A DNA stretch of 64,000 nucleotides from Desmodesmus armatus (taxonomy: Eukaryota > Chlorophyta > Chlorophyceae > Sphaeropleales > Scenedesmaceae). Of this stretch, positions 1-64,000 are shown in pieces; the stretch's first letter is position 1; the number at the start of each line of letters is the position of its first letter. The position numbers were made by a program, and so were the translations under genes. The stretch lies in NCBI GenBank assembly GCA_007449985.2, contig VIIQ02000150.1, positions 169,915 to 233,914 of the forward strand, read 5' to 3'. Below the pieces are notes generated by a model that did no database searches, had not been told where the DNA came from, and saw only the letters and a list, made by a program, of their open reading frames with translations.

Positions 1-726
1 ATTCTTCGTGTTGGATGTACCTGTGATGGAGAAAACATACATTGTTGTGATAGCAATCGAACCCTTCCCTCACCCCAACCTGCCACTTACACCCCTTAAC
101 CCCCTTACCCCCGAGAAGTCACAAGAGCACAGCCCTGCAAAACATGTGTGGCGATGCTGCCTCAATGAAGAAGGGGTGGGTTGGGTGGGTAGCGCAAGGC
201 TTGTCAGCGCACAATTATGCCCGAGAAGAACGCAACAAAGTCGCATGGCCAGCTGCCTGCTACACATGGGCAGCTGGCACAGGGTGTCACACTGGTCAAC
301 AGTGTGACCAATTCCATGTAGGCACATGTGCAAAACGACAACGTCACTTTACCTACAGCCTGTCGGCTTAGGGTAAAGTTGTTCTTTTTTCTATTTGTGT
401 CGTCCCGTATGCACTGTCTCTGCTGCTCTGAGACCGCCCGATCGCTGCTTTACATTGATGGCTTGCAAAACGAATTTATTAACCCGTTGTGTAGTCGGCA
501 GAGCAAGCACATGTAGACAACCAAAACGCATTTTCTGCTCAGGCTTGCATATGGGCTATACACAATTTGTACATGTGTTTGTATTGTCTTGAAAGCACAC
601 ACTGAGTCCCAGGGCTCGCGCGCCCGTGGTTGCTGAGATCCGGTGACCCCCCAAAACTGCTAGATGACCTTTTACTGGGATCCGTAACAACACGTTCAAA
701 CTAACTGACGACGGATAAGGGCGCAC
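1..726. other. Presumed downstream intron of the CslA/C-like gene; no exon resolved
   Basis: This stretch follows the donor (gtgcgc on the minus strand) of the last exon that can be assigned to the glycosyltransferase gene. The expected next blocks of the family, the segment after the DxD motif and the QxxRW region, could not be found on the minus strand. The stretch is therefore probably a long intron, with the rest of the gene beyond the left edge. No other gene is supported. Confidence 0.4.
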
Positions 727-2190
727 CTCAAAGTCTGCGTCGAAGATGGCAACATACTCCCAAGGCAGCTGCAGCGCACAGCAGTCGGAAAACACAGCAC
801 AGCACAGCAGTCAGACAGCCACTAGCTAGCCTGTAGGCGGCAGATACGCCAGCACTTGCTTGCCACTGTTGCGCTGCACATAATGCATCCGCCCCATGCT
901 AAACATTCTGCCAGAAATATGTTTATGAACAAAAGCAGATGTTGCATGTGGGTCTGGTGCCTCCTTCCTGTTCAAACATAAGGAGTGGGTGCCGTCAGGC
1001 TGGAAGGCCATCACACTATCAGCAAACCCTGCTAGGTCGGCTGCTCCGGCGGCTGGCCATTGGTCAAACTGTGTGATGTTCTTACCTTGCTGACATGCTC
1101 CATGCCGTTCAACATGTTGCCTGCCTGCAGATGCATCAGAAGACAGCCACTCTCAGCAAGCAAACCCAAGGCAATGCAACAAGTGTCTGCTGTCGCAAAG
1201 TTTCACAGTTTTTTGCAACTGTGGACCTTTGCGGGCAAAGTAACCTTTCACATCCGGTGACCAACATGAGGCCTACGGCACAGCAGGTGGCCGTGTGTAT
1301 GTTCATGTGCATTGATGACTAAGCAGTGGCCACACACCACTGGAGCGCCACATCACATCAGCAACAATGCTGTTCGGCGCACCTTGAAACCCTTGTTTGC
1401 ATCCCTGCGTGTCACCATGCATTGATGCCCCCGATGGCACATCTCCTCCACCTTGGAATCAATCCTGCGGCGGACGTCCTCGCGCGTTGAGTCATCACAA
1501 ACCTGAGGCACACATGTAGATGTACAGTTCAGCAACATCACAGGGCAGGGCGTACGCTCAGCTCTTTACTGAAGCACACCTGCCAGGAATGGGTGATCAC
1601 ACAGGGGGAGCGCAATCAGCATACAGTAGGAGAACTTCACCCCTTCTTACTGCATGAAATTGTGCGCACAGTGGGTGCTTGCAAGCTCCTTTGCCTCTGG
1701 AAGACAGGCATTCGCAAGCTGACAACCACCTCCAAATTGGTGCTGGTATGGTCGGCCTGCACCCAGCTAGGTAGCACGCGCTGCACAAACATTCAGGTGC
1801 TGCCACGATTGTCACTGCAACATTGTGTGCCGCATCATATGTACCAGGCCTTTTGTCATGATCAACTGTACAGTGGTGTCCTGTACACCCGCACCTGTAC
1901 ACTCACACCCGCAACTAGTGCGACATTGTGTTCAACATCACGTGCACCATAGATGTTCTAAGGACTCAACTCTGGTGTTGAATAGAATACCCGCACCTGT
2001 ACGAGCACACGGTGTCGAGGCCACACCATGTTACAGGCCCGCTCAATGACCACCTCACAGTGTGCCTCCTCATTGTACATTGGCAGCTGCACCAGCACTA
2101 ACGGGAAGTACCCGTACTGCCGTACCAAGCTCGCCGGCAGCAGCACCCGCTGCCCCTCCGGCTCAAACAGCACGCTGCACGGCGGCGGGC

Positions 2191-2230
<40 letters not shown>

Positions 2231-3484
2231 GCTGGTGTGTACTGGAGACTCCCACCCAGCTGGCCGCTTCTTGGGGGATCCACTGCTGCTCGTGCTGCTG
2301 CTGTGGACTGCCAGAGGGGACCCTACTAAGCAGCGGGACAGCTGCCGGGCACGTGCGCTGCTAGGGCTGCTGCTGAGACCGGGGGTGAGAGCTGCTGCAT
2401 GCATAGGGCTGGTGCTGCTGCCGTCGGCGCGATAGCGCAGGCTGCCTGCTGACATGTGGGGCAGTGCTGGCAGGCTGGCCTGTGTGTGGAAGAAACGGTG
2501 AACATAGTTTGTATGAGCAAAGAGAGCATGGACTGCTAAGGGCTCACCACCATCAACGTGTCATGTTGTCTGGGCTCTAATTCCACAATTCTGTTGTGAT
2601 GCTGCATCACAAGGATAGCGATAGTGACAGTTAATCACTGTTAGTAACAGTTAGTAACAATTGATAACAGTCCCTACCTGTGTGTCCAGCTGATACACCG
2701 GCTCCTGCAGCGGCCCCGAGGCATCCAGTTGCTGCTGCAGCTGCCTGTCAAAGGCACCATCATCCACATCAATAGAGAAGATGGTATCAAGGGGGTGCCC
2801 GTGCTGCAGCATGCTGCGACGTGCTAGGGGTGTGGCAGCTGCGGACCCACTTGCATTGCTGCTGTTGCTGCATTCTGAGGTACTATTGAAGCTGGTACTG
2901 CCTAGGCTGCGGGCACTGCTGCTTCCCAGGGTGGAGTGACTACTGGCTCCCGCCATAGAACCTGCCATGGCTGTGATAGTGGGGATGTGCCAGCCATGCC
3001 GCGCAAACACACTGTGCTGCGATGCGTTCGGCCTGAGCTCCAGAGACGGGCGGGTGCTGCTGCTGCTGCTTTTCTGCTTTCCAGCAGCTGCAACAGCTGC
3101 TGCTTCAGCTGCCGTGGGGCTGTCTGAGTTGAGTCTGAATCCATCCATGTCGCAGCCTGGTAGCTCGACATATGAGTCTTTGTGCCACACCCGGTACCAA
3201 GGGTGACCAGGTACTGGTCGCAAAGCCTGCCATACCCTTGCTATAAGAGCGATAATGCTGTAGAGGATGACATCTGCACAAAAGATTGCAGAATACAGTG
3301 TCAGCAGGCAGTAGCATGCCTTACTCACAGCAGTAGCAGCAGCAGTCCCGGGAGATTAGCTTCATGCAAGTGTGTCAATGGTTGGTAAGTGAGTGAGAAA
3401 CTAATATAATTGCATTTTGGGCTCACCTAGTTGGTAAAGGACGAAGCCCAAGCTGAGGCCATAATACCAGAGCCCAGGGATCAT
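727..3484 (-). CDS. Cellulose synthase-like A/C-type glycosyltransferase (GT2), 3' part outside the window
   Basis: This is a processive family-2 glycosyltransferase of the CslA/CslC group, whose plant members make beta-mannan/glucomannan or the xyloglucan backbone from nucleotide sugars at Golgi membranes. Six exons close in phase: 3484-3427, 3273-2678, 2479-1997, 1502-1383, 1124-1086 and 768-727 (446 codons so far). The start is the ATG at 3484, preceded by an in-frame stop. The N-terminus holds one long hydrophobic stretch (residues about 4-35), then about 200 residues of S/A/Q-rich linker. The catalytic core follows: 'VLVQLPMYNEEA', 'VQVCDDST' (first nucleotide-binding Asp region), 'GFKAGN' and 'EYVAIFDADFE' (the DxD motif). 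The C-terminal QxxRW motif and remaining membrane helices are not in the window. Acceptor specificity (mannan versus glucan) cannot be read from this part. The gene is divergent from a GH5 glycosidase 461 bp away. Confidence 0.88.
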
Positions 3485-3945
3485 TGTGATGCCTATGATA
3501 TCTTACTCAACATCATACTTAGCGTAATACTGTATATTGGAAGTTTGTTCGGTACGCACTGTTGCCTGATTTCCAACCCACACATCGGGTTGTGCTTCCG
3601 CCACCCGCGCTGGTTTACTTTCCCTTTGCCGATGCAGTCACTAAACGATGATGTTACGTCAATCAAAATACACAATCCTTATATTAGATACGTTTACTAT
3701 ACTGATTTTGCGCTGGTGCTGTTGGCGGTCTTTTTGGCGGGGTCATCGAAGCTGGCGTGAATACTAAACAACTGCCTCAAGGCGCAGTCAACTGAACCTA
3801 CAAACATATCATAACCAATTTTGCAGCAGCTGTGCCGTCCATGCTGGCGTCAGGCTTCTGGGACCGCATGGCACCAGTAGTCATATATTTATGCTGCATG
3901 CAACGTTGAGGCAGCAGCCTGATAAAGGGGGTGAAAGCAGCTGAG
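3485..3945. promoter_or_regulatory. Shared intergenic region between divergent GT2 and GH5 genes
   Basis: The 461 bp between the two start codons must hold both promoters and 5' leaders. The segment around 3640-3710 is distinctly AT-rich compared with the flanks and is the likeliest core promoter zone, but no TATA box is placed with confidence. Co-regulation of a beta-glycan synthase and a beta-glycanase is an inference from the arrangement. Confidence 0.45.
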
Positions 3946-4758
3946 ATGGTGGCCTTACAAGTAGATGATGAGCCCATAAGGCCAACAGGTGAGTGCACTC
4001 ACTCATTTTCATGCATTGCTGATCGTCACATGACCGTAGCTACCTACAGGGTAGCATGACAGCAGCAGTGCCAATCAAGCAAAGTGCGGCAGCACCCGCA
4101 AATCACAACCTAAATGATGATATTTCAGCAAAACTCACAACATCAGTTGGCCCAGCATCTGTCACAGGTTCCTGATCTCCAAGCTACTGTGCTGCATCAC
4201 GCACCCGCCAACCTCCCATAAATCATACCCTGGACCTGCATCTGGCATAACACAGCTGCTGCTGTTGCTGCTGCTGCTGCAGGGTGCTCTCAAAAGCTGT
4301 ACAGATGTGCACAGACACGATGGACCGCCAGGCTTGCAGTACAGATGACGCTGTATGTCTTCTTCCTGACAGCAAGCATGGGGGCAGGTGGCATGATGCC
4401 TTGGATTTTACAGAAATGCCTCGGCCGTCAGCCTGTCCTGGCCCATAGCACAGGCAGCAGCCCTGCCTTACAAAAGGTGTACAGGGACGCCCCTGGGTAC
4501 ACCTATGTCAACAGCAACAGATACAGCTACTGCAGGAAAACAATGGCAGTTGGAGGTGAGGCAAGGGGAAGTCTTCATTGTAGACATGCATACGGATTTC
4601 CGCTTGCAATGACCGCAGCTGCTCTGCTTGGCAGGGCCGATCTGATAGCATTGGCAGCAGCTTGGCTGTCAGCTATCTCAGCAACTGTCAAAACAGCAGC
4701 AGCAAGTCAACAATAGGACCCACTGGCCGCCACCCAGGGTACTCAAGGCATAGTGTAA

Positions 4759-4792
<34 letters not shown>

Positions 4793-7700
4793 CAGCACCC
4801 CTGCCCAGAGGCTACCCTGCGCCTCCCTTATCCCCGCAGGGCAGTCAGCTGTTGGATGCCTGGCACCACCAGCCTGTCACCCTCAAGGGTATCAGCTGGC
4901 CAGGCTTTGCACAGCAGCCGCCAGGCCTGGAGGGCCTGAGGCTGGGCAGGAATGCATCCATGGAGGAGACAGACATGCATGCCATTGTCTACCAGCTCAA
5001 GCTGTTGGGTGAGTATACTGTCACTGATCACCAGCTGTCAACCCTCTGAACCAAACAACACTTGGTTAATCAAGCAGCAGTGACCAAGCATGGTTACTAA
5101 ACCCACCCATGAGCTGCCCTTCTTGCAGCTGGCCAATGAGTTGTATGCAGTGGTGCAAATAGTGTGGAAAAAGGCTGTGGGGCAGTTCATAAGGGAGCCA
5201 TACAAAAACATGCATGCTCACATATGTGTCGGTGTGTGCTGTTGCTGCAGGGTTCAACACTGTGAAGCTGCCTTTCAGCTTCCAAGCCCTCAAGGTGACA
5301 CAGCAACAGCAGAACTCCTTGATTTGGGTCAGCCAGCAGCTTGGATAGATATAGTGATGAGGATAGCTTTGTCTGATTGTGCAGTCACATGCTGGAGTTT
5401 GCCACTGACCCCAAGTTGCAGCAGGCCTACACAGTAGAAACATGCAGGGGAGACAGCTCATCTGCCTGAGCTGGTGTAAGTCCCACTGGTGCCACCAGTG
5501 TAAGTCCCACTGGTGCCAACAGTGTAAGTCCCACTCACTCCCAATGATTTCAAACAGCCAACTGTTGGCCCTTTCTACTCTGCATGTGTCTTTCACCCCG
5601 TTCTTCCCCCCCCCCCCCGGCCAACCACCTCCAACAGGCCGCTGCCGCAAACCAAACAGGCCCTTGCCAGGCCAGCAGCAGATCAGCGTGGGTGCGCAGG
5701 GCCACGGACCCAGACCTGCGGCATGCCGACCTCCCAGCTGCAGATGACCTCCCGGAGCCTGCGATCTACCTGCAGAGCACCAACGGCAGCTGCAACAGCT
5801 ACCTCCCAAACACCAGCGGCCTTGGCCGGCTGCTGTGGACAGTGCAGTACCTCGTGGCTAATGGCTTCTATGTTGTGGTGAGATGGGGAGCCACGAATCA
5901 GGAGGGTTTGGGGTTTAGGGCTTGGGCCCTAGACCACAGAGAAAAGGGTTGAAGAGCGTGTTTGTGTGCAGGCTGCATGTAGGGCTGCAGAATGGGCCCA
6001 TTTGCTTTGCAGCTGTTGCGGCAGTGACATGGCAGCTGTCCGGCCTGGTAGCGGCTGCTGTGGACAGTGCAGTACCTCGTGGCTAATGGCTTATATGTTG
6101 TGGTGAGATGGGAAGCCACAGTTCAAAGGGTTTGGGGTTTAGGGCTTAGCTGCATGTAGAAAAGTAGCAGCAAAACAAGGGCAAAGTGGTGAAGGCCTGG
6201 GGTGGAGGATGCAGCATGTAGGGGCAGGCGTGGTGCAGAGTAGGGGTGAAGTGGGGGGTGCTGGGGCTATCACATATCAGGCCTGATACATGCTCACATT
6301 GAGGGGCTGAAGGGCCAATACGAAGGCGATATGGAACTCAGCCAGAGATATGTGTGACAACATTTGTTGCTGGCCGGTGACAACGTTTCCCTGCCCTGCA
6401 GTTGAGCTACCAGCCTGGCCCAGGGGAGCAGGTGCACACAGACCGCGAGGTGTTTGCGCTGGCCTGGCTGTCCCTGTGGACGCCCCTCACCTGCCTGGAC
6501 AACTTCTCTGCAGACATACGGGGCAGGCTGCTGCTGGACCTGCTGAATGAGCCCAGCAGGCTCAGCGGGGGACTGGGCTGGAGGTAAGGGTGATTATGGG
6601 TCGACATTGGATGTTTTCGTGAAGGGGGAGGCTACCGGCTGGCCACGCGTACATGTTGGTGGACATGGTAGATGTGTTGGGAGATGAGTGTGACTGTAGG
6701 GGCAGCAACTCGGTTGATGAGAAGCCGGGACAGCTCAGTTACTTGATGCAAACTCTCTAACTGCTGCTGGTCCTGCTGAACCAACCCAGCAGGCTCAGCG
6801 GAGGACTGGGCTGGAGGTAGGTGTGATTGTGGGTGGATACGGTAGCCGTAGCGGGAGTTCTGTATGGGTGGGCAACTCTGTCACAGGGAAACCGAGGCAG
6901 CTCACAAGCCCTGCTTCCTAACCATGTTCCCAACGATCTCCAGTGCATTTGGGCGTGCCTGTATTCCTCATCCCAAGTGCTGCGGCTGATGCATGTGCTG
7001 TGGCCGGTGTGCCCACCAATAATGCTGTTTGAGCAACCACCGCAGCACGCCTCGCTCACGCTGTTGCGCCATACTCCTTGCTGCCATTGCTGCCACTGCT
7101 GCCACTGCTGCCATCGCTGCCATTGCTGCCACTGCTGCCATCGCTGCCGTTGCTGCCATTGCTGCCATTGCTGCCATTGCTGCCATTGCTGTTGTTACTG
7201 CCATCGCTGCCATTGATGCCATTGCTGTTGTTACTGCCATCGCTGCCATTGCTGCCATTGCTGCCATCGCTGCCATTGCTGCCATTGCTGTTGTTACTGC
7301 CATCGCTGCCATTGCTGCCATTGCTGCCATTGCTGCCATTGCTGCCATTGCTGCCATTGCTGCCATTGCTGCCATTGCTGCCATTGCTGCCATTGCTGCC
7401 ATTGCTGCCATTGCTGCCGCTGCTGCAGCCCTGACGGCTCCAAGCCTGGCCTGCGGCAGCTGTACCTTGCAGCCATGGACAGCATTGAGGGTGTCACACC
7501 CAGGGACGCCCTCTTCATGCTGCAGGGCTCAGCAGTGTCTCAGTACTGGGCGACAGATGCGGGGGGAGGCCTCAACGCTTACGGCTTGTCGCCAGGTGGG
7601 TGACGAGGCGGGTAGCGCAGCAGCCATGTGCTGCTGCCACTGCTGCTTCTGCCTAGCCCTGCTGCTGCTGCTGGTGGTGGTGCTGGATGGACCTGTGTTG

Positions 7701-9085
7701 GTCCCACCCCAGTTTTGTCCAAATACATGCATCAGTATTGTTTCTGAGCCTGCACACAAAGCATCAGATGTTTTTTATCACATGCTGTTGCTGCCGCTGC
7801 TGCTGCTGCCGTTTGCCGCCGCCGCAGGTGACGGCTTTGTCCTGGACGATGCCGCCATCACCGCCTATCAGCTCTCAGACCCCAAGCCCTTCCTGTCCTC
7901 CCTCCTGCAGCGTCCCTACTTCAACAGGGTGCTGCTGGCCCCACACCTCCTGGGCCCTGACAGCAGTGGCGCTGTGCTGGACACACCAACGGACCTGGTG
8001 GCTAAGATGGACAGCAGCTGGGGGCTGTTGGCGCGGGAGGGCTTCTGCAATGGCACTGACTGCTTCCGGCTACCAGTGGTAGCAGGTGAGAGAGAGCCTC
8101 TCTCTTCTGCTAGTGCTCAGTGTGTTGGAAGGCGGGGTTAAGGCTGATTTCACAGTACAGACGACCCTGTGGGGGTTGTCCGAGGGCTTGTTGCAGTTGA
8201 CAGTGCAAAAGTAGGGGAGGGAAGGCGGCTTAGGTACTAACGGTTCTGAGTGAGAGCCCTGGAGTGCGGAATGTGTGATCAGGGCCTGAGTTGTGGTCTG
8301 TGCGGATCTTTTTGTTTTTCCTGCAGGCGAGATTGGCAGCCGGCTGCAGGCTACAGAGGAGCATCAGTACTATGATGCAGTGGCAAGCCATGCAGGGCTT
8401 TCGAAGCTGCCTGGCGCTGGGTCAGCGGCCGGCCACAGCACGGCACAGCAGCACCTGTCTGGCTGGATCTGGGCGGGGTACAGCAACGGTGAGCTGACTG
8501 TACATGCTGAAGGTTCTGACAGTGTTGATTGTGTGGTGTCTGTAAGGTATGTATGAGGTCGAAAATCAGTCAATGTGCGAGGTGTGTGCAGAAGTGTGAT
8601 TGATTGATTTATTAATTGATGTCAGCATACTTTGGATGATGGCCAGCACTAACACCCCATTCTTTGCAATGAAGGAAGTGTAACTGTGCAGCAGCTCAGC
8701 AGCTGTTACTGCTGCTGCTTTTTGTATGCAGTGACTGGACCAGGCGCCCTGCTTGAAGGTGATTGGGGCCAGTTTAACTGGACAGCCCTGCGATTCCTCT
8801 CCCAACACTTTGGACTGCAGCCCTGGTTCAAAAACCCAACAGCCTGGATCCAGCACAGCAACAGACAGCAGCAAGCAGATGCAGCCGCCGCCGCAGCTAG
8901 CGCAAAGGGTAAGGCAGGTAATAGTACGTTGCTGGGAGCAGCAGGTAATGTCACGGGTATGTTGGAGAAGCTTTACCAGAAGGCTTCAGCTGACAGTGAC
9001 CTCAGGCAGTCTGCCGTACTGCCAGCACTGGCAGACGCTGCTGCTGCTGCTGCTGCTGCTGCTAATGTCAGCCTCACCTCCACCA

Positions 9086-9139
<54 letters not shown>

Positions 9140-9476
9140 CCAGCAGCAGCAGCAGCGCAGCAGTGCCTCCCAAGTTTGTCCATGCAGCACCAACCCCATC
9201 GTCTCCCGTGCAAGCTTTGGTGCCTGCAGCTGCTGCGCCCAACAGTCCAGCTCCTGCTCCAGCCTCCTCACCACCACCTGCTGCAGCAGTGCCACCCACA
9301 GCACCAACACCAGCCCCCACGCCTGTCACACCCAGCCCGGCAGCAGCAATGCCAGCAGCAGCTGCAGGCAGTGACCCCATCAGCAGCAGCAGCAGCAGCA
9401 GCAGCAGTGAGAAGGGTTCTGCTTCATCTGCAGCTCCTGCAGCGGCAGTACAGCTACCACAACACAGTGCCACACC

Positions 9477-9522
<46 letters not shown>

Positions 9523-10254
9523 CCTGCACAGACCCTACAAGAGGTCCAGGCCCCTGCACTGCAGGGGGTGGCACTGGCACCCCTTGCCCCGTCACCATTG
9601 CAAAACAAGCCTGCCACACAATCCTCACAAGAGAGCCTAGCCCCTGCACCACCACCTGCCCCTACACCAGCACAGGGCACTGACACAACCTCAGGCTCAC
9701 CTCCACAGTCTCAAAACCAGCAGGCCCAATGGCAAATCCCTACTCAGCATCAGCCAGAGAGGGAAGCTGGACAGCCGCTGGAAGGGGCTTCAGGGGCTGC
9801 AGGGGCCGCTAGCCCAGTGCCAGCGGCAGCACCTGGTGGCCATGTGGACGCTGCCCAATCTGCAGGGAGTCAGCAGCTCGTTGCGGATACACCGCACGCA
9901 CCAGCACCCACCACCACCAGCAGCAGCAGCAGCAGCAGCGGCGGCCCAGCAACAGCTGTTGAGGGGTCAACAGCGGAGGCTCGCACTATCGCCCCTGGGT
10001 CTAGCCCTGGTGGTGCTGGTGATGCCGGCGGTGCTGTTGCTGCAGCTAAACCAGCAGCAACAGCAGCTGGGTCACCGGCTGCAGCATCACCAGCAGCACA
10101 GTTATCGACGCCAGCAACACCACAGCAGCAGGTGCAGCAGCAGCCGCAGCTGCCGCCGCCGCAGCCCCAGCAGCAACCCCAGCAGCAGCAGCAGCAGCAG
10201 CAGCCGGCTGCACCCAGCATGCTGATGCGTCCCGAGGCATACGAGCGATTTGCT

Positions 10255-10327
<73 letters not shown>

Positions 10328-10496
10328 GGCAAGTGCAGCTGCCTTCTCTGCGGCCCGACTTTGCCATGGATGCTGCCGCGCTCAAGGGGCCAACCGCTGT
10401 GCCACAAAAGCTGCCACTAACAGCCGATGCTGTATCAGGCCCTTCTTTTGCTCCTGTGATTGCAGCCCCAGCAGCTGTTGGCTCGGTGCGAGATCC

Positions 10497-10543
<47 letters not shown>

Positions 10544-10773
10544 GGGGACATGCTGGTAGCGTTGGGGGCTTGCAGCAAGGGCAGGGGTCCATGCCAGCTG
10601 GGACTGCGCCCGTGCCACGGGAACCAGCTCCTGCATCGATAGCAGGATCAGCAGATAAGATTGATGCGCTGACACAGATGCTTTGGGACAGTCGGTTGGG
10701 TGGAGGGAAGGCGCAGCATGCAGCCAAGGGAGGGGACTATGAGGTGCAGGAGGTGTTGGTGGGCAGCGGTTGA
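3946..10773 (+). CDS. Glycoside hydrolase family 5-like protein with very long Q/S/P-rich C-terminal tail
   Basis: This is a clan GH-A beta-glycanase of the cellulase/mannanase type. Exons: 3946-3988, 4340-4555, 4635-4754, 4840-5008, 5251-5294, 5638-5877, 6402-6583, 7429-7595, 7828-8085, 8327-8488 and 8732-10773. Phases agree except the join between exons 2 and 3; a donor at 4549 would fix that join. GH5 landmarks appear in order: 'VTLKGISWPGF', 'GFNTVKLPFSFQAL', 'DLLNEPS' (acid/base Glu), 'LRQLYLAAMDSI', 'VLLAPHLLGP', 'PVVAGEIGS' (nucleophile Glu), 'GWIWAGYSN' and 'LLEGDWGQFNW'. The last exon then runs about 600 residues of poly-Q, poly-S and P/A-rich sequence after the catalytic fold, to the TGA at 10771. 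The N-terminus (MVALQVDDEPIRP, then a hydrophobic patch) is compatible with a signal anchor. Substrate cannot be fixed from sequence alone. Confidence 0.88.
6048..6140 (+). repeat. Intronic copy of the GH5 exon-6 3' edge
   Basis: This segment repeats the last about 60 bases of exon 6 (5821-5877, encoding 'LLWTVQYLVANGFYVV'), its gtgaga donor, and about 45 bases of the following intron. Divergence is low. It lies inside the intron that begins at 5878. It has no upstream acceptor of its own, so it is a relic exon edge carrying a second usable-looking donor. Confidence 0.8.
6776..6836 (+). repeat. Intronic copy of the GH5 exon-7 3' edge
   Basis: About 60 bases match the end of exon 7 (around 6545-6600), coding for the segment after the catalytic 'LNEPS', together with its donor (gaggtaggt in the copy, gaggtaagg in the exon). 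The copy sits 200 bp into the next intron. Confidence 0.8.
7078..7424 (+). repeat. 9-bp minisatellite (GCTGCCATT family) in a GH5 intron
   Basis: About 37 tandem 9-mers of the form gctgccatt, with variants such as gctgccatc and gctgttgtt, fill the 3' part of the intron before exon 8. The array ends directly in ctgctgcag, the exon-8 acceptor, so it supplies the pyrimidine-containing tract of that acceptor. Both strands read as long open frames (AAI or MAA repeats), which are artefacts. Confidence 0.9.
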
Positions 10774-11143
10774 TTTAACCTATGACCTGTGTGAGAGCAT
10801 TACGTGAGAGTTTGAAGGGTTAACTTGAGTGCCAAACCTTGGACATGGGTCTGTCTGAAACATGACAGAGGTTGGCGGGTGCAACGAAATGTTGATGCCA
10901 CCATTAGTTTTTTTGTGACTTGTTGGTTTGCATGTGGAAGTTGTGTTTGCAGACTCGCAAACATCAGATCTGCCAGATCACGTGTTCATCTTCCGCTACT
11001 CCTGCGCTGGCACGCACATCAACGCTGTCACATTCGCAATATCGGCATACTTACAAATTCTGACTTGTACGCACAGTGCAACCCTCCAGCCCTGAAGTTC
11101 AACAACACCAGTAGTGCATCTGCTGACCTGAGAGCTTGTAGCC
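10774..11143. other. Intergenic region between GH5 and IBA57
   Basis: These 370 bp hold the 3' end of the GH5 transcript and the promoter/5' leader of IBA57. No coding exon, RNA gene or repeat is evident. Confidence 0.5.
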
Positions 11144-12124
11144 ATGCTGCGGCACTTGCTGGCAGCGTGTCGACACAGCGGCAAACTGAGCACGCAGGGT
11201 AGCCTTTCACTTTCAGCAGCATGGAGCACGGAAGCTTGCACATTTGGACAAAGTCATAGCAGAAGCTACCATGTGGCTCACCTAGCTTCGAGGGGTGTCA
11301 TCAGTGTGCGGGGTCAGGATGCAGAGCAATTCATGCAGGTGCGTGACACGTGCATCGTAGCTACGAGATTTGTGTCGGATCATCAGCAGCTACAGCAGCA
11401 CCCCGGCAGCACTGCAAAAGTCTGCTAATGCACACTGCCAGGCTTGCAGCCAGCAGCTGTCAGAAGCAGCGCACAATGCCTTGGTTTTACCAGCAGAGCA
11501 TGTGCTTTTACAAACAGCTGGCAGCTGAGAGGACACTGTTTCGAAGATGAAGCCCAGAAGACAACTGCAACACCATTGTTTTGGGGGTGCGGGTGGGGGT
11601 GGGTGGGTGGGTTTGAACTTCTAGACCGAATGCGCGCATAGCAGGTCCGCCCACAAACCAGATGGGTGCTTTCATCTCTGGGCTGTACCCTCTGCACTTG
11701 CCATATCAGCCAGTCGTGTCTGCCTTTGTGTGCATGTAGGGCATGACTACCAATGACCTGCGGCCCTTGGAGCAGCCTGGCACAGGACCTATTTACACAG
11801 TGCTGCTGACAGCCAAGGGAAAGTACCTACACGACATGTTTGCATACAGCATACCAGGTGCGCAGCAAGAGCTGCTGACAAGGCTTTGATCTAGATTGGA
11901 AAATGCTGCTGCTGCTGCTGCTGCTTCACGTACAGCTAATCATGTTTGCCTTCAGCATAACAGGTGTGCAGCAGGGGTTGCTGACAAGGCTATTCATCTT
12001 GATCGGAAACTGCTGCTGCTGCATCAAGTACAGCTGGTTTCGTATGCCTACACCTTACCAGCTTGAGCTACGCACCTGAGGTGTGCAGCAGGGGGTGCTG
12101 GGGATGCTTTTACCCAGGGCAATG

Positions 12125-12158
<34 letters not shown>

Positions 12159-15100
12159 GTGCCCAATAACCGCTCGCTGAACACACCCTGCCCCCCTGCA
12201 GGTGATGAGCAGCAGTTGCTGCTGGATGTGGATGCTGCTGGAGTAGCCAGTGCAATGCAGTGGCTCAGCAGGTATGAGCTGACTGTGTTGGCGCAATCTT
12301 GTGCAGCTGGCATGTAGCGCACATGCAAGTCACATGCAAGCAGTTCTCTCAGGCATTAACAACGTCCTTGAAGAAGGTCGAAATCTGGAGTGCATCGACG
12401 GCAGTTGGAGTGTAACACAAGCTTTTGGAGGGTGGGGTGTTTGGGGATGTCCTGCTGCCTGTACTGGTTGCATCCCCGCCTCCTGAAGTCAGTCACAGCA
12501 AGGTGGCTGCTGGCGCACCCCAACGCAACATCCTCATTCCTGTTCCTTCAGGTGTCGGTGTAACATCCTCACTCTTTTTCTTTCGGGTGTAACAACCTCA
12601 CTCTTTTCCCTCCAGGTACAAGTTGAGGCGGCAGCTGGTGCTTGAGGATGTCAGCAGCAGGGTGGCTGTGTGGGCGGCTTTTGACGGCCAGCTCAAGGCA
12701 GGCACAGCAGGTGGGTTGGCAGGTCGGTCTGAACTTCAGCGGAGTAGTAGGCAGTGGCTGCCAGCAGCAGCAGCAGCAGCAGCAGCAGGGTGGCTGTGCG
12801 GGGCGCTTGCAAGGGGCAGCTCACGGCAAACACAGCAGGTGGGTTGGCAGGCCGGTCTGAACTCCAGCGGATTAGTAGGCAGTGGCTGCCAGCAGCAGCA
12901 GCAGCAGCAGCAGGGTGGCTGTGTGGGCGGCTTTCGAGGGGCAGCTCAAGGCAGGCACAGCAGGTGGGTTGGCAGGCCGGTCTGAACTCCAGCGGATTAG
13001 TAGGCAGTGGCTGCCAGCAGCAGCAGCAGCAGCAGGGTGGCTGTGTGGGCGGCTTTCGAGGGGCAGCTCAAGGCAGGCACAGCAGGTGGGTTGGCAGGCC
13101 GGTCTGAACTCCAGCGGATTAGTAGGCAGTGGCTGCCAGCAGCAGCAGCAGCAGCAGCAGGGTGGCTGTGTGGGCGGCTTTCGAGGGGCAGCTCAAGGCA
13201 GGCACAGCAGGTGGGTTGGCAGGCCGGTCTGAACTCCAGCGGATTAGTAGGCAGTGGCTGCCAGCAGCAGCAGCAGCAGGGTGGCTGTGTGGGCGGCTTT
13301 CGAGGGGCAGCTCAAGGCAGGCACAGCAGGTGGGTTGGCAGGCCGGTCTGAACTCCAGCGGATTAGTAGGCAGTGGCTGCCAGCAGCAGCAGCAGCAGCA
13401 GCAGCAGGGTGGCTGTGTGGGCGGCTTTCGAGGGGCAGCTCAAGGCAGGCACAGCAGGTGGGTTGGCAGGCCGGTCTGAACTCCAGCGGATTAGTAGGCA
13501 GTGGCTGCCAGCAGCAGCAGCAGCAGCAGCAGGGTGGCTGTGTTGGCGGCTTTCGAGGGGCAGCTCAAGGCAGGCACAGCAGGTGGGTTGGCAGGCTGGT
13601 CTGGACTCCAGCAGAGTACTAGTAGTGGGCAGTGGCTAGCAGCAGCAATAGCAGCAGCAGGGTGGCTGTGTGGGCGCTTGCGAGAGCCAACTCAGGGCAC
13701 AGCAGGTGGGGCTGTGGCAGGCACAGCAGGCGGGATTGTGCTAGGTGGTGAGCGGCAGCAGGGTGGCTGTGTGGGCTGCAAGGGGCTGTCAACTCAAGGC
13801 AAGGACAGCAGGTAGGCATTACCTACAGCAGAAGCTGCAGCACCCTAAACCCTCCCCCAACACAATGTCACCACTGTGCAGTTGACTTGCGGCAAGACCC
13901 GCGGCTGCCTCAGCTGGGCCTACGGGGGCTCTTTGACGTGCAGCAGCTGCCACCCCCTCCCCCGCTTGCTTGCTTGTCTGAGAGTGTTGTGGAGTGAAAC
14001 ACATGTACAGCCCACCTTCTACAACTCACCACTAACATGCAACCTCACAACCCGTACTTCATGCATGGCAGGTGACTGACGGCAAGACCCGCGGTTTCCT
14101 CAACTGGGCCTATGGTCAGCTACGTTTGTAATGAACCTAAACCTGAAACTGCACACCTCACACCCTCACTCACACAGCAATATCACCATTGTGCAGGTGA
14201 CTGGCGGCAAGACCCGCGGCTTCCTCAGCTGGGCTTGCGGGGGCTGTTTGACGTGCAGCAGCTGCCACCCCCTCCCAGTGAGGCGGGGGGCACCAGCAGC
14301 AGGAAGCAGCGGGCAGCGGGGATGTCTGTCGTCAGCGAGCATGCACACCAACGCTGGAGGTACCAGCTGGGGGTGGCAGAGGGCGACAGGGAGATCCCTT
14401 CTGGTGAGTGGCTTGTTGTGTGACACTTTGCTACACATCAGGGCTGACGTGCTGGTTCTCTTGGATTGTCAGGGGGGGGGGGGAGTCCCACCGGCTAGCC
14501 AGACACACCGGAATCAGGCAAATGTGCGCACTTTTGACCTGGGCCTGCAGTGGCTGCCTGTCGTCAGCGAAAACACACACCAGCGCTGGAGGTACCAGCT
14601 GGGAGTATCAGAGGGTGACAGGGAGATCCCCTCTGGTGAGTGGGGGTGGATTTCTGTTGGTGACGGCTGGGCAAATAGGATGTTGCATCGACGGGCGCAA
14701 GCAGCTACCCTGCTGCTGACTGCAGCAGCTGGCAACCCACCAGGGGGGGTTGCAATTCAAAGCCAAGTTGCAACACACCAGGGCTAATGTTTTTTTCCGT
14801 CCCTGACCAATTGAGTCAGAGTACGAGTTGGTTGCATCCCTGCTCCACTCATGTCTGTGGTAGCAGACATGCTTGTTTGTGTTCTAACTGATGTTTTTTG
14901 CAGTATGACCAATTTTTGCAACCTGCTCAGGGCAATGGCCCAGTAGTTCTCCCACCCCCCCAAGTGAAACGATGCAAATTTTTGGCACCACAAACTGCAA
15001 GGACTTCTCAACTCAGTAGGGGATGCAGCATCCGGCCGCTCACAACTTGTCACACCAACATGCACTGCAACTCAATTGTCACTCGCATGCACTGTGCAGG

Positions 15101-16188
15101 TGAAGTTGCCCCGTTGGAGTGCAACCTGGATGCCCTGTCTGGCATCAGCTACACCAAGGGCTGCTACATAGGACAGGAACGCAACAGCTACACACACTAC
15201 AGGTACCACCACTATGACATATGCTATTGTCACACCTGCCACTGCTGAAGGGGCTTGCTGATCTCAATTGTTAACGGATGCAGCCCATCACTTTGCTGAC
15301 TGTGTAACTAGCAATGCACCCAGACGTGCACCTGGTGAGATGCATACATACACTATGCAGTACAGCCCATCACTCTGGCAACTGTCAACACCTTGTACGA
15401 TCTGTTGACTGCACTCTGTCGTCACCGCAGGGGCATCATCCGTCGCCGCATGATGCCTGTGCGCCTGGAGGGTGTGGACGACTCAACACGTGAGTGAGCG
15501 GCAGAGGGGATGGAGGGCAGCCAGGGTCAAAGGGGCCGATGGGAGTGAGGGGTCAGGTTGAGGGGCCAACGGCAGGGGGGGGGGGCTTAAATTTGGGGGC
15601 AGATTGAGTGAGGGCAGAGGGGAGCGAATGTTGCAGGGGCAGAGGGGTGTGGTTGTTTGGGGCTGCTGCAGGCAAGCTGCCGCCAGGCACTGCAGGGCAT
15701 GCACCTTGTGTGTTGTCCTTTCATTGTCAAGAGGAAGGGGTTTCGGCTGCCCTTGGGCTTTTGGTGAACACTTTCGCCGTACGCAGCATCCAGACCGTGT
15801 CAATCAAAACCTCAGCTCACTGGGAAATGTCTGCAGCTTACTTGATTGGGAACTCGTTTTTTTCATGCGCGCTGCGCTGCTGCTTTCTGTTTTCTGTGTT
15901 ATCCTTGCAGAGCTCCCCTGTCCCCTGCCTATTGTCGCAGCAGGCAGCAGTCCATCGCAGACGGCAGCCAGCAGCAGAGGTGGTGTCGGTACGTTGACTG
16001 CACACATTGGCGATGTAGGCATGGCGTATATCAAGCTGCTGCCGGCATTGGCTGCTGCAGAAGGCAGGACCCCTCCATTGCAGGTGCAGATAGAGGGTCG
16101 GCAGGTTGCTGTTGTGCCACAACGACCCCACTGGTGGCCGGCTGAGTGGGGCAGGGAGGAGCGAGCCAGTAGCACGAGTGCACCTTGA
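11144..16188 (+). CDS. IBA57: IBA57-type Fe-S cluster assembly protein (GcvT/YgfZ family)
   Basis: This is a folate-binding-fold protein that acts late in mitochondrial (or plastid) 4Fe-4S cluster maturation with ISCA-type partners. Exons: 11144-11338, 11740-11857, 12202-12271, 12616-12710, 14197-14403, 15100-15202, 15431-15489 and 15911-16188. They close in phase to 374 residues, close to the family's usual length. The first about 45 residues are rich in R, S, H and A and lack acidic residues, like an organellar presequence. Family blocks follow: 'LASRGVISVRGQDAEQFMQ', 'GMTTNDLRPLE', 'QDPRLPQLGLRGL', 'LECNLDALSGISYTKGCYI' and then 'GQE'. The K-G-C-Y-I-G-Q-E signature is therefore complete and split by no intron. 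Exons 2, 4 and 5 have tandem copies of their edges in the adjacent introns. Alternative use of an exon-5 copy at 13874 would change the sequence only slightly. Confidence 0.93.
11940..12110 (+). repeat. Two decayed copies of the IBA57 exon-2 3' edge
   Basis: The end of exon 2 plus its donor and about 25 intron bases (around 11837-11890) recurs at about 11940-11990 and, more decayed, at 12040-12105. The recurring intron words are ggtgcgcagca and gctgacaaggct. Both copies lie between exons 2 and 3. Confidence 0.65.
12661..13815 (+). repeat. Exon-4-derived minisatellite in IBA57 (10 units counting the exon)
   Basis: The end of exon 4 (12661-12710, coding for 'VAVWAAFDGQLKAGTA'), its gtgggt donor and about 75 intron bases are repeated. 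The landmark ggtggctgtg occurs at about 12661, 12789, 12914, 13036, 13161, 13280, 13408, 13533, 13661 and 13760, a period of about 119-128 bp. Each unit starts with a (CAG)n run of different length and keeps a donor. Units 3-7 are nearly identical, so the array is young or homogenised. CAG length differences change the frame of read-through between units. Confidence 0.92.
13862..14640 (+). repeat. Extra copies of IBA57 exon 5 and of its 3' edge
   Basis: The 5' part of exon 5 (from 14197, coding for 'RQDPRLPQLGLRGLFDV') is present upstream at about 13862-13950 with an acceptor and an intact frame, and again, shorter, at 14072-14112. The 3' end of exon 5 (coding for 'HQRWRYQLGVAEGDREIP') with its gtgagt donor recurs at about 14550-14640. 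The canonical exon at 14197-14403 is the only copy that has both ends. Confidence 0.85.
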
Positions 16189-17504
16189 TATGCGAGCAGT
16201 AACATGTTTTCTTTTGCATCGTTGTCACATTTTTGGGCGGCCTGACCTCATACTCATGGTAATGAACATGGTCTTGAACCAGCCGACGTTTTCAGTGTGC
16301 CGCTACAACACAGCTGTCCGCCGTGATCTGCGAGCGTTGACGTGCATGGGTATTGCTGTGTGGGTCGACTGACGTTTATACAGTGGTAATGAATATGGCC
16401 TTGCACCAAGCAAATCAGGGTGGGCAGTACCGCCCAGCGGTCAAAGTATCCACTTGTAACATCCTCAGACCTGACTTGTCCATTCAGTGTTGTCGGTTAC
16501 TGTTGGCCGGCCAGTACCACTCCAAGAAACACAACTCCTCAGCCCCTGAACAGCATCACCACAGTCATGGTCACAACCAACTACAACACCTGCTACAAAC
16601 CAGGGTGCTCCGCTGAGTGCGCTGTCACCTTGTAACTGTTCAGCAGCAGACTGATAGTGTCCTACTGGAAGCTTTGGACTGACAAAGCAGCGTCCTCTTG
16701 CGGTGTGCCATACTGTATGTCAGCCCGCATTCGGCTGTGGCATTGGCTCCGCATGGGGGCACCTTGGCCTGTGGCTCACATTACAAGAACCTCACACTAC
16801 AAGAACCTAGCTACCTTCGCTACTACAGCTTCAATGGGGTCAGCGCCATACCTGGCTGTCCTTACTGGAGCCACTTGAGGCCCATGAAGCGTCAACATGT
16901 TTGGTAAGGAATTGGAGTTTGGGCACATAAACAACTGACAAACCAAAACCATCAGCAACAATCATCCGGCGAGCACCCATCATGCAGCATGCCCACTCAA
17001 ACACCACCCTATCAAGTCAAATCAAATCAAAGTTACACCTGTAGCTATGAAGCTCAAGAGCTCATGCCAGCCATTCACTGATATCACGGAGATAGCACAA
17101 CAAACCAGAAGGAACAACATACTATGCCTCTACTGCCACTACATAGCTGCTGCCTCTGCCCCATACAGGAATGCATGCACCACCTGCCTTGTACACATGA
17201 AGTCACCTGCTGCACCACGTGCTGACTTGCCGAACAACGTCACCGTCTTACCAAATGTTGCCCAATCAGATACCTCCCTGCGCCTCTACTGCTGCCTGCA
17301 TAGCTGCTGCTTCCGACTCGCTCAGGTATGGCTCAGGTATCATTAGGTCATCCTGCACAGCCTGCTGCTTCCAATTCATCCAGGAATACATGCATCTGCA
17401 CCGCCCGCCCTGTACAGGGCTCAGCCTGCTGCATCTTATGCTGATTTGCCAAGAAAAAGCATGACAGTCTCATCGGACCGGGTGGTCACCCGCACGTTGC
17501 TCAC
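16189..17504. other. Convergent intergenic region with degenerate copies of the BAHD terminal exon
   Basis: This region lies between the IBA57 stop and the BAHD stop. The BAHD 3' end (around 17515-17615) is echoed on the same strand at about 17275-17440 and more weakly near 17120-17190. The shared words are gctgcctgcatagctgctgcttc and the complement of the 'GGGWMVHVFLDE' coding block. No separate gene is supported. Confidence 0.5.
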
Positions 17505-19140
17505 TCAGATGCCTCCCTGAGCCTGCACTGCTGCCTGCATAGCTGCTGCTTCTGACTCATCTAGAAACACGTGAACCATCCAGCCACCACCCTGTGCTGG
17601 TGTGGCCTGCTGCGTGAGCACCAGTGGGTAGGGCTGTGGCTGGCTGAAGCTGGGGACTGCAAGGCTTGGCACCTGACCAGCAAAGGATGTGTCTGCCTGG
17701 AAGTGAAGGGGCCACCTGCATTTGAGGGCATTTGAGGGCGAGCCAGGGAAGTCAGACAAGGATTGATGCAGCACCTGACACACAGGGGGTGGCCCAGGGG
17801 TGTTGCAGGAGGCATGGGCTCTTTCAATGCTATGAGAATGGGGAACACAAGGAAACCTTGAAAGGGTGGCAAACATTCACAAAATGGAACAGAATTATTC
17901 AAACAAATGCAACATTTCTCAAGTTCAATAAAAAGAGGAGCCAAGTCATGGACCCTCCTGACAGGCAACCTTGGCTGCAGGTATGTCCAACACCCTTGCC
18001 ACGCTGAGCTTCTTCTTGGAACCTGGCAGGCCTGACCCCCCCCCCCCCCCTCCACCCCATGATCGGCAACATCGCACCCCCCCCCCTCAGCCCCTTCCAT
18101 GACCCCTCCACTTACCCCCCTCCCCGCCACCCAAGTCTGCAGACCCTCTTCCCCCCTCGACCCCTTCCGCCCCCTCCCCTACTCCATCCACCCCCACCTC
18201 ACCCCCAGCCATCAACAGCTGTCCACCCTTGCAGCTACCGTCCAAAAAAATTGCAGTACAGAAGAACAGGGGCGTTTGCCAAATGCATCAAAGAAGTCCA
18301 CTGGCAGCACCAGTGGCCCTCCCAGCCTTGTTGCGAGCAAGCAGGGGCCCTGGACGCCACTCACTGTGTGGTGGACAGTGACGCCAGCAGCCCCAGCTGC
18401 ATCTGCTGCTGCAGCAGTGCAGTGGGCCCCATGGCATGCAGCCGCCTCCAGGTCACCTCACCAGCAGCAACACCAGCACTGCTGCCGACACCTGCAGCCC
18501 CCTTTGCAGCAGCGGTAGTCGGCGCTGCTGCTGCTGGTGGTGCTGCTGGTGATGTATCCACTGCCGCCATTCCCTTGATGCCTGCTGCCCAAGCCAAGTC
18601 AGGCAGCCACACCTCTGACGACCTGAGGGGTGGGTGAAAAAAGGTAAAGTACAAGAACAAGAAGGGTGATACTGATGGAGTGCGCAAGCAGCTATGCTGC
18701 AACTGACTCTAGCCACGGAAGAGACACAACCAGCACGGGAAGAAGGTTGGGTGGTGTCAACACACAGATGCACATCATCGCAAGGGTGTTTCACGCCCCC
18801 CGGGGTGTACACCAGACAGATGCAACTAGCTTGGAGGGTGGAGACCCACATGCACAATCCCAACCTTCTATATTGCTTGACGCTTGCCCTACGTATGCCA
18901 TCAGGTGTGCCTCCCTGCGCATGGGCGTCAAGGCAAGCATGCCTAGAACAGTCTCTGACGCAGCGAAGGAGGGCTGCAGTGCACCGAGCCAACCCCGCAA
19001 ATGAACTCTAGTGCCAAAAGAAAGGTTTCTAGCAGTCACTGTGCAGCCATGCTTGCGGGATTGAGCAGTTGCTGACCAAACCGTCACCATCTGCACCTGA
19101 CCAATTTGCAGCACCCACCTATGGGGCGCTTGCGAGCGCC

Positions 19141-19192
<52 letters not shown>

Positions 19193-22100
19193 GTGTTACA
19201 TTGGGGCCTGTCAATCCAGACCATAAGCTGCCGACCAGTGGCAACCGGGGACACCAATCCATTATCCCCCCAAAAGTAACAAGGCGCCACCTATGACCTG
19301 CCTTTTTCAGCAAGTACCTGCGTTACACACAGAGTTAACTGACATGCAAGCATGTGCAAGGCATCGAGCATGGAAAGATGCGGCCTTGTGAAGCGCACAT
19401 GAAGCGCCAAAAAAAAGGTCTTGCTTACCTGAGCTCACCTGCGCAGTCTTGCGACGCTCTGAGGTCGCCTGACGCCGCAAACTGGTTTCAAAACTTTTGC
19501 AAACTTGCTAAACCCTGTGGGCATTCAGAGACGGCGGATTTCCCGCCGCCGGCATCAGCTGCGATCCATCCGATCCCTTCATCGGGAGCTTGGTCTAGTG
19601 GTATGATTCTCCCTTAGGGTGGGAGAGGTCGTGGGTTCAATTCCCGCAGCTCCCCTTTTGCCTCTGCTGCTGCCTGGAATGGGCTGCACCTGTTGCGGTA
19701 CTTGGCAGAAGTGTTGCAGTGCTAGGGCTGCAGTCAACTGTAGGCCACAAGGCTAGCGCACCAGACTGCTGCTGACAGCTGCGGCACAAGCAGCGGGTGT
19801 TACAAGCACAATGCATGGTGGGGTGGGCTTTTGACAGCTATGCGAGCGTGCGGTGGAGCCTACACGCCGTGACGGGATTGATGCCGTCTGAGAGCTTAGT
19901 GTCTTTGCCCAAGCCGCAGACCTTGTACAACACTATATGCTGGTGAAATTGGAGTGCCGCATGCACCTACGCTGCAGCTGATGAAGTGCGCATGCAGCTA
20001 GGTTGGAATGACTCCAGCCATTGGACACATCAGCTACCATGTGACGAAAGGCCTCTAGATGAGCAGCACACCCTGTGCTTGCTTGGGCACATACCAAACA
20101 GGTGATGGCAGTAGGGGTGGTGGCTGAAAACATTCTGAGGGTGTTTGTGCACCAGGTGCAGCCCATTTTAGGCAGCAGCAAAGGCAAAAGGGGAGCTGCG
20201 GGAATTGAACCCACGACCTCTCCCACCCTAAGGGAGAATCATACCACTAGACCAAGCTCCCGACGAAGGGATCGGATGGATCGCAGCTGATGCCGGTGGC
20301 GGGAAATCCGCCGTCTCTGAATGCTCACAGGGTTTAGCAAATTTGCAAAAAATTGGAAATCAGTTTGCGGCGCCAGGCGATCTCAGAGCGTCGCAAGACT
20401 GCGCAGGTGAGCTCAGGTAAGCAAGACCTTCCTTTTGGCGCTCGCGAGCCCCCATAGGTGGGTGCTGCAAGTCGGTCAGGTGCAGATGGTGACGGTTTGG
20501 TCAGCAGCTGGCTCACTCCCGCAAGCATAGCTGCACAGTGACTGCTAGAAACCTTTCTTTTGGCACTAGAGTTCATTTGCGGGGTTGGCTCGGTGCCCTG
20601 CAGCTCGCAGGTACTTGCTGAAAAAGGCAGGTCATAGGTGGCGCCTCGTTACTTTTGGGGGGATTGGTGTCCCCGGTTGCCACTGGTCGGCAGCTTATGG
20701 TCTGGATTGACAGGCCCCAATGTAACACAAATCATCACCATCATCATCCCCTTCGCATCAGAGACTGTTCTAGGCAAAATCGTGGAGGCAGCAGGGGGGC
20801 AGGCAAGGAGGTGCATGCCAAGGGAAAGCATATGCAACACGCATGGATTGCGGTATGAAGCATTACTGACTGGTGGGGATTGTGCCGCCGGCCCGCATGC
20901 CACTTTGCTTTGGTCCAATCTGGGACCCATTGCTGGCTGTGTAGATTGGCTTGCTGACCCCCAAGTCAAACAAGACTACTGGACCCTTAAGGGAGGGCCG
21001 CCTAACATGACAACCGTACCGCCCAACATGACAATTCTACGACGGATTTTTTGGATCTTCCTTGTTGCTCCATTATCAATACCCCCCCCCCCCCCCCCCC
21101 CACCCAGCATCCCCAACGGACATACACACCTGTGCACGGCCGCATGCAGTGCCTGAGCCAGCTGTGCCCTGCTGCACTCCTGTGCCACGCAATCCTCCAC
21201 AATCGCGCTTGCAAAGAAGTTCCCAACAGCAGCTGCCAGCGCCTGCTGCCCCTGACGCCCCAGCAGCTGCAGCTGCTGCTGTGGCAGCCTGCCGCGCATG
21301 TCTGCTGCTACTGACACATCGTGTGGCACACCCTGCCTGCCTGGCAAGCCCCCGAACGCTTGCAGCACAGACGCAAGCAGCGCGTTGTGCGAAGAGCACC
21401 AAGCTTGACCACCGCTGCCAGAGGCGGCCGTTGCTTGCTGCTGCTGCTTGGTGTTGCTGCCAGGTGGTGCTGCAGCTTCAGCCAGCAGCTGCTGCTTCAT
21501 CTGCTGAAGGCGGCCTGGACAAAATTGCAAGAAGAAAAACAGAAAAGGTCGGGGAAAATGAGTTGCGTGGAGTATGCCAAGAGCAAACCTGTCACCTCAA
21601 TCCAGTCAGGCAGGGGTATCAGTGGTACACCACTAACTAGCACAAGAGTGACGTTAGTACTGCTACAAGTGCACCCCCCCCCAGAGTCTGCTTAGTGGTA
21701 TCTGTTGAGCAATGGGTGGTTTGTGCCTTTGGCCAAAACAATTTACGACAGTGTGACCCCACCTGGAGGCACATAGTAGCTCAGGCGCACCGGCCGCTGA
21801 CTGCTGCTGCTGCTGCTGCTGAGTGCTGCAAGCATACTGAACCTGTCTTTGTCAGCCTTCTGCAGTGGCTTCAGCCTGACAGGGACCCAGGGGCGGCCCG
21901 CTGCTGCTGCCGCCTGCTGCTCCTGGTGCAAGGTATCCACCAGCTGGTTTAGCAACGGCGCTGCCGAAACTAGCCCAGCCTGCACCTCCCCCTCTTCCTG
22001 CTTCTGCTGCTGCTGCTGCTTTTTGTCGAGCTGAGCCGTGGCAGCAGATGCTGTTGACGCCTTGTTCCCGTGCTGCTGCTGCATTTGCAGCGGCTGCTCA

Positions 22101-22366
22101 TCAAGCTCCGCAGCGGCAGCAGTGCCAGGTGCAGCCACTGCCGCTGCGGCAGCAGTGTATGCTGCTGCCAGGTGCCGCAGCAGCAGCCTAAGGCTGGTCC
22201 AGTCACCCAACAGGTGTGACATTCTCACTCCCAACACACAGCCGCCCCCATGCAGCTGCAGGAGAGCCACATGCACCAGGGGGAGGTCTGTGCTGAGGTA
22301 GGCGGGGGTCAAGCTGCCTGGGAGGTGGCTGAACAGCAGGTCGGGAAGCTCAGGGGTGTGCACCTG

Positions 22367-22403
<37 letters not shown>

Positions 22404-23311
22404 GTGGTGGTGGTGGTGGTGGTGTCCTTGGCAGCTTCTGCTCCTGCTGATGCTTCACGAGTGTCAGAAGTGTTGGTGTTGGTGCTGGTGGGGTTGGATG
22501 CTGCTTGAAGCTTGAGCTGTTGCAGGGTGAGGGAGGAGGTGTGTCCTTCCAAGAAGGATACACCGCTGCTGCCTGCTGGGCTGTGGGGCACTGTTATCAG
22601 CTGACCATCCTGCAGAGAGTCAACGGCAGGCAGCAGCAGTGGCTGCTGAAAACTGCAGTGATGGTGACTGTGTAGCTGTCTCCCCCCCCCCCAAAGCTGT
22701 AGCTCCCCCCCCCCATTCAGCTGCAGTTTCCGCACCCCCCCCCCCCGGGAGATGACGCGTACTTTCCCCACACCAGCAAATCCGCAGATGTCTTCCAACC
22801 CCCCTCTCTGTAGCTTCTTGGAAGGAGTGCTAGTAGACGGACAGACTGTCAACAACCCTCGTTGCACCTCAGCAGCAGGTGCTTGCCGTCATGCACTTGT
22901 CAACAACTAAACTAGTGACCATGAACGTGATCAGACGTGCAGATGTGTTGCCATCTGTTTGTTGTTGCACTGTGCGCCACCACTTGTTCAAGCAGACAGT
23001 GCTAACTGTCATGTCAGGCCCTGTCAGCATGCTCAACACAGCAGTGCCAGCCTTACCTCATCACTGGAGAGTCTGTAGCCAAAAGGCGGGTACTGACGCA
23101 ATGCAACTGCCACAGCAGCTTTGAGAGCATGGCTGTCCAGGCTGGTTTCAAACAGGAGAGCCTGCTGCAGGAAAACTGTTGGTGCTGCAAGGCGGTCCAG
23201 GAAGGATGGGGGCTCTGGCTGTTGCTGCACAGTTGCTTGAATGAGTTCCTGTAGCCATTCTATCGGTTCTGAGAGCCCTCGGGAGCTGGATTGCTTCAGC
23301 AGTGCAAACAT
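17505..23311 (-). CDS. BAHD (HXXXD-type) acyltransferase with low-complexity insertions
   Basis: BAHD enzymes move acyl groups from acyl-CoA to alcohols or amines in the cytosol. Exons: 23311-23057, 22867-21763, 21514-21130, 18622-18365 and 17715-17505. They close in phase to 737 residues, far above the usual 430-480 because of Q-, S-, T-, A- and G-rich inserts in exons 2-4. Family features appear in order. The N-terminal lobe has 'LKAAVAVALRQYPPFGYRL'. The active site is 'MSHLLGDWTS' (HxxxD). Further on are 'SYYVPPG', 'DVSVAADMRGRL' and 'AVGNFFASAI'. The C-terminal block 'FQADTSFAGQVPSLAVPSF' stands where most members have DFGWG, and the domain ends with 'GGGWMVHVFLDESEAAAM'. The strict DFGWG motif is therefore degenerate here. 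Intron 3 (21129-18623) contains an inverted repeat with two tRNA genes. The acyl acceptor cannot be predicted. Confidence 0.82.
19141..19189 (+). repeat. (ATG)n microsatellite
   Basis: An uninterrupted run of about 16 atg/gat triplets lies at the junction between blocks B and C of the left inverted-repeat arm. The corresponding site in the right arm (about 20730-20747) has only a few cat triplets, so the run expanded after duplication. Confidence 0.95.
19584..19655 (+). tRNA. tRNA-Pro(AGG)
   Basis: This is a 72-base cloverleaf. The acceptor stem GGGAGCT pairs with AGCTCCC (7 bp). The D arm contains TTGGTCTAGTGGTATGA, the anticodon loop TTAGGGT gives AGG (reads CCU), and the T arm is GTGGG-TTCAATT-CCCGC. 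The A and B box promoter elements are intact. TTTT follows two bases after the gene and serves as the Pol III terminator. CCA is not encoded, and there is no intron. It lies inside the BAHD intron on the opposite strand. Confidence 0.97.
20190..20261 (-). tRNA. tRNA-Pro(AGG), second identical copy
   Basis: This gene is the reverse-complement twin of the tRNA at 19584-19655 and identical over all 72 bases that I compared. It has the same AGG anticodon and a TTTT terminator on the minus strand. The two genes are convergent and 534 bp apart. Confidence 0.97.
20190..20780 (-). repeat. Right arm of the rearranged inverted repeat
   Basis: Read on the minus strand from 20780 to 20190, this arm has the order A, C, B, D, tRNA, while the left arm has A, B, C, D, tRNA. 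Landmark words shared in inverted form include the tRNA 5' flank (about 20262-20340), the segment around 20400-20420, and the segment around 20640-20735. Confidence 0.8.
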
Positions 23312-25220
23312 TGGCCAAGTGAATCAGGATCAGCTGCTGCTTCGGGAGTGTGGATCAGTTGGTGCTTTGGGACGGACGAGTAAGTTTGCAGTGTATGCAG
23401 CTTGACATAATGAAGAGTCCGCACAGGCTGAAGCCAGCTGGGCTGATGTCCTTCCCTTCGTGAGTCAACCGGCTGGTGATCAACCGACGGGATATCCCGT
23501 AATCTGTGACTCACAAACCGTCAGGCGGCCACATGCATGCCCGTTTCATCATATGACGTTGCAAAAACGCCCCACACATGTTTTGCATGCCAGCTCTGGT
23601 GTGCTTGCAAGCATGTCGCATTCATATTAGCGCCGGAATCCCTCCACTAAAAAGCCTTAGAGGCGGCACACACGGGAGGCTGTGCCAGGGCGTGGAAACA
23701 ATTCAATAGGTGTCTTGATAACATGGGAAATTAGTGCAGGGCGTCAGTACAGTGTGCTGCACATGGTGGGGGCTGCAGAGGATTAGTCACGTGCTGACAG
23801 ATGAGTGATGGAGATCAGCTTGGCAGGACGCACACATGCCTGCTTTCACCGCGAACGCATTGATTAGTGACAATTGCATGCCTTCATATACTCTGTGAAG
23901 GTGTTCTCTCGTTCAATGGCTGGCAGCCCTCTTGCAATCGATGGCAGGCCAGACGCCACCAGCTCAATAGAGTCCTTCCACAGTGCGCTTGGCACGCAAT
24001 GGCCAGAATTTACGTTTGAATAAACAATCTAGGCACGGCATTGCGTACGCGCAGCAGCAGATCGCAGTCAGCCGCAACAGCAGCAGTCGATGCAGCCGGG
24101 CCCCGGGGTTACTTGCACCAGCGCGTTAGTGTGTTGTGCAACCGCACTGTTGTAGATCTGTGGCAGCATCCTTACAGTCAGAGCAGCAGCTTGCAGCAGT
24201 CATCTAGCCAGCCCAGCTGTGCAGCAGTTCCCTGCAGTCAGCTGCAACAGCAGCAGCAAACAATGCAGCGGTCCCCCGGGTTACCTGCACCCAGGGTGAT
24301 AGTGTGCTGTGCAACCACTCTGCTGTAGATCTGTGCTAGCTTCCTTTTTTTAGAGCAGCAGCTTGCAGTTGTCACCCAGCCAGCTGTGCAGCAGGTTCCC
24401 TGCAGTGTGGGTGCTACACATACCCAGTACTGTCGTAAGCAGCACTGCTTGAAAATCATCTGCCCCCGCCTCCTTTTTATTTTTCCATTGCCTGTGGCCC
24501 TTGACACCCTCCCCCCCTTTTTTTGTCCCTGTGAGGCAGCCAGCTGCCTACCTGCTCACACCCCATCCAAGGCACCGCAAGCGGTCTCCACACCCAGTGA
24601 AGCACTTCCAGGCATTGTACGCAGTACTTGTGGGATTTGCTTGCAGCCTGGTGGTCCGAGATACTGCTTTCATGTGCTTGAAATGTGCAAGTTGACTGCA
24701 GGACTGCTAGTCCGACTGTGTGTGGGTGTGTGCTGGCAACCCCGTTGGTGGAATTTTCGACGGTCAAGGTGGTCACTCCAGATGGTGCCAAGAAGCTTCT
24801 GGGAAGCATCATGTGTGATTAATTGTTATAACAATGATATATATGCAACATTTGAGCGTTTCCAAGCAATTCTGTGCAAAATCGTTTTTAGCTTTTTATT
24901 TTTAGTGGTGCACCATATTATATTAGCATTGTCCATCCACTGATCCCTGCTCCACTCCAGCCCTACTCAGGAGGCACACGGCTGGATGCGTGGTGATAAT
25001 CATCGTCCGCTTTTGTCTCCAGACTGAATTTGGACCGCCCTCTCTTCACGCACCCCGAAGCTCCAGCCGGGGCACGGATAATTTCAAACCGGTCTCAGCG
25101 AAGGCGTCATACAGCGTTCTCTCGCAGCCCAGGCATGAACCTTCCAAATCTGACTCGTTCATGCAGCCAGGGGTGGCAGCCCTCACTACCCCTGCAAGCA
25201 ACGTAGCTGTGCTTCCCAGC
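23312..25220. other. Intergenic region with a tandem duplication of about 180 bp
   Basis: This region separates the BAHD start from the tandem small-gene pair. A segment at about 24050-24235 is followed directly by a diverged copy at about 24236-24420; they share ttgtagatctgtg and ctgtgcagcag words. Several long open frames here (for example 24386-24943) lack homology or splice context and are not called. The upstream part of copy 1 of the small gene pair begins near 25020. Confidence 0.5.
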
Positions 25221-26061
25221 ATGATCTCCATGATCAGTACAAGTGTCCAGGCCTCGGCCAAGGCCATGCCTCAAACCTCCACCAATAGATGTAGTACGAT
25301 GCGGCCTGCACGGCGATTTGTCAGCAGCATTGTGTGCAAGGCTGATCCTGACCAGGCTGCGCGAGACAACAGGTCCAATCAGCTGAACCCAGAAAACCAC
25401 CCAATTACCAGGTCAGTGGGCATCCAGAGACGACTGAGCTAGCTACTAAATGTATGAAGTTTTTGAATCTACAGATACACTGCATAGCTTTGTCTGGCAG
25501 AAACCCTAGCTGTCCGCAGATGCTCGTCTATTGGCAGGCAGGCAGGCAGGCAGGAACATCACCATACACCACAGTGACGTGTGCTGCATGGGAATATCTC
25601 CCGCAAAGTGTGTGATCTGATAATAAGCATCAAGTGCCGGTCAACGGCCCTGGAACACAAAGGCATCTGCTTGAACCTACCGTTTGCTGGTGCCCGCCAC
25701 CCCACCCCTCCCCCCTCCTCGCTTGCCCCGCCCCCCCCTCATTAGCCCCCCCCCCCCCCCCGCTCTCCCCTCCCCCTGCTCCCCCCCCCCCCCCCCCTGC
25801 TCCCCCCCTCCCCAACTCCGCATGCTTGCCCTGCAGGGTGGCTCCACCAAATATTCAGGCAACAGGGACAAGGCTGACCTTGACAACCACTCCAACCAGA
25901 TGAACCCCAACAACCCCCTGCACAAGGACAACCAGCTGGTTGTCGACAATTGCAGGGCGCAGGCAGCAAGCAGAAATGAGCCACCACCAGCCTCAGAGCC
26001 CCAGGACGGACATGCTACAGCTACAGCAGTGCATGGGCAGGCATGCCTACTGCTGGTTTGA
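25221..26061 (+). pseudogene. Copy 1 of a small tandem-duplicated gene (DNxxNQxNPNN motif), frame-broken
   Basis: Exon A (25221-25411) encodes a short protein starting MISMIST, with 'KADPDQAARDNRSNQLNP'. Exon B (25837-26061) encodes 'DKADLDNHSNQMNPNNP'. Relative to copy 2, exon A has two extra bases near its end. The gtcagt donor therefore leaves phase 2 while exon B needs phase 0, so simple splicing meets an early stop. It may be a pseudogene, or use another donor. The D-N-x-x-N-Q-x-N-P-[NE]-N motif occurs once in each exon. I do not know a named function for it. Confidence 0.55.
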
Positions 26062-26628
26062 GAAGTTCAAAATCATCCGAAGCTCGGTTTTTGTGGATGG
26101 CTCAGTTGGAGTGGTGACAGCTCTTCCATGGCTGTCGCCGACAGCCTGCCGGCACTGCCTACTTGGCAGCTGCTCAGGCATGTCATGCATATGGGCCCTT
26201 GCGTGAGTGGTTCGCAACTTGCAGCGAGGTGAATCTGCAAGGATACTTGTGTCGGTACAGCTGTTGAGATTTGTCCGTACAGTTTGCTCAACATTGGGCT
26301 GGCTTGGACTTTCATGTTCATCCCTTGTACATGGGACTAGGACAAGTCCTAGTCCAGCCCAATCTGAGAAGGCCCAGAACCGGATGAGTTGGTGAAAATA
26401 ATCCTCCGTTCGTGTTGCAACTGGTTTCGGGACCGCGTTCTGTCTTCACGGACCCCCACGGACGAGCTCTACCCGTAGCCGTGGCACGGATGAAACGGTC
26501 TCAGCGCTGAGTCGGACTCATCAGTGCTGAGTCGGACAAAGCAGAGATTTTATACAGGAGTATCGCTTCGCAAGACCATCCCTCCCCGCGCTATTTTTCA
26601 ATAACGCAACGCAGCTGTTCTCCCCAGC
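26062..26628. other. Spacer between the duplicated small genes
   Basis: The right half (about 26400-26628) matches the 5' flank of copy 1 (about 25020-25220) and is presumably the promoter/leader of copy 2. Nothing else is seen. Confidence 0.5.
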
Positions 26629-27317
26629 ATGATCTCCTCAACGATGCGTATCAAGGCCTCGGCCAAGCCCGCATGCGGGTGCGCACCTCGGACCTCCACA
26701 GCCCGTGTGCTGCGGCCTGCAGGGCGATTCGTCAGCATGGTGCGCAAGGCTGACCCTGACCAGGCTGCACGGGACAACAGGTCCGACCAGCTCAACCCCA
26801 ACAACCCCAACTACCAGGCAAGTTGGGTGCACTGTACCATTGCACCCATAAAAAGAAAATTCAGCCATCTACCAGTGATCTGGCACATGTCAAAGGCGCC
26901 CTAGCTGTCAATAGGCTTGCGCATGCAAGCAGGAACAGCACCGAACACCTCAACACTCTGTGACCGTCACATAGTGTTGAGGTTTCATCAGCCGCCTAGT
27001 AGGCGGCAGGGGCTATGTGGCAGGTATTTCACGCACGTTGTCCGAGAGTCCGACACTGAGTCAGTGCCTCAGGGTCAGAGTCAGTGCCTCACCGTTGGCA
27101 GGCTGCCAACGGCTTGAGAACAAGTGCTAGCGCCTTTCAAAGAAACTTGTTCCTGCTGCTGTCGTTCCGCCCCCCCCCCCTGCTTGCCTGACAGGGTGGC
27201 TCCACCGACTACCAGGGCACAGGGGACAAGGCTGACCTTGACAACCACTCCAACCAACTGAACCCCAACAACCCCCAGTACAATCAGGGCGCAGACACCG
27301 ACTCGGAGAAGAAATAA
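26629..27317 (+). CDS. Small protein with two DNxxNQxNPNN motifs, copy 2 (intact, GC-AG intron)
   Basis: Two exons, 26629-26817 and 27195-27317, join in phase 0 to give 103 residues. The N-terminal half is basic and rich in A, R, S and T, possibly an organellar presequence. It is followed by 'KADPDQAARDNRSDQLNP' and, in exon 2, 'DKADLDNHSNQLNPNNP', so one motif is encoded per exon. The intron donor is gcaagt, an otherwise perfect GC donor, and the acceptor is ctgacag after a C run. The sequence upstream of the start is recognisably homologous to that of copy 1, so the duplication included the promoter. Function is unknown; the motif looks like a small repeat module. Confidence 0.65.
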
Positions 27318-27828
27318 GCCCGGGCTAGCCTCTGGTGACGGACATGCTGCAGCTGCGACAGTGCCACTGTAACATGCTTGGGCAGGCAACCAGCTGTTGG
27401 CTCTAATGTTCGTTGTTTTGTGCGGGGATGGCTCAGATGGAGTGCCACGCATGGTGACAGCTTTGCCCTGCCTTGCTGCAGCTGCGCAGGCATGTTCTTC
27501 ATTGAATGTACTGGTGGGCCCTTGCCAAGGCTGAGTGTTGCAAAAATTGCTTGACATGCAGCTTGGTGGAGTTGAAAAGTTGTGCCACACTTGGAGCGCA
27601 GCTGCTGAGGGCTGTACGTTCATTGTAATCAAAGCTGCGGTGGGCTGAAGCATAGGCTTGTGGTTTGGAGAAAACAACATGGATAACTGTAGCAGTACAT
27701 ATGTTATCAACGCCACCCATTGATTATAACCAAGCACAGCTGAAATGTCAGATGTTGCAGTGGCAAGGTAGCGGGTGCATGCTGCCAGCAGCTCAGTGCC
27801 ACTGGAGGGAGCCACTGTCTCGGGGGAA
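27318..27828. other. Intergenic region upstream of the disintegrin-like gene
   Basis: No exon, RNA gene or clear repeat is seen here. A long minus-strand open frame (27081-28193) crosses the region but is the antisense shadow of the flanking coding exons. Confidence 0.45.
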
Positions 27829-30198
27829 ATGCTCGTCCCCCTCGCAGGGAACTTGTGGGAAATAGAGAATTTTGTGCCACCAGGCTTTGGGAACTCAGGC
27901 CCACCCGTTTCACCTGATAATGTAGCCATCAAAGACGATTGGACAGAGTTTGGGTATGTCGATCGTTTTCTACTGGTCACAGGAGACGTGCAGACCTCAG
28001 GCATCATCACGCTCACAAACAATGCCAGCGAGCAAGTTAACCTCATCCCTTTGCGCTTTACCTTCACCAGTCCAGCATTTGCTGGAGCCCAAGGACAGAC
28101 AACCGTGCTCACCGACGACTTTGCTACTGCCGGTGTGGCCGTCACAGCCAGCCTGTCAAGCAACACACTCAGCATTGATGTTCCGGCGTACACCTTTCAA
28201 CTGGTTACTCTGCTGAGGTTCATCATCCAGCTGAACTTTCCCGAGGTGAGCTTACTGGTGACCTTACTGGCGTCTTCCAACCGCACCAGTCATGACTGTC
28301 CCAATTCCAGAGTAGAGGGAGAGGGGGAGAGGAAGAGGGGGATGTGCCTTGAGCATGGCATACTTTTGGAGACCTAGGTTAGAGACGCTCGCCCCAACTG
28401 TTTCTTGACAGGGTGTCAACATACCTCCACAAACTGGTATATATGCAGTTTGATATCACTGATGCAAAGCATCAACCCCAACCTGAGCATCCCTTGCTTG
28501 TGATGCCCTTGACCTCGCCAATGCAGTGTACTGAGGGCGTGTGCTGCAACAACAGCGAATTTGCCCCCAACACGACATCTTGCAGGTTCGTGTTTGTGGT
28601 ATGGTGGGATGACACATGTGTATGGCATGGCATGCACATGGCAGCCGACTCCTGCAGTACAATCCATGCGGCACAATCAGCGTCTACCATCACAAGCCAG
28701 CACTGCCAAGCAAACCGCATCAGGCACAAGGCATATTTTCAAGCCACGGTCGGATGCACTGCTCGAAAGCTGCAGTACGACACGTGTCATGCCGTGTGGC
28801 AACATACTACTACCGACTACTACTACTTTACTGGATCAGGGCCTTGCCTGATCGCCCTTTCAGCAGCCAAACAAGGCTCATAGGGCATAAGCACTCCTCA
28901 AAGAACTCGCATGAGAGAAAAACAACAGCACCAGAATGCGCCTCAGATACATACATACATTGTACAATGTGTGCTCCATCGGCATGGCAGCTGTCACGTC
29001 CTGCATCATGTTGCCAAACCCCGTGTGTCAATCAGCCACTGGCAGTGCTGAGCACTGCATGGTGCTACATGCCTGCATGTCTGTATGTGTATGTTGACAC
29101 CTGACTCACACAATGCTGCTATGCAATGTATGCATGTTGCAGGAATGCAACAGCTTGCAGCGAGGAAGCCTTCTGTACGGGTCACAGCGAAGACTGCCCT
29201 GCAGTGCAGTTTGCACCCAAGACACAGTCATGCAGGTAAGTTTTGCAAGGACCACGCCTTGCCTCGTATGTGTGGCAGGCCTGCAAGCCACTGCTGCGGC
29301 CGCGGTGGCTGCTGTTGCGGCTGCTGCTGCTACTGCTGCTTCCTGCTGCCGCTGCTTGTGCTGCTGTCACCCTTTCCTGCTGTAGCTGTAGCTGTAGCTG
29401 TAGCTATAGCTGCCGCTGCTGCTGATGCTGCTGGTGGTCATTTGTAGCACCGGGCCAAACTTACTTGTGCTGCTGGTTGCATTTCTCCTTGTGCTCGCTG
29501 TTTGCCCACTGCAGGCTTGCCTCTGCTTGCAGCATGGAAGCCTTCTGTACCGGTGCCAGCGCAGAGTGCCCCCCATCAACCAGACCTGACGGCGCTTACT
29601 GTCCGTGGTGAGCAAACGTCTGAGCCATGCCTAGTGGATTTGTTTTGTTCACGGACCAAAGTGCTCTATGGATGCAACAAACTAGTAAGGCATCCCTCTT
29701 CGCTTTCATTTTCAGGAGGCCTCTTGCTTCATGGCACATGTGACTGTACTGTCTGCAGGAATCGATCTCGATAAGCTAGGATTCTACCCTAGCGTGACGG
29801 TTTGCGCGCATTTTTGCATGTGCTTTTTTGACAGGTACCCCGCTCGTCCACGCCCCCACGGCTACCGCGCAGCTGCCGTCCAAGCTGCCAACATGTCAGC
29901 AGATATGCCGGATGAAGCGATCCAACTCCTAGACATTGCGGTGCCCGCGTCTGCCGATCAAGCTGCTGCCTGGCTTACTGGACTGCCCTCCTACGACGTC
30001 AACTGGCCGGAGTGCGTCGGAAAGTGCATCAAGGGTTATTGTGCGCTGGAGTGGGACCATCCTGCCTGCTGCTTTGTCGACCGTCAAGAAATGTCTGGCT
30101 ACACATCAGCCACCACCCCCAAGGATACCCCAGACAGCGACGACATGGCAGCCATCTCTCGCTCGGGGTACTGGAAGTCCCGCAACTTCTACTGCTAG
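27829..30198 (+). CDS. Extracellular-type protein with disintegrin-like cysteine modules
   Basis: Exons supported: about 27829-28245 (or from the acceptor at 27848), possibly 28412-28436, then 28527-28585, 29143-29235, 29515-29607 and 29835-30198. The first encodes about 130 residues of beta-rich, N-glycosylation-prone sequence with no domain I can name. The middle three encode disintegrin/ADAM-type cysteine modules: 'CTEGVCCNNSEFAPNTTSCR', 'ACSEEAFCTGHSEDCP' and 'ACSMEAFCTGASAECP'. Exons 29143-29235 and 29515-29607 are both 93 bp, both phase 2-2, and clearly duplicated. The last exon adds about 120 residues with four Cys near 'CVGKCIKGYCALEW' and ends in 'FYC'. No metalloprotease zinc motif is seen. 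The N-terminal start and the 28412 exon are uncertain because its phase does not fit the next exon. A secreted or cell-wall role is inferred. Confidence 0.65.
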
Positions 30199-31760
30199 CG
30201 CTGAATAGGCACATACATCTGGTGCTGGCGGCCAGGACCAACCGGCGATGTGCACTTTGAAGGGCCAATTTTCCACAGTGGGGGATTACTTTCCGTGCAG
30301 GACGCGCATAGCGTCATCTGGTTTTGGCATGTGGCGTTTGATGTGTGTGTTGTGGCTGACATTGCAGGAGGGGTTCAGGTTATGTGTTGTTGTGCAGCTG
30401 CTTGTGGTGATCTGCACCGTGCAAGGCCTGCGACAGGCCTTGCTGAGGGGTGACTTTGCGCCTAGCGCTTCTTTTTGGGGTGCGTGCCTCTGTGGGGAAG
30501 TGTTGCGTGTGTTTTTGGCGACACACGCAAACCAGTGTGGTTGATGGATGTCACAGCCAGCGAGACATGTCTGCAAGGGCATGGTTCACCTTGACTATGG
30601 TGGCAACGTGGTCCTTTGGGTGGTCTCACCCTGCTCCAAAACGAGTGGTCAGCAAGTCAGCATACAGAGGGGGGGGGTGTCGGAATCTTAGCTTGGGCGG
30701 CATCATTTCATCAACGCCCTGATCAATTTGCGGGCTGTGACAGCTCGGCGCCATGGAGATTGGCCATACCACACGTGTTGTGGTACCTTCTTTGAGATGC
30801 AGCATGGAATGGCAGCATGCTGGACATGGTGGGCCTGGGTCGACTTGACTAGTGAGTTTCTCACTAGCCGCGAGGTGCGCTGGATGCGCATGTGGCTGAC
30901 GTGCTGAGAAGACGGATGGAAAATAACCAAAACCATAGATGGGCATGTGAGTCAGACCCTCAGGGCAGCATGCGCCGTATGCGCGATTTTGCCTTTTCTT
31001 AGGGCGAGCAGAGATGGACGGCAACGCCGATCGTGTCGACGTGACTAGTGTGGGCGATGGTCGCAAGTCGAGCGAATTGCGTTGGCGGGAACGTATGTGC
31101 GGAGCTGCTTGAAAGTAGCGCATAGGGGTGTGCATTTTCGCGTTGATTGTGTTGAAAATTTGTGTTTAGTTTGGCTGTTCGTTACTCAAAAAAGAAAGTG
31201 GAGCGGCCAGCCAGTGGCACTGTGCTGTCCGCCGCAGTTCAGTGTGAGCTTGTCTTACTGCGCATGAGCTGAAGTCGGTTTGATGAGTCAATTGAGCCCA
31301 GCCATCACGTCAACCTGCCAGGATTGTGTTGAACACGGGAAGCAGTGTGCCACTCCGTGTCACGTGATGTGCGCTGGGCCAGCAGTGATCACATAAGACT
31401 TGGTAGCTACACTTTCATAGCCACAGGTGTAACGTTAGTTGATTGATTGATACTCACACAATGCATGCACATGGCTCCTGTGCAAATCCCTTTCCCATAC
31501 ACTGAAGTGGAAGCTGTGACCACCGGCCATCGTTGTTGTAAGATCATGCAAACTCAGCAGTCAACAGTTGGATCCAATCCAAGTACTTGAAACTACTAGC
31601 AGTACTAGTCTTGAACCTCCAGAAAGATTTTGAAACTCCGAAGAGGTGGGCAGACCCAGACCTGAAGTCCAGCGCCTTGTGTCAAGAAACATTCAGACAA
31701 CAACCAGCACAACTGTGGGCAAACCAAGCAACACCAACACCCAAAAGCTCTGCTGCCCTC
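30199..31760. other. Convergent intergenic region between the disintegrin-like and caleosin genes
   Basis: This is about 1.5 kb between two stop codons. The region holds only short G-runs and unremarkable sequence. The minus-strand open frame at 30626-31135 has no recognisable domain and no splice support, so it is not called. Confidence 0.45.
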
Positions 31761-34700
31761 TCAGCCCATGCGGTGGTTGTTGACTGCATCCCTTCGCTTG
31801 GCCATGCCATACCAGGGGTTGCCGTTGCGGTCTGCCAGGCGGTAGAAGGCTGTGCCATCGTACATGCCCCTGGGACGTACACACAACACAGCAGCAGCAG
31901 CAGCAGCAGCAGATGTGACTGTCGACGTTGACGTGAAAGCTGCCAGGCTAATCCCTGACGAAAACTCCTTCAAGTCTGCTGTTGAACACTCACAGCACAT
32001 GGGGCTACTTCAACCGAAACCAATAGCACTGCCAAGGACACGTACAACAGCAGGATTGGCTTGAGCTCCTGGGGTTCCTAGCAGAGTGGCACGTATGCTT
32101 CAGCCAATAAGACTACAGGTGTTGCAATGATTGATTGGTTGAATGATTAACTGGCAAACACACTGACAGCAACTTCCCACATACAGCAACCCCACACGAC
32201 CCGCTGCTGTGCAGTGCAAATCGTTATCATAATTGCTGCTGCCCCACCTGATGTCGTTCTTGCGCAGCTGTCCCTGGTCGTCCCTGAACAGCCACCAGGT
32301 CAGCACCCACTGGAACGCAGTCGCAAACCTGCAGCCCACAGAGCAGCAACAGCAGCAAGATGTGCAACACACAAACACACACCACTGCTGCCAGATCAAT
32401 CGAAAAAAGCCAGCTACTAACCATGCATGTGCAGATACAGCCCAGATTGTGGCCGCCACAGCTGTCGTACAGCATTGCGGCAATACAGCAGCACCTGTGC
32501 GAGCTTCTATTTTTGCCTGCAGGGCAGGGCCAGGCTACAATGACAGCTCAAGCGTGGCTTTGTGTTAGGAATAGCAAGGCATGCCCACATTACACGGCAA
32601 CAGGCACAGCTGCTGTGTTGGCCACTCCTGTGGCTACTCGAGGTGCACTGCCATACTTACAGCCCTGCATTTGCCTTTCAAAGTCAACTAGTCAACGGTT
32701 GCAGCATGCACCAGGGGGTGTGCCTAACACGCAGTGGCTGCTGCAGCTGCCTGGTGCAAGATTGTAGGTCAAACAGCGCTGGGTCTCATCATCTTTCAAG
32801 CCGTCAGTGGCTTCCAGTGAGCCATTCGGTCAACACAACAGAAGTCATTCACTCACGTGCCAAAGAGGTTGTCGAGCTGTGCCTTGTCCCACACCAGGTG
32901 CAGCACATCAATCAGGCTCAGCCTGCCCCTGCCCTGCCTGTCGTAGGCAGTCCATATGGCCTCAAACTTGGCGGGGATGAAGTAGCCATACTGATCGAAT
33001 GCACCAGAGCTGCAAAGTGACGCGCCATTCAAATTTGGCAGGGAGAAGGGGAAGCGGTGAGTCAGGAGTGACTAACGGATGAGAAGTTAGTACTTGGCAG
33101 GGATGAAGTAGCCGTACTGGCCGTATGCACCAGAGCTGCAAAGTGACGCGCCATTCAAATTTGGCAGGGAGAAGGGGAAGCGGTGAGTCAGGAGTGACTA
33201 ACGGATGAGAAGTTAGTACTTGGCAGGGATGAAGTAGCCGTACTGGTCGTATGCACCAGAGCTGCAAAGTGACGCGCCATTCAAATTTGGCAGGGAGAAG
33301 GGGAAGCGGTGAGTCAGGAGTGACTAACGGATAAGAAGTTAGTACTTGGCAGGGATGAAGTAGCCATACTGATCGAATGCACCAGAGCTGCAAAGTGATG
33401 TGAATTTGTGTGGCAGCTACTAGTGCAATGCATTTGGTTTATTGAATATTAACCAGAGCTGCAAAGTGATGTGCCAGTTGGCAGGGGGAGGAGGGCAAAG
33501 GTTAGTCAGCAGTGAATTTGTGTGGCAGCTACTAGTGCAATGCATTTGTGTTTATTAAATATTAACCAGAGCTGCAATGTGACGAGCCAGTTGGCAGGGA
33601 GAGGGGGCAAGGGGTAGTCCGCAGTGAGTGATATGGAGAAGCAGGATGAAAGGGGGAAAAGCACACCAAAGGGAACATGCGGTACTACAGTCACCCACCT
33701 TGCGCCGTGCAGTGTGCGTGTGGCGTTGTGTGTGACGATGGGGAACAGGGGGTGTGGCAGGGCGCTGCGATGACAGGGCCAGGCAAAGGCTGCGTGGAAA
33801 CACACTGCCACCCAGAATGATATTACTGACGGAGAAGAGCACGCTTGGCTGTCATTGGCTCAGCAGATCCCCCAAAAATCAAATTAGCATGTTCCAAAAG
33901 GGCTGATTTACATTGGCTAACAGTCACTTCCTGATACCCACCTTGCGCCGTGCAGTGTGCGTGTGGCGTTGTGTGTGAAGATGGGGAACAGTGGGTGTGG
34001 CAGGGCGCTGCGCTGAGAGGGCCAGGCAAAGGCTGCGTGGAAGAACAGGGTCACCCAGAATGCGATGATGCTGTTGAACGGCTCCCACGCAAACTTGAGG
34101 AAGCGAAGGGCTGCAGGGGCAACCCAAAGGGCAGTAGAAAACACAGACGGGTGCTGTTGCAAGCCTTGCATGATGCTGTTACTAAACATTAGTATACTGG
34201 CAGTATGGTGTGGCAGTGCTGTGACTGTCAAAATTTTATAGTCAAAATTCCCACACAGCAATGCAAGGGCAGAGCTGGTTGTGATGATCAAGTGCAAGCC
34301 TTGTGTGCACATGTTGAGTGGCTGGGGGGTCACAGGCCGCTGAGCTATGCTGCCGGCTGTGCAACTAGTACTGTGGGCCACATGGCACAGGCAGAGCGTC
34401 ATTGGGAATTGCAGACAGCCAGGAAACAGCCTGCTGTCAGTGATTAGTCATGTGAGATTAGTCACGTGAATGCTTACCCATGAATGTCTCCCAGGGCATC
34501 ACCCTCCTGCAGAATCAGCAGCAGCAGCAGCAGCAGCTGCAGTAGGCACCCAGCCTGTGGTTACAAAGGGCACCCAGCCAGCTCCTACAAACTGGCACAT
34601 CTTGTCTTGCACAAGAGACAAACATTCACGCTGAGTTTCAGAAGGTGAGTTTGAAACAGCTGGATTTGAGTCGAATGCATTGCTGACTTGCTGCTGGGCG

Positions 34701-35655
34701 GGGGAGGCAGCTGCATTCACTGAAACCCCACCGCAGGCTGCTCTGGTAGACTGCGGCAACATCTTTGGATCACTTGAGTCGCACAGCCGATTATTCAGAT
34801 AAAGAGCAGCGGCACTGCATTTGTGTGCATTATGCCAGTGGTGCTGATGCCAGTGGTGCTCACCCATCCTTGTTGATGTCAAAGTAGTCCAGGTGTTGCT
34901 GCAGGGGGGTGCGGCCTGGTGGGGTGGCGTAGTGACCCTGAGGACGCTCCTTGCTGGGAACCTTGTTGTCACGAGGAACATCTGGGGGTGGGGGTGTTGG
35001 GGGGGGGGGGGGTGAGGGGGAATGGTGTTTGCCAGATATGAGTTGCCAGCGTGCATGTCTGCTGCAGCAACGGCATATGGTTCTGAAAACAGTGGGGCGA
35101 GCAATGCACAGGCTGGGACCACGCAGATATCCATGAGGCACAATGCGTGTGTTTGGCCTCAGCAGTCACTGCTGACTCTGTGTGTGTGTGTGGGGGGGGG
35201 GGGGGTGCCACCCCAGTGGAGAAGGGGGCATTGCTGGGGATCTTGTTGTCACGCGGCAGATCGTGAGCAGGCGGGGGGGGGGGGCACAGGGCACAGAAGG
35301 ACAGGGGGCAAAGCAAGCATCCTTGTGTAAGGACAGCATGGTTGTCGGAGGAGGGGGTGGTTTTAGGTCCGGGGGGGGGGGGGGGGAGTGTGCAGCAGTA
35401 ACAGCCATGTGGGCTCTATGCCCCCCCCAACGCGCACTTTGGTCCACGTTGACCACATGGTCCTGATCATGACCCTCAAGGCCTGGCAGAAAACGGCTTT
35501 GGTGTCACACCTGGTCGTTCCAAGCTGGCAGGTGCCTTGCTGTATGCCGTGTCAGTTGGTCCCGCTGGGCTCATGCTGGTGCCGTCTGCAAGCTTGAACT
35601 CTGTGTTGCCTTGGAATGCAACCTGCAGCTGCTGCCCCTCCTGCAGGCTCGTCAT
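31761..35655 (-). CDS. CLO: Caleosin (heme-type peroxygenase of lipid droplets)
   Basis: Caleosins are Ca2+-binding, heme-dependent peroxygenases embedded in the lipid-droplet or ER surface. Seven exons close in phase to 267 residues, a typical size: 35655-35511, 34981-34864, 34506-34478, 34110-33942, 33009-32857, 32328-32248 and 31869-31761. Features in order: an N-terminal hydrophilic region; the EF-hand 'HLDYFDINKDGRVMPWE', a textbook DxNxDGxVxxxE loop split between exons 2 and 3 and preceded by the conserved His; a hydrophobic hairpin 'IIAFWVTLFFHAAFAWP' with a proline-knot-like 'LPHPLFPI'; the second conserved His in 'TRTLHGAR'; 'GAFDQYGYFIPAKFE'; and the C-terminal 'RGMYDGTAFYRLADRNG'. 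The start is the ATG at 35655. Pseudo-copies of exon edges lie in three introns. The gene is divergent from RabGGTase alpha, 338 bp away. Confidence 0.93.
33010..33470 (-). repeat. Array of caleosin exon-5 5'-edge copies
   Basis: The first about 45 bases of exon 5 (starting at 33009, coding for 'SGAFDQYGYFIPAKF') with its acceptor are repeated upstream three times at a period of about 123 bp (near 33132, 33255 and 33378). A further acceptor-like echo lies near 33460 and another near 33580. Each copy keeps the tttgcag acceptor but turns into intron sequence after 'PAK', with a stop soon after. Units are nearly identical. Confidence 0.92.
33690..33800 (-). repeat. Copy of the caleosin exon-4 3' edge
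   Basis: The segment coding for 'HPLFPIVTHNATRTLHGAR' plus the gtgggt donor duplicates the end of exon 4 (33942-34020). About 25 bases of the preceding exon sequence in the copy have drifted into an acceptor-like cacgcag. The copy is downstream of exon 4 in the same intron. Confidence 0.88.
35215..35275 (-). repeat. Pseudo-copy of caleosin exon-2 5' edge
   Basis: The stretch coding for 'DLPRDNKIPS' parallels the start of exon 2 ('DVPRDNKVPS', from 34981). The base triplet before it is acg instead of cag, so the acceptor is dead. It lies in intron 1. Confidence 0.75.
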
Positions 35656-35993
35656 GAGTGGTGTGCAGCTGTATAACTTGCGGGCGTAAGTGAACAATGA
35701 AAGGTTGTTGCGGGGTTCATGGCAGATGCACTGTTCTGTGGACGAACGCCAGCCTGACTCATCACACGTCACAGCAGTCAAACCTTGGTGGTCAACGAGG
35801 CGGACACAACAAATCTCGTAGGTCTGCTTTGCAAGGTATGAAGGCTGCAAGTTTTACACCCGCCTGTCGGTATACCAGACACAGCTGAGCAGCACAGATC
35901 ACGACCTGGGAACAACTCCAACTCCTCGACTTGGCCTCTTATAATTCTGCAGATCCTAAAGGTTATCTTCAAGTCAGCAATAAACCAATCATC
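35656..35993. promoter_or_regulatory. Shared intergenic region between caleosin and RabGGTase alpha
   Basis: These 338 bp separate two divergent start codons and must contain both promoters. No motif is placed with confidence. Confidence 0.4.
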
Positions 35994-38900
35994 ATGCACG
36001 GCAGGCCTCGCGAGTACAAGAACAAGCTCAAGGACCCGAAAGCAGCAGAGGCATATGCCAAAAAGGTGTCAGCCATCAAGCAGGGCACTGCGTTGGTGCT
36101 GGAGTGCAGGAGGCAGCGGCGGTACGACCCGGCAGCGCTGAAGGCCTCGGAGAAGCTGCTGAAAGTGGTGCCTGAGGTATGCAGGGGGATTTGGTGGTGG
36201 GGGCAGGTCTGGGAGGGTGATCATCTATCAGCGGCTCTGACAGAACTACCTTGTCCGTTGCTCCAACAGTTACTCACATGGGCAGAGGGATTGGGAGGGG
36301 CGTTGGCGTGGTTGCTGTGGTTGCAGGCTTCATACCGGGAGGGTAGGGGCCCAGCATTTGCATACATGTATGCCTGCAGATTCGGCGTCGCAGTTGCATT
36401 TGCAAGGCAGAACCTGTTCATGCTTCTAAGGCATGCTGTGAACAATAAACAGCACTTTGAAGGGGGGGGGGGGTTACACGTAGACACAGTTGTCACACAT
36501 CTATGACATCACTACTGAGGTTGGGCCAGCTGAATCCCTCAGGTGGGGATGTACCCCCACACCAGATGACACGTTCCTCTCAGCTAGGCAGCAAGAGACC
36601 CAGTATCAGCATCCGGCTTTATTGCTGGCAGTTGCTCGGGCTCTCTGAAGGTGTTCGTGAAACAGTAGCAAGCACAGTTGTACATCCCAGCTGTTTTGTG
36701 TGTGGCCAGCTGGTTGCCCCCCCCCCCCTCCCCCCCCTCACCCCCCACACACACACACCTCACATACACGCACACCTGCGCTTGTAAGCAGTGTGATTGT
36801 TGCTGGGGCAGCTGAGCACTTGCTTCATGCCGCTGACAATCAGCCACCATTCCTTACAGCGGAGTTGTTGGTGATGTTGCCGCCACTGCTGCTGCTGCTG
36901 CTGCTGCTGCTGCAGATCTACACGATATGGAACTACAGGCGTGAGACGCTGCAGCCTGTTTTTGAGGAGGGGGGCGAGGCGGCAGCAGCAGCATCAGAGG
37001 CAGAGCTGGCCTTGACACAGGTGGGTGGCAGCAGCAGCAGCAGCAGCAGTAGCGGCGGTGCTGTGGCACCAGGGGGAGGGGCGGCATCAGCATCAGCACC
37101 AGCAGCAGCAGTAGTAGCTGGCATCAGCAGCAGCAGCAGCACTGGCAGCATCAGAAGTCGTAGCAGCTTGAGAGGCAGAGCTGGCCTTGACACAGGTGGG
37201 TGACAATGGTAGAAGCAGCAGCAGCAGCAGCAGCGGCGGCGCAGTGGCACCAGGGGGGGGGGCATCAGCAGCAGCAGCAGCAGAGGGGCCAACAGCAGCA
37301 GCAGCAGCAGCAGCAGGTCCCCCCCAATTCTATCCTTGTCAAAGCCCCCCCCTTTCAACATTGCACCCTTGACACCCTCCTTGACCCCCCCCCCCCCCCC
37401 GCGCCCCCGCTCAGGCGTGTCTGACTGACAACCCCAAGTCCTACTCCACCTGGCACCACCGCAAGTGGGTGGTGCTGCAGGGACACGCTGACAGGGCAAG
37501 GGAGATGAAGCTGGTCAACAGGTGGGGGAGTATGTATGTGTGTATGTGTGTGCGCTGACACTGATGCTGTTGCCTTGGGCTTTTACTGTGCCCCAGCAAC
37601 ATGGACATGCTGACAGGGCACGGGAAATGAAGCTGATCAACAGGTGCAAGACGGATGTGTTGGCATAGAGCATACATGTGTAGCCAGCATATAGTGCACA
37701 TGCCAGCCGCATGTGTGTGTGCGTTTGTTGACACTGATGTTGATGGCTTTTGTGTTTGTGTTTGTATACTAGCAACCATGTTTGGGGCTTTGCACCTGCT
37801 TGTGCACTCCAGCACTCCTGTCAAAGTGGATTCAAATTAACGTTCACACGTTTGCACTGACTTTGACGCAGTCACACAACGATGCTTGGGGTGAAACCAG
37901 CTGGGGTGGTCCATGTGTGCAGCTGTCAATTGGGTGTCACCCAGCCTACAGATGTGCTCGTGTCATGCCGTGCTGCGCGCTGCCACGCCGTGCCAAGCAG
38001 TGTGTGCTCTGCCATCCCCCCCCCCCACACACACACCCTCAATGCCCCCCTCCCTCACACACACGTCGCACATCACACATCACACATCACAACCCCGCAC
38101 TGTGCCCCCCCCCTCTCGCAGTGCGTTGTCTGTTGACAGTCGCAACTTCCATGCGTGGAACTACCGCCAGTTCCTAGTGAAGCTCAGTGGACTCAGCACT
38201 GAGGGGGAGCTGGCTTACAGCAGCAGCAGCATTGCAGGTGGGTCTTGGGGTGTGGGGAGGGGGGGGGAGAGGGAAGGGGGGGGGATTAGGAGCGAAAGGG
38301 ACAGAGTGTCAGCACCGAGGAAGAGCTGGCATACAGCAGCAGCAGCATAGCAGGTGTGTGTTGGGGGTGGGGGGGGGATCAGGGGCGGGGTGGGGGATGG
38401 GGGGTTGGGGGTGGAGGTTGGGAAGGGGGGCAGAGTGTCAGCACCCAGGGGGAGCTGACCTACAGCAGCAGCAGCAGCATTGCAGGGTCGGGTGGGGAAG
38501 GGGGGGGGGCAGATGTGCAGGGTGTGGTGGGAGTTGGGAGCCTCCCCTGATTGGGGTGGGGTGGGGATAGCGGGGGAGGGTGTCAGCAGTGAGGGGAAGC
38601 TGTCCTACTACAGCAGCAGCAGCAGCAGCAGCAGCATCGCAGGTGGGGTAGGTGTGGGTGTGCGAGGGAGATGGGGGGTGGGTGGGTGGGCATGGGGAGA
38701 TAGGAGGGAGGGGGAGGGTGTCAGCACTGAGGCGAGCTGGCATACAGCAGCAGCAGCATGGCAGGTTTGGTGGTGGTGGTGGTGGGGGGGGGGGGTGAGG
38801 AAGGCAGATAGAGGGGTAGGGGGTGGGGTGGTGGGGGTGGTGGTTGTGTGTGTTTGCGGGGGGGGGGGGGGGAGAGGGGGATTTGCTGCTGCTGACTGTG

Positions 38901-41239
38901 TACCCCCTGCGCCTGCAGCAGCCGACTGATGCTGAAGAGTGCTGGCCGCTGATGCTTTTTACCAGTCAGTAAACTGATCCAGCACCAATTTTCAAAGTGA
39001 AAACTGAATTTTTTTGAAAAAATTGCTGATTATCGTCCTGCCGCTGCTGCTGCTGCTGCTGCTGCTGTTGTTTATGCATCATACCCGGCCTCGCCTGCAG
39101 CTGACTTCAGCAACTATTCTGCGTGGCACTACCGCACGCTGCTGCTGCCGCGATTGCACAACGAGGACATCACAACAGGTGGGGGGGGGGGTGCCAGGGG
39201 GGTTGCGAAGGGGTGGGGGGTCTGGGTGGGGGGGTGCATGTATGTCTATCAGCAGAAAAGGAGAAGAGGCGTGTGCTCCAGGTTATTCCTGTGCAAGGCT
39301 GGGAGTATGTGGTGTCTACCCCTCCGGGAGTCAGGTTTTTGTAATTTGTGGGTCAACCTTATTGTCACACACATTTGCGAACTCTGTCTCTGCTGTGTCG
39401 TACAGTGTCTTTTGACGACCTGATGAAGTCCTCGGGGCAACAGCAGCAGCAGCAGCGAGCAGCAGCAACAGCAGCCGGAAACAAGCAATATGTCAGAGCC
39501 ACAGCAGCAGCAGCAGCCACAGCCACAGCAGCACCACCAGCAGCAGCAGCAGCAGCAGCAAGGCATTGCTCCTGGTGCCCTGATGGGTTCATTCCAGGGT
39601 TCTGCCAGTCAAGTGCGGCCCATACCACCACATGTACTGGACCAGGAGTATGACATGGTGCACCAGGTGTGTTTTTATGGAGGGCGGGGGGGGGGGGGGG
39701 GGGAGGGCGGGGGGGACGGGGTATGCGGGTGTGGTAGTGGTGGACTGCTTGGGGGGGGGGGTGACAGTGGATTTGAGGCAACCTCAGTATATCTGAATGT
39801 GCAGCATTAGACCTTCAATAGTGCTGGACCAGGAGTATGACATGGTGCACCAGGTGGTGGTGGGGGGGGGGGTGAAAGGGGGAGTTTGGAAATTGTATGC
39901 ATGTACAGACCCTGTGAACTCCCACGTATGCTGCAACAGGAGTGTGACATGGTGCAGCAGGTGGGGGGGATGGGGTGGGGGGGGGGTGGGGGAAGGGATT
40001 GTGTGCGTGGGGGGGGGGGGGACAAGGAGTTTCTGAGAGTGATGTTGGGGCCCTGTGGCCACTCAATTTTGTGGCCATCCTTACGCTGCAAACAAACTCA
40101 GTGCATTCACGCATTTCTCTGCGTGCTGCACCAGAGTATGATGCGCCTGGCGAGTCTGAGTGAGTGAGCGTGGATGCGCAGGGTTGTTCAAGGGGGGCTG
40201 AGTGAGGGGCGAAGGGGGGGGGGGGGTGATTCCCAGCCAGAACGCTCACACATGTCAGATGGTCATCACTCACTCTCATTCCCCTGCCCCCGCCCTCCCA
40301 GGCGTTGGCCACTGACTCTCTGGTGACGAGTCCCCATCCCTGTCTCCCTCACTGTCTCCACCCCCCCCCCCCCACACACACACACACAACCCAGCATGCA
40401 TGTGCACGCATGCAGTCTCTCTGTGGACACACACACATTGGCTGGATGCACTCACTGTGTATACACACACACAACCAAGTACTCCATCTGTCGCCACACA
40501 CACGCAGCAAGGCTTGCATGTTCATAGTATGCTAGCTACACATGTATCCTCTATGCCTAACATACAACTTGCCCCCCCCCCCCCCCACACACACATACAC
40601 AGGCGTTTGCCACTGACTCTGGTGACGAGTCCCCTGGATATACTACAGGTGGCTGCTGGGCAACAGCCTGGCACACATGCACCAGGCACAGCAAGCAGCA
40701 GCAGCAGCAGCCACCGGCAGCAGTGGCAGCAGTGGCGGCAGCAATGGCGGCAGCAGTGAGGAGGTGGAGGAAGCTAAAGCTGTGCTAGGAGAGGTGGGTC
40801 ATTAGAAATTGTTGATGATGAAGTCTAGTGCATACTAAAGACTTTGTTCGCAATGGGAAGCTGGGCTACGCAACCTTGCGATTTGATCCAATCAAGCCTA
40901 CTTGGTTGGCAATCCAGGTTGACCCCAAAGCCCCAAGGGCCAGGGCCAGCTCTAATTGGAGCATGCATCAGGGTTTCACCCCCTGGCGGGAGGGTCAGCC
41001 CTTTCAAACTTGTCAACTCAGTTTTGCTTTTTCTTGTGTTTGTTGGCAAGATGCGCCAAGTGAGGCTGCTGCCGCCACTGCTGCTGCCGCTGCTGCTGCT
41101 GCTGCTGCTGCAGGTGTTGGCACGTGAGGTGTCCCTCTTTGCCAAGTGTTGCCCCAAGACCCTGACGCTTCATACACCTGCCATACCCATTTTTACTTTG
41201 CTGTACATGAACATGCCTCCTGCTGCTGCTGCCGCCGCC

Positions 41240-41271
<32 letters not shown>

Positions 41272-41552
41272 AGGTGTTGGCGCGTGAGATATCCCGCTTC
41301 GCCGAAGCGTTGTCCCAAGACCCCGACGCCAAGTGGCCGCTACTCATGACAGCACGCTTGAAAGAGGCCCAGCTGTCCCTGGGGCTGTGTGATCAGGGTT
41401 TAGGGGGCCAGCAGGACTCCGTAAACCTCAGGGCTGAGGTTCAGGGCCTGTATGAACAACTGGCAGAGTTAGACCCCATGAGGGCGGGGTACTATGCTGA
41501 TGCTGCTGCTGGCAAGGCGTTTGTGGTGGTGCAGGCATTGGGTACGGTGTGA
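35994..41552 (+). CDS. RGTA: Rab geranylgeranyltransferase alpha subunit
   Basis: This is the alpha subunit of protein prenyltransferase type II, which with the beta subunit geranylgeranylates Rab GTPases presented by REP. Exons: 35994-36176, 36916-37020, 37415-37521, 38122-38237, 39101-39178, 39406-39666, 40603-40793 and 41274-41552. The start 'MHGRPREYKNKL' is family-typical. PPTA repeats follow: 'IWNYRRETL', 'YSTWHHRKWVVL', 'NFHAWNYRQFL' and 'NYSAWHYRTLLLP'. After these come 'PHVLDQEYDMVHQ' and a last 'YYRWLLGNSL'. The C-terminal part is 'VLAREISRFAEALSQDP'. Exons 2, 4, 6 and 7 carry A/S/Q-rich inserts. Two apparent one-base frame shifts interrupt the model, one in the Q-rich part of exon 6 (about 39430-39490) and one in exon 7 (about 40630, in a C run before TGG). 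They are either sequence errors or damage. Every intron but one shows duplicated exon edges. Confidence 0.88.
37166..37270 (+). repeat. Copy of RabGGTase alpha exon-2 3' edge
   Basis: The bases coding for 'EAELALTQ', the gtgggt donor and the following (AGC)n/ggcgg intron segment (around 37000-37090) recur here almost unchanged, 170 bp downstream in the same intron. Confidence 0.85.
37590..37650 (+). repeat. Copy of RabGGTase alpha exon-3 3' edge
   Basis: The end of exon 3 (coding for 'HADRAREMKLVNR') with its donor recurs 125 bp downstream as 'HADRAREMKLINR' followed by gtgcaa. Confidence 0.88.
38300..38770 (+). repeat. Array of RabGGTase alpha exon-4 3'-edge copies
   Basis: The end of exon 4 (38196-38237, coding for 'LSTEGELAYSSSSIAG') with its donor recurs four times, near 38308, 38427, 38580 and 38718. 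Units are separated by G-rich spacers. Each unit keeps the (AGC)n serine run and most keep a GT after gcag. The number of AGC triplets varies between units. Confidence 0.92.
39815..39970 (+). repeat. Two copies of RabGGTase alpha exon-6 3' edge
   Basis: The segment coding for 'LDQEYDMVHQ' plus its donor (39636-39666) recurs at about 39821-39855 ('LDQEYDMVHQ' again) and at 39929-39962 ('QECDMVQQ'). Each is followed by a poly-G tract. A more distant echo lies at about 40130-40145. Confidence 0.9.
40300..40345 (+). repeat. Copy of RabGGTase alpha exon-7 5' edge
   Basis: An acceptor (cctcccag) and about 38 bases matching the start of exon 7 (40603) occur here, followed by divergence into a C-run/CA-repeat intron. 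The true exon 7 is 300 bp downstream. Confidence 0.85.
41090..41170 (+). repeat. Copy of RabGGTase alpha exon-8 5' edge
   Basis: The (CTG)n tract, acceptor and about 50 exon bases coding for 'VLAREVS' duplicate the start of exon 8 (41274). The copy lies 160 bp upstream. Confidence 0.88.
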
Positions 41553-41629
41553 CCCGTGTAAAGTTGTCTTGTGAATTGCCGGGGGTCTTGTTGCTGCGGC
41601 AACTGATAGGGCCGGCTGTTTATGTTTGT

Positions 41630-42350
41630 ATGCTGATCCTGCTGCAGGCAAGACTTGTGGGGTGGTGCAGGCACTAGGCACGGTTTGAATCCCCCCCCCC
41701 CCCCCCGCCCCCCAAGGACCCGGCTTCTCTCTGGTGGGGGGTTTACTGCCAATATCAGCTCTGCTTGGCAGCTGCCTAGTCATGGGCTTCCAGTTCCGTC
41801 CTGCTTAGGCAGTTCTAGGCTGGTTCTGCTGCAGGCTCTTGTGGTGGTGCAGGCACTGGAGACGGTGTGAAGCCCCCCCCCCCCCCCATCCCTCCCGGGG
41901 GCCCCCGGCTTCTGGTGGGGCTCTTGCTGCAGCTGCCACCAGCTCCTCTGCTTGGCAGACACCTGGTTGTGTGGGTTGCAATTGGTTGAGCTTTGGCCCT
42001 GCTTGGACTGGTCTAGACTGATGATGCGACAGGCAAGGCTTTTGTGGTGGTGCAGGCACTGGGGTCGGTGTGCAGCACACCAGCTGGACGTTTCAGGTGT
42101 GTGGTTCGCTGTTGGGGTTCGCTTTGTGTTCCAACGCTGCCAGCGCTGCTGAGGACAGTGCGATGTTCACAGTGTAAATGGCACATGCTGCTTCTGACGG
42201 GAATCTTGTCGTAGCTGCCACTAGCTGTGCTGCTCGACAGCCGCCTGGTTCAACCTGTAGTACAGCGGCTTTGGTCGTGATTGGACAGATCTAGGCTGAT
42301 GCTGTTGCAGGCAAGGCGTTTGTGGTGGTGCAGGCTTAGGCAAGCACTGT
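41630..42350 (+). repeat. Four downstream copies of the RabGGTase alpha terminal segment
   Basis: The last about 55 bases of the gene (coding for 'GKAFVVVQALGTV' and the stop, ending at 41552) recur near 41631-41689, 41825-41871, 42012-42073 and 42296-42343. Copies 1 and 2 keep an equivalent stop codon (TGA). Copy 3 has lost it and copy 4 has TAG earlier. The array lies outside the coding region, in the presumed 3' UTR or flank. Confidence 0.88.
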
Positions 42351-43634
42351 GTGCAGCACAGCATGCGCATAGCCAACTGTATCAAGCTGTGCCTGCTTGT
42401 CTTGTGACACAGTAGCAGTCAAAGCAGGGACCGGGGCAGGCCCAGTCTTGCACGGGCAACAGCAGTAGTCACGCTGATCAGGTGCAACAGCAGGAGGGTG
42501 TTCTGCAGGAAGACCCACTTGCCTTCTAGTGGGCTGTTGAACCTTTAGGGAAATGTGATGCTGTACTGCCATGTCCAGATGTAGGGGGTTGAGTCATGAG
42601 TCAGTGTCCAAGGTTGTTTCTGTCATAGCTGGGGGTGGGTTCTGCATGGCAGGTGGGCGTGGTAACTGCTCATCATGAAGATAGTATGATGACATCCTTT
42701 CTATTGCAATTATCACGGCTGTGTAGTCTCGGAACCAGCTGAGCAGGCCGTGCTCCCCAGCAGATACAGCTTGATCAAACAAACGTCTGCTACGCGTTAT
42801 TCACGGAAACTCCCCTTCAGAAAGCTGCGGGTGAGTCGGGAGGTCACGCAAATGTTGGATCGAGGTTGAGCAGTTTGCTCATGGGCTCTCTGCAGCCAGC
42901 ACCGGCATGCTGAGCCTTCGAATGGCCATCTGTAATCATGGCCATGTGTATAAGGGTGGCCAGACGTTGCACAGCCGCATATACTGGCTGCCCCGATGAT
43001 CAGCTGTTGATGGTTTAGCCCGACACCCGGCTTCAGCTTGCAGGAACGCTTCCATGTTCAGCAAATGTGCATGTTACATCGGTTGTCCTGCTGCAGGTGC
43101 TCTGAATCCTACCAAGGAGTGGGCACAGCCTCCCCAGGGGCCCCAGAGGACAAATTTAAAAGCCCCTAAGGCACTGGGTCTCCACAGCACAAGGCAACAG
43201 GGGGGCTGCTGAAAGGAGGACAAGCATCATGTTGCAGCAGCTAGGCACTTCTGCAGCTTGAAGATTACACCTTGCAGGTATGTGGGTTTGGGGGTGTGCT
43301 GGGGCCGCTTTCGACCTCGGCTGTCAGCACGGCCTGCATGCAGTGTGTTCGCTGCGTGCGCAGGACCTGCAGACACTCGTACGCGAGGGTGCTCTTGTAG
43401 CTGGGCAGTGTGCTCATACTGGTATGTGCTCAGCTTGGCTGCTAATATGTTGAAGTTTGACCAGGATCAAGCGCCAGTGGTGCAACAATCCCAGCGTGAA
43501 GAGGTCCGCTCTTAGGGCATATGCCCATGTTCACGGGCCCTTGTCAGTGTGTCCAATGCCACCTACCTAGGGCTGCACATGCACTATTCACTGTAGCCAC
43601 CTCCTCACATGCACATGACGGTGCTCTCCTGCAG
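42351..43634. other. Region between RabGGTase alpha and the unidentified gene
   Basis: This region may include first exons of the next gene. Candidates are a piece before the donor at 43278, ending with gtatgt, and a segment around 43362-43420 coding for 'DLQTLVREGALVAGQ'. Neither joins in phase with the first solid exon at 43635. Minus-strand open frames at 42336-42572 and 42594-42782 have no recognised domain. Confidence 0.35.
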
Positions 43635-43804
43635 GAGCTGCCCAAGCTCGCAAAGTCTTACTACCCTCACGGTGAAGGCGAACCCACCATGGCGGATCCG
43701 GACGCGTTGGCAGATGCTAATTTCTTTTTTGATCAAGTGAGTGGCCCAAGCTGCTCCACTGATAGTGATGTGTCAGGAGAGCGCAGCGCGCAGAGCACCA
43801 GGAA

Positions 43805-43846
<42 letters not shown>

Positions 43847-44867
43847 AACAGATAGACAGACAGGCAGGCAGTGATGCTGTCACTGCTATGCGCGACCTGG
43901 TGCTTTGCTTGCAGCCAATCAGTGACTTGAACAAGAGGTAGCAGCAGCTTGGTACATCCTCCCAATGTCTTGTACGTACTGCTGCAGAAAAACAGCCTCA
44001 CCGTGCCGGTGTCCACGGACACCGCACTCTACCAAATCCTGCAGGCTTATGGTTATGCAGCAGCAGGCGACGGCGTGCAGGTGGGTGCTGGCGCACCACA
44101 ACCAAGTATAGCGCTGTTGACGCACTGCACAGCATAACAGCACTTGCATGTGTGCAGCCATTACTGTCAGTGAGTGGCTGCATGGAATGAGCACAGGAGA
44201 ATGTTGGATCCTTCAGGGTCTGAGCACGCTGGTAGGATGAAGCAGCAACAGCTTGCGGCCTGGAAACCCCACAAAGGTGCACAGGGGCATGAATGTGGAT
44301 GGTTGATAGCTGGGTGCAGTGAACTATGCCCTTGTGAGCTGAGCCAACATGTTCGTGCTGTGCATTTGCCCTTGCTGCGCAGGCAGCAGCAGCAGCTTTT
44401 GTACCGGGGCCAAACGCAATGGCAGCAGTAGCAACCATCCTGCGTGCAGCAGGCGGCCCAGCTGGGCTCACCGTGCAGGATGTGACTGATATCGTGCAGC
44501 GACTATGCGAGCCAGTGGAGGCTGCAAAGGCTGTGGGTATGCTCAAATGGATGGCTAGGCACTTCGGCGTACGCCTCAACAAGCCCATCACAGACCTGCT
44601 GAGAACCTCCAACATCAGGGGTTGGCTGGAGCGGATGGTGGATCTGCTGGACAAGAACGTGCACAGGGATGCAGCAGCCTCCTTTGGCATAGTCTTCAGC
44701 CACGCCATCATAACACTGGTGTGCATGGAGCCAGTGCATCAGGCGCTGGGCGACGCAGCTTGTGTACACCTGATCGATGTGTGGGCAATCAGCCGGGCAG
44801 CCGCACTTGCTCGAGAAGCAGCAGCAGACGCTGCTGGCATCGCAGACGCTGAGGTGGATGTGGGCCC

Positions 44868-44899
<32 letters not shown>

Positions 44900-46593
44900 T
44901 TGGGGCCCAGGCAGTCAGCTTGGCGGGACAGATGGAAGCCTGGCTGCTCTTCCTGCGTGGTGAGGTGGAGGCTATTGAGGCCAACTGGAGGCCTGTCATG
45001 CAGGTGCGGTTGCAGTCAGGGGTGTTGCAAAGCCTTTGCAATCCCGACAGTAGCCAACTGAGCTCGCAAGAGCTGCATGTAGTGGCGTGTACTGTTTGTG
45101 TACTGTGTGCCAGCTGAGCTTGCTAAAGACGCATGTCCTGCCATATACTGATTGTATTGATTGTGTACCGTGTGCCAGCTGAGCTTGCAGGATACGCATG
45201 TCCTGGCATTTCCTGAATACTCGAGGTATACAATGCATGTAACTGACTTCTGCCTGGATGTGTCATGCCTGGTTTTATGTGCTGCCACTGCATGTCAATG
45301 CCGTGCCAGGGTAGCGATGATGATAGGATGGCGGTGGTGTTGGAGTCTGGAGCGGCAAGAGCTCGGCGTACTGCACAAGGCGGCAATGGTACAGCGGAGA
45401 ACAGCAGCATGTACTATGGCGGAGTTGACGGAGCTGTGGCACTGGCTGCAGCAGCAGCTTATCATGGGGAGCCGGCGCCTGCGCAGCCTGTCCAGGTGCC
45501 GGCAGCACTCCCAGCAGAAGCAGCAGCAGCAGCACACCTGGGTGCCGCAGGGGCAGCAGCCGGGGATCCTGTTGGGACAGAAGCAGCAGCAGCAGCAGCA
45601 GCAGCACGGAGCTCTGCTGCTGCTGGGCCTGTGGGCGGTGGGTGGTGGGGCCTGAAGTGCAGGAGCTGGGCATGGCGGCAGCAGCGGCACCACAAGAAGA
45701 GGTGGGGACACAGCAGGGTGCAGTTTGTGCATGTGCAGAAAGTGTCGGTAGAGGGAAAGATGTACGCGCCCGGTGGGGGATGCTGTCACTTGCGCTACTT
45801 GTTTGCTCATTGCATGAAATCAAGCTGTGGGGTTCCCTTGCTCGAGACAAGACTCATCCCTGAATTGCAAGCAAACTCCACAGGTGTCATGATGTACTGT
45901 GTTGCTTTCTTGTGTGTGCTACTTGGCAGTCCTTCAGGTCCATTTTTCTGGTGTTGCTGTTGCAATTGGCTGTGGTGTGCGCAGGTGCCGGGCATGGCAG
46001 AGCAGCCAGCAGCAGCAGCACCAGACCCAGTCCGAATGCACCAGGCTTTGCTCTTGAGCTACCGCAACAAGGAGGATGCGCAGCGGCTGGCAGAGCGGCT
46101 TGCTGCTAGTCTACAGCATGAGCTGAAGCTTGGGGTAGTGCAGACGGCACTGGCAGAGGACGCGAAGCTTGGCAGCAGCAGCAGCAGCAGCGGTGCAGTT
46201 TAGGCAGTGCGGTCACAGCCGGCGGGAGTACAGGAGGTGGAGTGCGTGCAGGAGGCGGAGGGCGAGCAGCCTGGCAGGTTCAAGTGCATGGCACAGCTCA
46301 AGAACCTGCTAACCCGCGCCCGCAGTGGTCCACCGCTCATACCACAGGCGCAGCAGCAGGTGCTGACCAGTACCCTCCCTGTCAGCTACGCAATGGTCGG
46401 CTGCAACTATGCAAGCAACGGCATTCAAGTGTCGGTGGTGGGCAACTTGCAGCAGCGCGGTGACCTGGCGCGTGAGGCATGCCTGTGGCTTATAGTGCTG
46501 CTCTGGCTGGGGGTGCCAGACGGTACTAAGGCTGTTGACCGCTCAGTGTGGGATGAGCTTCAGGCAGCACTTGGGACAGCAGCAGGGGTGTAG
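43635..46593 (+). CDS. Unidentified mostly helical protein, partial model
   Basis: Exons: 43635-43736, 43988-44080, 44383-45003, 45310-45495, 45985-46134 and 46204-46593, all in phase 0, giving at least 513 residues. The true N-terminus is upstream and unresolved. Exon 3 is the most protein-like: 207 residues of amphipathic helices including 'LKWMARHFGVRLNKPITDL' and 'SFGIVFSHAIITLVCMEPVH', with a poly-Q insert near its end. The 46135-46203 segment (69 bp, starting gtagtg and ending tttag) would be a tiny intron. If it were retained the frame stays open until a TAG at 46201. I do not recognise the family. A donor-like gtgtag at 46588 leaves open that the gene continues beyond 46593. Confidence 0.6.
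43805..43848 (+). repeat. (CAGC)n microsatellite
   Basis: About ten cagc tetramers lie in the first intron of the unidentified gene. Confidence 0.9.
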
Positions 46594-46802
46594 TCCAGGC
46601 AGTGCGGGCATGGCTGCGCTAGGGCAGATACTTGTACAGTATTGGATGATAGTTTTGATGGCTTGCAAGTTAACCTCCATGGTGAACCACATGGATGTCG
46701 GCAAGCTGACAGGTTCCCGTACGATGGCAGGAGGGTGGCCAATGGCGGTGGTGTGGCCAATGTCTGATACTCGTGACATGCATATGATGTACTACCCCAG
46801 AG

Positions 46803-49800
46803 CCCTACAGACGTTTCTGGTTCTTAACCCTGCAGTTAATCTGGCTTAAGTCCAGCAGGCTGCCCTCTAATCCAAGACTAACCACTTAGTCCCCAGTTAG
46901 TCACTTTTATAGGGTTAAGGCATTAGATTAACTCCACTCTGAGCAGTAGCAGCCTCCCTGGCACTGACTTGGCTGCTCTCTGACTGGTTACAGACGCTAT
47001 GTGACTTGTCAAGCTGTCATACAGACAGTCAGCACACTGGGAACGCTGGAAGTGCCTCAATCATACTTCTGCACTTGCTGGACTGCACGTAGCACAATGA
47101 TACACGCTTCCTATGCATAGCTGCATGAACAATGCGTAGCCTATATGTGTAAGGATACGCTCCATATGCCTGCCAGGCCCTGATGACGTACTGCACCCAT
47201 ACAATTACATTTCCTGCACCTGGTGGCACACAACCCTGGCCAGCAGGATTCCAGCAGGACCTGTGCTGCAGGCCTGGTATCTGTCAGCTAGGCAGAGAAA
47301 CATCAACTTCAGGCATTGATACAATGGCTGGTGAGTAGACACCATAGTGTGGATGGACACCCACAGGACCGTGCGTACCATACTATGACAGGCAGTACAA
47401 CCCCTTGAGAAGAGCTGCTGGGCTAGCACCCGTTCCTCATGTGCCCCTGACCACTGGGCACTGCCATGATTGTGCATACATCAGAATGCATCAACCATAC
47501 TTTGTGTAAGATACCTGGGCACTTATTGGGGCGGTCAAGTAAGTCACAGTCAAATGTGCAGAGGGTTAGTAAGCGAGGCAGCCAATGTACCATAAGCGTG
47601 GCCTTCTCTGCACACCTATCCCATTGATGGTCCCTCTGAACGTCTCGCCATCTTACCTCGTAGTCGCAGTGGCAGAAGGTGGGTAATCGACCATTCCTTC
47701 CAAACAGTTTCTTCAGACTCGCCACACCGCTGGTTTCCTACAGCTATCGTGCTTTACGGATGGAATTGTCGTGTCTGACTCATATCAGCGCTCGTTGTGG
47801 TCTGCAGCTCCCACGACATCATACATACAGCAGATCTCAAGTGTGGTGCTTGTGGTGCAGCACGTCTCGCTCAGCGAAGGTAAACAGCATGTCAGCACTC
47901 GTGGGACACTGTTTGAATCAGCTTCAAGTGGTGTAATAGGCCGCAGGCATGGTCCGTCAAGACAGACCTGATCTGGGCTCAACCGCCATCGGTGCTGGTC
48001 TCGTCAAGCTTGCAGGTGTGTCCCAGCAAGGGTGCTATTGGTGCTGGTTGTTGCTGTTGTTGCTCCGTTTGATTGTGGACTGAATACCACTCTTGCATTG
48101 CCCTGTGTGTTGCTATCAGATGCTGGCAGTCAGTGTTTGTACCATGTGAAGTGCTGCCCGCCGCGCGGCGGGCGCGCCAATTTACACAGCCCTCTCGCAA
48201 CCACACTTGGCCCACCTCCCCAACACTGTGTGCAGGTGGCGACAGAGCGCAAGGCACCAGTCTGCTGCTGCCGACGCTGGCGCGCTGAGATGAACTACTC
48301 TGGACAGCATTCTGCAGCTGCGTGAGGTCATGTCACAGCAGCAGGCAACAGAGCGGCCAGCAGACGCCAGGGCACTTGACCCCTCCATTGTGGCAGCACT
48401 GACAGCTGCAGCCCAGGTGAATCTCAACTGGCAGCATGTGCACATGTTTCCCTGATGCCTGCTCAATTGCCATAGAATGTGGCAGGTGTCATGTTCCAAA
48501 CCTTCTGAACAAAACATCAGCACAGACATAGCCAGTCGCAGATGACAGTGCATGATGCAGGTCAGCTGTCGTGCGACATGGCGGGTCGTGTGGCCGCCTT
48601 TGCCAGTTGGTACAGCTTTGAAAACATCCTGCAAATGTACATGTCCATATGTGACACGCTGCTAACTGCATGCAGATGCCTTGAAGAGCCACACAGCTGG
48701 CAACCTCTGTGGTCAAGCTACTGGGCACCATAAACACCCTGATGCCTTCGGTGGATCCCACTGCCAAGGTACGCATCAGGCCTCAGGACAACAGTTGCTA
48801 CCGTGTTGCCTGCCAGCCAGGGTGTACACATCATCGCTTGTCATGGCACATGTGATGCTCGGCACTTGAGCTCATTTGCAACATGCAGGTTTCAGCGTTG
48901 GACAGCAATCCATGTTTGAAACAACCACCGCATATGTGAGATTAGAAGTGTGACTCAATACTTGCTGTGAATTGCTTGCAGGAACCTTGAAGGGTTTTGA
49001 GCACAGGCCCTGCAGAATGCATGGCGGCAGCCTAGCAGCAGGCCGCCACTGCAGGGCCACAGGTCAGCAAGCGCACCCGCAAGGGCAGCAGGGTGGTCAT
49101 CTTGATTTGCACAGCAACAAAGCTGCTACCGGTGTGGTGAAGCTGCAGAGTGCCACAGAGATTGGACGCAAAACCCTGATGCATTCGCTGGATCCCACTG
49201 CCAAGGTAGGCCTGTAAAATGGCGAGGCACAGTGGGGTGCCATTGTTGTGTAGATTATTGCCACTGGTTCCTGGCACATCCGCAATCGTCTTCAATCATT
49301 GATGAGGGTTGACATTGTGCAGCATCATAGCTCAAATCATCGGCAGCACACGTACATTTCCCTGCAGCCATGCGTGGTCGGGCTTGCAGTCAAGTGGCTC
49401 GCCACATGCACTGTCGTGCATGGAACATATGCGTGGGTGCACAGAGGCCTGTGGAGCCCTTGGACTTGACTAACTCATGGATATGCTGTTTGTAGGTGGG
49501 CATGGGCCAGCTGCGAGTGGTTGGTCTGGTGGTGAGGAGCAGAACAAGAAAGAGCTGCCGATTGGTGCTTGCAAGTGGTGCTCGTTGTTGGTGACTGTGA
49601 AGGAGTTGTGTGCAGCATGGGGAATGCTAGAGCCAACCTCTGGGCAAGAGGCAGCAGCTGAAAGACGCTGCCGCTGTCGTCTCAGTTCCCTCTGGCAGGC
49701 TTGCATGGCTGTCACAGAGCGCCCTGCTGCATATGTCAAATGAAAGTGCAACTGCTTGCAGCTCTGCACAGTTTGTGTGCAACATGGCAGCATTTGTGCA

Positions 49801-50165
49801 TGTGTTGCTGACATAACAGTGGTGGTGTGGTGTTGCAGCTGCACCAAAGTGGGCGCATGCATTGTGTCCACTACAGCTGACGGTTGCTTGATAGGGCTAT
49901 GTGCAGGGCATGCTGCCTATACTGTCTCCTGTGAGTGCAATTTGGCGCCAGTTGCCCTGTACGACGTTGTTGACTTACTCTCTGGAGTAAGTCGGGTTAA
50001 TCTGGATCAACGTTTCCAAAAAACGGAGTAACTGACGATTAGTCGGAGATTAAGTCGCCACGCGCCACAGGGGGGCGGACTAAGTCCAATCAAGCAGCGC
50101 CTTGACTTAATCCTTACAAATGTTGACTTAACTGCAAGGTTAAAAGTCCAGAAACGTCTGTAGGG
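46803..50165. mobile_element. DNA transposon-like element with about 40-bp terminal inverted repeats
   Basis: The left end begins CCCTACAGACGTTTCTGG (46803). The right end is its exact inverse over 18 bp (50148-50165), and similarity continues imperfectly for about 40 bp. Both flanks show GAG (46800-46802 and 50166-50168), which fits a 3-bp target duplication. Subterminal regions at both ends are dense in ttaagtc/gactaa/ttagtc words, as in CACTA/EnSpm-type elements, and CCCTA resembles their CACTA start. No transposase domain is recognisable in the 3.36 kb, so the element is probably non-autonomous. It encloses several host-like exons. Family assignment is an inference. Confidence 0.6.
48318..49531 (+). 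pseudogene. Host-like exon fragments inside the TIR element
   Basis: Four phase-0 exon-like blocks with good splice sites lie here. They are 48318-48416 ('LREVMSQQQATERPADARAL'), 48697-48768 ('LATSVVKLLGTINTLMPSV' ending DPTAK), a related block ending at 49205 ('LMHSLDPTAK'), and 49496-49531 ('VGMGQLRVVGLV'). The second and third are duplicates of one another at their 3' edge and donor. No start or stop defines a complete gene. They may be exons captured by the element, or the 3' part of the gene upstream if the two terminal repeats belong to different elements. The last string faintly recalls SAPS-type phosphatase regulatory subunits, which is not enough to name it. Confidence 0.45.
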
Positions 50166-52695
50166 GAGAGCTCTCTGAAGAACACGATTCATTCTGTCGC
50201 AAGCCGCGTCATTCTGTTCAAGGCATGGGCACTGCCCATACAGTTGGGAGCAGCGGAGAGGTGTATTTGACAGCAGATTGGGTTCTGCCTGCCATTGAAC
50301 TGACAAGTAATCCCCGCACGGTGTCGACAACACAGCAAGTATACTACTTGCTGCAGCAACTGAGCTAGAGGGGCTGTTAGTTCACCTGCTGCCCAGCAGT
50401 GGTTGCACAGCAGAAGCTGCACCCCCCTGTGGCCAGCAAGGCTCATCCAAGACTAGCCGCGTGGAGGCCGCCCCTAGTAGTCTCACGGTGGTTATAATGA
50501 GAACAAGCTTGCTGTAGAACCTCCCAGGAGCGCCAAGAGGATACCTATCCCTCGGGGCATTGGCCAAAGGCTGCTTTCACAGCTTGTAAACGCCCCGTCA
50601 AGGTCAGCCCACATCAGTTGGGGTTGCAATTTGATTCGCTCCTCGCTTCTCAGCGTGCTGCTCCTTTGGTGGGCTGTGCGCGTTGCATAAGGCTTACCGC
50701 GGGTGCTCAAGGCCGTAACTGAGGACTCATGCAGCACTGAACTGAAGTGCTGTATGGGTCCTGATTTATGGCCTTGAGCACCCGCGATAAGCTTTATGCA
50801 ACAGTGCGGACACAGCCCGCCAAATTTCGCGCCCTGGCAAAACTGCTGCCTGCAGAGCGCGCCCTGCAGGCGAATGGCAGTATGCACTGTCGCTTAGAAG
50901 GTTCTTGCTTGTCTCATGTTCATCAAGGCTTATCAATTCCCAACATAGGTCCACCGACCCAAGTACCGACTGGCCAAGGAACTCCAACCGTCACCAGTTT
51001 GGCAGGGTTTGGGGCACGCACTCACAAAGTGCGCTGTTTACAGTGCCTGAACAATCATTTCTTACAATCAGTCATCGGCAGTTTGGCTGCGAATGCTGAT
51101 GCGCGCGTTCTGAATCCACACCCGTGAATCCACATCTTGTTACCTTTTGCGTGACCCTGTGCAATCTGCACCAAAAGGCAAGAGCATTCTTTGAATTTGA
51201 GCAAAGTCACATCTCCAGCTCATAGTTTGCAGAGTGAGCGCCTCGGCACTTACTGGTTACTCCAGGCAATCACACTGGCCTCCAGCTGACTTCTGACTTG
51301 TATGCGTCATGCCTGGTTATGTGTGTTCTGCCATTTTGTGTGGCTGTCTTACAAGCGTCATGGACAAGATGCATTTGCGGTGATGTCTGAGGCTGCAGCA
51401 CCAGCAGCTCGGCCTGCAGCACAAGGGGAAATTGTACAGCTGGCAGCAGCGACTGTTGTTTTGCAGACAAAGCAGCCATATCGTGTGGCAGCAGCAGCTT
51501 TTGACGGCCTTCAGACGGCTTCATGCCCTGTGCAGACCTTTGCCACTGAGCTGCATCTAAGCTGGCCAGAGCCCCTTAATTACCATGCTATGAGGCAACC
51601 TACGCTGGTGGTGTGTCCTGCCCTTGTTGAGCCCTCCGTCACTGACGTCAATGCTACATAGCTGCATTAGTCATTTGCAGTCACTGCATCCCGGGGATGA
51701 TCCTGAAGGGGGTAGGAGCCAATGATGCAAAGGCATGGCACCAACAAAGGACAGAGCCATACTGCAGCACTTGTAGCAATCACTGATGTAGCACGGTGCT
51801 ACTAGCATGATGAAGCACCATGCACAGTGATGACCCCGCGACGCAGGCAGGGGGGGGGGCAGATACAGTTCTTCTTCCCCTGCCTTTGCTGCTACTGCCG
51901 CTGCCACCAATGCCGGTCTTCCTTCCTGCTTGGCCTCAGCCCGCGGTATGTGTTGGCAGCTTAACCACACTTTAATTAACCACAGTTTTACTTAACCACA
52001 CTTTGTTATGCAAGGTTGCAAAGCTGCAGTGATTGTGAAAGGCTGTGTGTTTGCGTTTGACAAATATAAAAGTGATACTTTCGGCTGGGCAGGAAAGTTG
52101 TGGCCTGGCAGTAAGGAATACAGACTACAACGTTCACCAAAGCAACCAGCCTGCCTGATCTTGGCTGATAGAGGCCTTCTGCAAGCGGCAGAGTCTGCGA
52201 GACAGACCAAGGGTGGAGCCTGGGGTGATTGAGTGTTGGGGTGTCAGATGTCAGACAGCCACAGGCTTGTCTAGTTGCAATTGCTTTTGTGTGTTCCAAG
52301 CTTGGAGCTTCCAACCTTAAGGGCACAAGGGCTGGTCGGTCGATGGTGACACTTCGGCCAAAGCCAACAGCGGCAGAACTCAGTACACAGCCCGTTAGGT
52401 GTGGTTCAAAGTGGTTTTTCACTCGCCAATTGTCTCGCCCTGTCCGTTGGTTAGTCAACTGACACACACCCGCCAGGTTCCCACCTCAACGGGGCCAAGA
52501 TGGACGCCTCCAGCGCCAACAACAGTGCTTGATATTTACCACAAACGCAGTCTTTGAAAGAAACTATTCTTCAGCAAAGCCATCGTCTTCTTGAGCATTC
52601 TTGTTGCAGGACCCAACTCAGTGTTGGGGCCCGGTGTACTTCACGCAATACCGCCTCTGCCATTGTAGACCTACCGCGGCTGCATCAGGGCAAAA
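50166..52695. other. Intergenic region with a near-perfect hairpin
   Basis: The segment 50683-50720 is the inverse of 50767-50806 (shared core of about 35 bases around ttgagcacccgcg), forming a strong hairpin with a loop of about 50 bases. Open frames at 50768-51127 and 51302-51661 have no recognised domain. The last about 200 bp precede the F-box/LRR start and presumably hold its promoter. Confidence 0.5.
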
Positions 52696-54502
52696 ATGAA
52701 CGAATTGAAGGCAGCTTCAATGCTCGTGGACCTGCCGGACAACTGTCTGGTGGCAGTGCTGGAGTTTTGTGCAGCTGAAGACCAGCGCAGCTTGTTCAGT
52801 CTTGCCAGGGCCCACAGCAGGCTGCACCAAGCAGCTGCCCACGCATATACCCAAGTCGCAGCAGTCTGCAAGGGGCGGGACCATGTTGGCAGTGTACTGC
52901 TCTACCTGACTAATCATACCCACCACAGCAGCGTCTTCATTGCAGCTGAAGACTGGAGAAATGGACTACACATGCAGAGCCTGCCCTCCTGCCCTGACCT
53001 CACCAGCCTTCAGCTCAGTTGGCTGCAGCTGCCGCTGCAGTATTGCCTGAGTGGCCTCAAGTGCATTCCAATGGCTTGGCATCCCCTAAGGAAGCTAGAG
53101 CTCTCTGGATGCACACTGCTTGATGGGATGGCAGCATTTGCAGGATTGCTGGAGCTGCCCATGCTAGAGCACCTCAGCATTTGTTGGCCAAAGTTCAAGC
53201 ATGGGTGCCGTGAGTGGCCTGCCGGCCTGCCCATGGCTGTGCTGCAGCAGCTACGTCACCTGACCTACCTGAAGCTTGACGACGTCAGGATGCTGGACTC
53301 GGACGAACTGCAGCCAGACCTGCAGCCCCTGCAGGCATTGACCCAGCTGGTTGACCTGCGGCTGCAGTCCCCGGCATTTTTCGCCAGGCCACAGTTCACT
53401 TCAGCCGTGCTGCCAGCCGCTTGTGAGCTGACGCGCCTGATGTTGCACCTTGTGGTGCTGGAGCCAGATGCCCTGGGCAGCATGACCATGCTGCAGCACC
53501 TGCACATACACCAGTGCGACATCAATGGGGGAGCGGCACAGCTGCTGCCTCAGCTGCGCAACTTGCAGCAGCTGACACACCTTACCCTGGAGGGCAATCT
53601 GTCACCATTTGATGGCGAGGATCTCGCACCAGAGTTGTATTCGGACCTGACAGCTAGCAGCAAGCTGCAGCAGCTTTGCGTGTACAAAGAAATATTGTCA
53701 GCAGGTTTCTGGCCCAGTCACCCTGACCTGCTGTGCCCTGCTGGCCGGCTGCTGCCGCAGTTGCAGTCCCTGAGCATTTGGAGTGTGGGGCTGCCAGATG
53801 GGGCTTATGAGGGAAGCAACCTTGCCACCTGCTGCCCTGGCCTACAGTCTGTATTCATCAAGTGCGACCAGTGCCCGCCAGAGATGTTGGCCCCACTGCA
53901 GGACCTGCACGGGCTGCAAGAGCTGCGCCTCGCCACCGTTGATGCGCCCACAGCAGAGGTGATGGAGGCATTGTGTCAGCTGACAGGCCTGAGGGTGCTG
54001 GACCTCAACACACCTGAACCTGTAGGGTTGCTGATGCAGCTTACACAGCTGCAGCAGCTGACAGCCTTGCACTACCTAGGACGGAAAGCCACTGAGGACG
54101 GTGGCGACACGCCGATGCACTTGGTGAACCAGGTGGGTGCAAACAGCACACGTAGATACGGTCCCATCACAGTTATAAGTAATAAATCACACATTTTATC
54201 ACGTGAAGGCATCAACATGCTCACACTGCTGTCAGCTGGAAAAAAATTGTTTGAATGTGACACATCATCTGTGACATGATCAATGCAATGAAATTATTGC
54301 TCAAGCTGCTGACTTTGCCGTCACCACTGCTGTTGCTGCTGCTTTGTCCTTTGTGACTGTGCAGGGCCCTCATGATGGGCCTGTTTGGTGCCAGCTGTTG
54401 GATCTACTCCGTGACGATAGCCTTCCGTCGGACCCTACAGTGACAGAGATGCTGTGGCAGCAGCAGCCTGATGCCCTGAATGACTTGGTAGACATGTGGT
54501 GA
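52696..54502 (+). CDS. F-box-like leucine-rich-repeat protein
   Basis: Exons 52696-54132 and 54365-54502 join in phase 0 to 524 residues. The start ATG is preceded by aaaa and no upstream coding. Residues about 10-50 ('LVDLPDNCLVAVLEF', then a run to 'HSRLHQA') match the helical pattern of an F-box, which would bind SKP1 in an SCF ubiquitin ligase. From about residue 95 the protein is a series of irregular LRRs such as 'LTSLQLSWLQL', 'LTYLKLDDVRM', 'LTHLTLEGNL' and 'LQELRLATVD', spaced about 24-28 residues. The 3' exon adds a 45-residue tail rich in D, L and W. Large F-box/LRR families of this plain type are common in chlorophytes. The substrate is unknown. Confidence 0.85.
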
Positions 54503-55627
54503 TGGCTGTAGTGCAGGGTTGCTGCCCTGTGCAGGTGTAGTGCCAGCGGTCTCAGCTGTACCCTTCATTCCTTAACAATTGGATCAGCTTGAGCCCCACA
54601 GTCAGTGTGTGAGGGTTGCAGCAGTTGGAGAGTTGCAGCAGTTGGAGCAGTTCTGTCGTAGCAGGTGTGGCAGCCGTGGCTTTGCAGCAGGTACAGTTTG
54701 AGCCCGCATGTGTGTACAACACAATGTGAACGGCAATGCTGTGTCACAGCCCTTTGAACGGACACTGACAGAGTCCGACACCCAAGAAGGTGTGTGCTGT
54801 TTGAAGCAGGATGTGTGCAGCCCAATTCAGTTTGGTACGGTAACAATCCTCGCGCCACATGGCCAGCAGGCACTGCAAGTGCAATCCTTGACAGGAGGGG
54901 TGGCTGAGCAGACGTACAAGTAATTATAATCCTGTAAAAGTGATACCTTTGAAGCAGCAGATGCTGCCAGCATCACTGAGTGTTGTGTGGATTGACATAC
55001 TATTGTATCATGCAGCACATCAATAGTTGTGCCTGCGTTTATAAAAGATCTCCTGAATGGGGGAATTAACTGCTAACTGCAGCTTGTCAGTCTGAGCCGC
55101 ATCCAGAACGTCGCGTTTTGAACGTGTCACGTGGGCACCGGTGGTTGGGAACCGTCATTCCAGTGATCGCAGACAATGAGTGCCAGAACCTGAATTACTT
55201 ACTGTCTCTCACGCTTCTTATGAGGTCCCAAAGTCTAATTCATCCCCCCTGTTGTGTGAACCCGCAGCAGCACCAGTAGTAGTAGCTACTGCTGCTCCAG
55301 TCTTTCTCTACAGCAGCGCAGCCATCTTACGGCTGCAGTCTCGTCTGATGATTCACCATCGTCAGGTAGCAAATTGACGCCACAAGCAGCCTTACTAGCA
55401 GGCAGCACCGCTACAGCAGCAGGAGCACACATACAGCCCGCCCACACCCTTCAAGGCTTGGACATACACAATGCACCATACTACTCCACTGTATCAGGGC
55501 GGTCAGGCAGAACCCTGACCCAGTTTTGGCTTGGTTTTAATAGTCAGGAGCAGTGTAGTGGCACCACACAGTAGCAGCACCACAAGAGGCAAACCCCCAC
55601 CTCTGTCACTAAGGCAGCACCTGCACC
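54503..55627. other. Intergenic region between the F-box/LRR and MFS genes
   Basis: No exon or RNA gene is supported in this 1.1-kb spacer. Confidence 0.45.
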
Positions 55628-57331
55628 ATGCAGCACCACAGAAGCAGCAGCAGCAGCAGCAGCTGGGTTACTTGGGCGAGTGTGGCAGCCTATGCCTACT
55701 CCTTCATTGCCTTTGGACTGCAGGTTGGTATCTTGGCCAGTGTTGCATCACTTGGTCCCTTCTGCGCAATGCAGCTGAGAGACATGCAATGTGTGTGGTA
55801 GTACAAGGGCCCTGAAAGCCCTTAGCTGCAGACTACCTCACAGGAGGTGCACTATTTGCCAGCATGGGCTATGCAACAACGGCGCTGACAATCTGGCGTG
55901 ACTGTCTTCAGTTTGGGCAATCTATCAGTTCCGGCGCACGTGGGGGGGGGGGGGGGTGTCACTCTCAGGGGGTCACTCTAGCATGATACCTGCAGCAATG
56001 GTGCTGGGTGAAGTTGCCAGAATCGCCGTCTACTCTGTCGCTGCTGCTCAACCTGCCGCCGCTGCTGCTGCTGCTGCAGGTCAATCTGTTGGGCCCCACA
56101 GTGTCTGTGTTGGCCCGCAAGCTGGGTGTGGTGGAGGCTGACCTGGGGGTCATCTTCACAATCAACGGCCTGGCATCGATTGTGGGTGCCGTACCCTCAG
56201 GATACTTGATTGACAAAATGCCTGGTCACTTGGTGCTGGCAGCTGCACTAGCATTTGAGGTAAGGGTGTGTGTGCGTAAGAAGGGGGGGGGGGTGTAGTG
56301 AGTGCATGCAGACGCGGCCCGGGGGGGGGGGGGGGGGGGACAGAGTCTGAGAAGAGGTGGGTGCATGGGTGTGGTGGAGGCTGACCTGGGGGCCATTTTC
56401 ACAATCAACGGCCTGGCTTCGATTGTGGGTGCAGTACCCTCAGGGTACCTGATTGACAAGATGCCTGGACATTTGGTGCTGGCAGCTGCACTGGAATTTG
56501 AGGTGAACGGGGTTTGTGTTTGGTGGGGGGGGGGGGGATTCAGTGGCTGCATGCAGAAGCGGCACGAAGAGGGGGGCGGGGGACACCCTTTGGGCTGAGG
56601 TTGGTGCGTGGGTGTGGTGGAGGCTGACCTGCGGGTGACAATCGATGGCCACGTCCTGATGCCCTGTGCTTCCCAATTTCCAAATACCCATTACCCTTGT
56701 TGACACTCTGTCACCCCCCCCCTCGCTTCTGTTGTCTCTTTGTCAGGCGGTTGGCTTTTTGCTGATGCCCTTGTGCAGCAGCATGTTGGCTCTCACAGCC
56801 GCCTTTGGTCTGCCGTGTCACCTCCCTTCTGTGACAATCGAATGCCATGTCCTGCCCTAGGCTTCCCAAACCCCAACCCCAACTACGCACCTTCGTAGAC
56901 ACACTGCCCTCCCCTCTCACCCCCCCCCCCCTTCTGTTTCCTTTTGTTTGTTTTGCCAGGCTGTAGGCTTTCTCCTGATGCCCCTGTGCAGCAGCATGCT
57001 AGCGCTCACAGCAGCCTTTGGCACCGTGGCCCTCTCATGGAACATCATCAACACTGCCGGCAACACATACGTCCTCTGGATTGCAGCAGAGGCAGCAGCA
57101 GCAAAGGCAGCACGCACCCGCAACAGCAGCAGCAGCAGCAGCACCCCTGAAAGCAGCTCCGTTCTGATCAATACAGTGAATGCTGCATTCGGTGCTGGAA
57201 GTTTGGCGGCTCCTGTTGTGGCGGAGTTGTGTGCGACGAGGATGAACGCCCCTCTTGCTGCGTATTGGATAACAGCAGCACTGACAGCAGCGTCGGCAGT
57301 GACCTTTCTGCTGCTGCCGAGCCCTAAACCC

Positions 57332-57371
<40 letters not shown>

Positions 57372-59152
57372 GTGGGGATGGCAGCAGTAGTGCTGCAGGG
57401 CTGGCAGCAGATGCGGTGGGCAGCAGCGACAGCAGCAGCTTGCAGCAGCCGCTGCTGCTGGGCGATAGTGACACCGCTGCTGCTGCTGCTGTTGTGGTGG
57501 CGGGGGCAGACCCAGCAGCAGCAGCAGCGGCAGTGGGTGGGGGGCAGGTGAAGGCTGATTGGTGGTCTGGTACGCTGTTGCTGCTGCTGGGAGTGACTGC
57601 ACTGTTCAACTTGCTCAATGTGGGGACTGAAGGTGAGGCGGGGCGGGGGCGGGGGGGAGTGATGGCTGCATGGCTAGCTTTCTGGGGGGGGGGGGGGATG
57701 CGGCGGGGGAGGGGGGGAGATTGGGGGGGGGGGGATGCATGCAGCTGCACAGGAGGTATTGAGGAGGCTCATGAATTGAGGCAAGCAGGTCAAGTCAGGT
57801 GAAGGTGGAGCGCATGTGACTGTGATGTTGCTGCAACATGCTGGCCCTGGGATTCAAGCTGCGGCTTTGTGGGGGAGGGGGGGGGGGGGAGGAGGGGGGG
57901 GGGGAGGGGGGGGGGGGCGGCTGCAAGGGCAAGATTGTGCGGGAGGGGCTTGGGGTGCTTCAAGTGGGTGGGTCGGTCTGGGGGCAGTCCTGCTGCTGCT
58001 GCTGGCTGACTGGCTGTCTGGCTGCCAATTGCTGCTTTTTTGCAATCGCTGCTGCTGCTGCTGCTGCTGGTTGCAGTTGGTTTTGGCGGCTGGATTTTCA
58101 CCTACGCTACGAAACAGGCGGGGCTGTCGGAACACGAGGGACATGCAGTGAATGCAGCTTACTGGTGAGGGCAGTGCACTGTGTTGGGTTTATGTCATGT
58201 TGTTGGACGTCTGGGAGCTATAATCTATAAATAATATAAGGAATGCTTGCCAAACGACCGCATGCATTCCGCATGCGCTAGATGATAAGGAACATACAGT
58301 GCTGGTTGGCCCAGTGGTGCATTCCGCATGCGCTAGATGATAAGGAACATACAGTGCTGGTTTGCCCTAGTGGTGTATCAGCAGAAGCAGAAGCAGAAGC
58401 AGAAGCAGAAGCAGAAGCAGAAGCAGAAGCAGAAGCAGAAGCAGAAGCAGCACACTGGCAGCAGACTTGCCATGCAGCTGCCGTGAGGCCAGCACCTGCT
58501 GTGCAGCAGACAGCTGTCAACCGTTGGTGTGCGTGATGATCATGATCACGGTATGCAAGGCACACCCTTGCCGGAGTGACATCACACACTGTTGTGCGAC
58601 AAGTAACTGCTTTGCATTGGGTCCTGCCGCTCTGCTTGCTTTCATGTCTGCAGGGGCTTCTTCACTTTGGGTCGCGTGTTGGCAAGTTTTGCAGCACTGA
58701 TTTGGTCTCCGTCAACGCTGCTTTTCGGCTCGCTGCCGCTGTCCCTTCTCGGCGCCCTCGTCGCGCTGCTGGCGCCAGCAGCAGTTATGCAGCAGCACGG
58801 ATGGTGGCTCCTTATGGGAGTGACGGTTTTGATCGGACTGGGCGTGTCTGCGGGTTTTGCGAACTCCCTGGCGCTTTTGGACAGTTACTGTCCGTGCACG
58901 GGCAGCATCACGGGCTTACTGGGAGGCGTCGCTGGCGCTGGGTGCATGACGATACCGTTGGTGGTTGCGTTACTTGCGAAGCACACTTCGCTGCAGTACC
59001 AGGGGCTTATGTGGGTGTGTTTAGTGTCGTTCGGGGTTCAGCTGGCGTGCGTGCCGTTGGTGCTGTTGGTTGGGCGACGGTTGAGAAAGGAGCAGGCCGC
59101 TGCGGCAGCGGCAAAGGATGTCGACGTGCAGGACGATGCAGATGCAGTGTGA
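55628..59152 (+). CDS. Major facilitator superfamily transporter, MFSD4-like
   Basis: Exons 55628-55723, 56080-56259, 56960-57632, 58077-58164 and 58654-59152 close in phase to 511 residues. The ATG at 55628 has an in-frame stop just upstream. The N-terminal cytosolic stretch is a poly-S run, followed by TM1 ('VAAYAYSFIAFGLQVNLLGP'), 'LGVVEADLGVIFTINGLASI', and 'GAVPSGYLIDKMPGH' (the loop 2-3 MFS signature G-x3-D-K). A long central loop rich in S, A and G separates the two six-helix halves. The second half opens with 'NVGTEVGFGGWIFTYA', typical of MFSD4/FGT-like sugar or solute porters, and ends 'RRLRKEQAAAAAAKDVDV'. The substrate is not predictable. Exons 2 and 3 have tandem partial copies. 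Confidence 0.9.
56361..56660 (+). repeat. Copies of MFS exon 2
   Basis: Bases 56368-56502 repeat exon 2 from 'GVVEADLG' through its donor ('LAAALEFE' then gtgaac). This 135-bp copy is nearly synonymous with the exon and its frame is intact, but it lacks a convincing acceptor. A third, short copy begins near 56610 and decays after about 35 bp. Confidence 0.92.
56740..56825 (+). repeat. Copy of MFS exon-3 5' edge
   Basis: The acceptor (tttgtcag) plus about 65 bases coding for 'AVGFLLMPLCSSMLALTAAF' duplicate the start of exon 3 (56960). It then runs into gtctgc, a possible donor, so this copy could be spliced as an extra exon of about 67 bp. Confidence 0.9.
58380..58450 (+). repeat. (GCAGAA)n hexanucleotide array
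   Basis: About 12 perfect gcagaa hexamers lie in the last MFS intron. Just upstream a 56-bp unit is duplicated (58260-58372, gcattccgcatgcgctagatgataag words). Confidence 0.95.
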
Positions 59153-59430
59153 ACGGAAGCGCGTGTGTTCGGTTGTAACGAATGAGGCCGCGTGAATATG
59201 GATGCACGAGGTGTTGGTGCGTGTACAGCTGTTCTTACTGACCGATAAGGTCGGTACAACTGGTCGGCGACCAGTAGCGCACGAAGCATGAGCACCTATC
59301 ATCACACACGCTGCAGACCATCAAAGCATGAATCCTTGCTTGCGCACACTCAGTGCGTTACGGCTGGGCAAGCACAACAATCAGCGTTCGGAAGCACAGC
59401 TATCAGGGTTCAGCGTTGCGGGGGAAACCC
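59153..59430. other. Convergent 3' intergenic spacer
   Basis: This is 278 bp between the MFS stop and the stop of the SET-domain gene. No feature is seen. Confidence 0.5.
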
Positions 59431-59483
59431 TCAGCTGCTAACAGCCTCTGCTTCATGCTGCTGCTCCTGCTCTGCCCCATCCC

Positions 59484-59532
<49 letters not shown>

Positions 59533-62500
59533 ATCATCATCCACCACCTCAATCATCACTCGGGGTCCGGCGCCCCCTTCACTCCCTGCTGCCGCTGCTC
59601 CCTCAAACGCGGCGCCTCCAAAGGCTGCCACACCCTCGACCGTGTCTGTCACACTGACGGGTATGCCGTCCACCAGAATGTCCCGGGTCACCTCCGGCAC
59701 CTGTATAACAATCGAAACAAGACAGCGGTGCGGTACGGGTGATTTGGTACACTTTAATGCATACTTTAGTGCAGACGTTGCAGTGTGATGGGGTGAATTT
59801 CCAAACATGCCGTCCACCAGAATGTCCCGGGTCACCTCCGGCACCTGTCGGTGTAACAAGACAGCGGTGCAGTGCACGTGTATTGGTGCAAGGTTGAGTG
59901 AAAAAATTGCAGTGTAATGCAGTAACGCAGGCATGCCGCTGACCAGGACTCGCCTCCGGCACTTATAAATGTAGCAAGTACCAAGGTGCACGTCAGTGAT
60001 GCAGACAGTTTGCGACAATTGCAGCCATGCAGTGGTGGCCAGCTGATGATACTGGAAATCTATGTCCAGCCTGAACAAGATGAGCACACCCGTCCCCTCT
60101 ATCAGGCGTGAACTGGTATTAGTCCAGAACACCAGTCCTCATTCCTGGTATCACCCACCTCTGTGAGCCCCTGTCCCTGTGCTGCGCTGAGGGCGCTGAG
60201 TCCCCCCCCCCCACTGCCCCCCCCCCCCCGGGCATCCCCCCCCCCCCCCAACCCACATAGTGTCAGCCCTCTTGCCGTGTACCCACCTCTGTGAGTCCCT
60301 GTCCCTGTGCTGCGCTGAGTGCGCTGAGTCCCGCGTAGAACAGCGACAGGCCCTCCTCAAGCTGCGGCAGCAAGCCCTCATCAGGGATCATGCCATACCT
60401 GCAGAAATGCATGTGCGCATGGCAAGCAACACTGAGGTCAAGACAATTATCCGATGTGACCACTCAAGATAGTAACTTGTGTACGGGTGTGTTGGTGGCG
60501 CATAGTGTGCATTGAGGGCGTGTGGATCTGTCCGGCCAGATGCGGGTAGCTGTGTTTGGCGGGACCTGGCCGTCCTGCCAACCCCTTCCCTCAACCCACG
60601 CACACACACAATGCACGCAACACGGCAACCCCAACCCTGCCAACATGCAACCCGCCAACGCCGGCCCCCTCCCTCCCACCACGCACGCACACATGCATGC
60701 ACGCACGCCCCCCCCCCCCCCCCCCACCTGCAAGGCACTGCCTCTGAGTATATCGCGTTGGCCACATTCGCCCCCGACAGCAGCTCGTTGATCTGCTTTG
60801 TCAGCCGCCGCTGCATGGCCTGCGTCTTGCGGGGCATTGCTGCCACCTTTTTGTCCAGCTCCTGAATGCGGGCGCTATAGGCCTGCTGCAGCAGCAGTGC
60901 GCTGTACACGTGACCCTCAGACCCACGCGCACACATCTGCAGGGTCGGGAGCGCCGGAAGGGTTGGGGGGGGGGTGGGCGAGGGGTGTTGAGTGAGTGCT
61001 GCTTGTGATGAGCTGGGTGAGTGGAGAAGATGGGGGGAGATGGTGGTGATGGTGGTTGAGGGTGTGCAACAAAGAAAGACACAGGATGCTGCAGCAGCAG
61101 CGCGCTGTACACGTGACTTTCAGACCCACGCTGTGTGACACTGGAACGTGAGTGTGACAAGGGGTTGCTCCCCGCCCAAAAAGGCAGGCTGCCCTGCTTC
61201 TGTTCAACCTCTAATGTATATTGCATCAGGCCGCCCGAGCAGTCATGGTCCATCTCGGTGTCACAGCCCACCAGCTCCTGCTCTGACACGCTGACCAAAA
61301 CAGTTACAGGTACAGCAATTGGCTCAGCAAAAGCTGAGCAACCCAAAAGGGAGCCAGAGACTCATGGGGAAAACTCTCCCCCCCCCCCCCTGGCCCCCAT
61401 CACCCTCTGCAGTGCAATGCAGCTGGCCAATTCGTCCAGGTGAGGTTCCTCCATCTGCCCTTGCCCCTCCCCTGCTACACCCCAAGCGGCAAGGGTCCTC
61501 TCCCCTCCCACAAACACCAACACAAGACACACACATCCCATACCCCCCCGCTATGAAAAGAAGAGTGCTGCAGGCAACCAGCTGGCAGTGCTCCAAATCC
61601 ACTGTGCCACTGGGGAGTGAGAAAAGAAGTTGCTCACCCTCTGCATTGCGCTGCAGCTGGCCAGTTTGTCTAGGTCAGGTGTCTCCATGAGCAGCTCCTC
61701 CATCCGCCCCTTGCCTCCCCCCCCCCCCCCAGCCCGCAAAGCAAAGCACTGCTGCTTGCAGTGGTTGAACATCTTGCTCTCTGCAACACAACTGGCCCCT
61801 TCCCTCCCACCCCCCCCCCACATACACACCCACACCTCCTCCTGCCCCCCCCCCTGGCCCCCCTCACCCTCTGTAGGGCGATGCAGCTTGCCAGTTTGTC
61901 CAAATCCGGTGTCTCCATGAGCAGCTCCTCCATCTGCCAGGCCAGGTCGTATGCGGGGTACACGCCAGCACTGACCAGCAGACGCTGCTCCTTGTCGGGG
62001 ATAGACTCGGCTAAGGTGCCCTCCAGCAACAGCAGAGACTCAGAGATCTCAGCCTGAGAGACAGCAGCAGCAGCAGCAGCAGCAGCAACTCAGACAGTTG
62101 TGCCTCAACTGTGACTCATTGTTGGGTATTGACTCAGCCAGGGGATGGGGTGTGGGGTGGTGGGAGGGGTGGGACGGCAAGACATTCTCAGCCGGAACGC
62201 CTTGCTGGGTATGGATTTGGGTTGGTGTGAACCCCAACAGTAGGAGCGACTCAGGAATCAACCCCCTCTGGATTGCAGGACCCTTGGGACTTGGGGTTTA
62301 GGCCCCCCACCCTGAGCCGTGTGCTAGCAAGTTGCTGACATGTCTGTAAGCACTAGATGCGTGAAACTGACAGTGAGAGTGAGAGTGATCTGTCCATAAG
62401 TGGCACCTGGCACTCTGAGTGACAACTTGTCCTGGGGCACCAAATAGCCCTTGCCGGCACACACACACATCGTCATTGCTGCTGCTGCAAGCCGCATAGC

Positions 62501-63999
62501 CGTTGTTGGTTGCATGACCCGATCATTTGTTGCATGAACCACACAACTGATACGCCCCCCCCCCAACACACACATCTCTAGCAATACCTTTGACCATAAA
62601 CTCTGAACCCCTCAACCTCAACCATAAACCCCGAACCCATCAACAACCTGTAGGTCGCTGAGTGCCTCTGCCGCCTCCTCCTCCCCCATGTCTCCACTTG
62701 ATGGACCCTCAAGCGCAGACTGCCAACGCTGCTGCCACTCACCCTGATCAAACAGGCAGGCATGCAGACAGCACAGCAGGAACAGCAGCAAAGCTTCACT
62801 CAGATGAACATGTTCATTGATGTGTTCCTTGTGCCTCATTCAGCCCTCCTTCGGTCACTTCAAGCCCTTCAAACACTGTGTGTGTCTGGACAGCCAATCT
62901 AGACAACCCTTGGGACTGCCGTTGGGATATTGGACCAACCTCAGCTTGCCTATGCCAGGGGCTCAGGGTGCACAAGTAAGACCCCCAAAGAGAGTCCTGC
63001 ACCACCAATCATGTGTTAACACACCTGTGCCTTGTCCGCCACTCCCTCCAGTTCTGCTGCTGCCTCACTGCTGAGTGTTGCCTCCAGGCTGCAGCGCCTG
63101 CAGCTGCAGGGCCGACCAAACAGCTGGAGGTGGGCAGACTGACGGGCAGCAAGGGCAAGGTCACCACACTGCAACACAGTGGAACAAGGGGGGGATGTTG
63201 CGGGTGTTTGCAGAGTGGTTTGGGGGGGGGGGGTGAGGGCATGTATGATGCTGCTGGTCAGTACAGCAAGAGATCAGGCTAGCTGTGTATGTTTGGGGCA
63301 GGGAGGGGGGTGCATGCGTAACCGCTGAGCGATGTGTGGGCAGCCTGACGCGAACACCCCCCCCCTCCCCGAGAAGCACCCCTGCACTCACCCTCCCAGC
63401 TTGTTTGCCGTGACCTCTGCCCCCTCTGGTATGTCTCTTCAGTGGCGTGCACCAACATGAACCTGTCAACAACCACCGCGCTGGTGTTGGGGGCACAGGA
63501 GTGACGCAGCAGCGCAAACTCTGGCCACACACCGATGAAACCTGTGGGGCGCTCGTGACGCACCTGCAGACACGGGGTTGGGTGGTGGTGGTGGGGGGGG
63601 GGGGGGGAGGGGCGCATGATTGGTGTCTGTGAGCGCGTATATGGTTGTGTGTGGGTTTGGGGGGAGGGGGGGAACAGAGGCTGCAGCATGATGGCTGAGT
63701 GGCGCAGCAGCACAAACTCAGGTACACACCAATGAACCCAGTGGGGCGCTTGTGACGCACCTGCAGACAAGGTGTTCAATGATGGCATTAGGACCAAGAT
63801 CAATATCAGGGCTTTTGTCAAGGTGAAAGGGGAGGGGGGGTAGAGCATGGTTGCGTGTTGCGTGTGTATGTGTGGTGGTTGGGGTGGGGGTGGGGTGGGG
63901 GGTACAGCTTAAGGGCCGAGTGGCGCAGCAGCGCAAACTCAGGCCACACACCGATGAAACCTGTGGGGCGCTCATGGTGCACCTGCAACCACACAGCAT
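59431..63999 (-). CDS. SET-domain protein with post-SET zinc motif (SMYD/SDG-like), 5' part outside the window
   Basis: This is a probable protein-lysine methyltransferase. Exons on the minus strand: 63563-63392, 63168-63025, 62743-62648, 62053-61868, 60936-60728, 60398-60287 and 59700-59431. The first visible exon has the SET core 'GFIGVWPEFALLRHSCAPNT', matching the family NHSCxPN AdoMet motif, then 'VVVDRFMLVHAT' and, after an apparent one-base shift, 'RDIPEGAEVTANKLGG' (GEE-type motif). Exon 2 has the post-SET Cys cluster 'LFGRPCSCRRCSLEATL'. The rest is helical ('ARIQELDKKVAAMPRKT'), followed by a C-terminal poly-A/acidic tail ending in SS. All joins after exon 2 are in phase. The frame shift near 63420 lies in a G-rich stretch and could be a sequence error. 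The upstream SET-N region is beyond the right edge. Confidence 0.82.
59800..59970 (-). repeat. Copies of the SET-gene last-exon 5' edge
   Basis: The start of the last exon (from 59700, coding for 'VPEVTRDILVDGIP') with its acceptor recurs at about 59803-59850 ('VPEVTRDILVDGM'). A truncated form lies at about 59935-59965. Confidence 0.85.
60150..60205 (-). repeat. Copy of the SET-gene exon 60398-60287 3' edge
   Basis: The end of the exon (coding for 'LSALSAAQGQGLTE') with its gtgggt donor is duplicated about 130 bp downstream in the same intron. Confidence 0.85.
61085..61135 (-). repeat. Copy of the SET-gene exon-60936 5' edge
   Basis: A segment coding for 'RGSESHVYSALLLQ' parallels the exon start 'RGSEGHVYSALLLQ' and lies upstream of it in the preceding intron. 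Confidence 0.8.
61385..61725 (-). repeat. Two copies of the SET-gene exon 62053-61868 3' edge
   Basis: The end of the exon (coding for 'MEELLMETPDLDKLASCIAL' and its donor) recurs at about 61637-61715 ('METPDLDKLASCSAMQR') and, shorter, at 61391-61460. Both copies retain the ggtgag donor context. Confidence 0.9.
63690..63985 (-). repeat. Two extra copies of the first visible SET-exon 5' edge
   Basis: Acceptor plus about 65 bases coding for 'RPTGFIGVWPEFALLRHS' occur at 63563 (true exon), 63760 and 63982, a period of about 200-220 bp. The two upstream copies lose similarity after 'RHS' and run into G/T-rich intron sequence. Confidence 0.9.
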
Positions 64000-64000
64000 A

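Follow-up and report, generated by a model that had tools for sequence, protein, structure and literature searches.

Local direct copies of exon edges in introns and 3′ flanks of genes of the green alga Desmodesmus armatus

Results

Exon edges recur as direct local copies

Within a 64-kb window of Desmodesmus armatus (contig VIIQ02000150.1), which is the whole stretch of 64,000 nucleotides and the frame for all coordinates given here, exon edges are repeated locally far beyond chance. The copies are most probably the remnants of recurrent local tandem duplications, tolerated and left to drift while the exon in use stayed under purifying selection. An earlier note had described direct repeats in at least seven genes of the window, each unit consisting of part of an exon with its donor, acceptor or stop codon, repeated in the neighbouring intron or 3′ flank at 2 to 10 copies. 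Hand curation bore this out with 23 families and 46 copies (Table 1): two families in the GH5-like gene, four in the IBA57-like, one in the BAHD-like, three in the caleosin, six in the RabGGTase alpha-like, two in the MFS and five in the SET gene. Each unit joins about 30–137 exon bases to a splice site or stop codon; its copies keep the same orientation and lie in the adjoining intron or 3′ flank. All 23 families contain one exon edge or stop only, never a whole exon with both splice sites. Head-to-tail tandem arrays are present in the window, and copy number ranges from 2 to 10, the maximum by alignment being an IBA57-like array (1 + 9). The outermost repeat blocks are at 5817 (first) and 63992 (last).

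The exon maps are predictions: a gene finder written for this analysis drew them without RNA, and they were then revised by hand. The gene finder itself took several copies for exons. The name GH5 is the label of the earlier note and is unconfirmed, given that a genome-wide PF00150 search returned three other places and not the window gene, and that a 60-aa exon of the gene has no Pfam match.

Table 1. Exon-edge families by gene, with positions in the window. The RabGGTase pair 40299/40600 is left out of the 23 families and of the substitution counts; the reading frame is ambiguous near 40625.
Gene	Edge	Copies	Span	Strand
GH5-like	donor, 5817-5923 (exon end 5877)	6041-6147, in next intron	5817..6147	+
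GH5-like	donor, 6528-6604 (exon end 6583)	6761-6837	6528..6837	+
IBA57-like	donor (exon end 11857)	two, decayed, ~11941-12008 and ~12045-12110	11835..12110	+
IBA57-like	donor (exon 12616-12710)	nine further, tandem unit ~125 bp	12652..13816	+
IBA57-like	acceptor (exon from 14197)	13821-13961 and 14068-14115	13821..14276	+
IBA57-like	donor (exon end 14403)	14552-14643	14320..14643	+
BAHD-like	last coding stretch and stop (17505)	two in 3′ flank, ~17257-17319 and ~17353-17432	17257..17600	-
Caleosin	acceptor (exon 32857-33013)	three upstream, unit 126 bp	32966..33398	-
Caleosin	donor (exon ~33940-34110)	33693-33819, downstream	33693..34062	-
Caleosin	acceptor (exon 34864-34982)	35231-35284, upstream	34951..35284	-
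RabGGTase alpha-like	donor (exon end 37020)	37162-37198	36987..37198	+
RabGGTase alpha-like	donor (exon end 37521)	37600-37646	37478..37646	+
RabGGTase alpha-like	donor (exon end ~38235-38237)	four	38193..38766	+
RabGGTase alpha-like	donor (exon end 39666)	two	39628..39963	+
RabGGTase alpha-like	acceptor near 40602 (pair 40299/40600)	40299-40335, upstream	40299..40634	+
RabGGTase alpha-like	last-exon acceptor (~41272)	one upstream	41065..41329	+
RabGGTase alpha-like	last-exon 3′ end and stop (41552)	four, decaying, in 3′ flank	41489..42353	+
MFS	donor (exon 56080-56259)	56366-56505, third partial copy 56609; unit 243 bp	56123..56636	+
MFS	acceptor (exon from 56960)	56714-56808, upstream, offset 209-213 bp	56714..57021	+
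SET	last-exon acceptor (~59698)	two upstream	59663..59990	-
SET	donor (exon 60287-60398)	60133-60204, downstream	60133..60332	-
SET	acceptor (exon 60728-60936)	61087-61131, upstream	60884..61131	-
SET	donor (exon 61868-62038)	two downstream	61381..61938	-
SET	acceptor (exon 63392-63563)	two upstream	63499..63992	-

With simple repeats masked, the window has 57 direct local repeat pairs and 1 inverted (<1 kb, E<1e-4). A finder working at any offset from 18 to 1500 returned 32 families in the window and none in three shuffles, and the smallest offset per family was 24–467 bp with a median of 175 (31 window families below 600 bp). The initial blastn repeat set contained no intron-only families, which was taken as a blastn artefact near the main diagonal, the off-diagonal finder returning five. 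Probes made from a gene's own exon edges found copies in 13 of the 55 curated introns at a score of at least 18 (a fourteenth intron scores 17), compared with 3 of 5444 foreign-edge probes from other genes and none of 110 reverse-complemented own-edge probes. The copies are therefore of own-gene origin.

Outside the window, 25 further nuclear loci of the assembly were sampled; 79 of their 698 predicted exon edges had local copies, compared with 3 of 1804 in the control. Copy load is not uniform and differs strongly between genes and regions: 12 of these loci have no match, 6 have one and 7 have two or more, and in a cullin locus (L009) local copies accompany 37 of the 53 predicted edges. Of the genome-wide process proposed earlier, the occurrence of copies outside the window stands and the uniformity does not. 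Local families in this sample were direct in 78 cases and inverted in 11, nine of the latter in L012 and L027.

Position and geometry of the duplicated units

The proposal that units nearly always span an exon boundary and never lie purely inside an exon proved too strong. Among the 32 window families, 24 touch an exon (two of them gene-scale repeats separated by ~1.4 kb, and a third a motif shared by two exons), five are intron-only and three intergenic. The 66 families of the sample comprise 34 that touch an exon without being all-exon, 15 intron-only, 13 intergenic and 4 all-exon, the rotation mean for the last class being 4.2.

The 24 exon-touching families in the window exceed the rotation mean of 13.8 (P = 0.0002). 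They also exceed what was expected when uniform duplication, with tolerance and decay, was simulated (41% edge families). Something beyond plain uniform duplication may thus be at work. Duplication could be biased to exon–intron junctions, by way of transcription, splicing, junction chromatin or intronic G/C runs, and thereby saturate certain genes. The heavily copied edges of the cullin locus favour such a bias, as does the co-occurrence of donor- and acceptor-edge copies within introns (6 with both, 6 donor only, 1 acceptor only, 42 neither; P = 0.0002). However, the excess over random placement is not significant in the sample (34 versus 30.5, P = 0.21), intron-only and intergenic families occur, and conserved exon parts keep copies detectable for longer in simulation (63% versus 43% detected). 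G/C runs were considered as a trigger, given that they fall within the span of 13 of 32 window families against 8.1 by rotation (P = 0.043) and that their density correlates with edge matches over 26 sources (rho = 0.54, P = 0.004), yet among introns of at least 340 bp, where 14 copy introns were counted with the borderline 11858–12201 included, the presence of a run did not predict a copy (P = 1.0). A bias of this kind is unlikely to be what produced the pattern.

Among 16 hand-picked two-copy families, 3 are contiguous (two of these intron-only), 8 more show spacer homology (P<0.04, uncorrected, one of two sides tested) and 5 are without the spacer homology that a simple tandem unit would leave. 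Young best pairs from the window and the loci (at least 90% identity) are non-contiguous in 13 of 17 cases, by a contiguity measure that G/C-run masking lowers.

Divergence of the copies and their splice signals

Divergence of the exon part ranges from 0 to 32% per copy, with a median of 9.8% (46 pairs). Changes were polarised in families with two or more copies from the window and the cullin locus L009, those present in several but not all copies being placed in neither class. Changes private to one copy numbered 39 synonymous to 96 non-synonymous (0.289), in keeping with the neutral expectation of 0.284 computed from intron differences of the window (P = 0.92), and changes common to all copies relative to the working exon numbered 18 to 2. 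A frame-breaking gap or stop-making change is present in the exon part of 17 of the 46 copies. On the best reading, the copies drift neutrally and the working exon is held by purifying selection. Without polarisation, the synonymous share lies slightly above expectation (146 synonymous to 149 non-synonymous; 0.495 versus 0.442, P = 0.039; P = 0.059 by family bootstrap in the window alone), mostly because of the MFS gene. There, the copies at the two ends of an intron, free of gaps and stops in their exon part, show 17 synonymous and 3 non-synonymous differences from the exon.

The MFS counts prompted the idea that the copies may be functional alternative exon ends kept by selection, as could also be suggested by the copies that the gene finder takes as exons and by the splice dinucleotides, GT being kept in 32 of 35 donor copies and AG in 20 of 23 acceptor copies (all window donor and acceptor families and 11 of 12 cullin families). 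For the whole set the idea was rejected by the neutral private changes and the broken frames, leaving MFS as an outlier and a functional role for the copies as a set unsupported. Of the two amino-acid changes in the MFS donor copy, one affects a position where 10 of the 12 listed homologues have V or I and 2 have F, the other an A kept in all 12. Mismatch around donors, gaps counted, is 8.6% at the splice dinucleotide, 10.4% on the exon side and 25.6% on the intron side, which fits a neutral copy compared with a constrained original. The dinucleotides are kept above their pooled exon and intron neighbours (P = 0.032 for donors, 0.020 for acceptors) but not above the exon side only (P = 0.43 and 0.20). 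Although the dinucleotide was intact in 26 of 26 aligned donors and 11 of 12 aligned acceptors, comparison with neighbouring exon sites gave no support for special keeping of decoy dinucleotides. Each copy has a single splice site, and donor copies precede acceptor copies in all six introns having both, as read from the sequence. Copies can therefore extend exons but are not sufficient on their own to make a cassette exon. That selection maintains the copies as exon ends would seem very improbable.

Introns with copies are longer than those without (median 700 versus 330.5 bp, P = 5e-6). In this respect the earlier note is supported: local duplication has seeded introns with decoy splice sites, most with GT or AG intact, and the introns that carry them are longer.

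Homologues in other contigs

Exon-edge copies occur in two homologues from other contigs. Homologue P0063 has an acceptor-edge copy at a place where the window has none, and the cullin homologue P0156 has a frame-shifted donor-edge copy scoring 90, the top of 5424 control scores being 53. P0015 (132), P0215 (62) and P0221 (55) also score above controls and were not counted, as these matches may reflect low-complexity sequence or the genuine next exon read in a different frame. P0134 (40), which lies within the control scores, was likewise left out, and so were the matches of probe IBA_e7, many of which are to true exons. The IBA57 homologues P0001 and P0002 join the same exons, with the decoys absent.

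The copies in the two homologues speak against an assembly artefact in which two haplotypes or misjoined reads were placed in tandem. Synonymous-rich differences in some pairs, such as those of MFS, do look allelic, but there are up to ten copies, their divergence spans the range given above, their neutral drift is unlike that of alleles, and close to half of the sampled nuclear loci of the same assembly are without copies. Searches of the assembly with the MFS and RabGGTase loci gave no sign of a second haplotype: no second long match occurred among the candidates scored, 40 of 118 for MFS and 40 of 1639 for RabGGTase. An artefact is hardly credible as the source. Insertion of introner-like or other mobile elements, which the many introns hit in a few genes might recall, is extremely improbable given that, by the foreign-edge probes (3 of 5444), the copies match their own exon edges rather than a shared element.

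Discussion

In the preferred reading, recurrent local tandem duplication, a unit straddling one exon–intron junction or stop codon would be duplicated so that the extra copy ends up inside the intron or 3′ flank. The extra copy would be tolerated because the outermost original splice site or stop still defines the exon; the outermost sites are thus presumably those spliced. The copy would then drift unconstrained, and purifying selection would still act on the working exon. As such events recurred over time at one or the other end of an intron, the intron would lengthen and acquire decoy splice sites, at a duplication rate differing strongly among genes and regions. At the DNA level, the mechanism is likely to be replication slippage or unequal exchange. 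A more far-reaching reading, unlikely on the present evidence, is that junction-biased duplication in certain genes or regions copied most exon–intron junctions, often at both intron ends, recurrently and until recently, such that exon edges themselves drive intron lengthening and near-identical decoys are rejected by position. If this were true, each such gene would be a natural library of near-identical decoy splice sites.

Of the five algae tabulated in PMC5966456, Tetradesmus obliquus has the longest mean intron length, 462 bp, with 7.8 introns per gene, and a source of such intron length is wanted. Junction-spanning tandem duplications tolerated by selection offer a testable route of intron growth. 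Some genes full of look-alike signals also let splice-site choice be studied as a natural experiment: ~100–300 bases away from the site in use there is a copy that shares its exon end and in most cases has GT or AG intact. Within one gene, comparison of differently aged copies with the constrained original gives access to the neutral rate and spectrum. Gene finders may call copies as exons in such genomes, which serves as a warning for annotation.

Mutually exclusive exons that arise through exon duplication are duplicated whole, with the splice site at either end, and both copies are constrained. The copies described here resemble them as tandem copies of exon sequence within one intron, but involve one edge only and as a set show no protein-level constraint, MFS being the outlier. 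Introners place one shared sequence in the introns of unrelated genes, unlike the own-edge matches found here. False duplication of haplotypes gives allelic-looking differences that are absent from other assemblies, unlike copies that drift neutrally and occur also in homologues of other contigs.

The features of tandem genomic duplication are present, namely direct, adjacent, local copies originating from the same gene. In the potato RdRp gene, as described in PMC4974935, one tandem duplication across an intron–exon boundary gave a new intron and inserted exon sequence. Here too a local direct duplication across an existing intron–exon boundary copies splice signals, but tens of events have accumulated in a few genes, inside existing introns and flanks, with the copies decaying and the exon joins of the IBA57-like gene matching those of homologues. 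The intron-gain model in which tandem duplication of an exonic AGGT creates an intron (Rogers 1989, Gao and Lynch 2009, Hellsten 2011; as cited in PMC3443670 and PMC4974935) likewise involves direct tandem duplication of gene segments with splice-like sequence. In contrast to the model as cited there, existing introns grow here and no new one was seen, the copies lying inside introns and 3′ flanks and P0001 and P0002 retaining the same exon joins (at the protein level, for the IBA57-like gene only). In the intron sliding of Drosophila reported in PMC2891723, regional coding duplications carry splice-like sites and one copy is removed from the message; the few novel intron positions described there differ from the situation in this alga, where single genes are dense with decoys of widely varying age. 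Judged by titles and the opening lines of abstracts, none of the papers listed by full-text literature searches describes dense exon-edge copies in green-alga introns. The type of event is already known from single cases; its density and clustering here are unusual.

Exon-edge copies in the window

Self-comparison of the window at all offsets between 18 and 1500 identified 32 repeat families, while the same finder returned none in three shuffles of the sequence. With simple repeats masked, local pairs (<1 kb, E<1e-4) were direct in 57 cases and inverted in one. In seven genes, base-by-base alignment resolved 23 exon-edge families that together contain 46 copies. When each curated intron was searched directly for sequence copied from the exon edges that flank it, 13 of 55 gave a match (12 donor-edge, 7 acceptor-edge), against 3/5444 for foreign-gene probes and 0/110 for reverse-complement own probes, which bears out the earlier note's observation of exon-edge copies in introns. 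Both kinds occur together in six introns (Fisher P 0.0002), with donor copies first and acceptor copies last, the order to be expected when copies remain next to their originals. The median length is 700 bp for copy-bearing introns and 330.5 bp for the others (P 5e-6).

Exon maps were produced by a small gene finder, for which the window and 26 sampled loci of the same assembly (115.8 Mb, 831 contigs) served as training data, and those of the window (GC 56%) were hand-corrected using reading frames and homology. Pfam supported caleosin, PPTA repeats (prenyltransferase alpha), SET and LRR in the window, and cullin in locus L009. MFS_1, GCV_T (IBA57-like) and Transferase (BAHD-like) fell below the curated cut-off, and the GH5 name was not confirmed by Pfam with the one 60-aa piece of the GH5-like gene tested. 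Among the matches listed, the IBA57-like protein shares 77% identity with its closest named homologue, which comes from Scenedesmus sp. NREL 46B-D3, and 86% with another homologue. CAG/CTG runs are common across the window. The RabGGTase-like frame offset seems to be an assembly indel or an unrecognised splice. The small hydrophilic gene, which was presumed by eye to be LEA-like, appears to be an ordinary gene duplication.

Features of the window and sampled loci, with exon edges that have a local copy
Feature	Source	Coordinates	Strand	Edges with local copy
GH5-like gene, last exon, many CAG repeats	window	9084-10542
Long inverted repeat, arms 78-95% identical	window	18973-20727
tRNA-Pro (AGG), one arm of inverted repeat	window	19584-19655	+
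tRNA-Pro (AGG), other arm of inverted repeat	window	20190-20261	-
Small hydrophilic gene, apparent tandem pair, spacing ~1.4 kb	window	24956-27317
RabGGTase-like frame apparently off by one base at C run, by eye	window	40602-40650
MFS intron, copies of both exon edges	window	56123-57021
Cullin gene	L009	1-8400		37/53
Cullin exon, three downstream donor-edge copies of differing divergence	L009	4163-4368
Sampled locus	L016			14/28
Sampled locus	L027			9/23
Sampled locus	L017			4/40
Sampled locus	L019			4/23
Sampled locus	L010			3/23
Sampled locus	L028			2/28
Sampled locus, GC 0.316, unlike other loci	L012	G000:C38:20001-30000

Copies drift as neutral DNA

Synonymous (S) and non-synonymous (N) differences were counted in the exon part of each alignment, with a mutation spectrum derived from the window's intron parts, under which a random mutation is synonymous in 28.4% of cases. 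In families with at least two copies, differences were split into those private to one copy and those that set all copies apart from the working exon, with changes in several but not all copies assigned to neither class. Private changes numbered 30 S:71 N in the window and 9:25 in the cullin gene, a sum of 39:96 or 0.289 (P 0.92 against 0.284), and shared changes 12:1 and 6:1, a sum of 18:2. Therefore, the copies drift as neutral DNA and the exon is constrained. A frame-breaking gap or stop-making change is present in the exon part of 17 of the 46 window copies.

All differences pooled (146 S:149 N) have a synonymous share slightly above the 0.442 expected of neutral copies (P 0.039; family bootstrap for the window alone, P 0.059). 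This synonymous excess is largely due to the outlying MFS intron, where the two single copies differ by 17 S:3 N and have an exon part without gaps or stops, and subtraction of these copies leaves 129:146. Of the two amino-acid changes in the MFS donor copy, one affects a residue that is V or I in ten of the 12 listed homologues and F in two, and the other an A present in all 12. These changes would speak for a decaying copy, but single copies cannot be polarised.

The splice dinucleotide is intact in 32/35 donor and 20/23 acceptor copies (window and 11 of the 12 curated cullin families). This retention is higher than in the neighbours pooled from the two sides (P 0.032 for donors, 0.020 for acceptors) but not higher than on the exon side (P 0.43 for donors, 0.20 for acceptors). 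Such a pattern is predicted where a fixed site has been copied and the copy is neutral, given that intron neighbours change in both lineages.

Spread across the genome and in homologues

Among 698 predicted exon edges outside the window, 79 have a local copy that scores at least 20; the same score was reached by 3/1804 control probes and 5/902 reverse-complement own probes (window included). Matches are concentrated in few loci; beyond the seven tabulated counts, six loci have one match each and twelve have none (among them L004, with a single testable edge). The process is thus present elsewhere in the genome, at high density in certain genes and low density in others, so that the genome-wide process suggested earlier is not supported in a uniform form. 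Density of G/C runs correlates with clustering of edge matches (rho 0.54, P 0.004, 26 sources), and this link was absent among the longer introns of the window. Within the curated map, 60 of 70 G/C runs of 8 or more lie in introns, 43 as sense-strand G and 17 as sense-strand C, the latter often near acceptors. Inverted local families are rare (11 versus 78 direct, window and 26 loci), and 9 of the 11 lie in L027 and L012, the latter probably an organelle contig.

Among 230 listed homologous proteins (98 + 12 + the best 120 of 465), translated introns of two, P0063 and P0156, contain exon-edge copies; only these were counted, and other rows above or near controls were left out. P0063 is 97% identical to the window protein over the 17% that aligns and has APLECNLDA repeated upstream of the acceptor for the exon at 15100, whereas the corresponding window intron is without a copy (acceptor score 9). 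In P0156 the donor edge of cullin exon 6 is copied in a shifted frame, with a score of 90, the top of 5424 control scores being 53. Judged from these proteins, which are homologues and do not amount to another assembly of the species, the copies would not be an artefact of this assembly alone. At least 20 residues lie outside matched exons in 207 of the 230, but spliced models and distant proteins are frequent among them, which makes a lack of copies elsewhere weakly informative.

Placement and origin of the duplications

Of the 32 families in the window, 24 touch an exon (rotation mean 13.8, P 0.0002), a count and P value that include the gene-scale or motif repeats at 25198, 25325 and 29127, which are not exon-edge copies; five families are intron-only and three intergenic. 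Uniform duplication was also simulated, with tolerance limited to events that spared coding sequence and with subsequent decay; edge cases then made up 41%, intron cases 29% and intergenic cases 30%, and edge cases were more detectable (63% vs 43%). The window thus contains more edge cases than this simple model predicts. Across 25 sampled nuclear loci, with predicted exons that include some copies, the exon-touching excess was not significant (34/66, rotation mean 30.5, P 0.21). All-exon families there numbered 4 of 66, as expected from a rotation mean of 4.2, which does not support the previous assertion that the unit never sits purely inside an exon.

Direct orientation, head-to-tail arrays and the adjoining position of copies and originals point to local tandem duplication as the likely source. 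Among 16 hand-picked two-copy families, three are contiguous (two of these intron-only), and spacer homology is seen in a further eight, on one of the two sides tested (uncorrected P<0.04). Spacer homology was absent from both tested sides in the other five, where later deletions or short-distance template switching may be the cause. Exon-part divergence ranges from 0 to 32%, implying many duplication events spread over time.

Tandem duplication of gene segments is an established model for new introns (PMC3443670), and one intron of a potato gene was gained by a duplication spanning an intron-exon boundary (PMC4974935), which is the same kind of mutation as in the window. Relative to these intron-gain cases, what differs in the window is that existing introns are enlarged, by many events per gene, and that neutral decoys are left behind.
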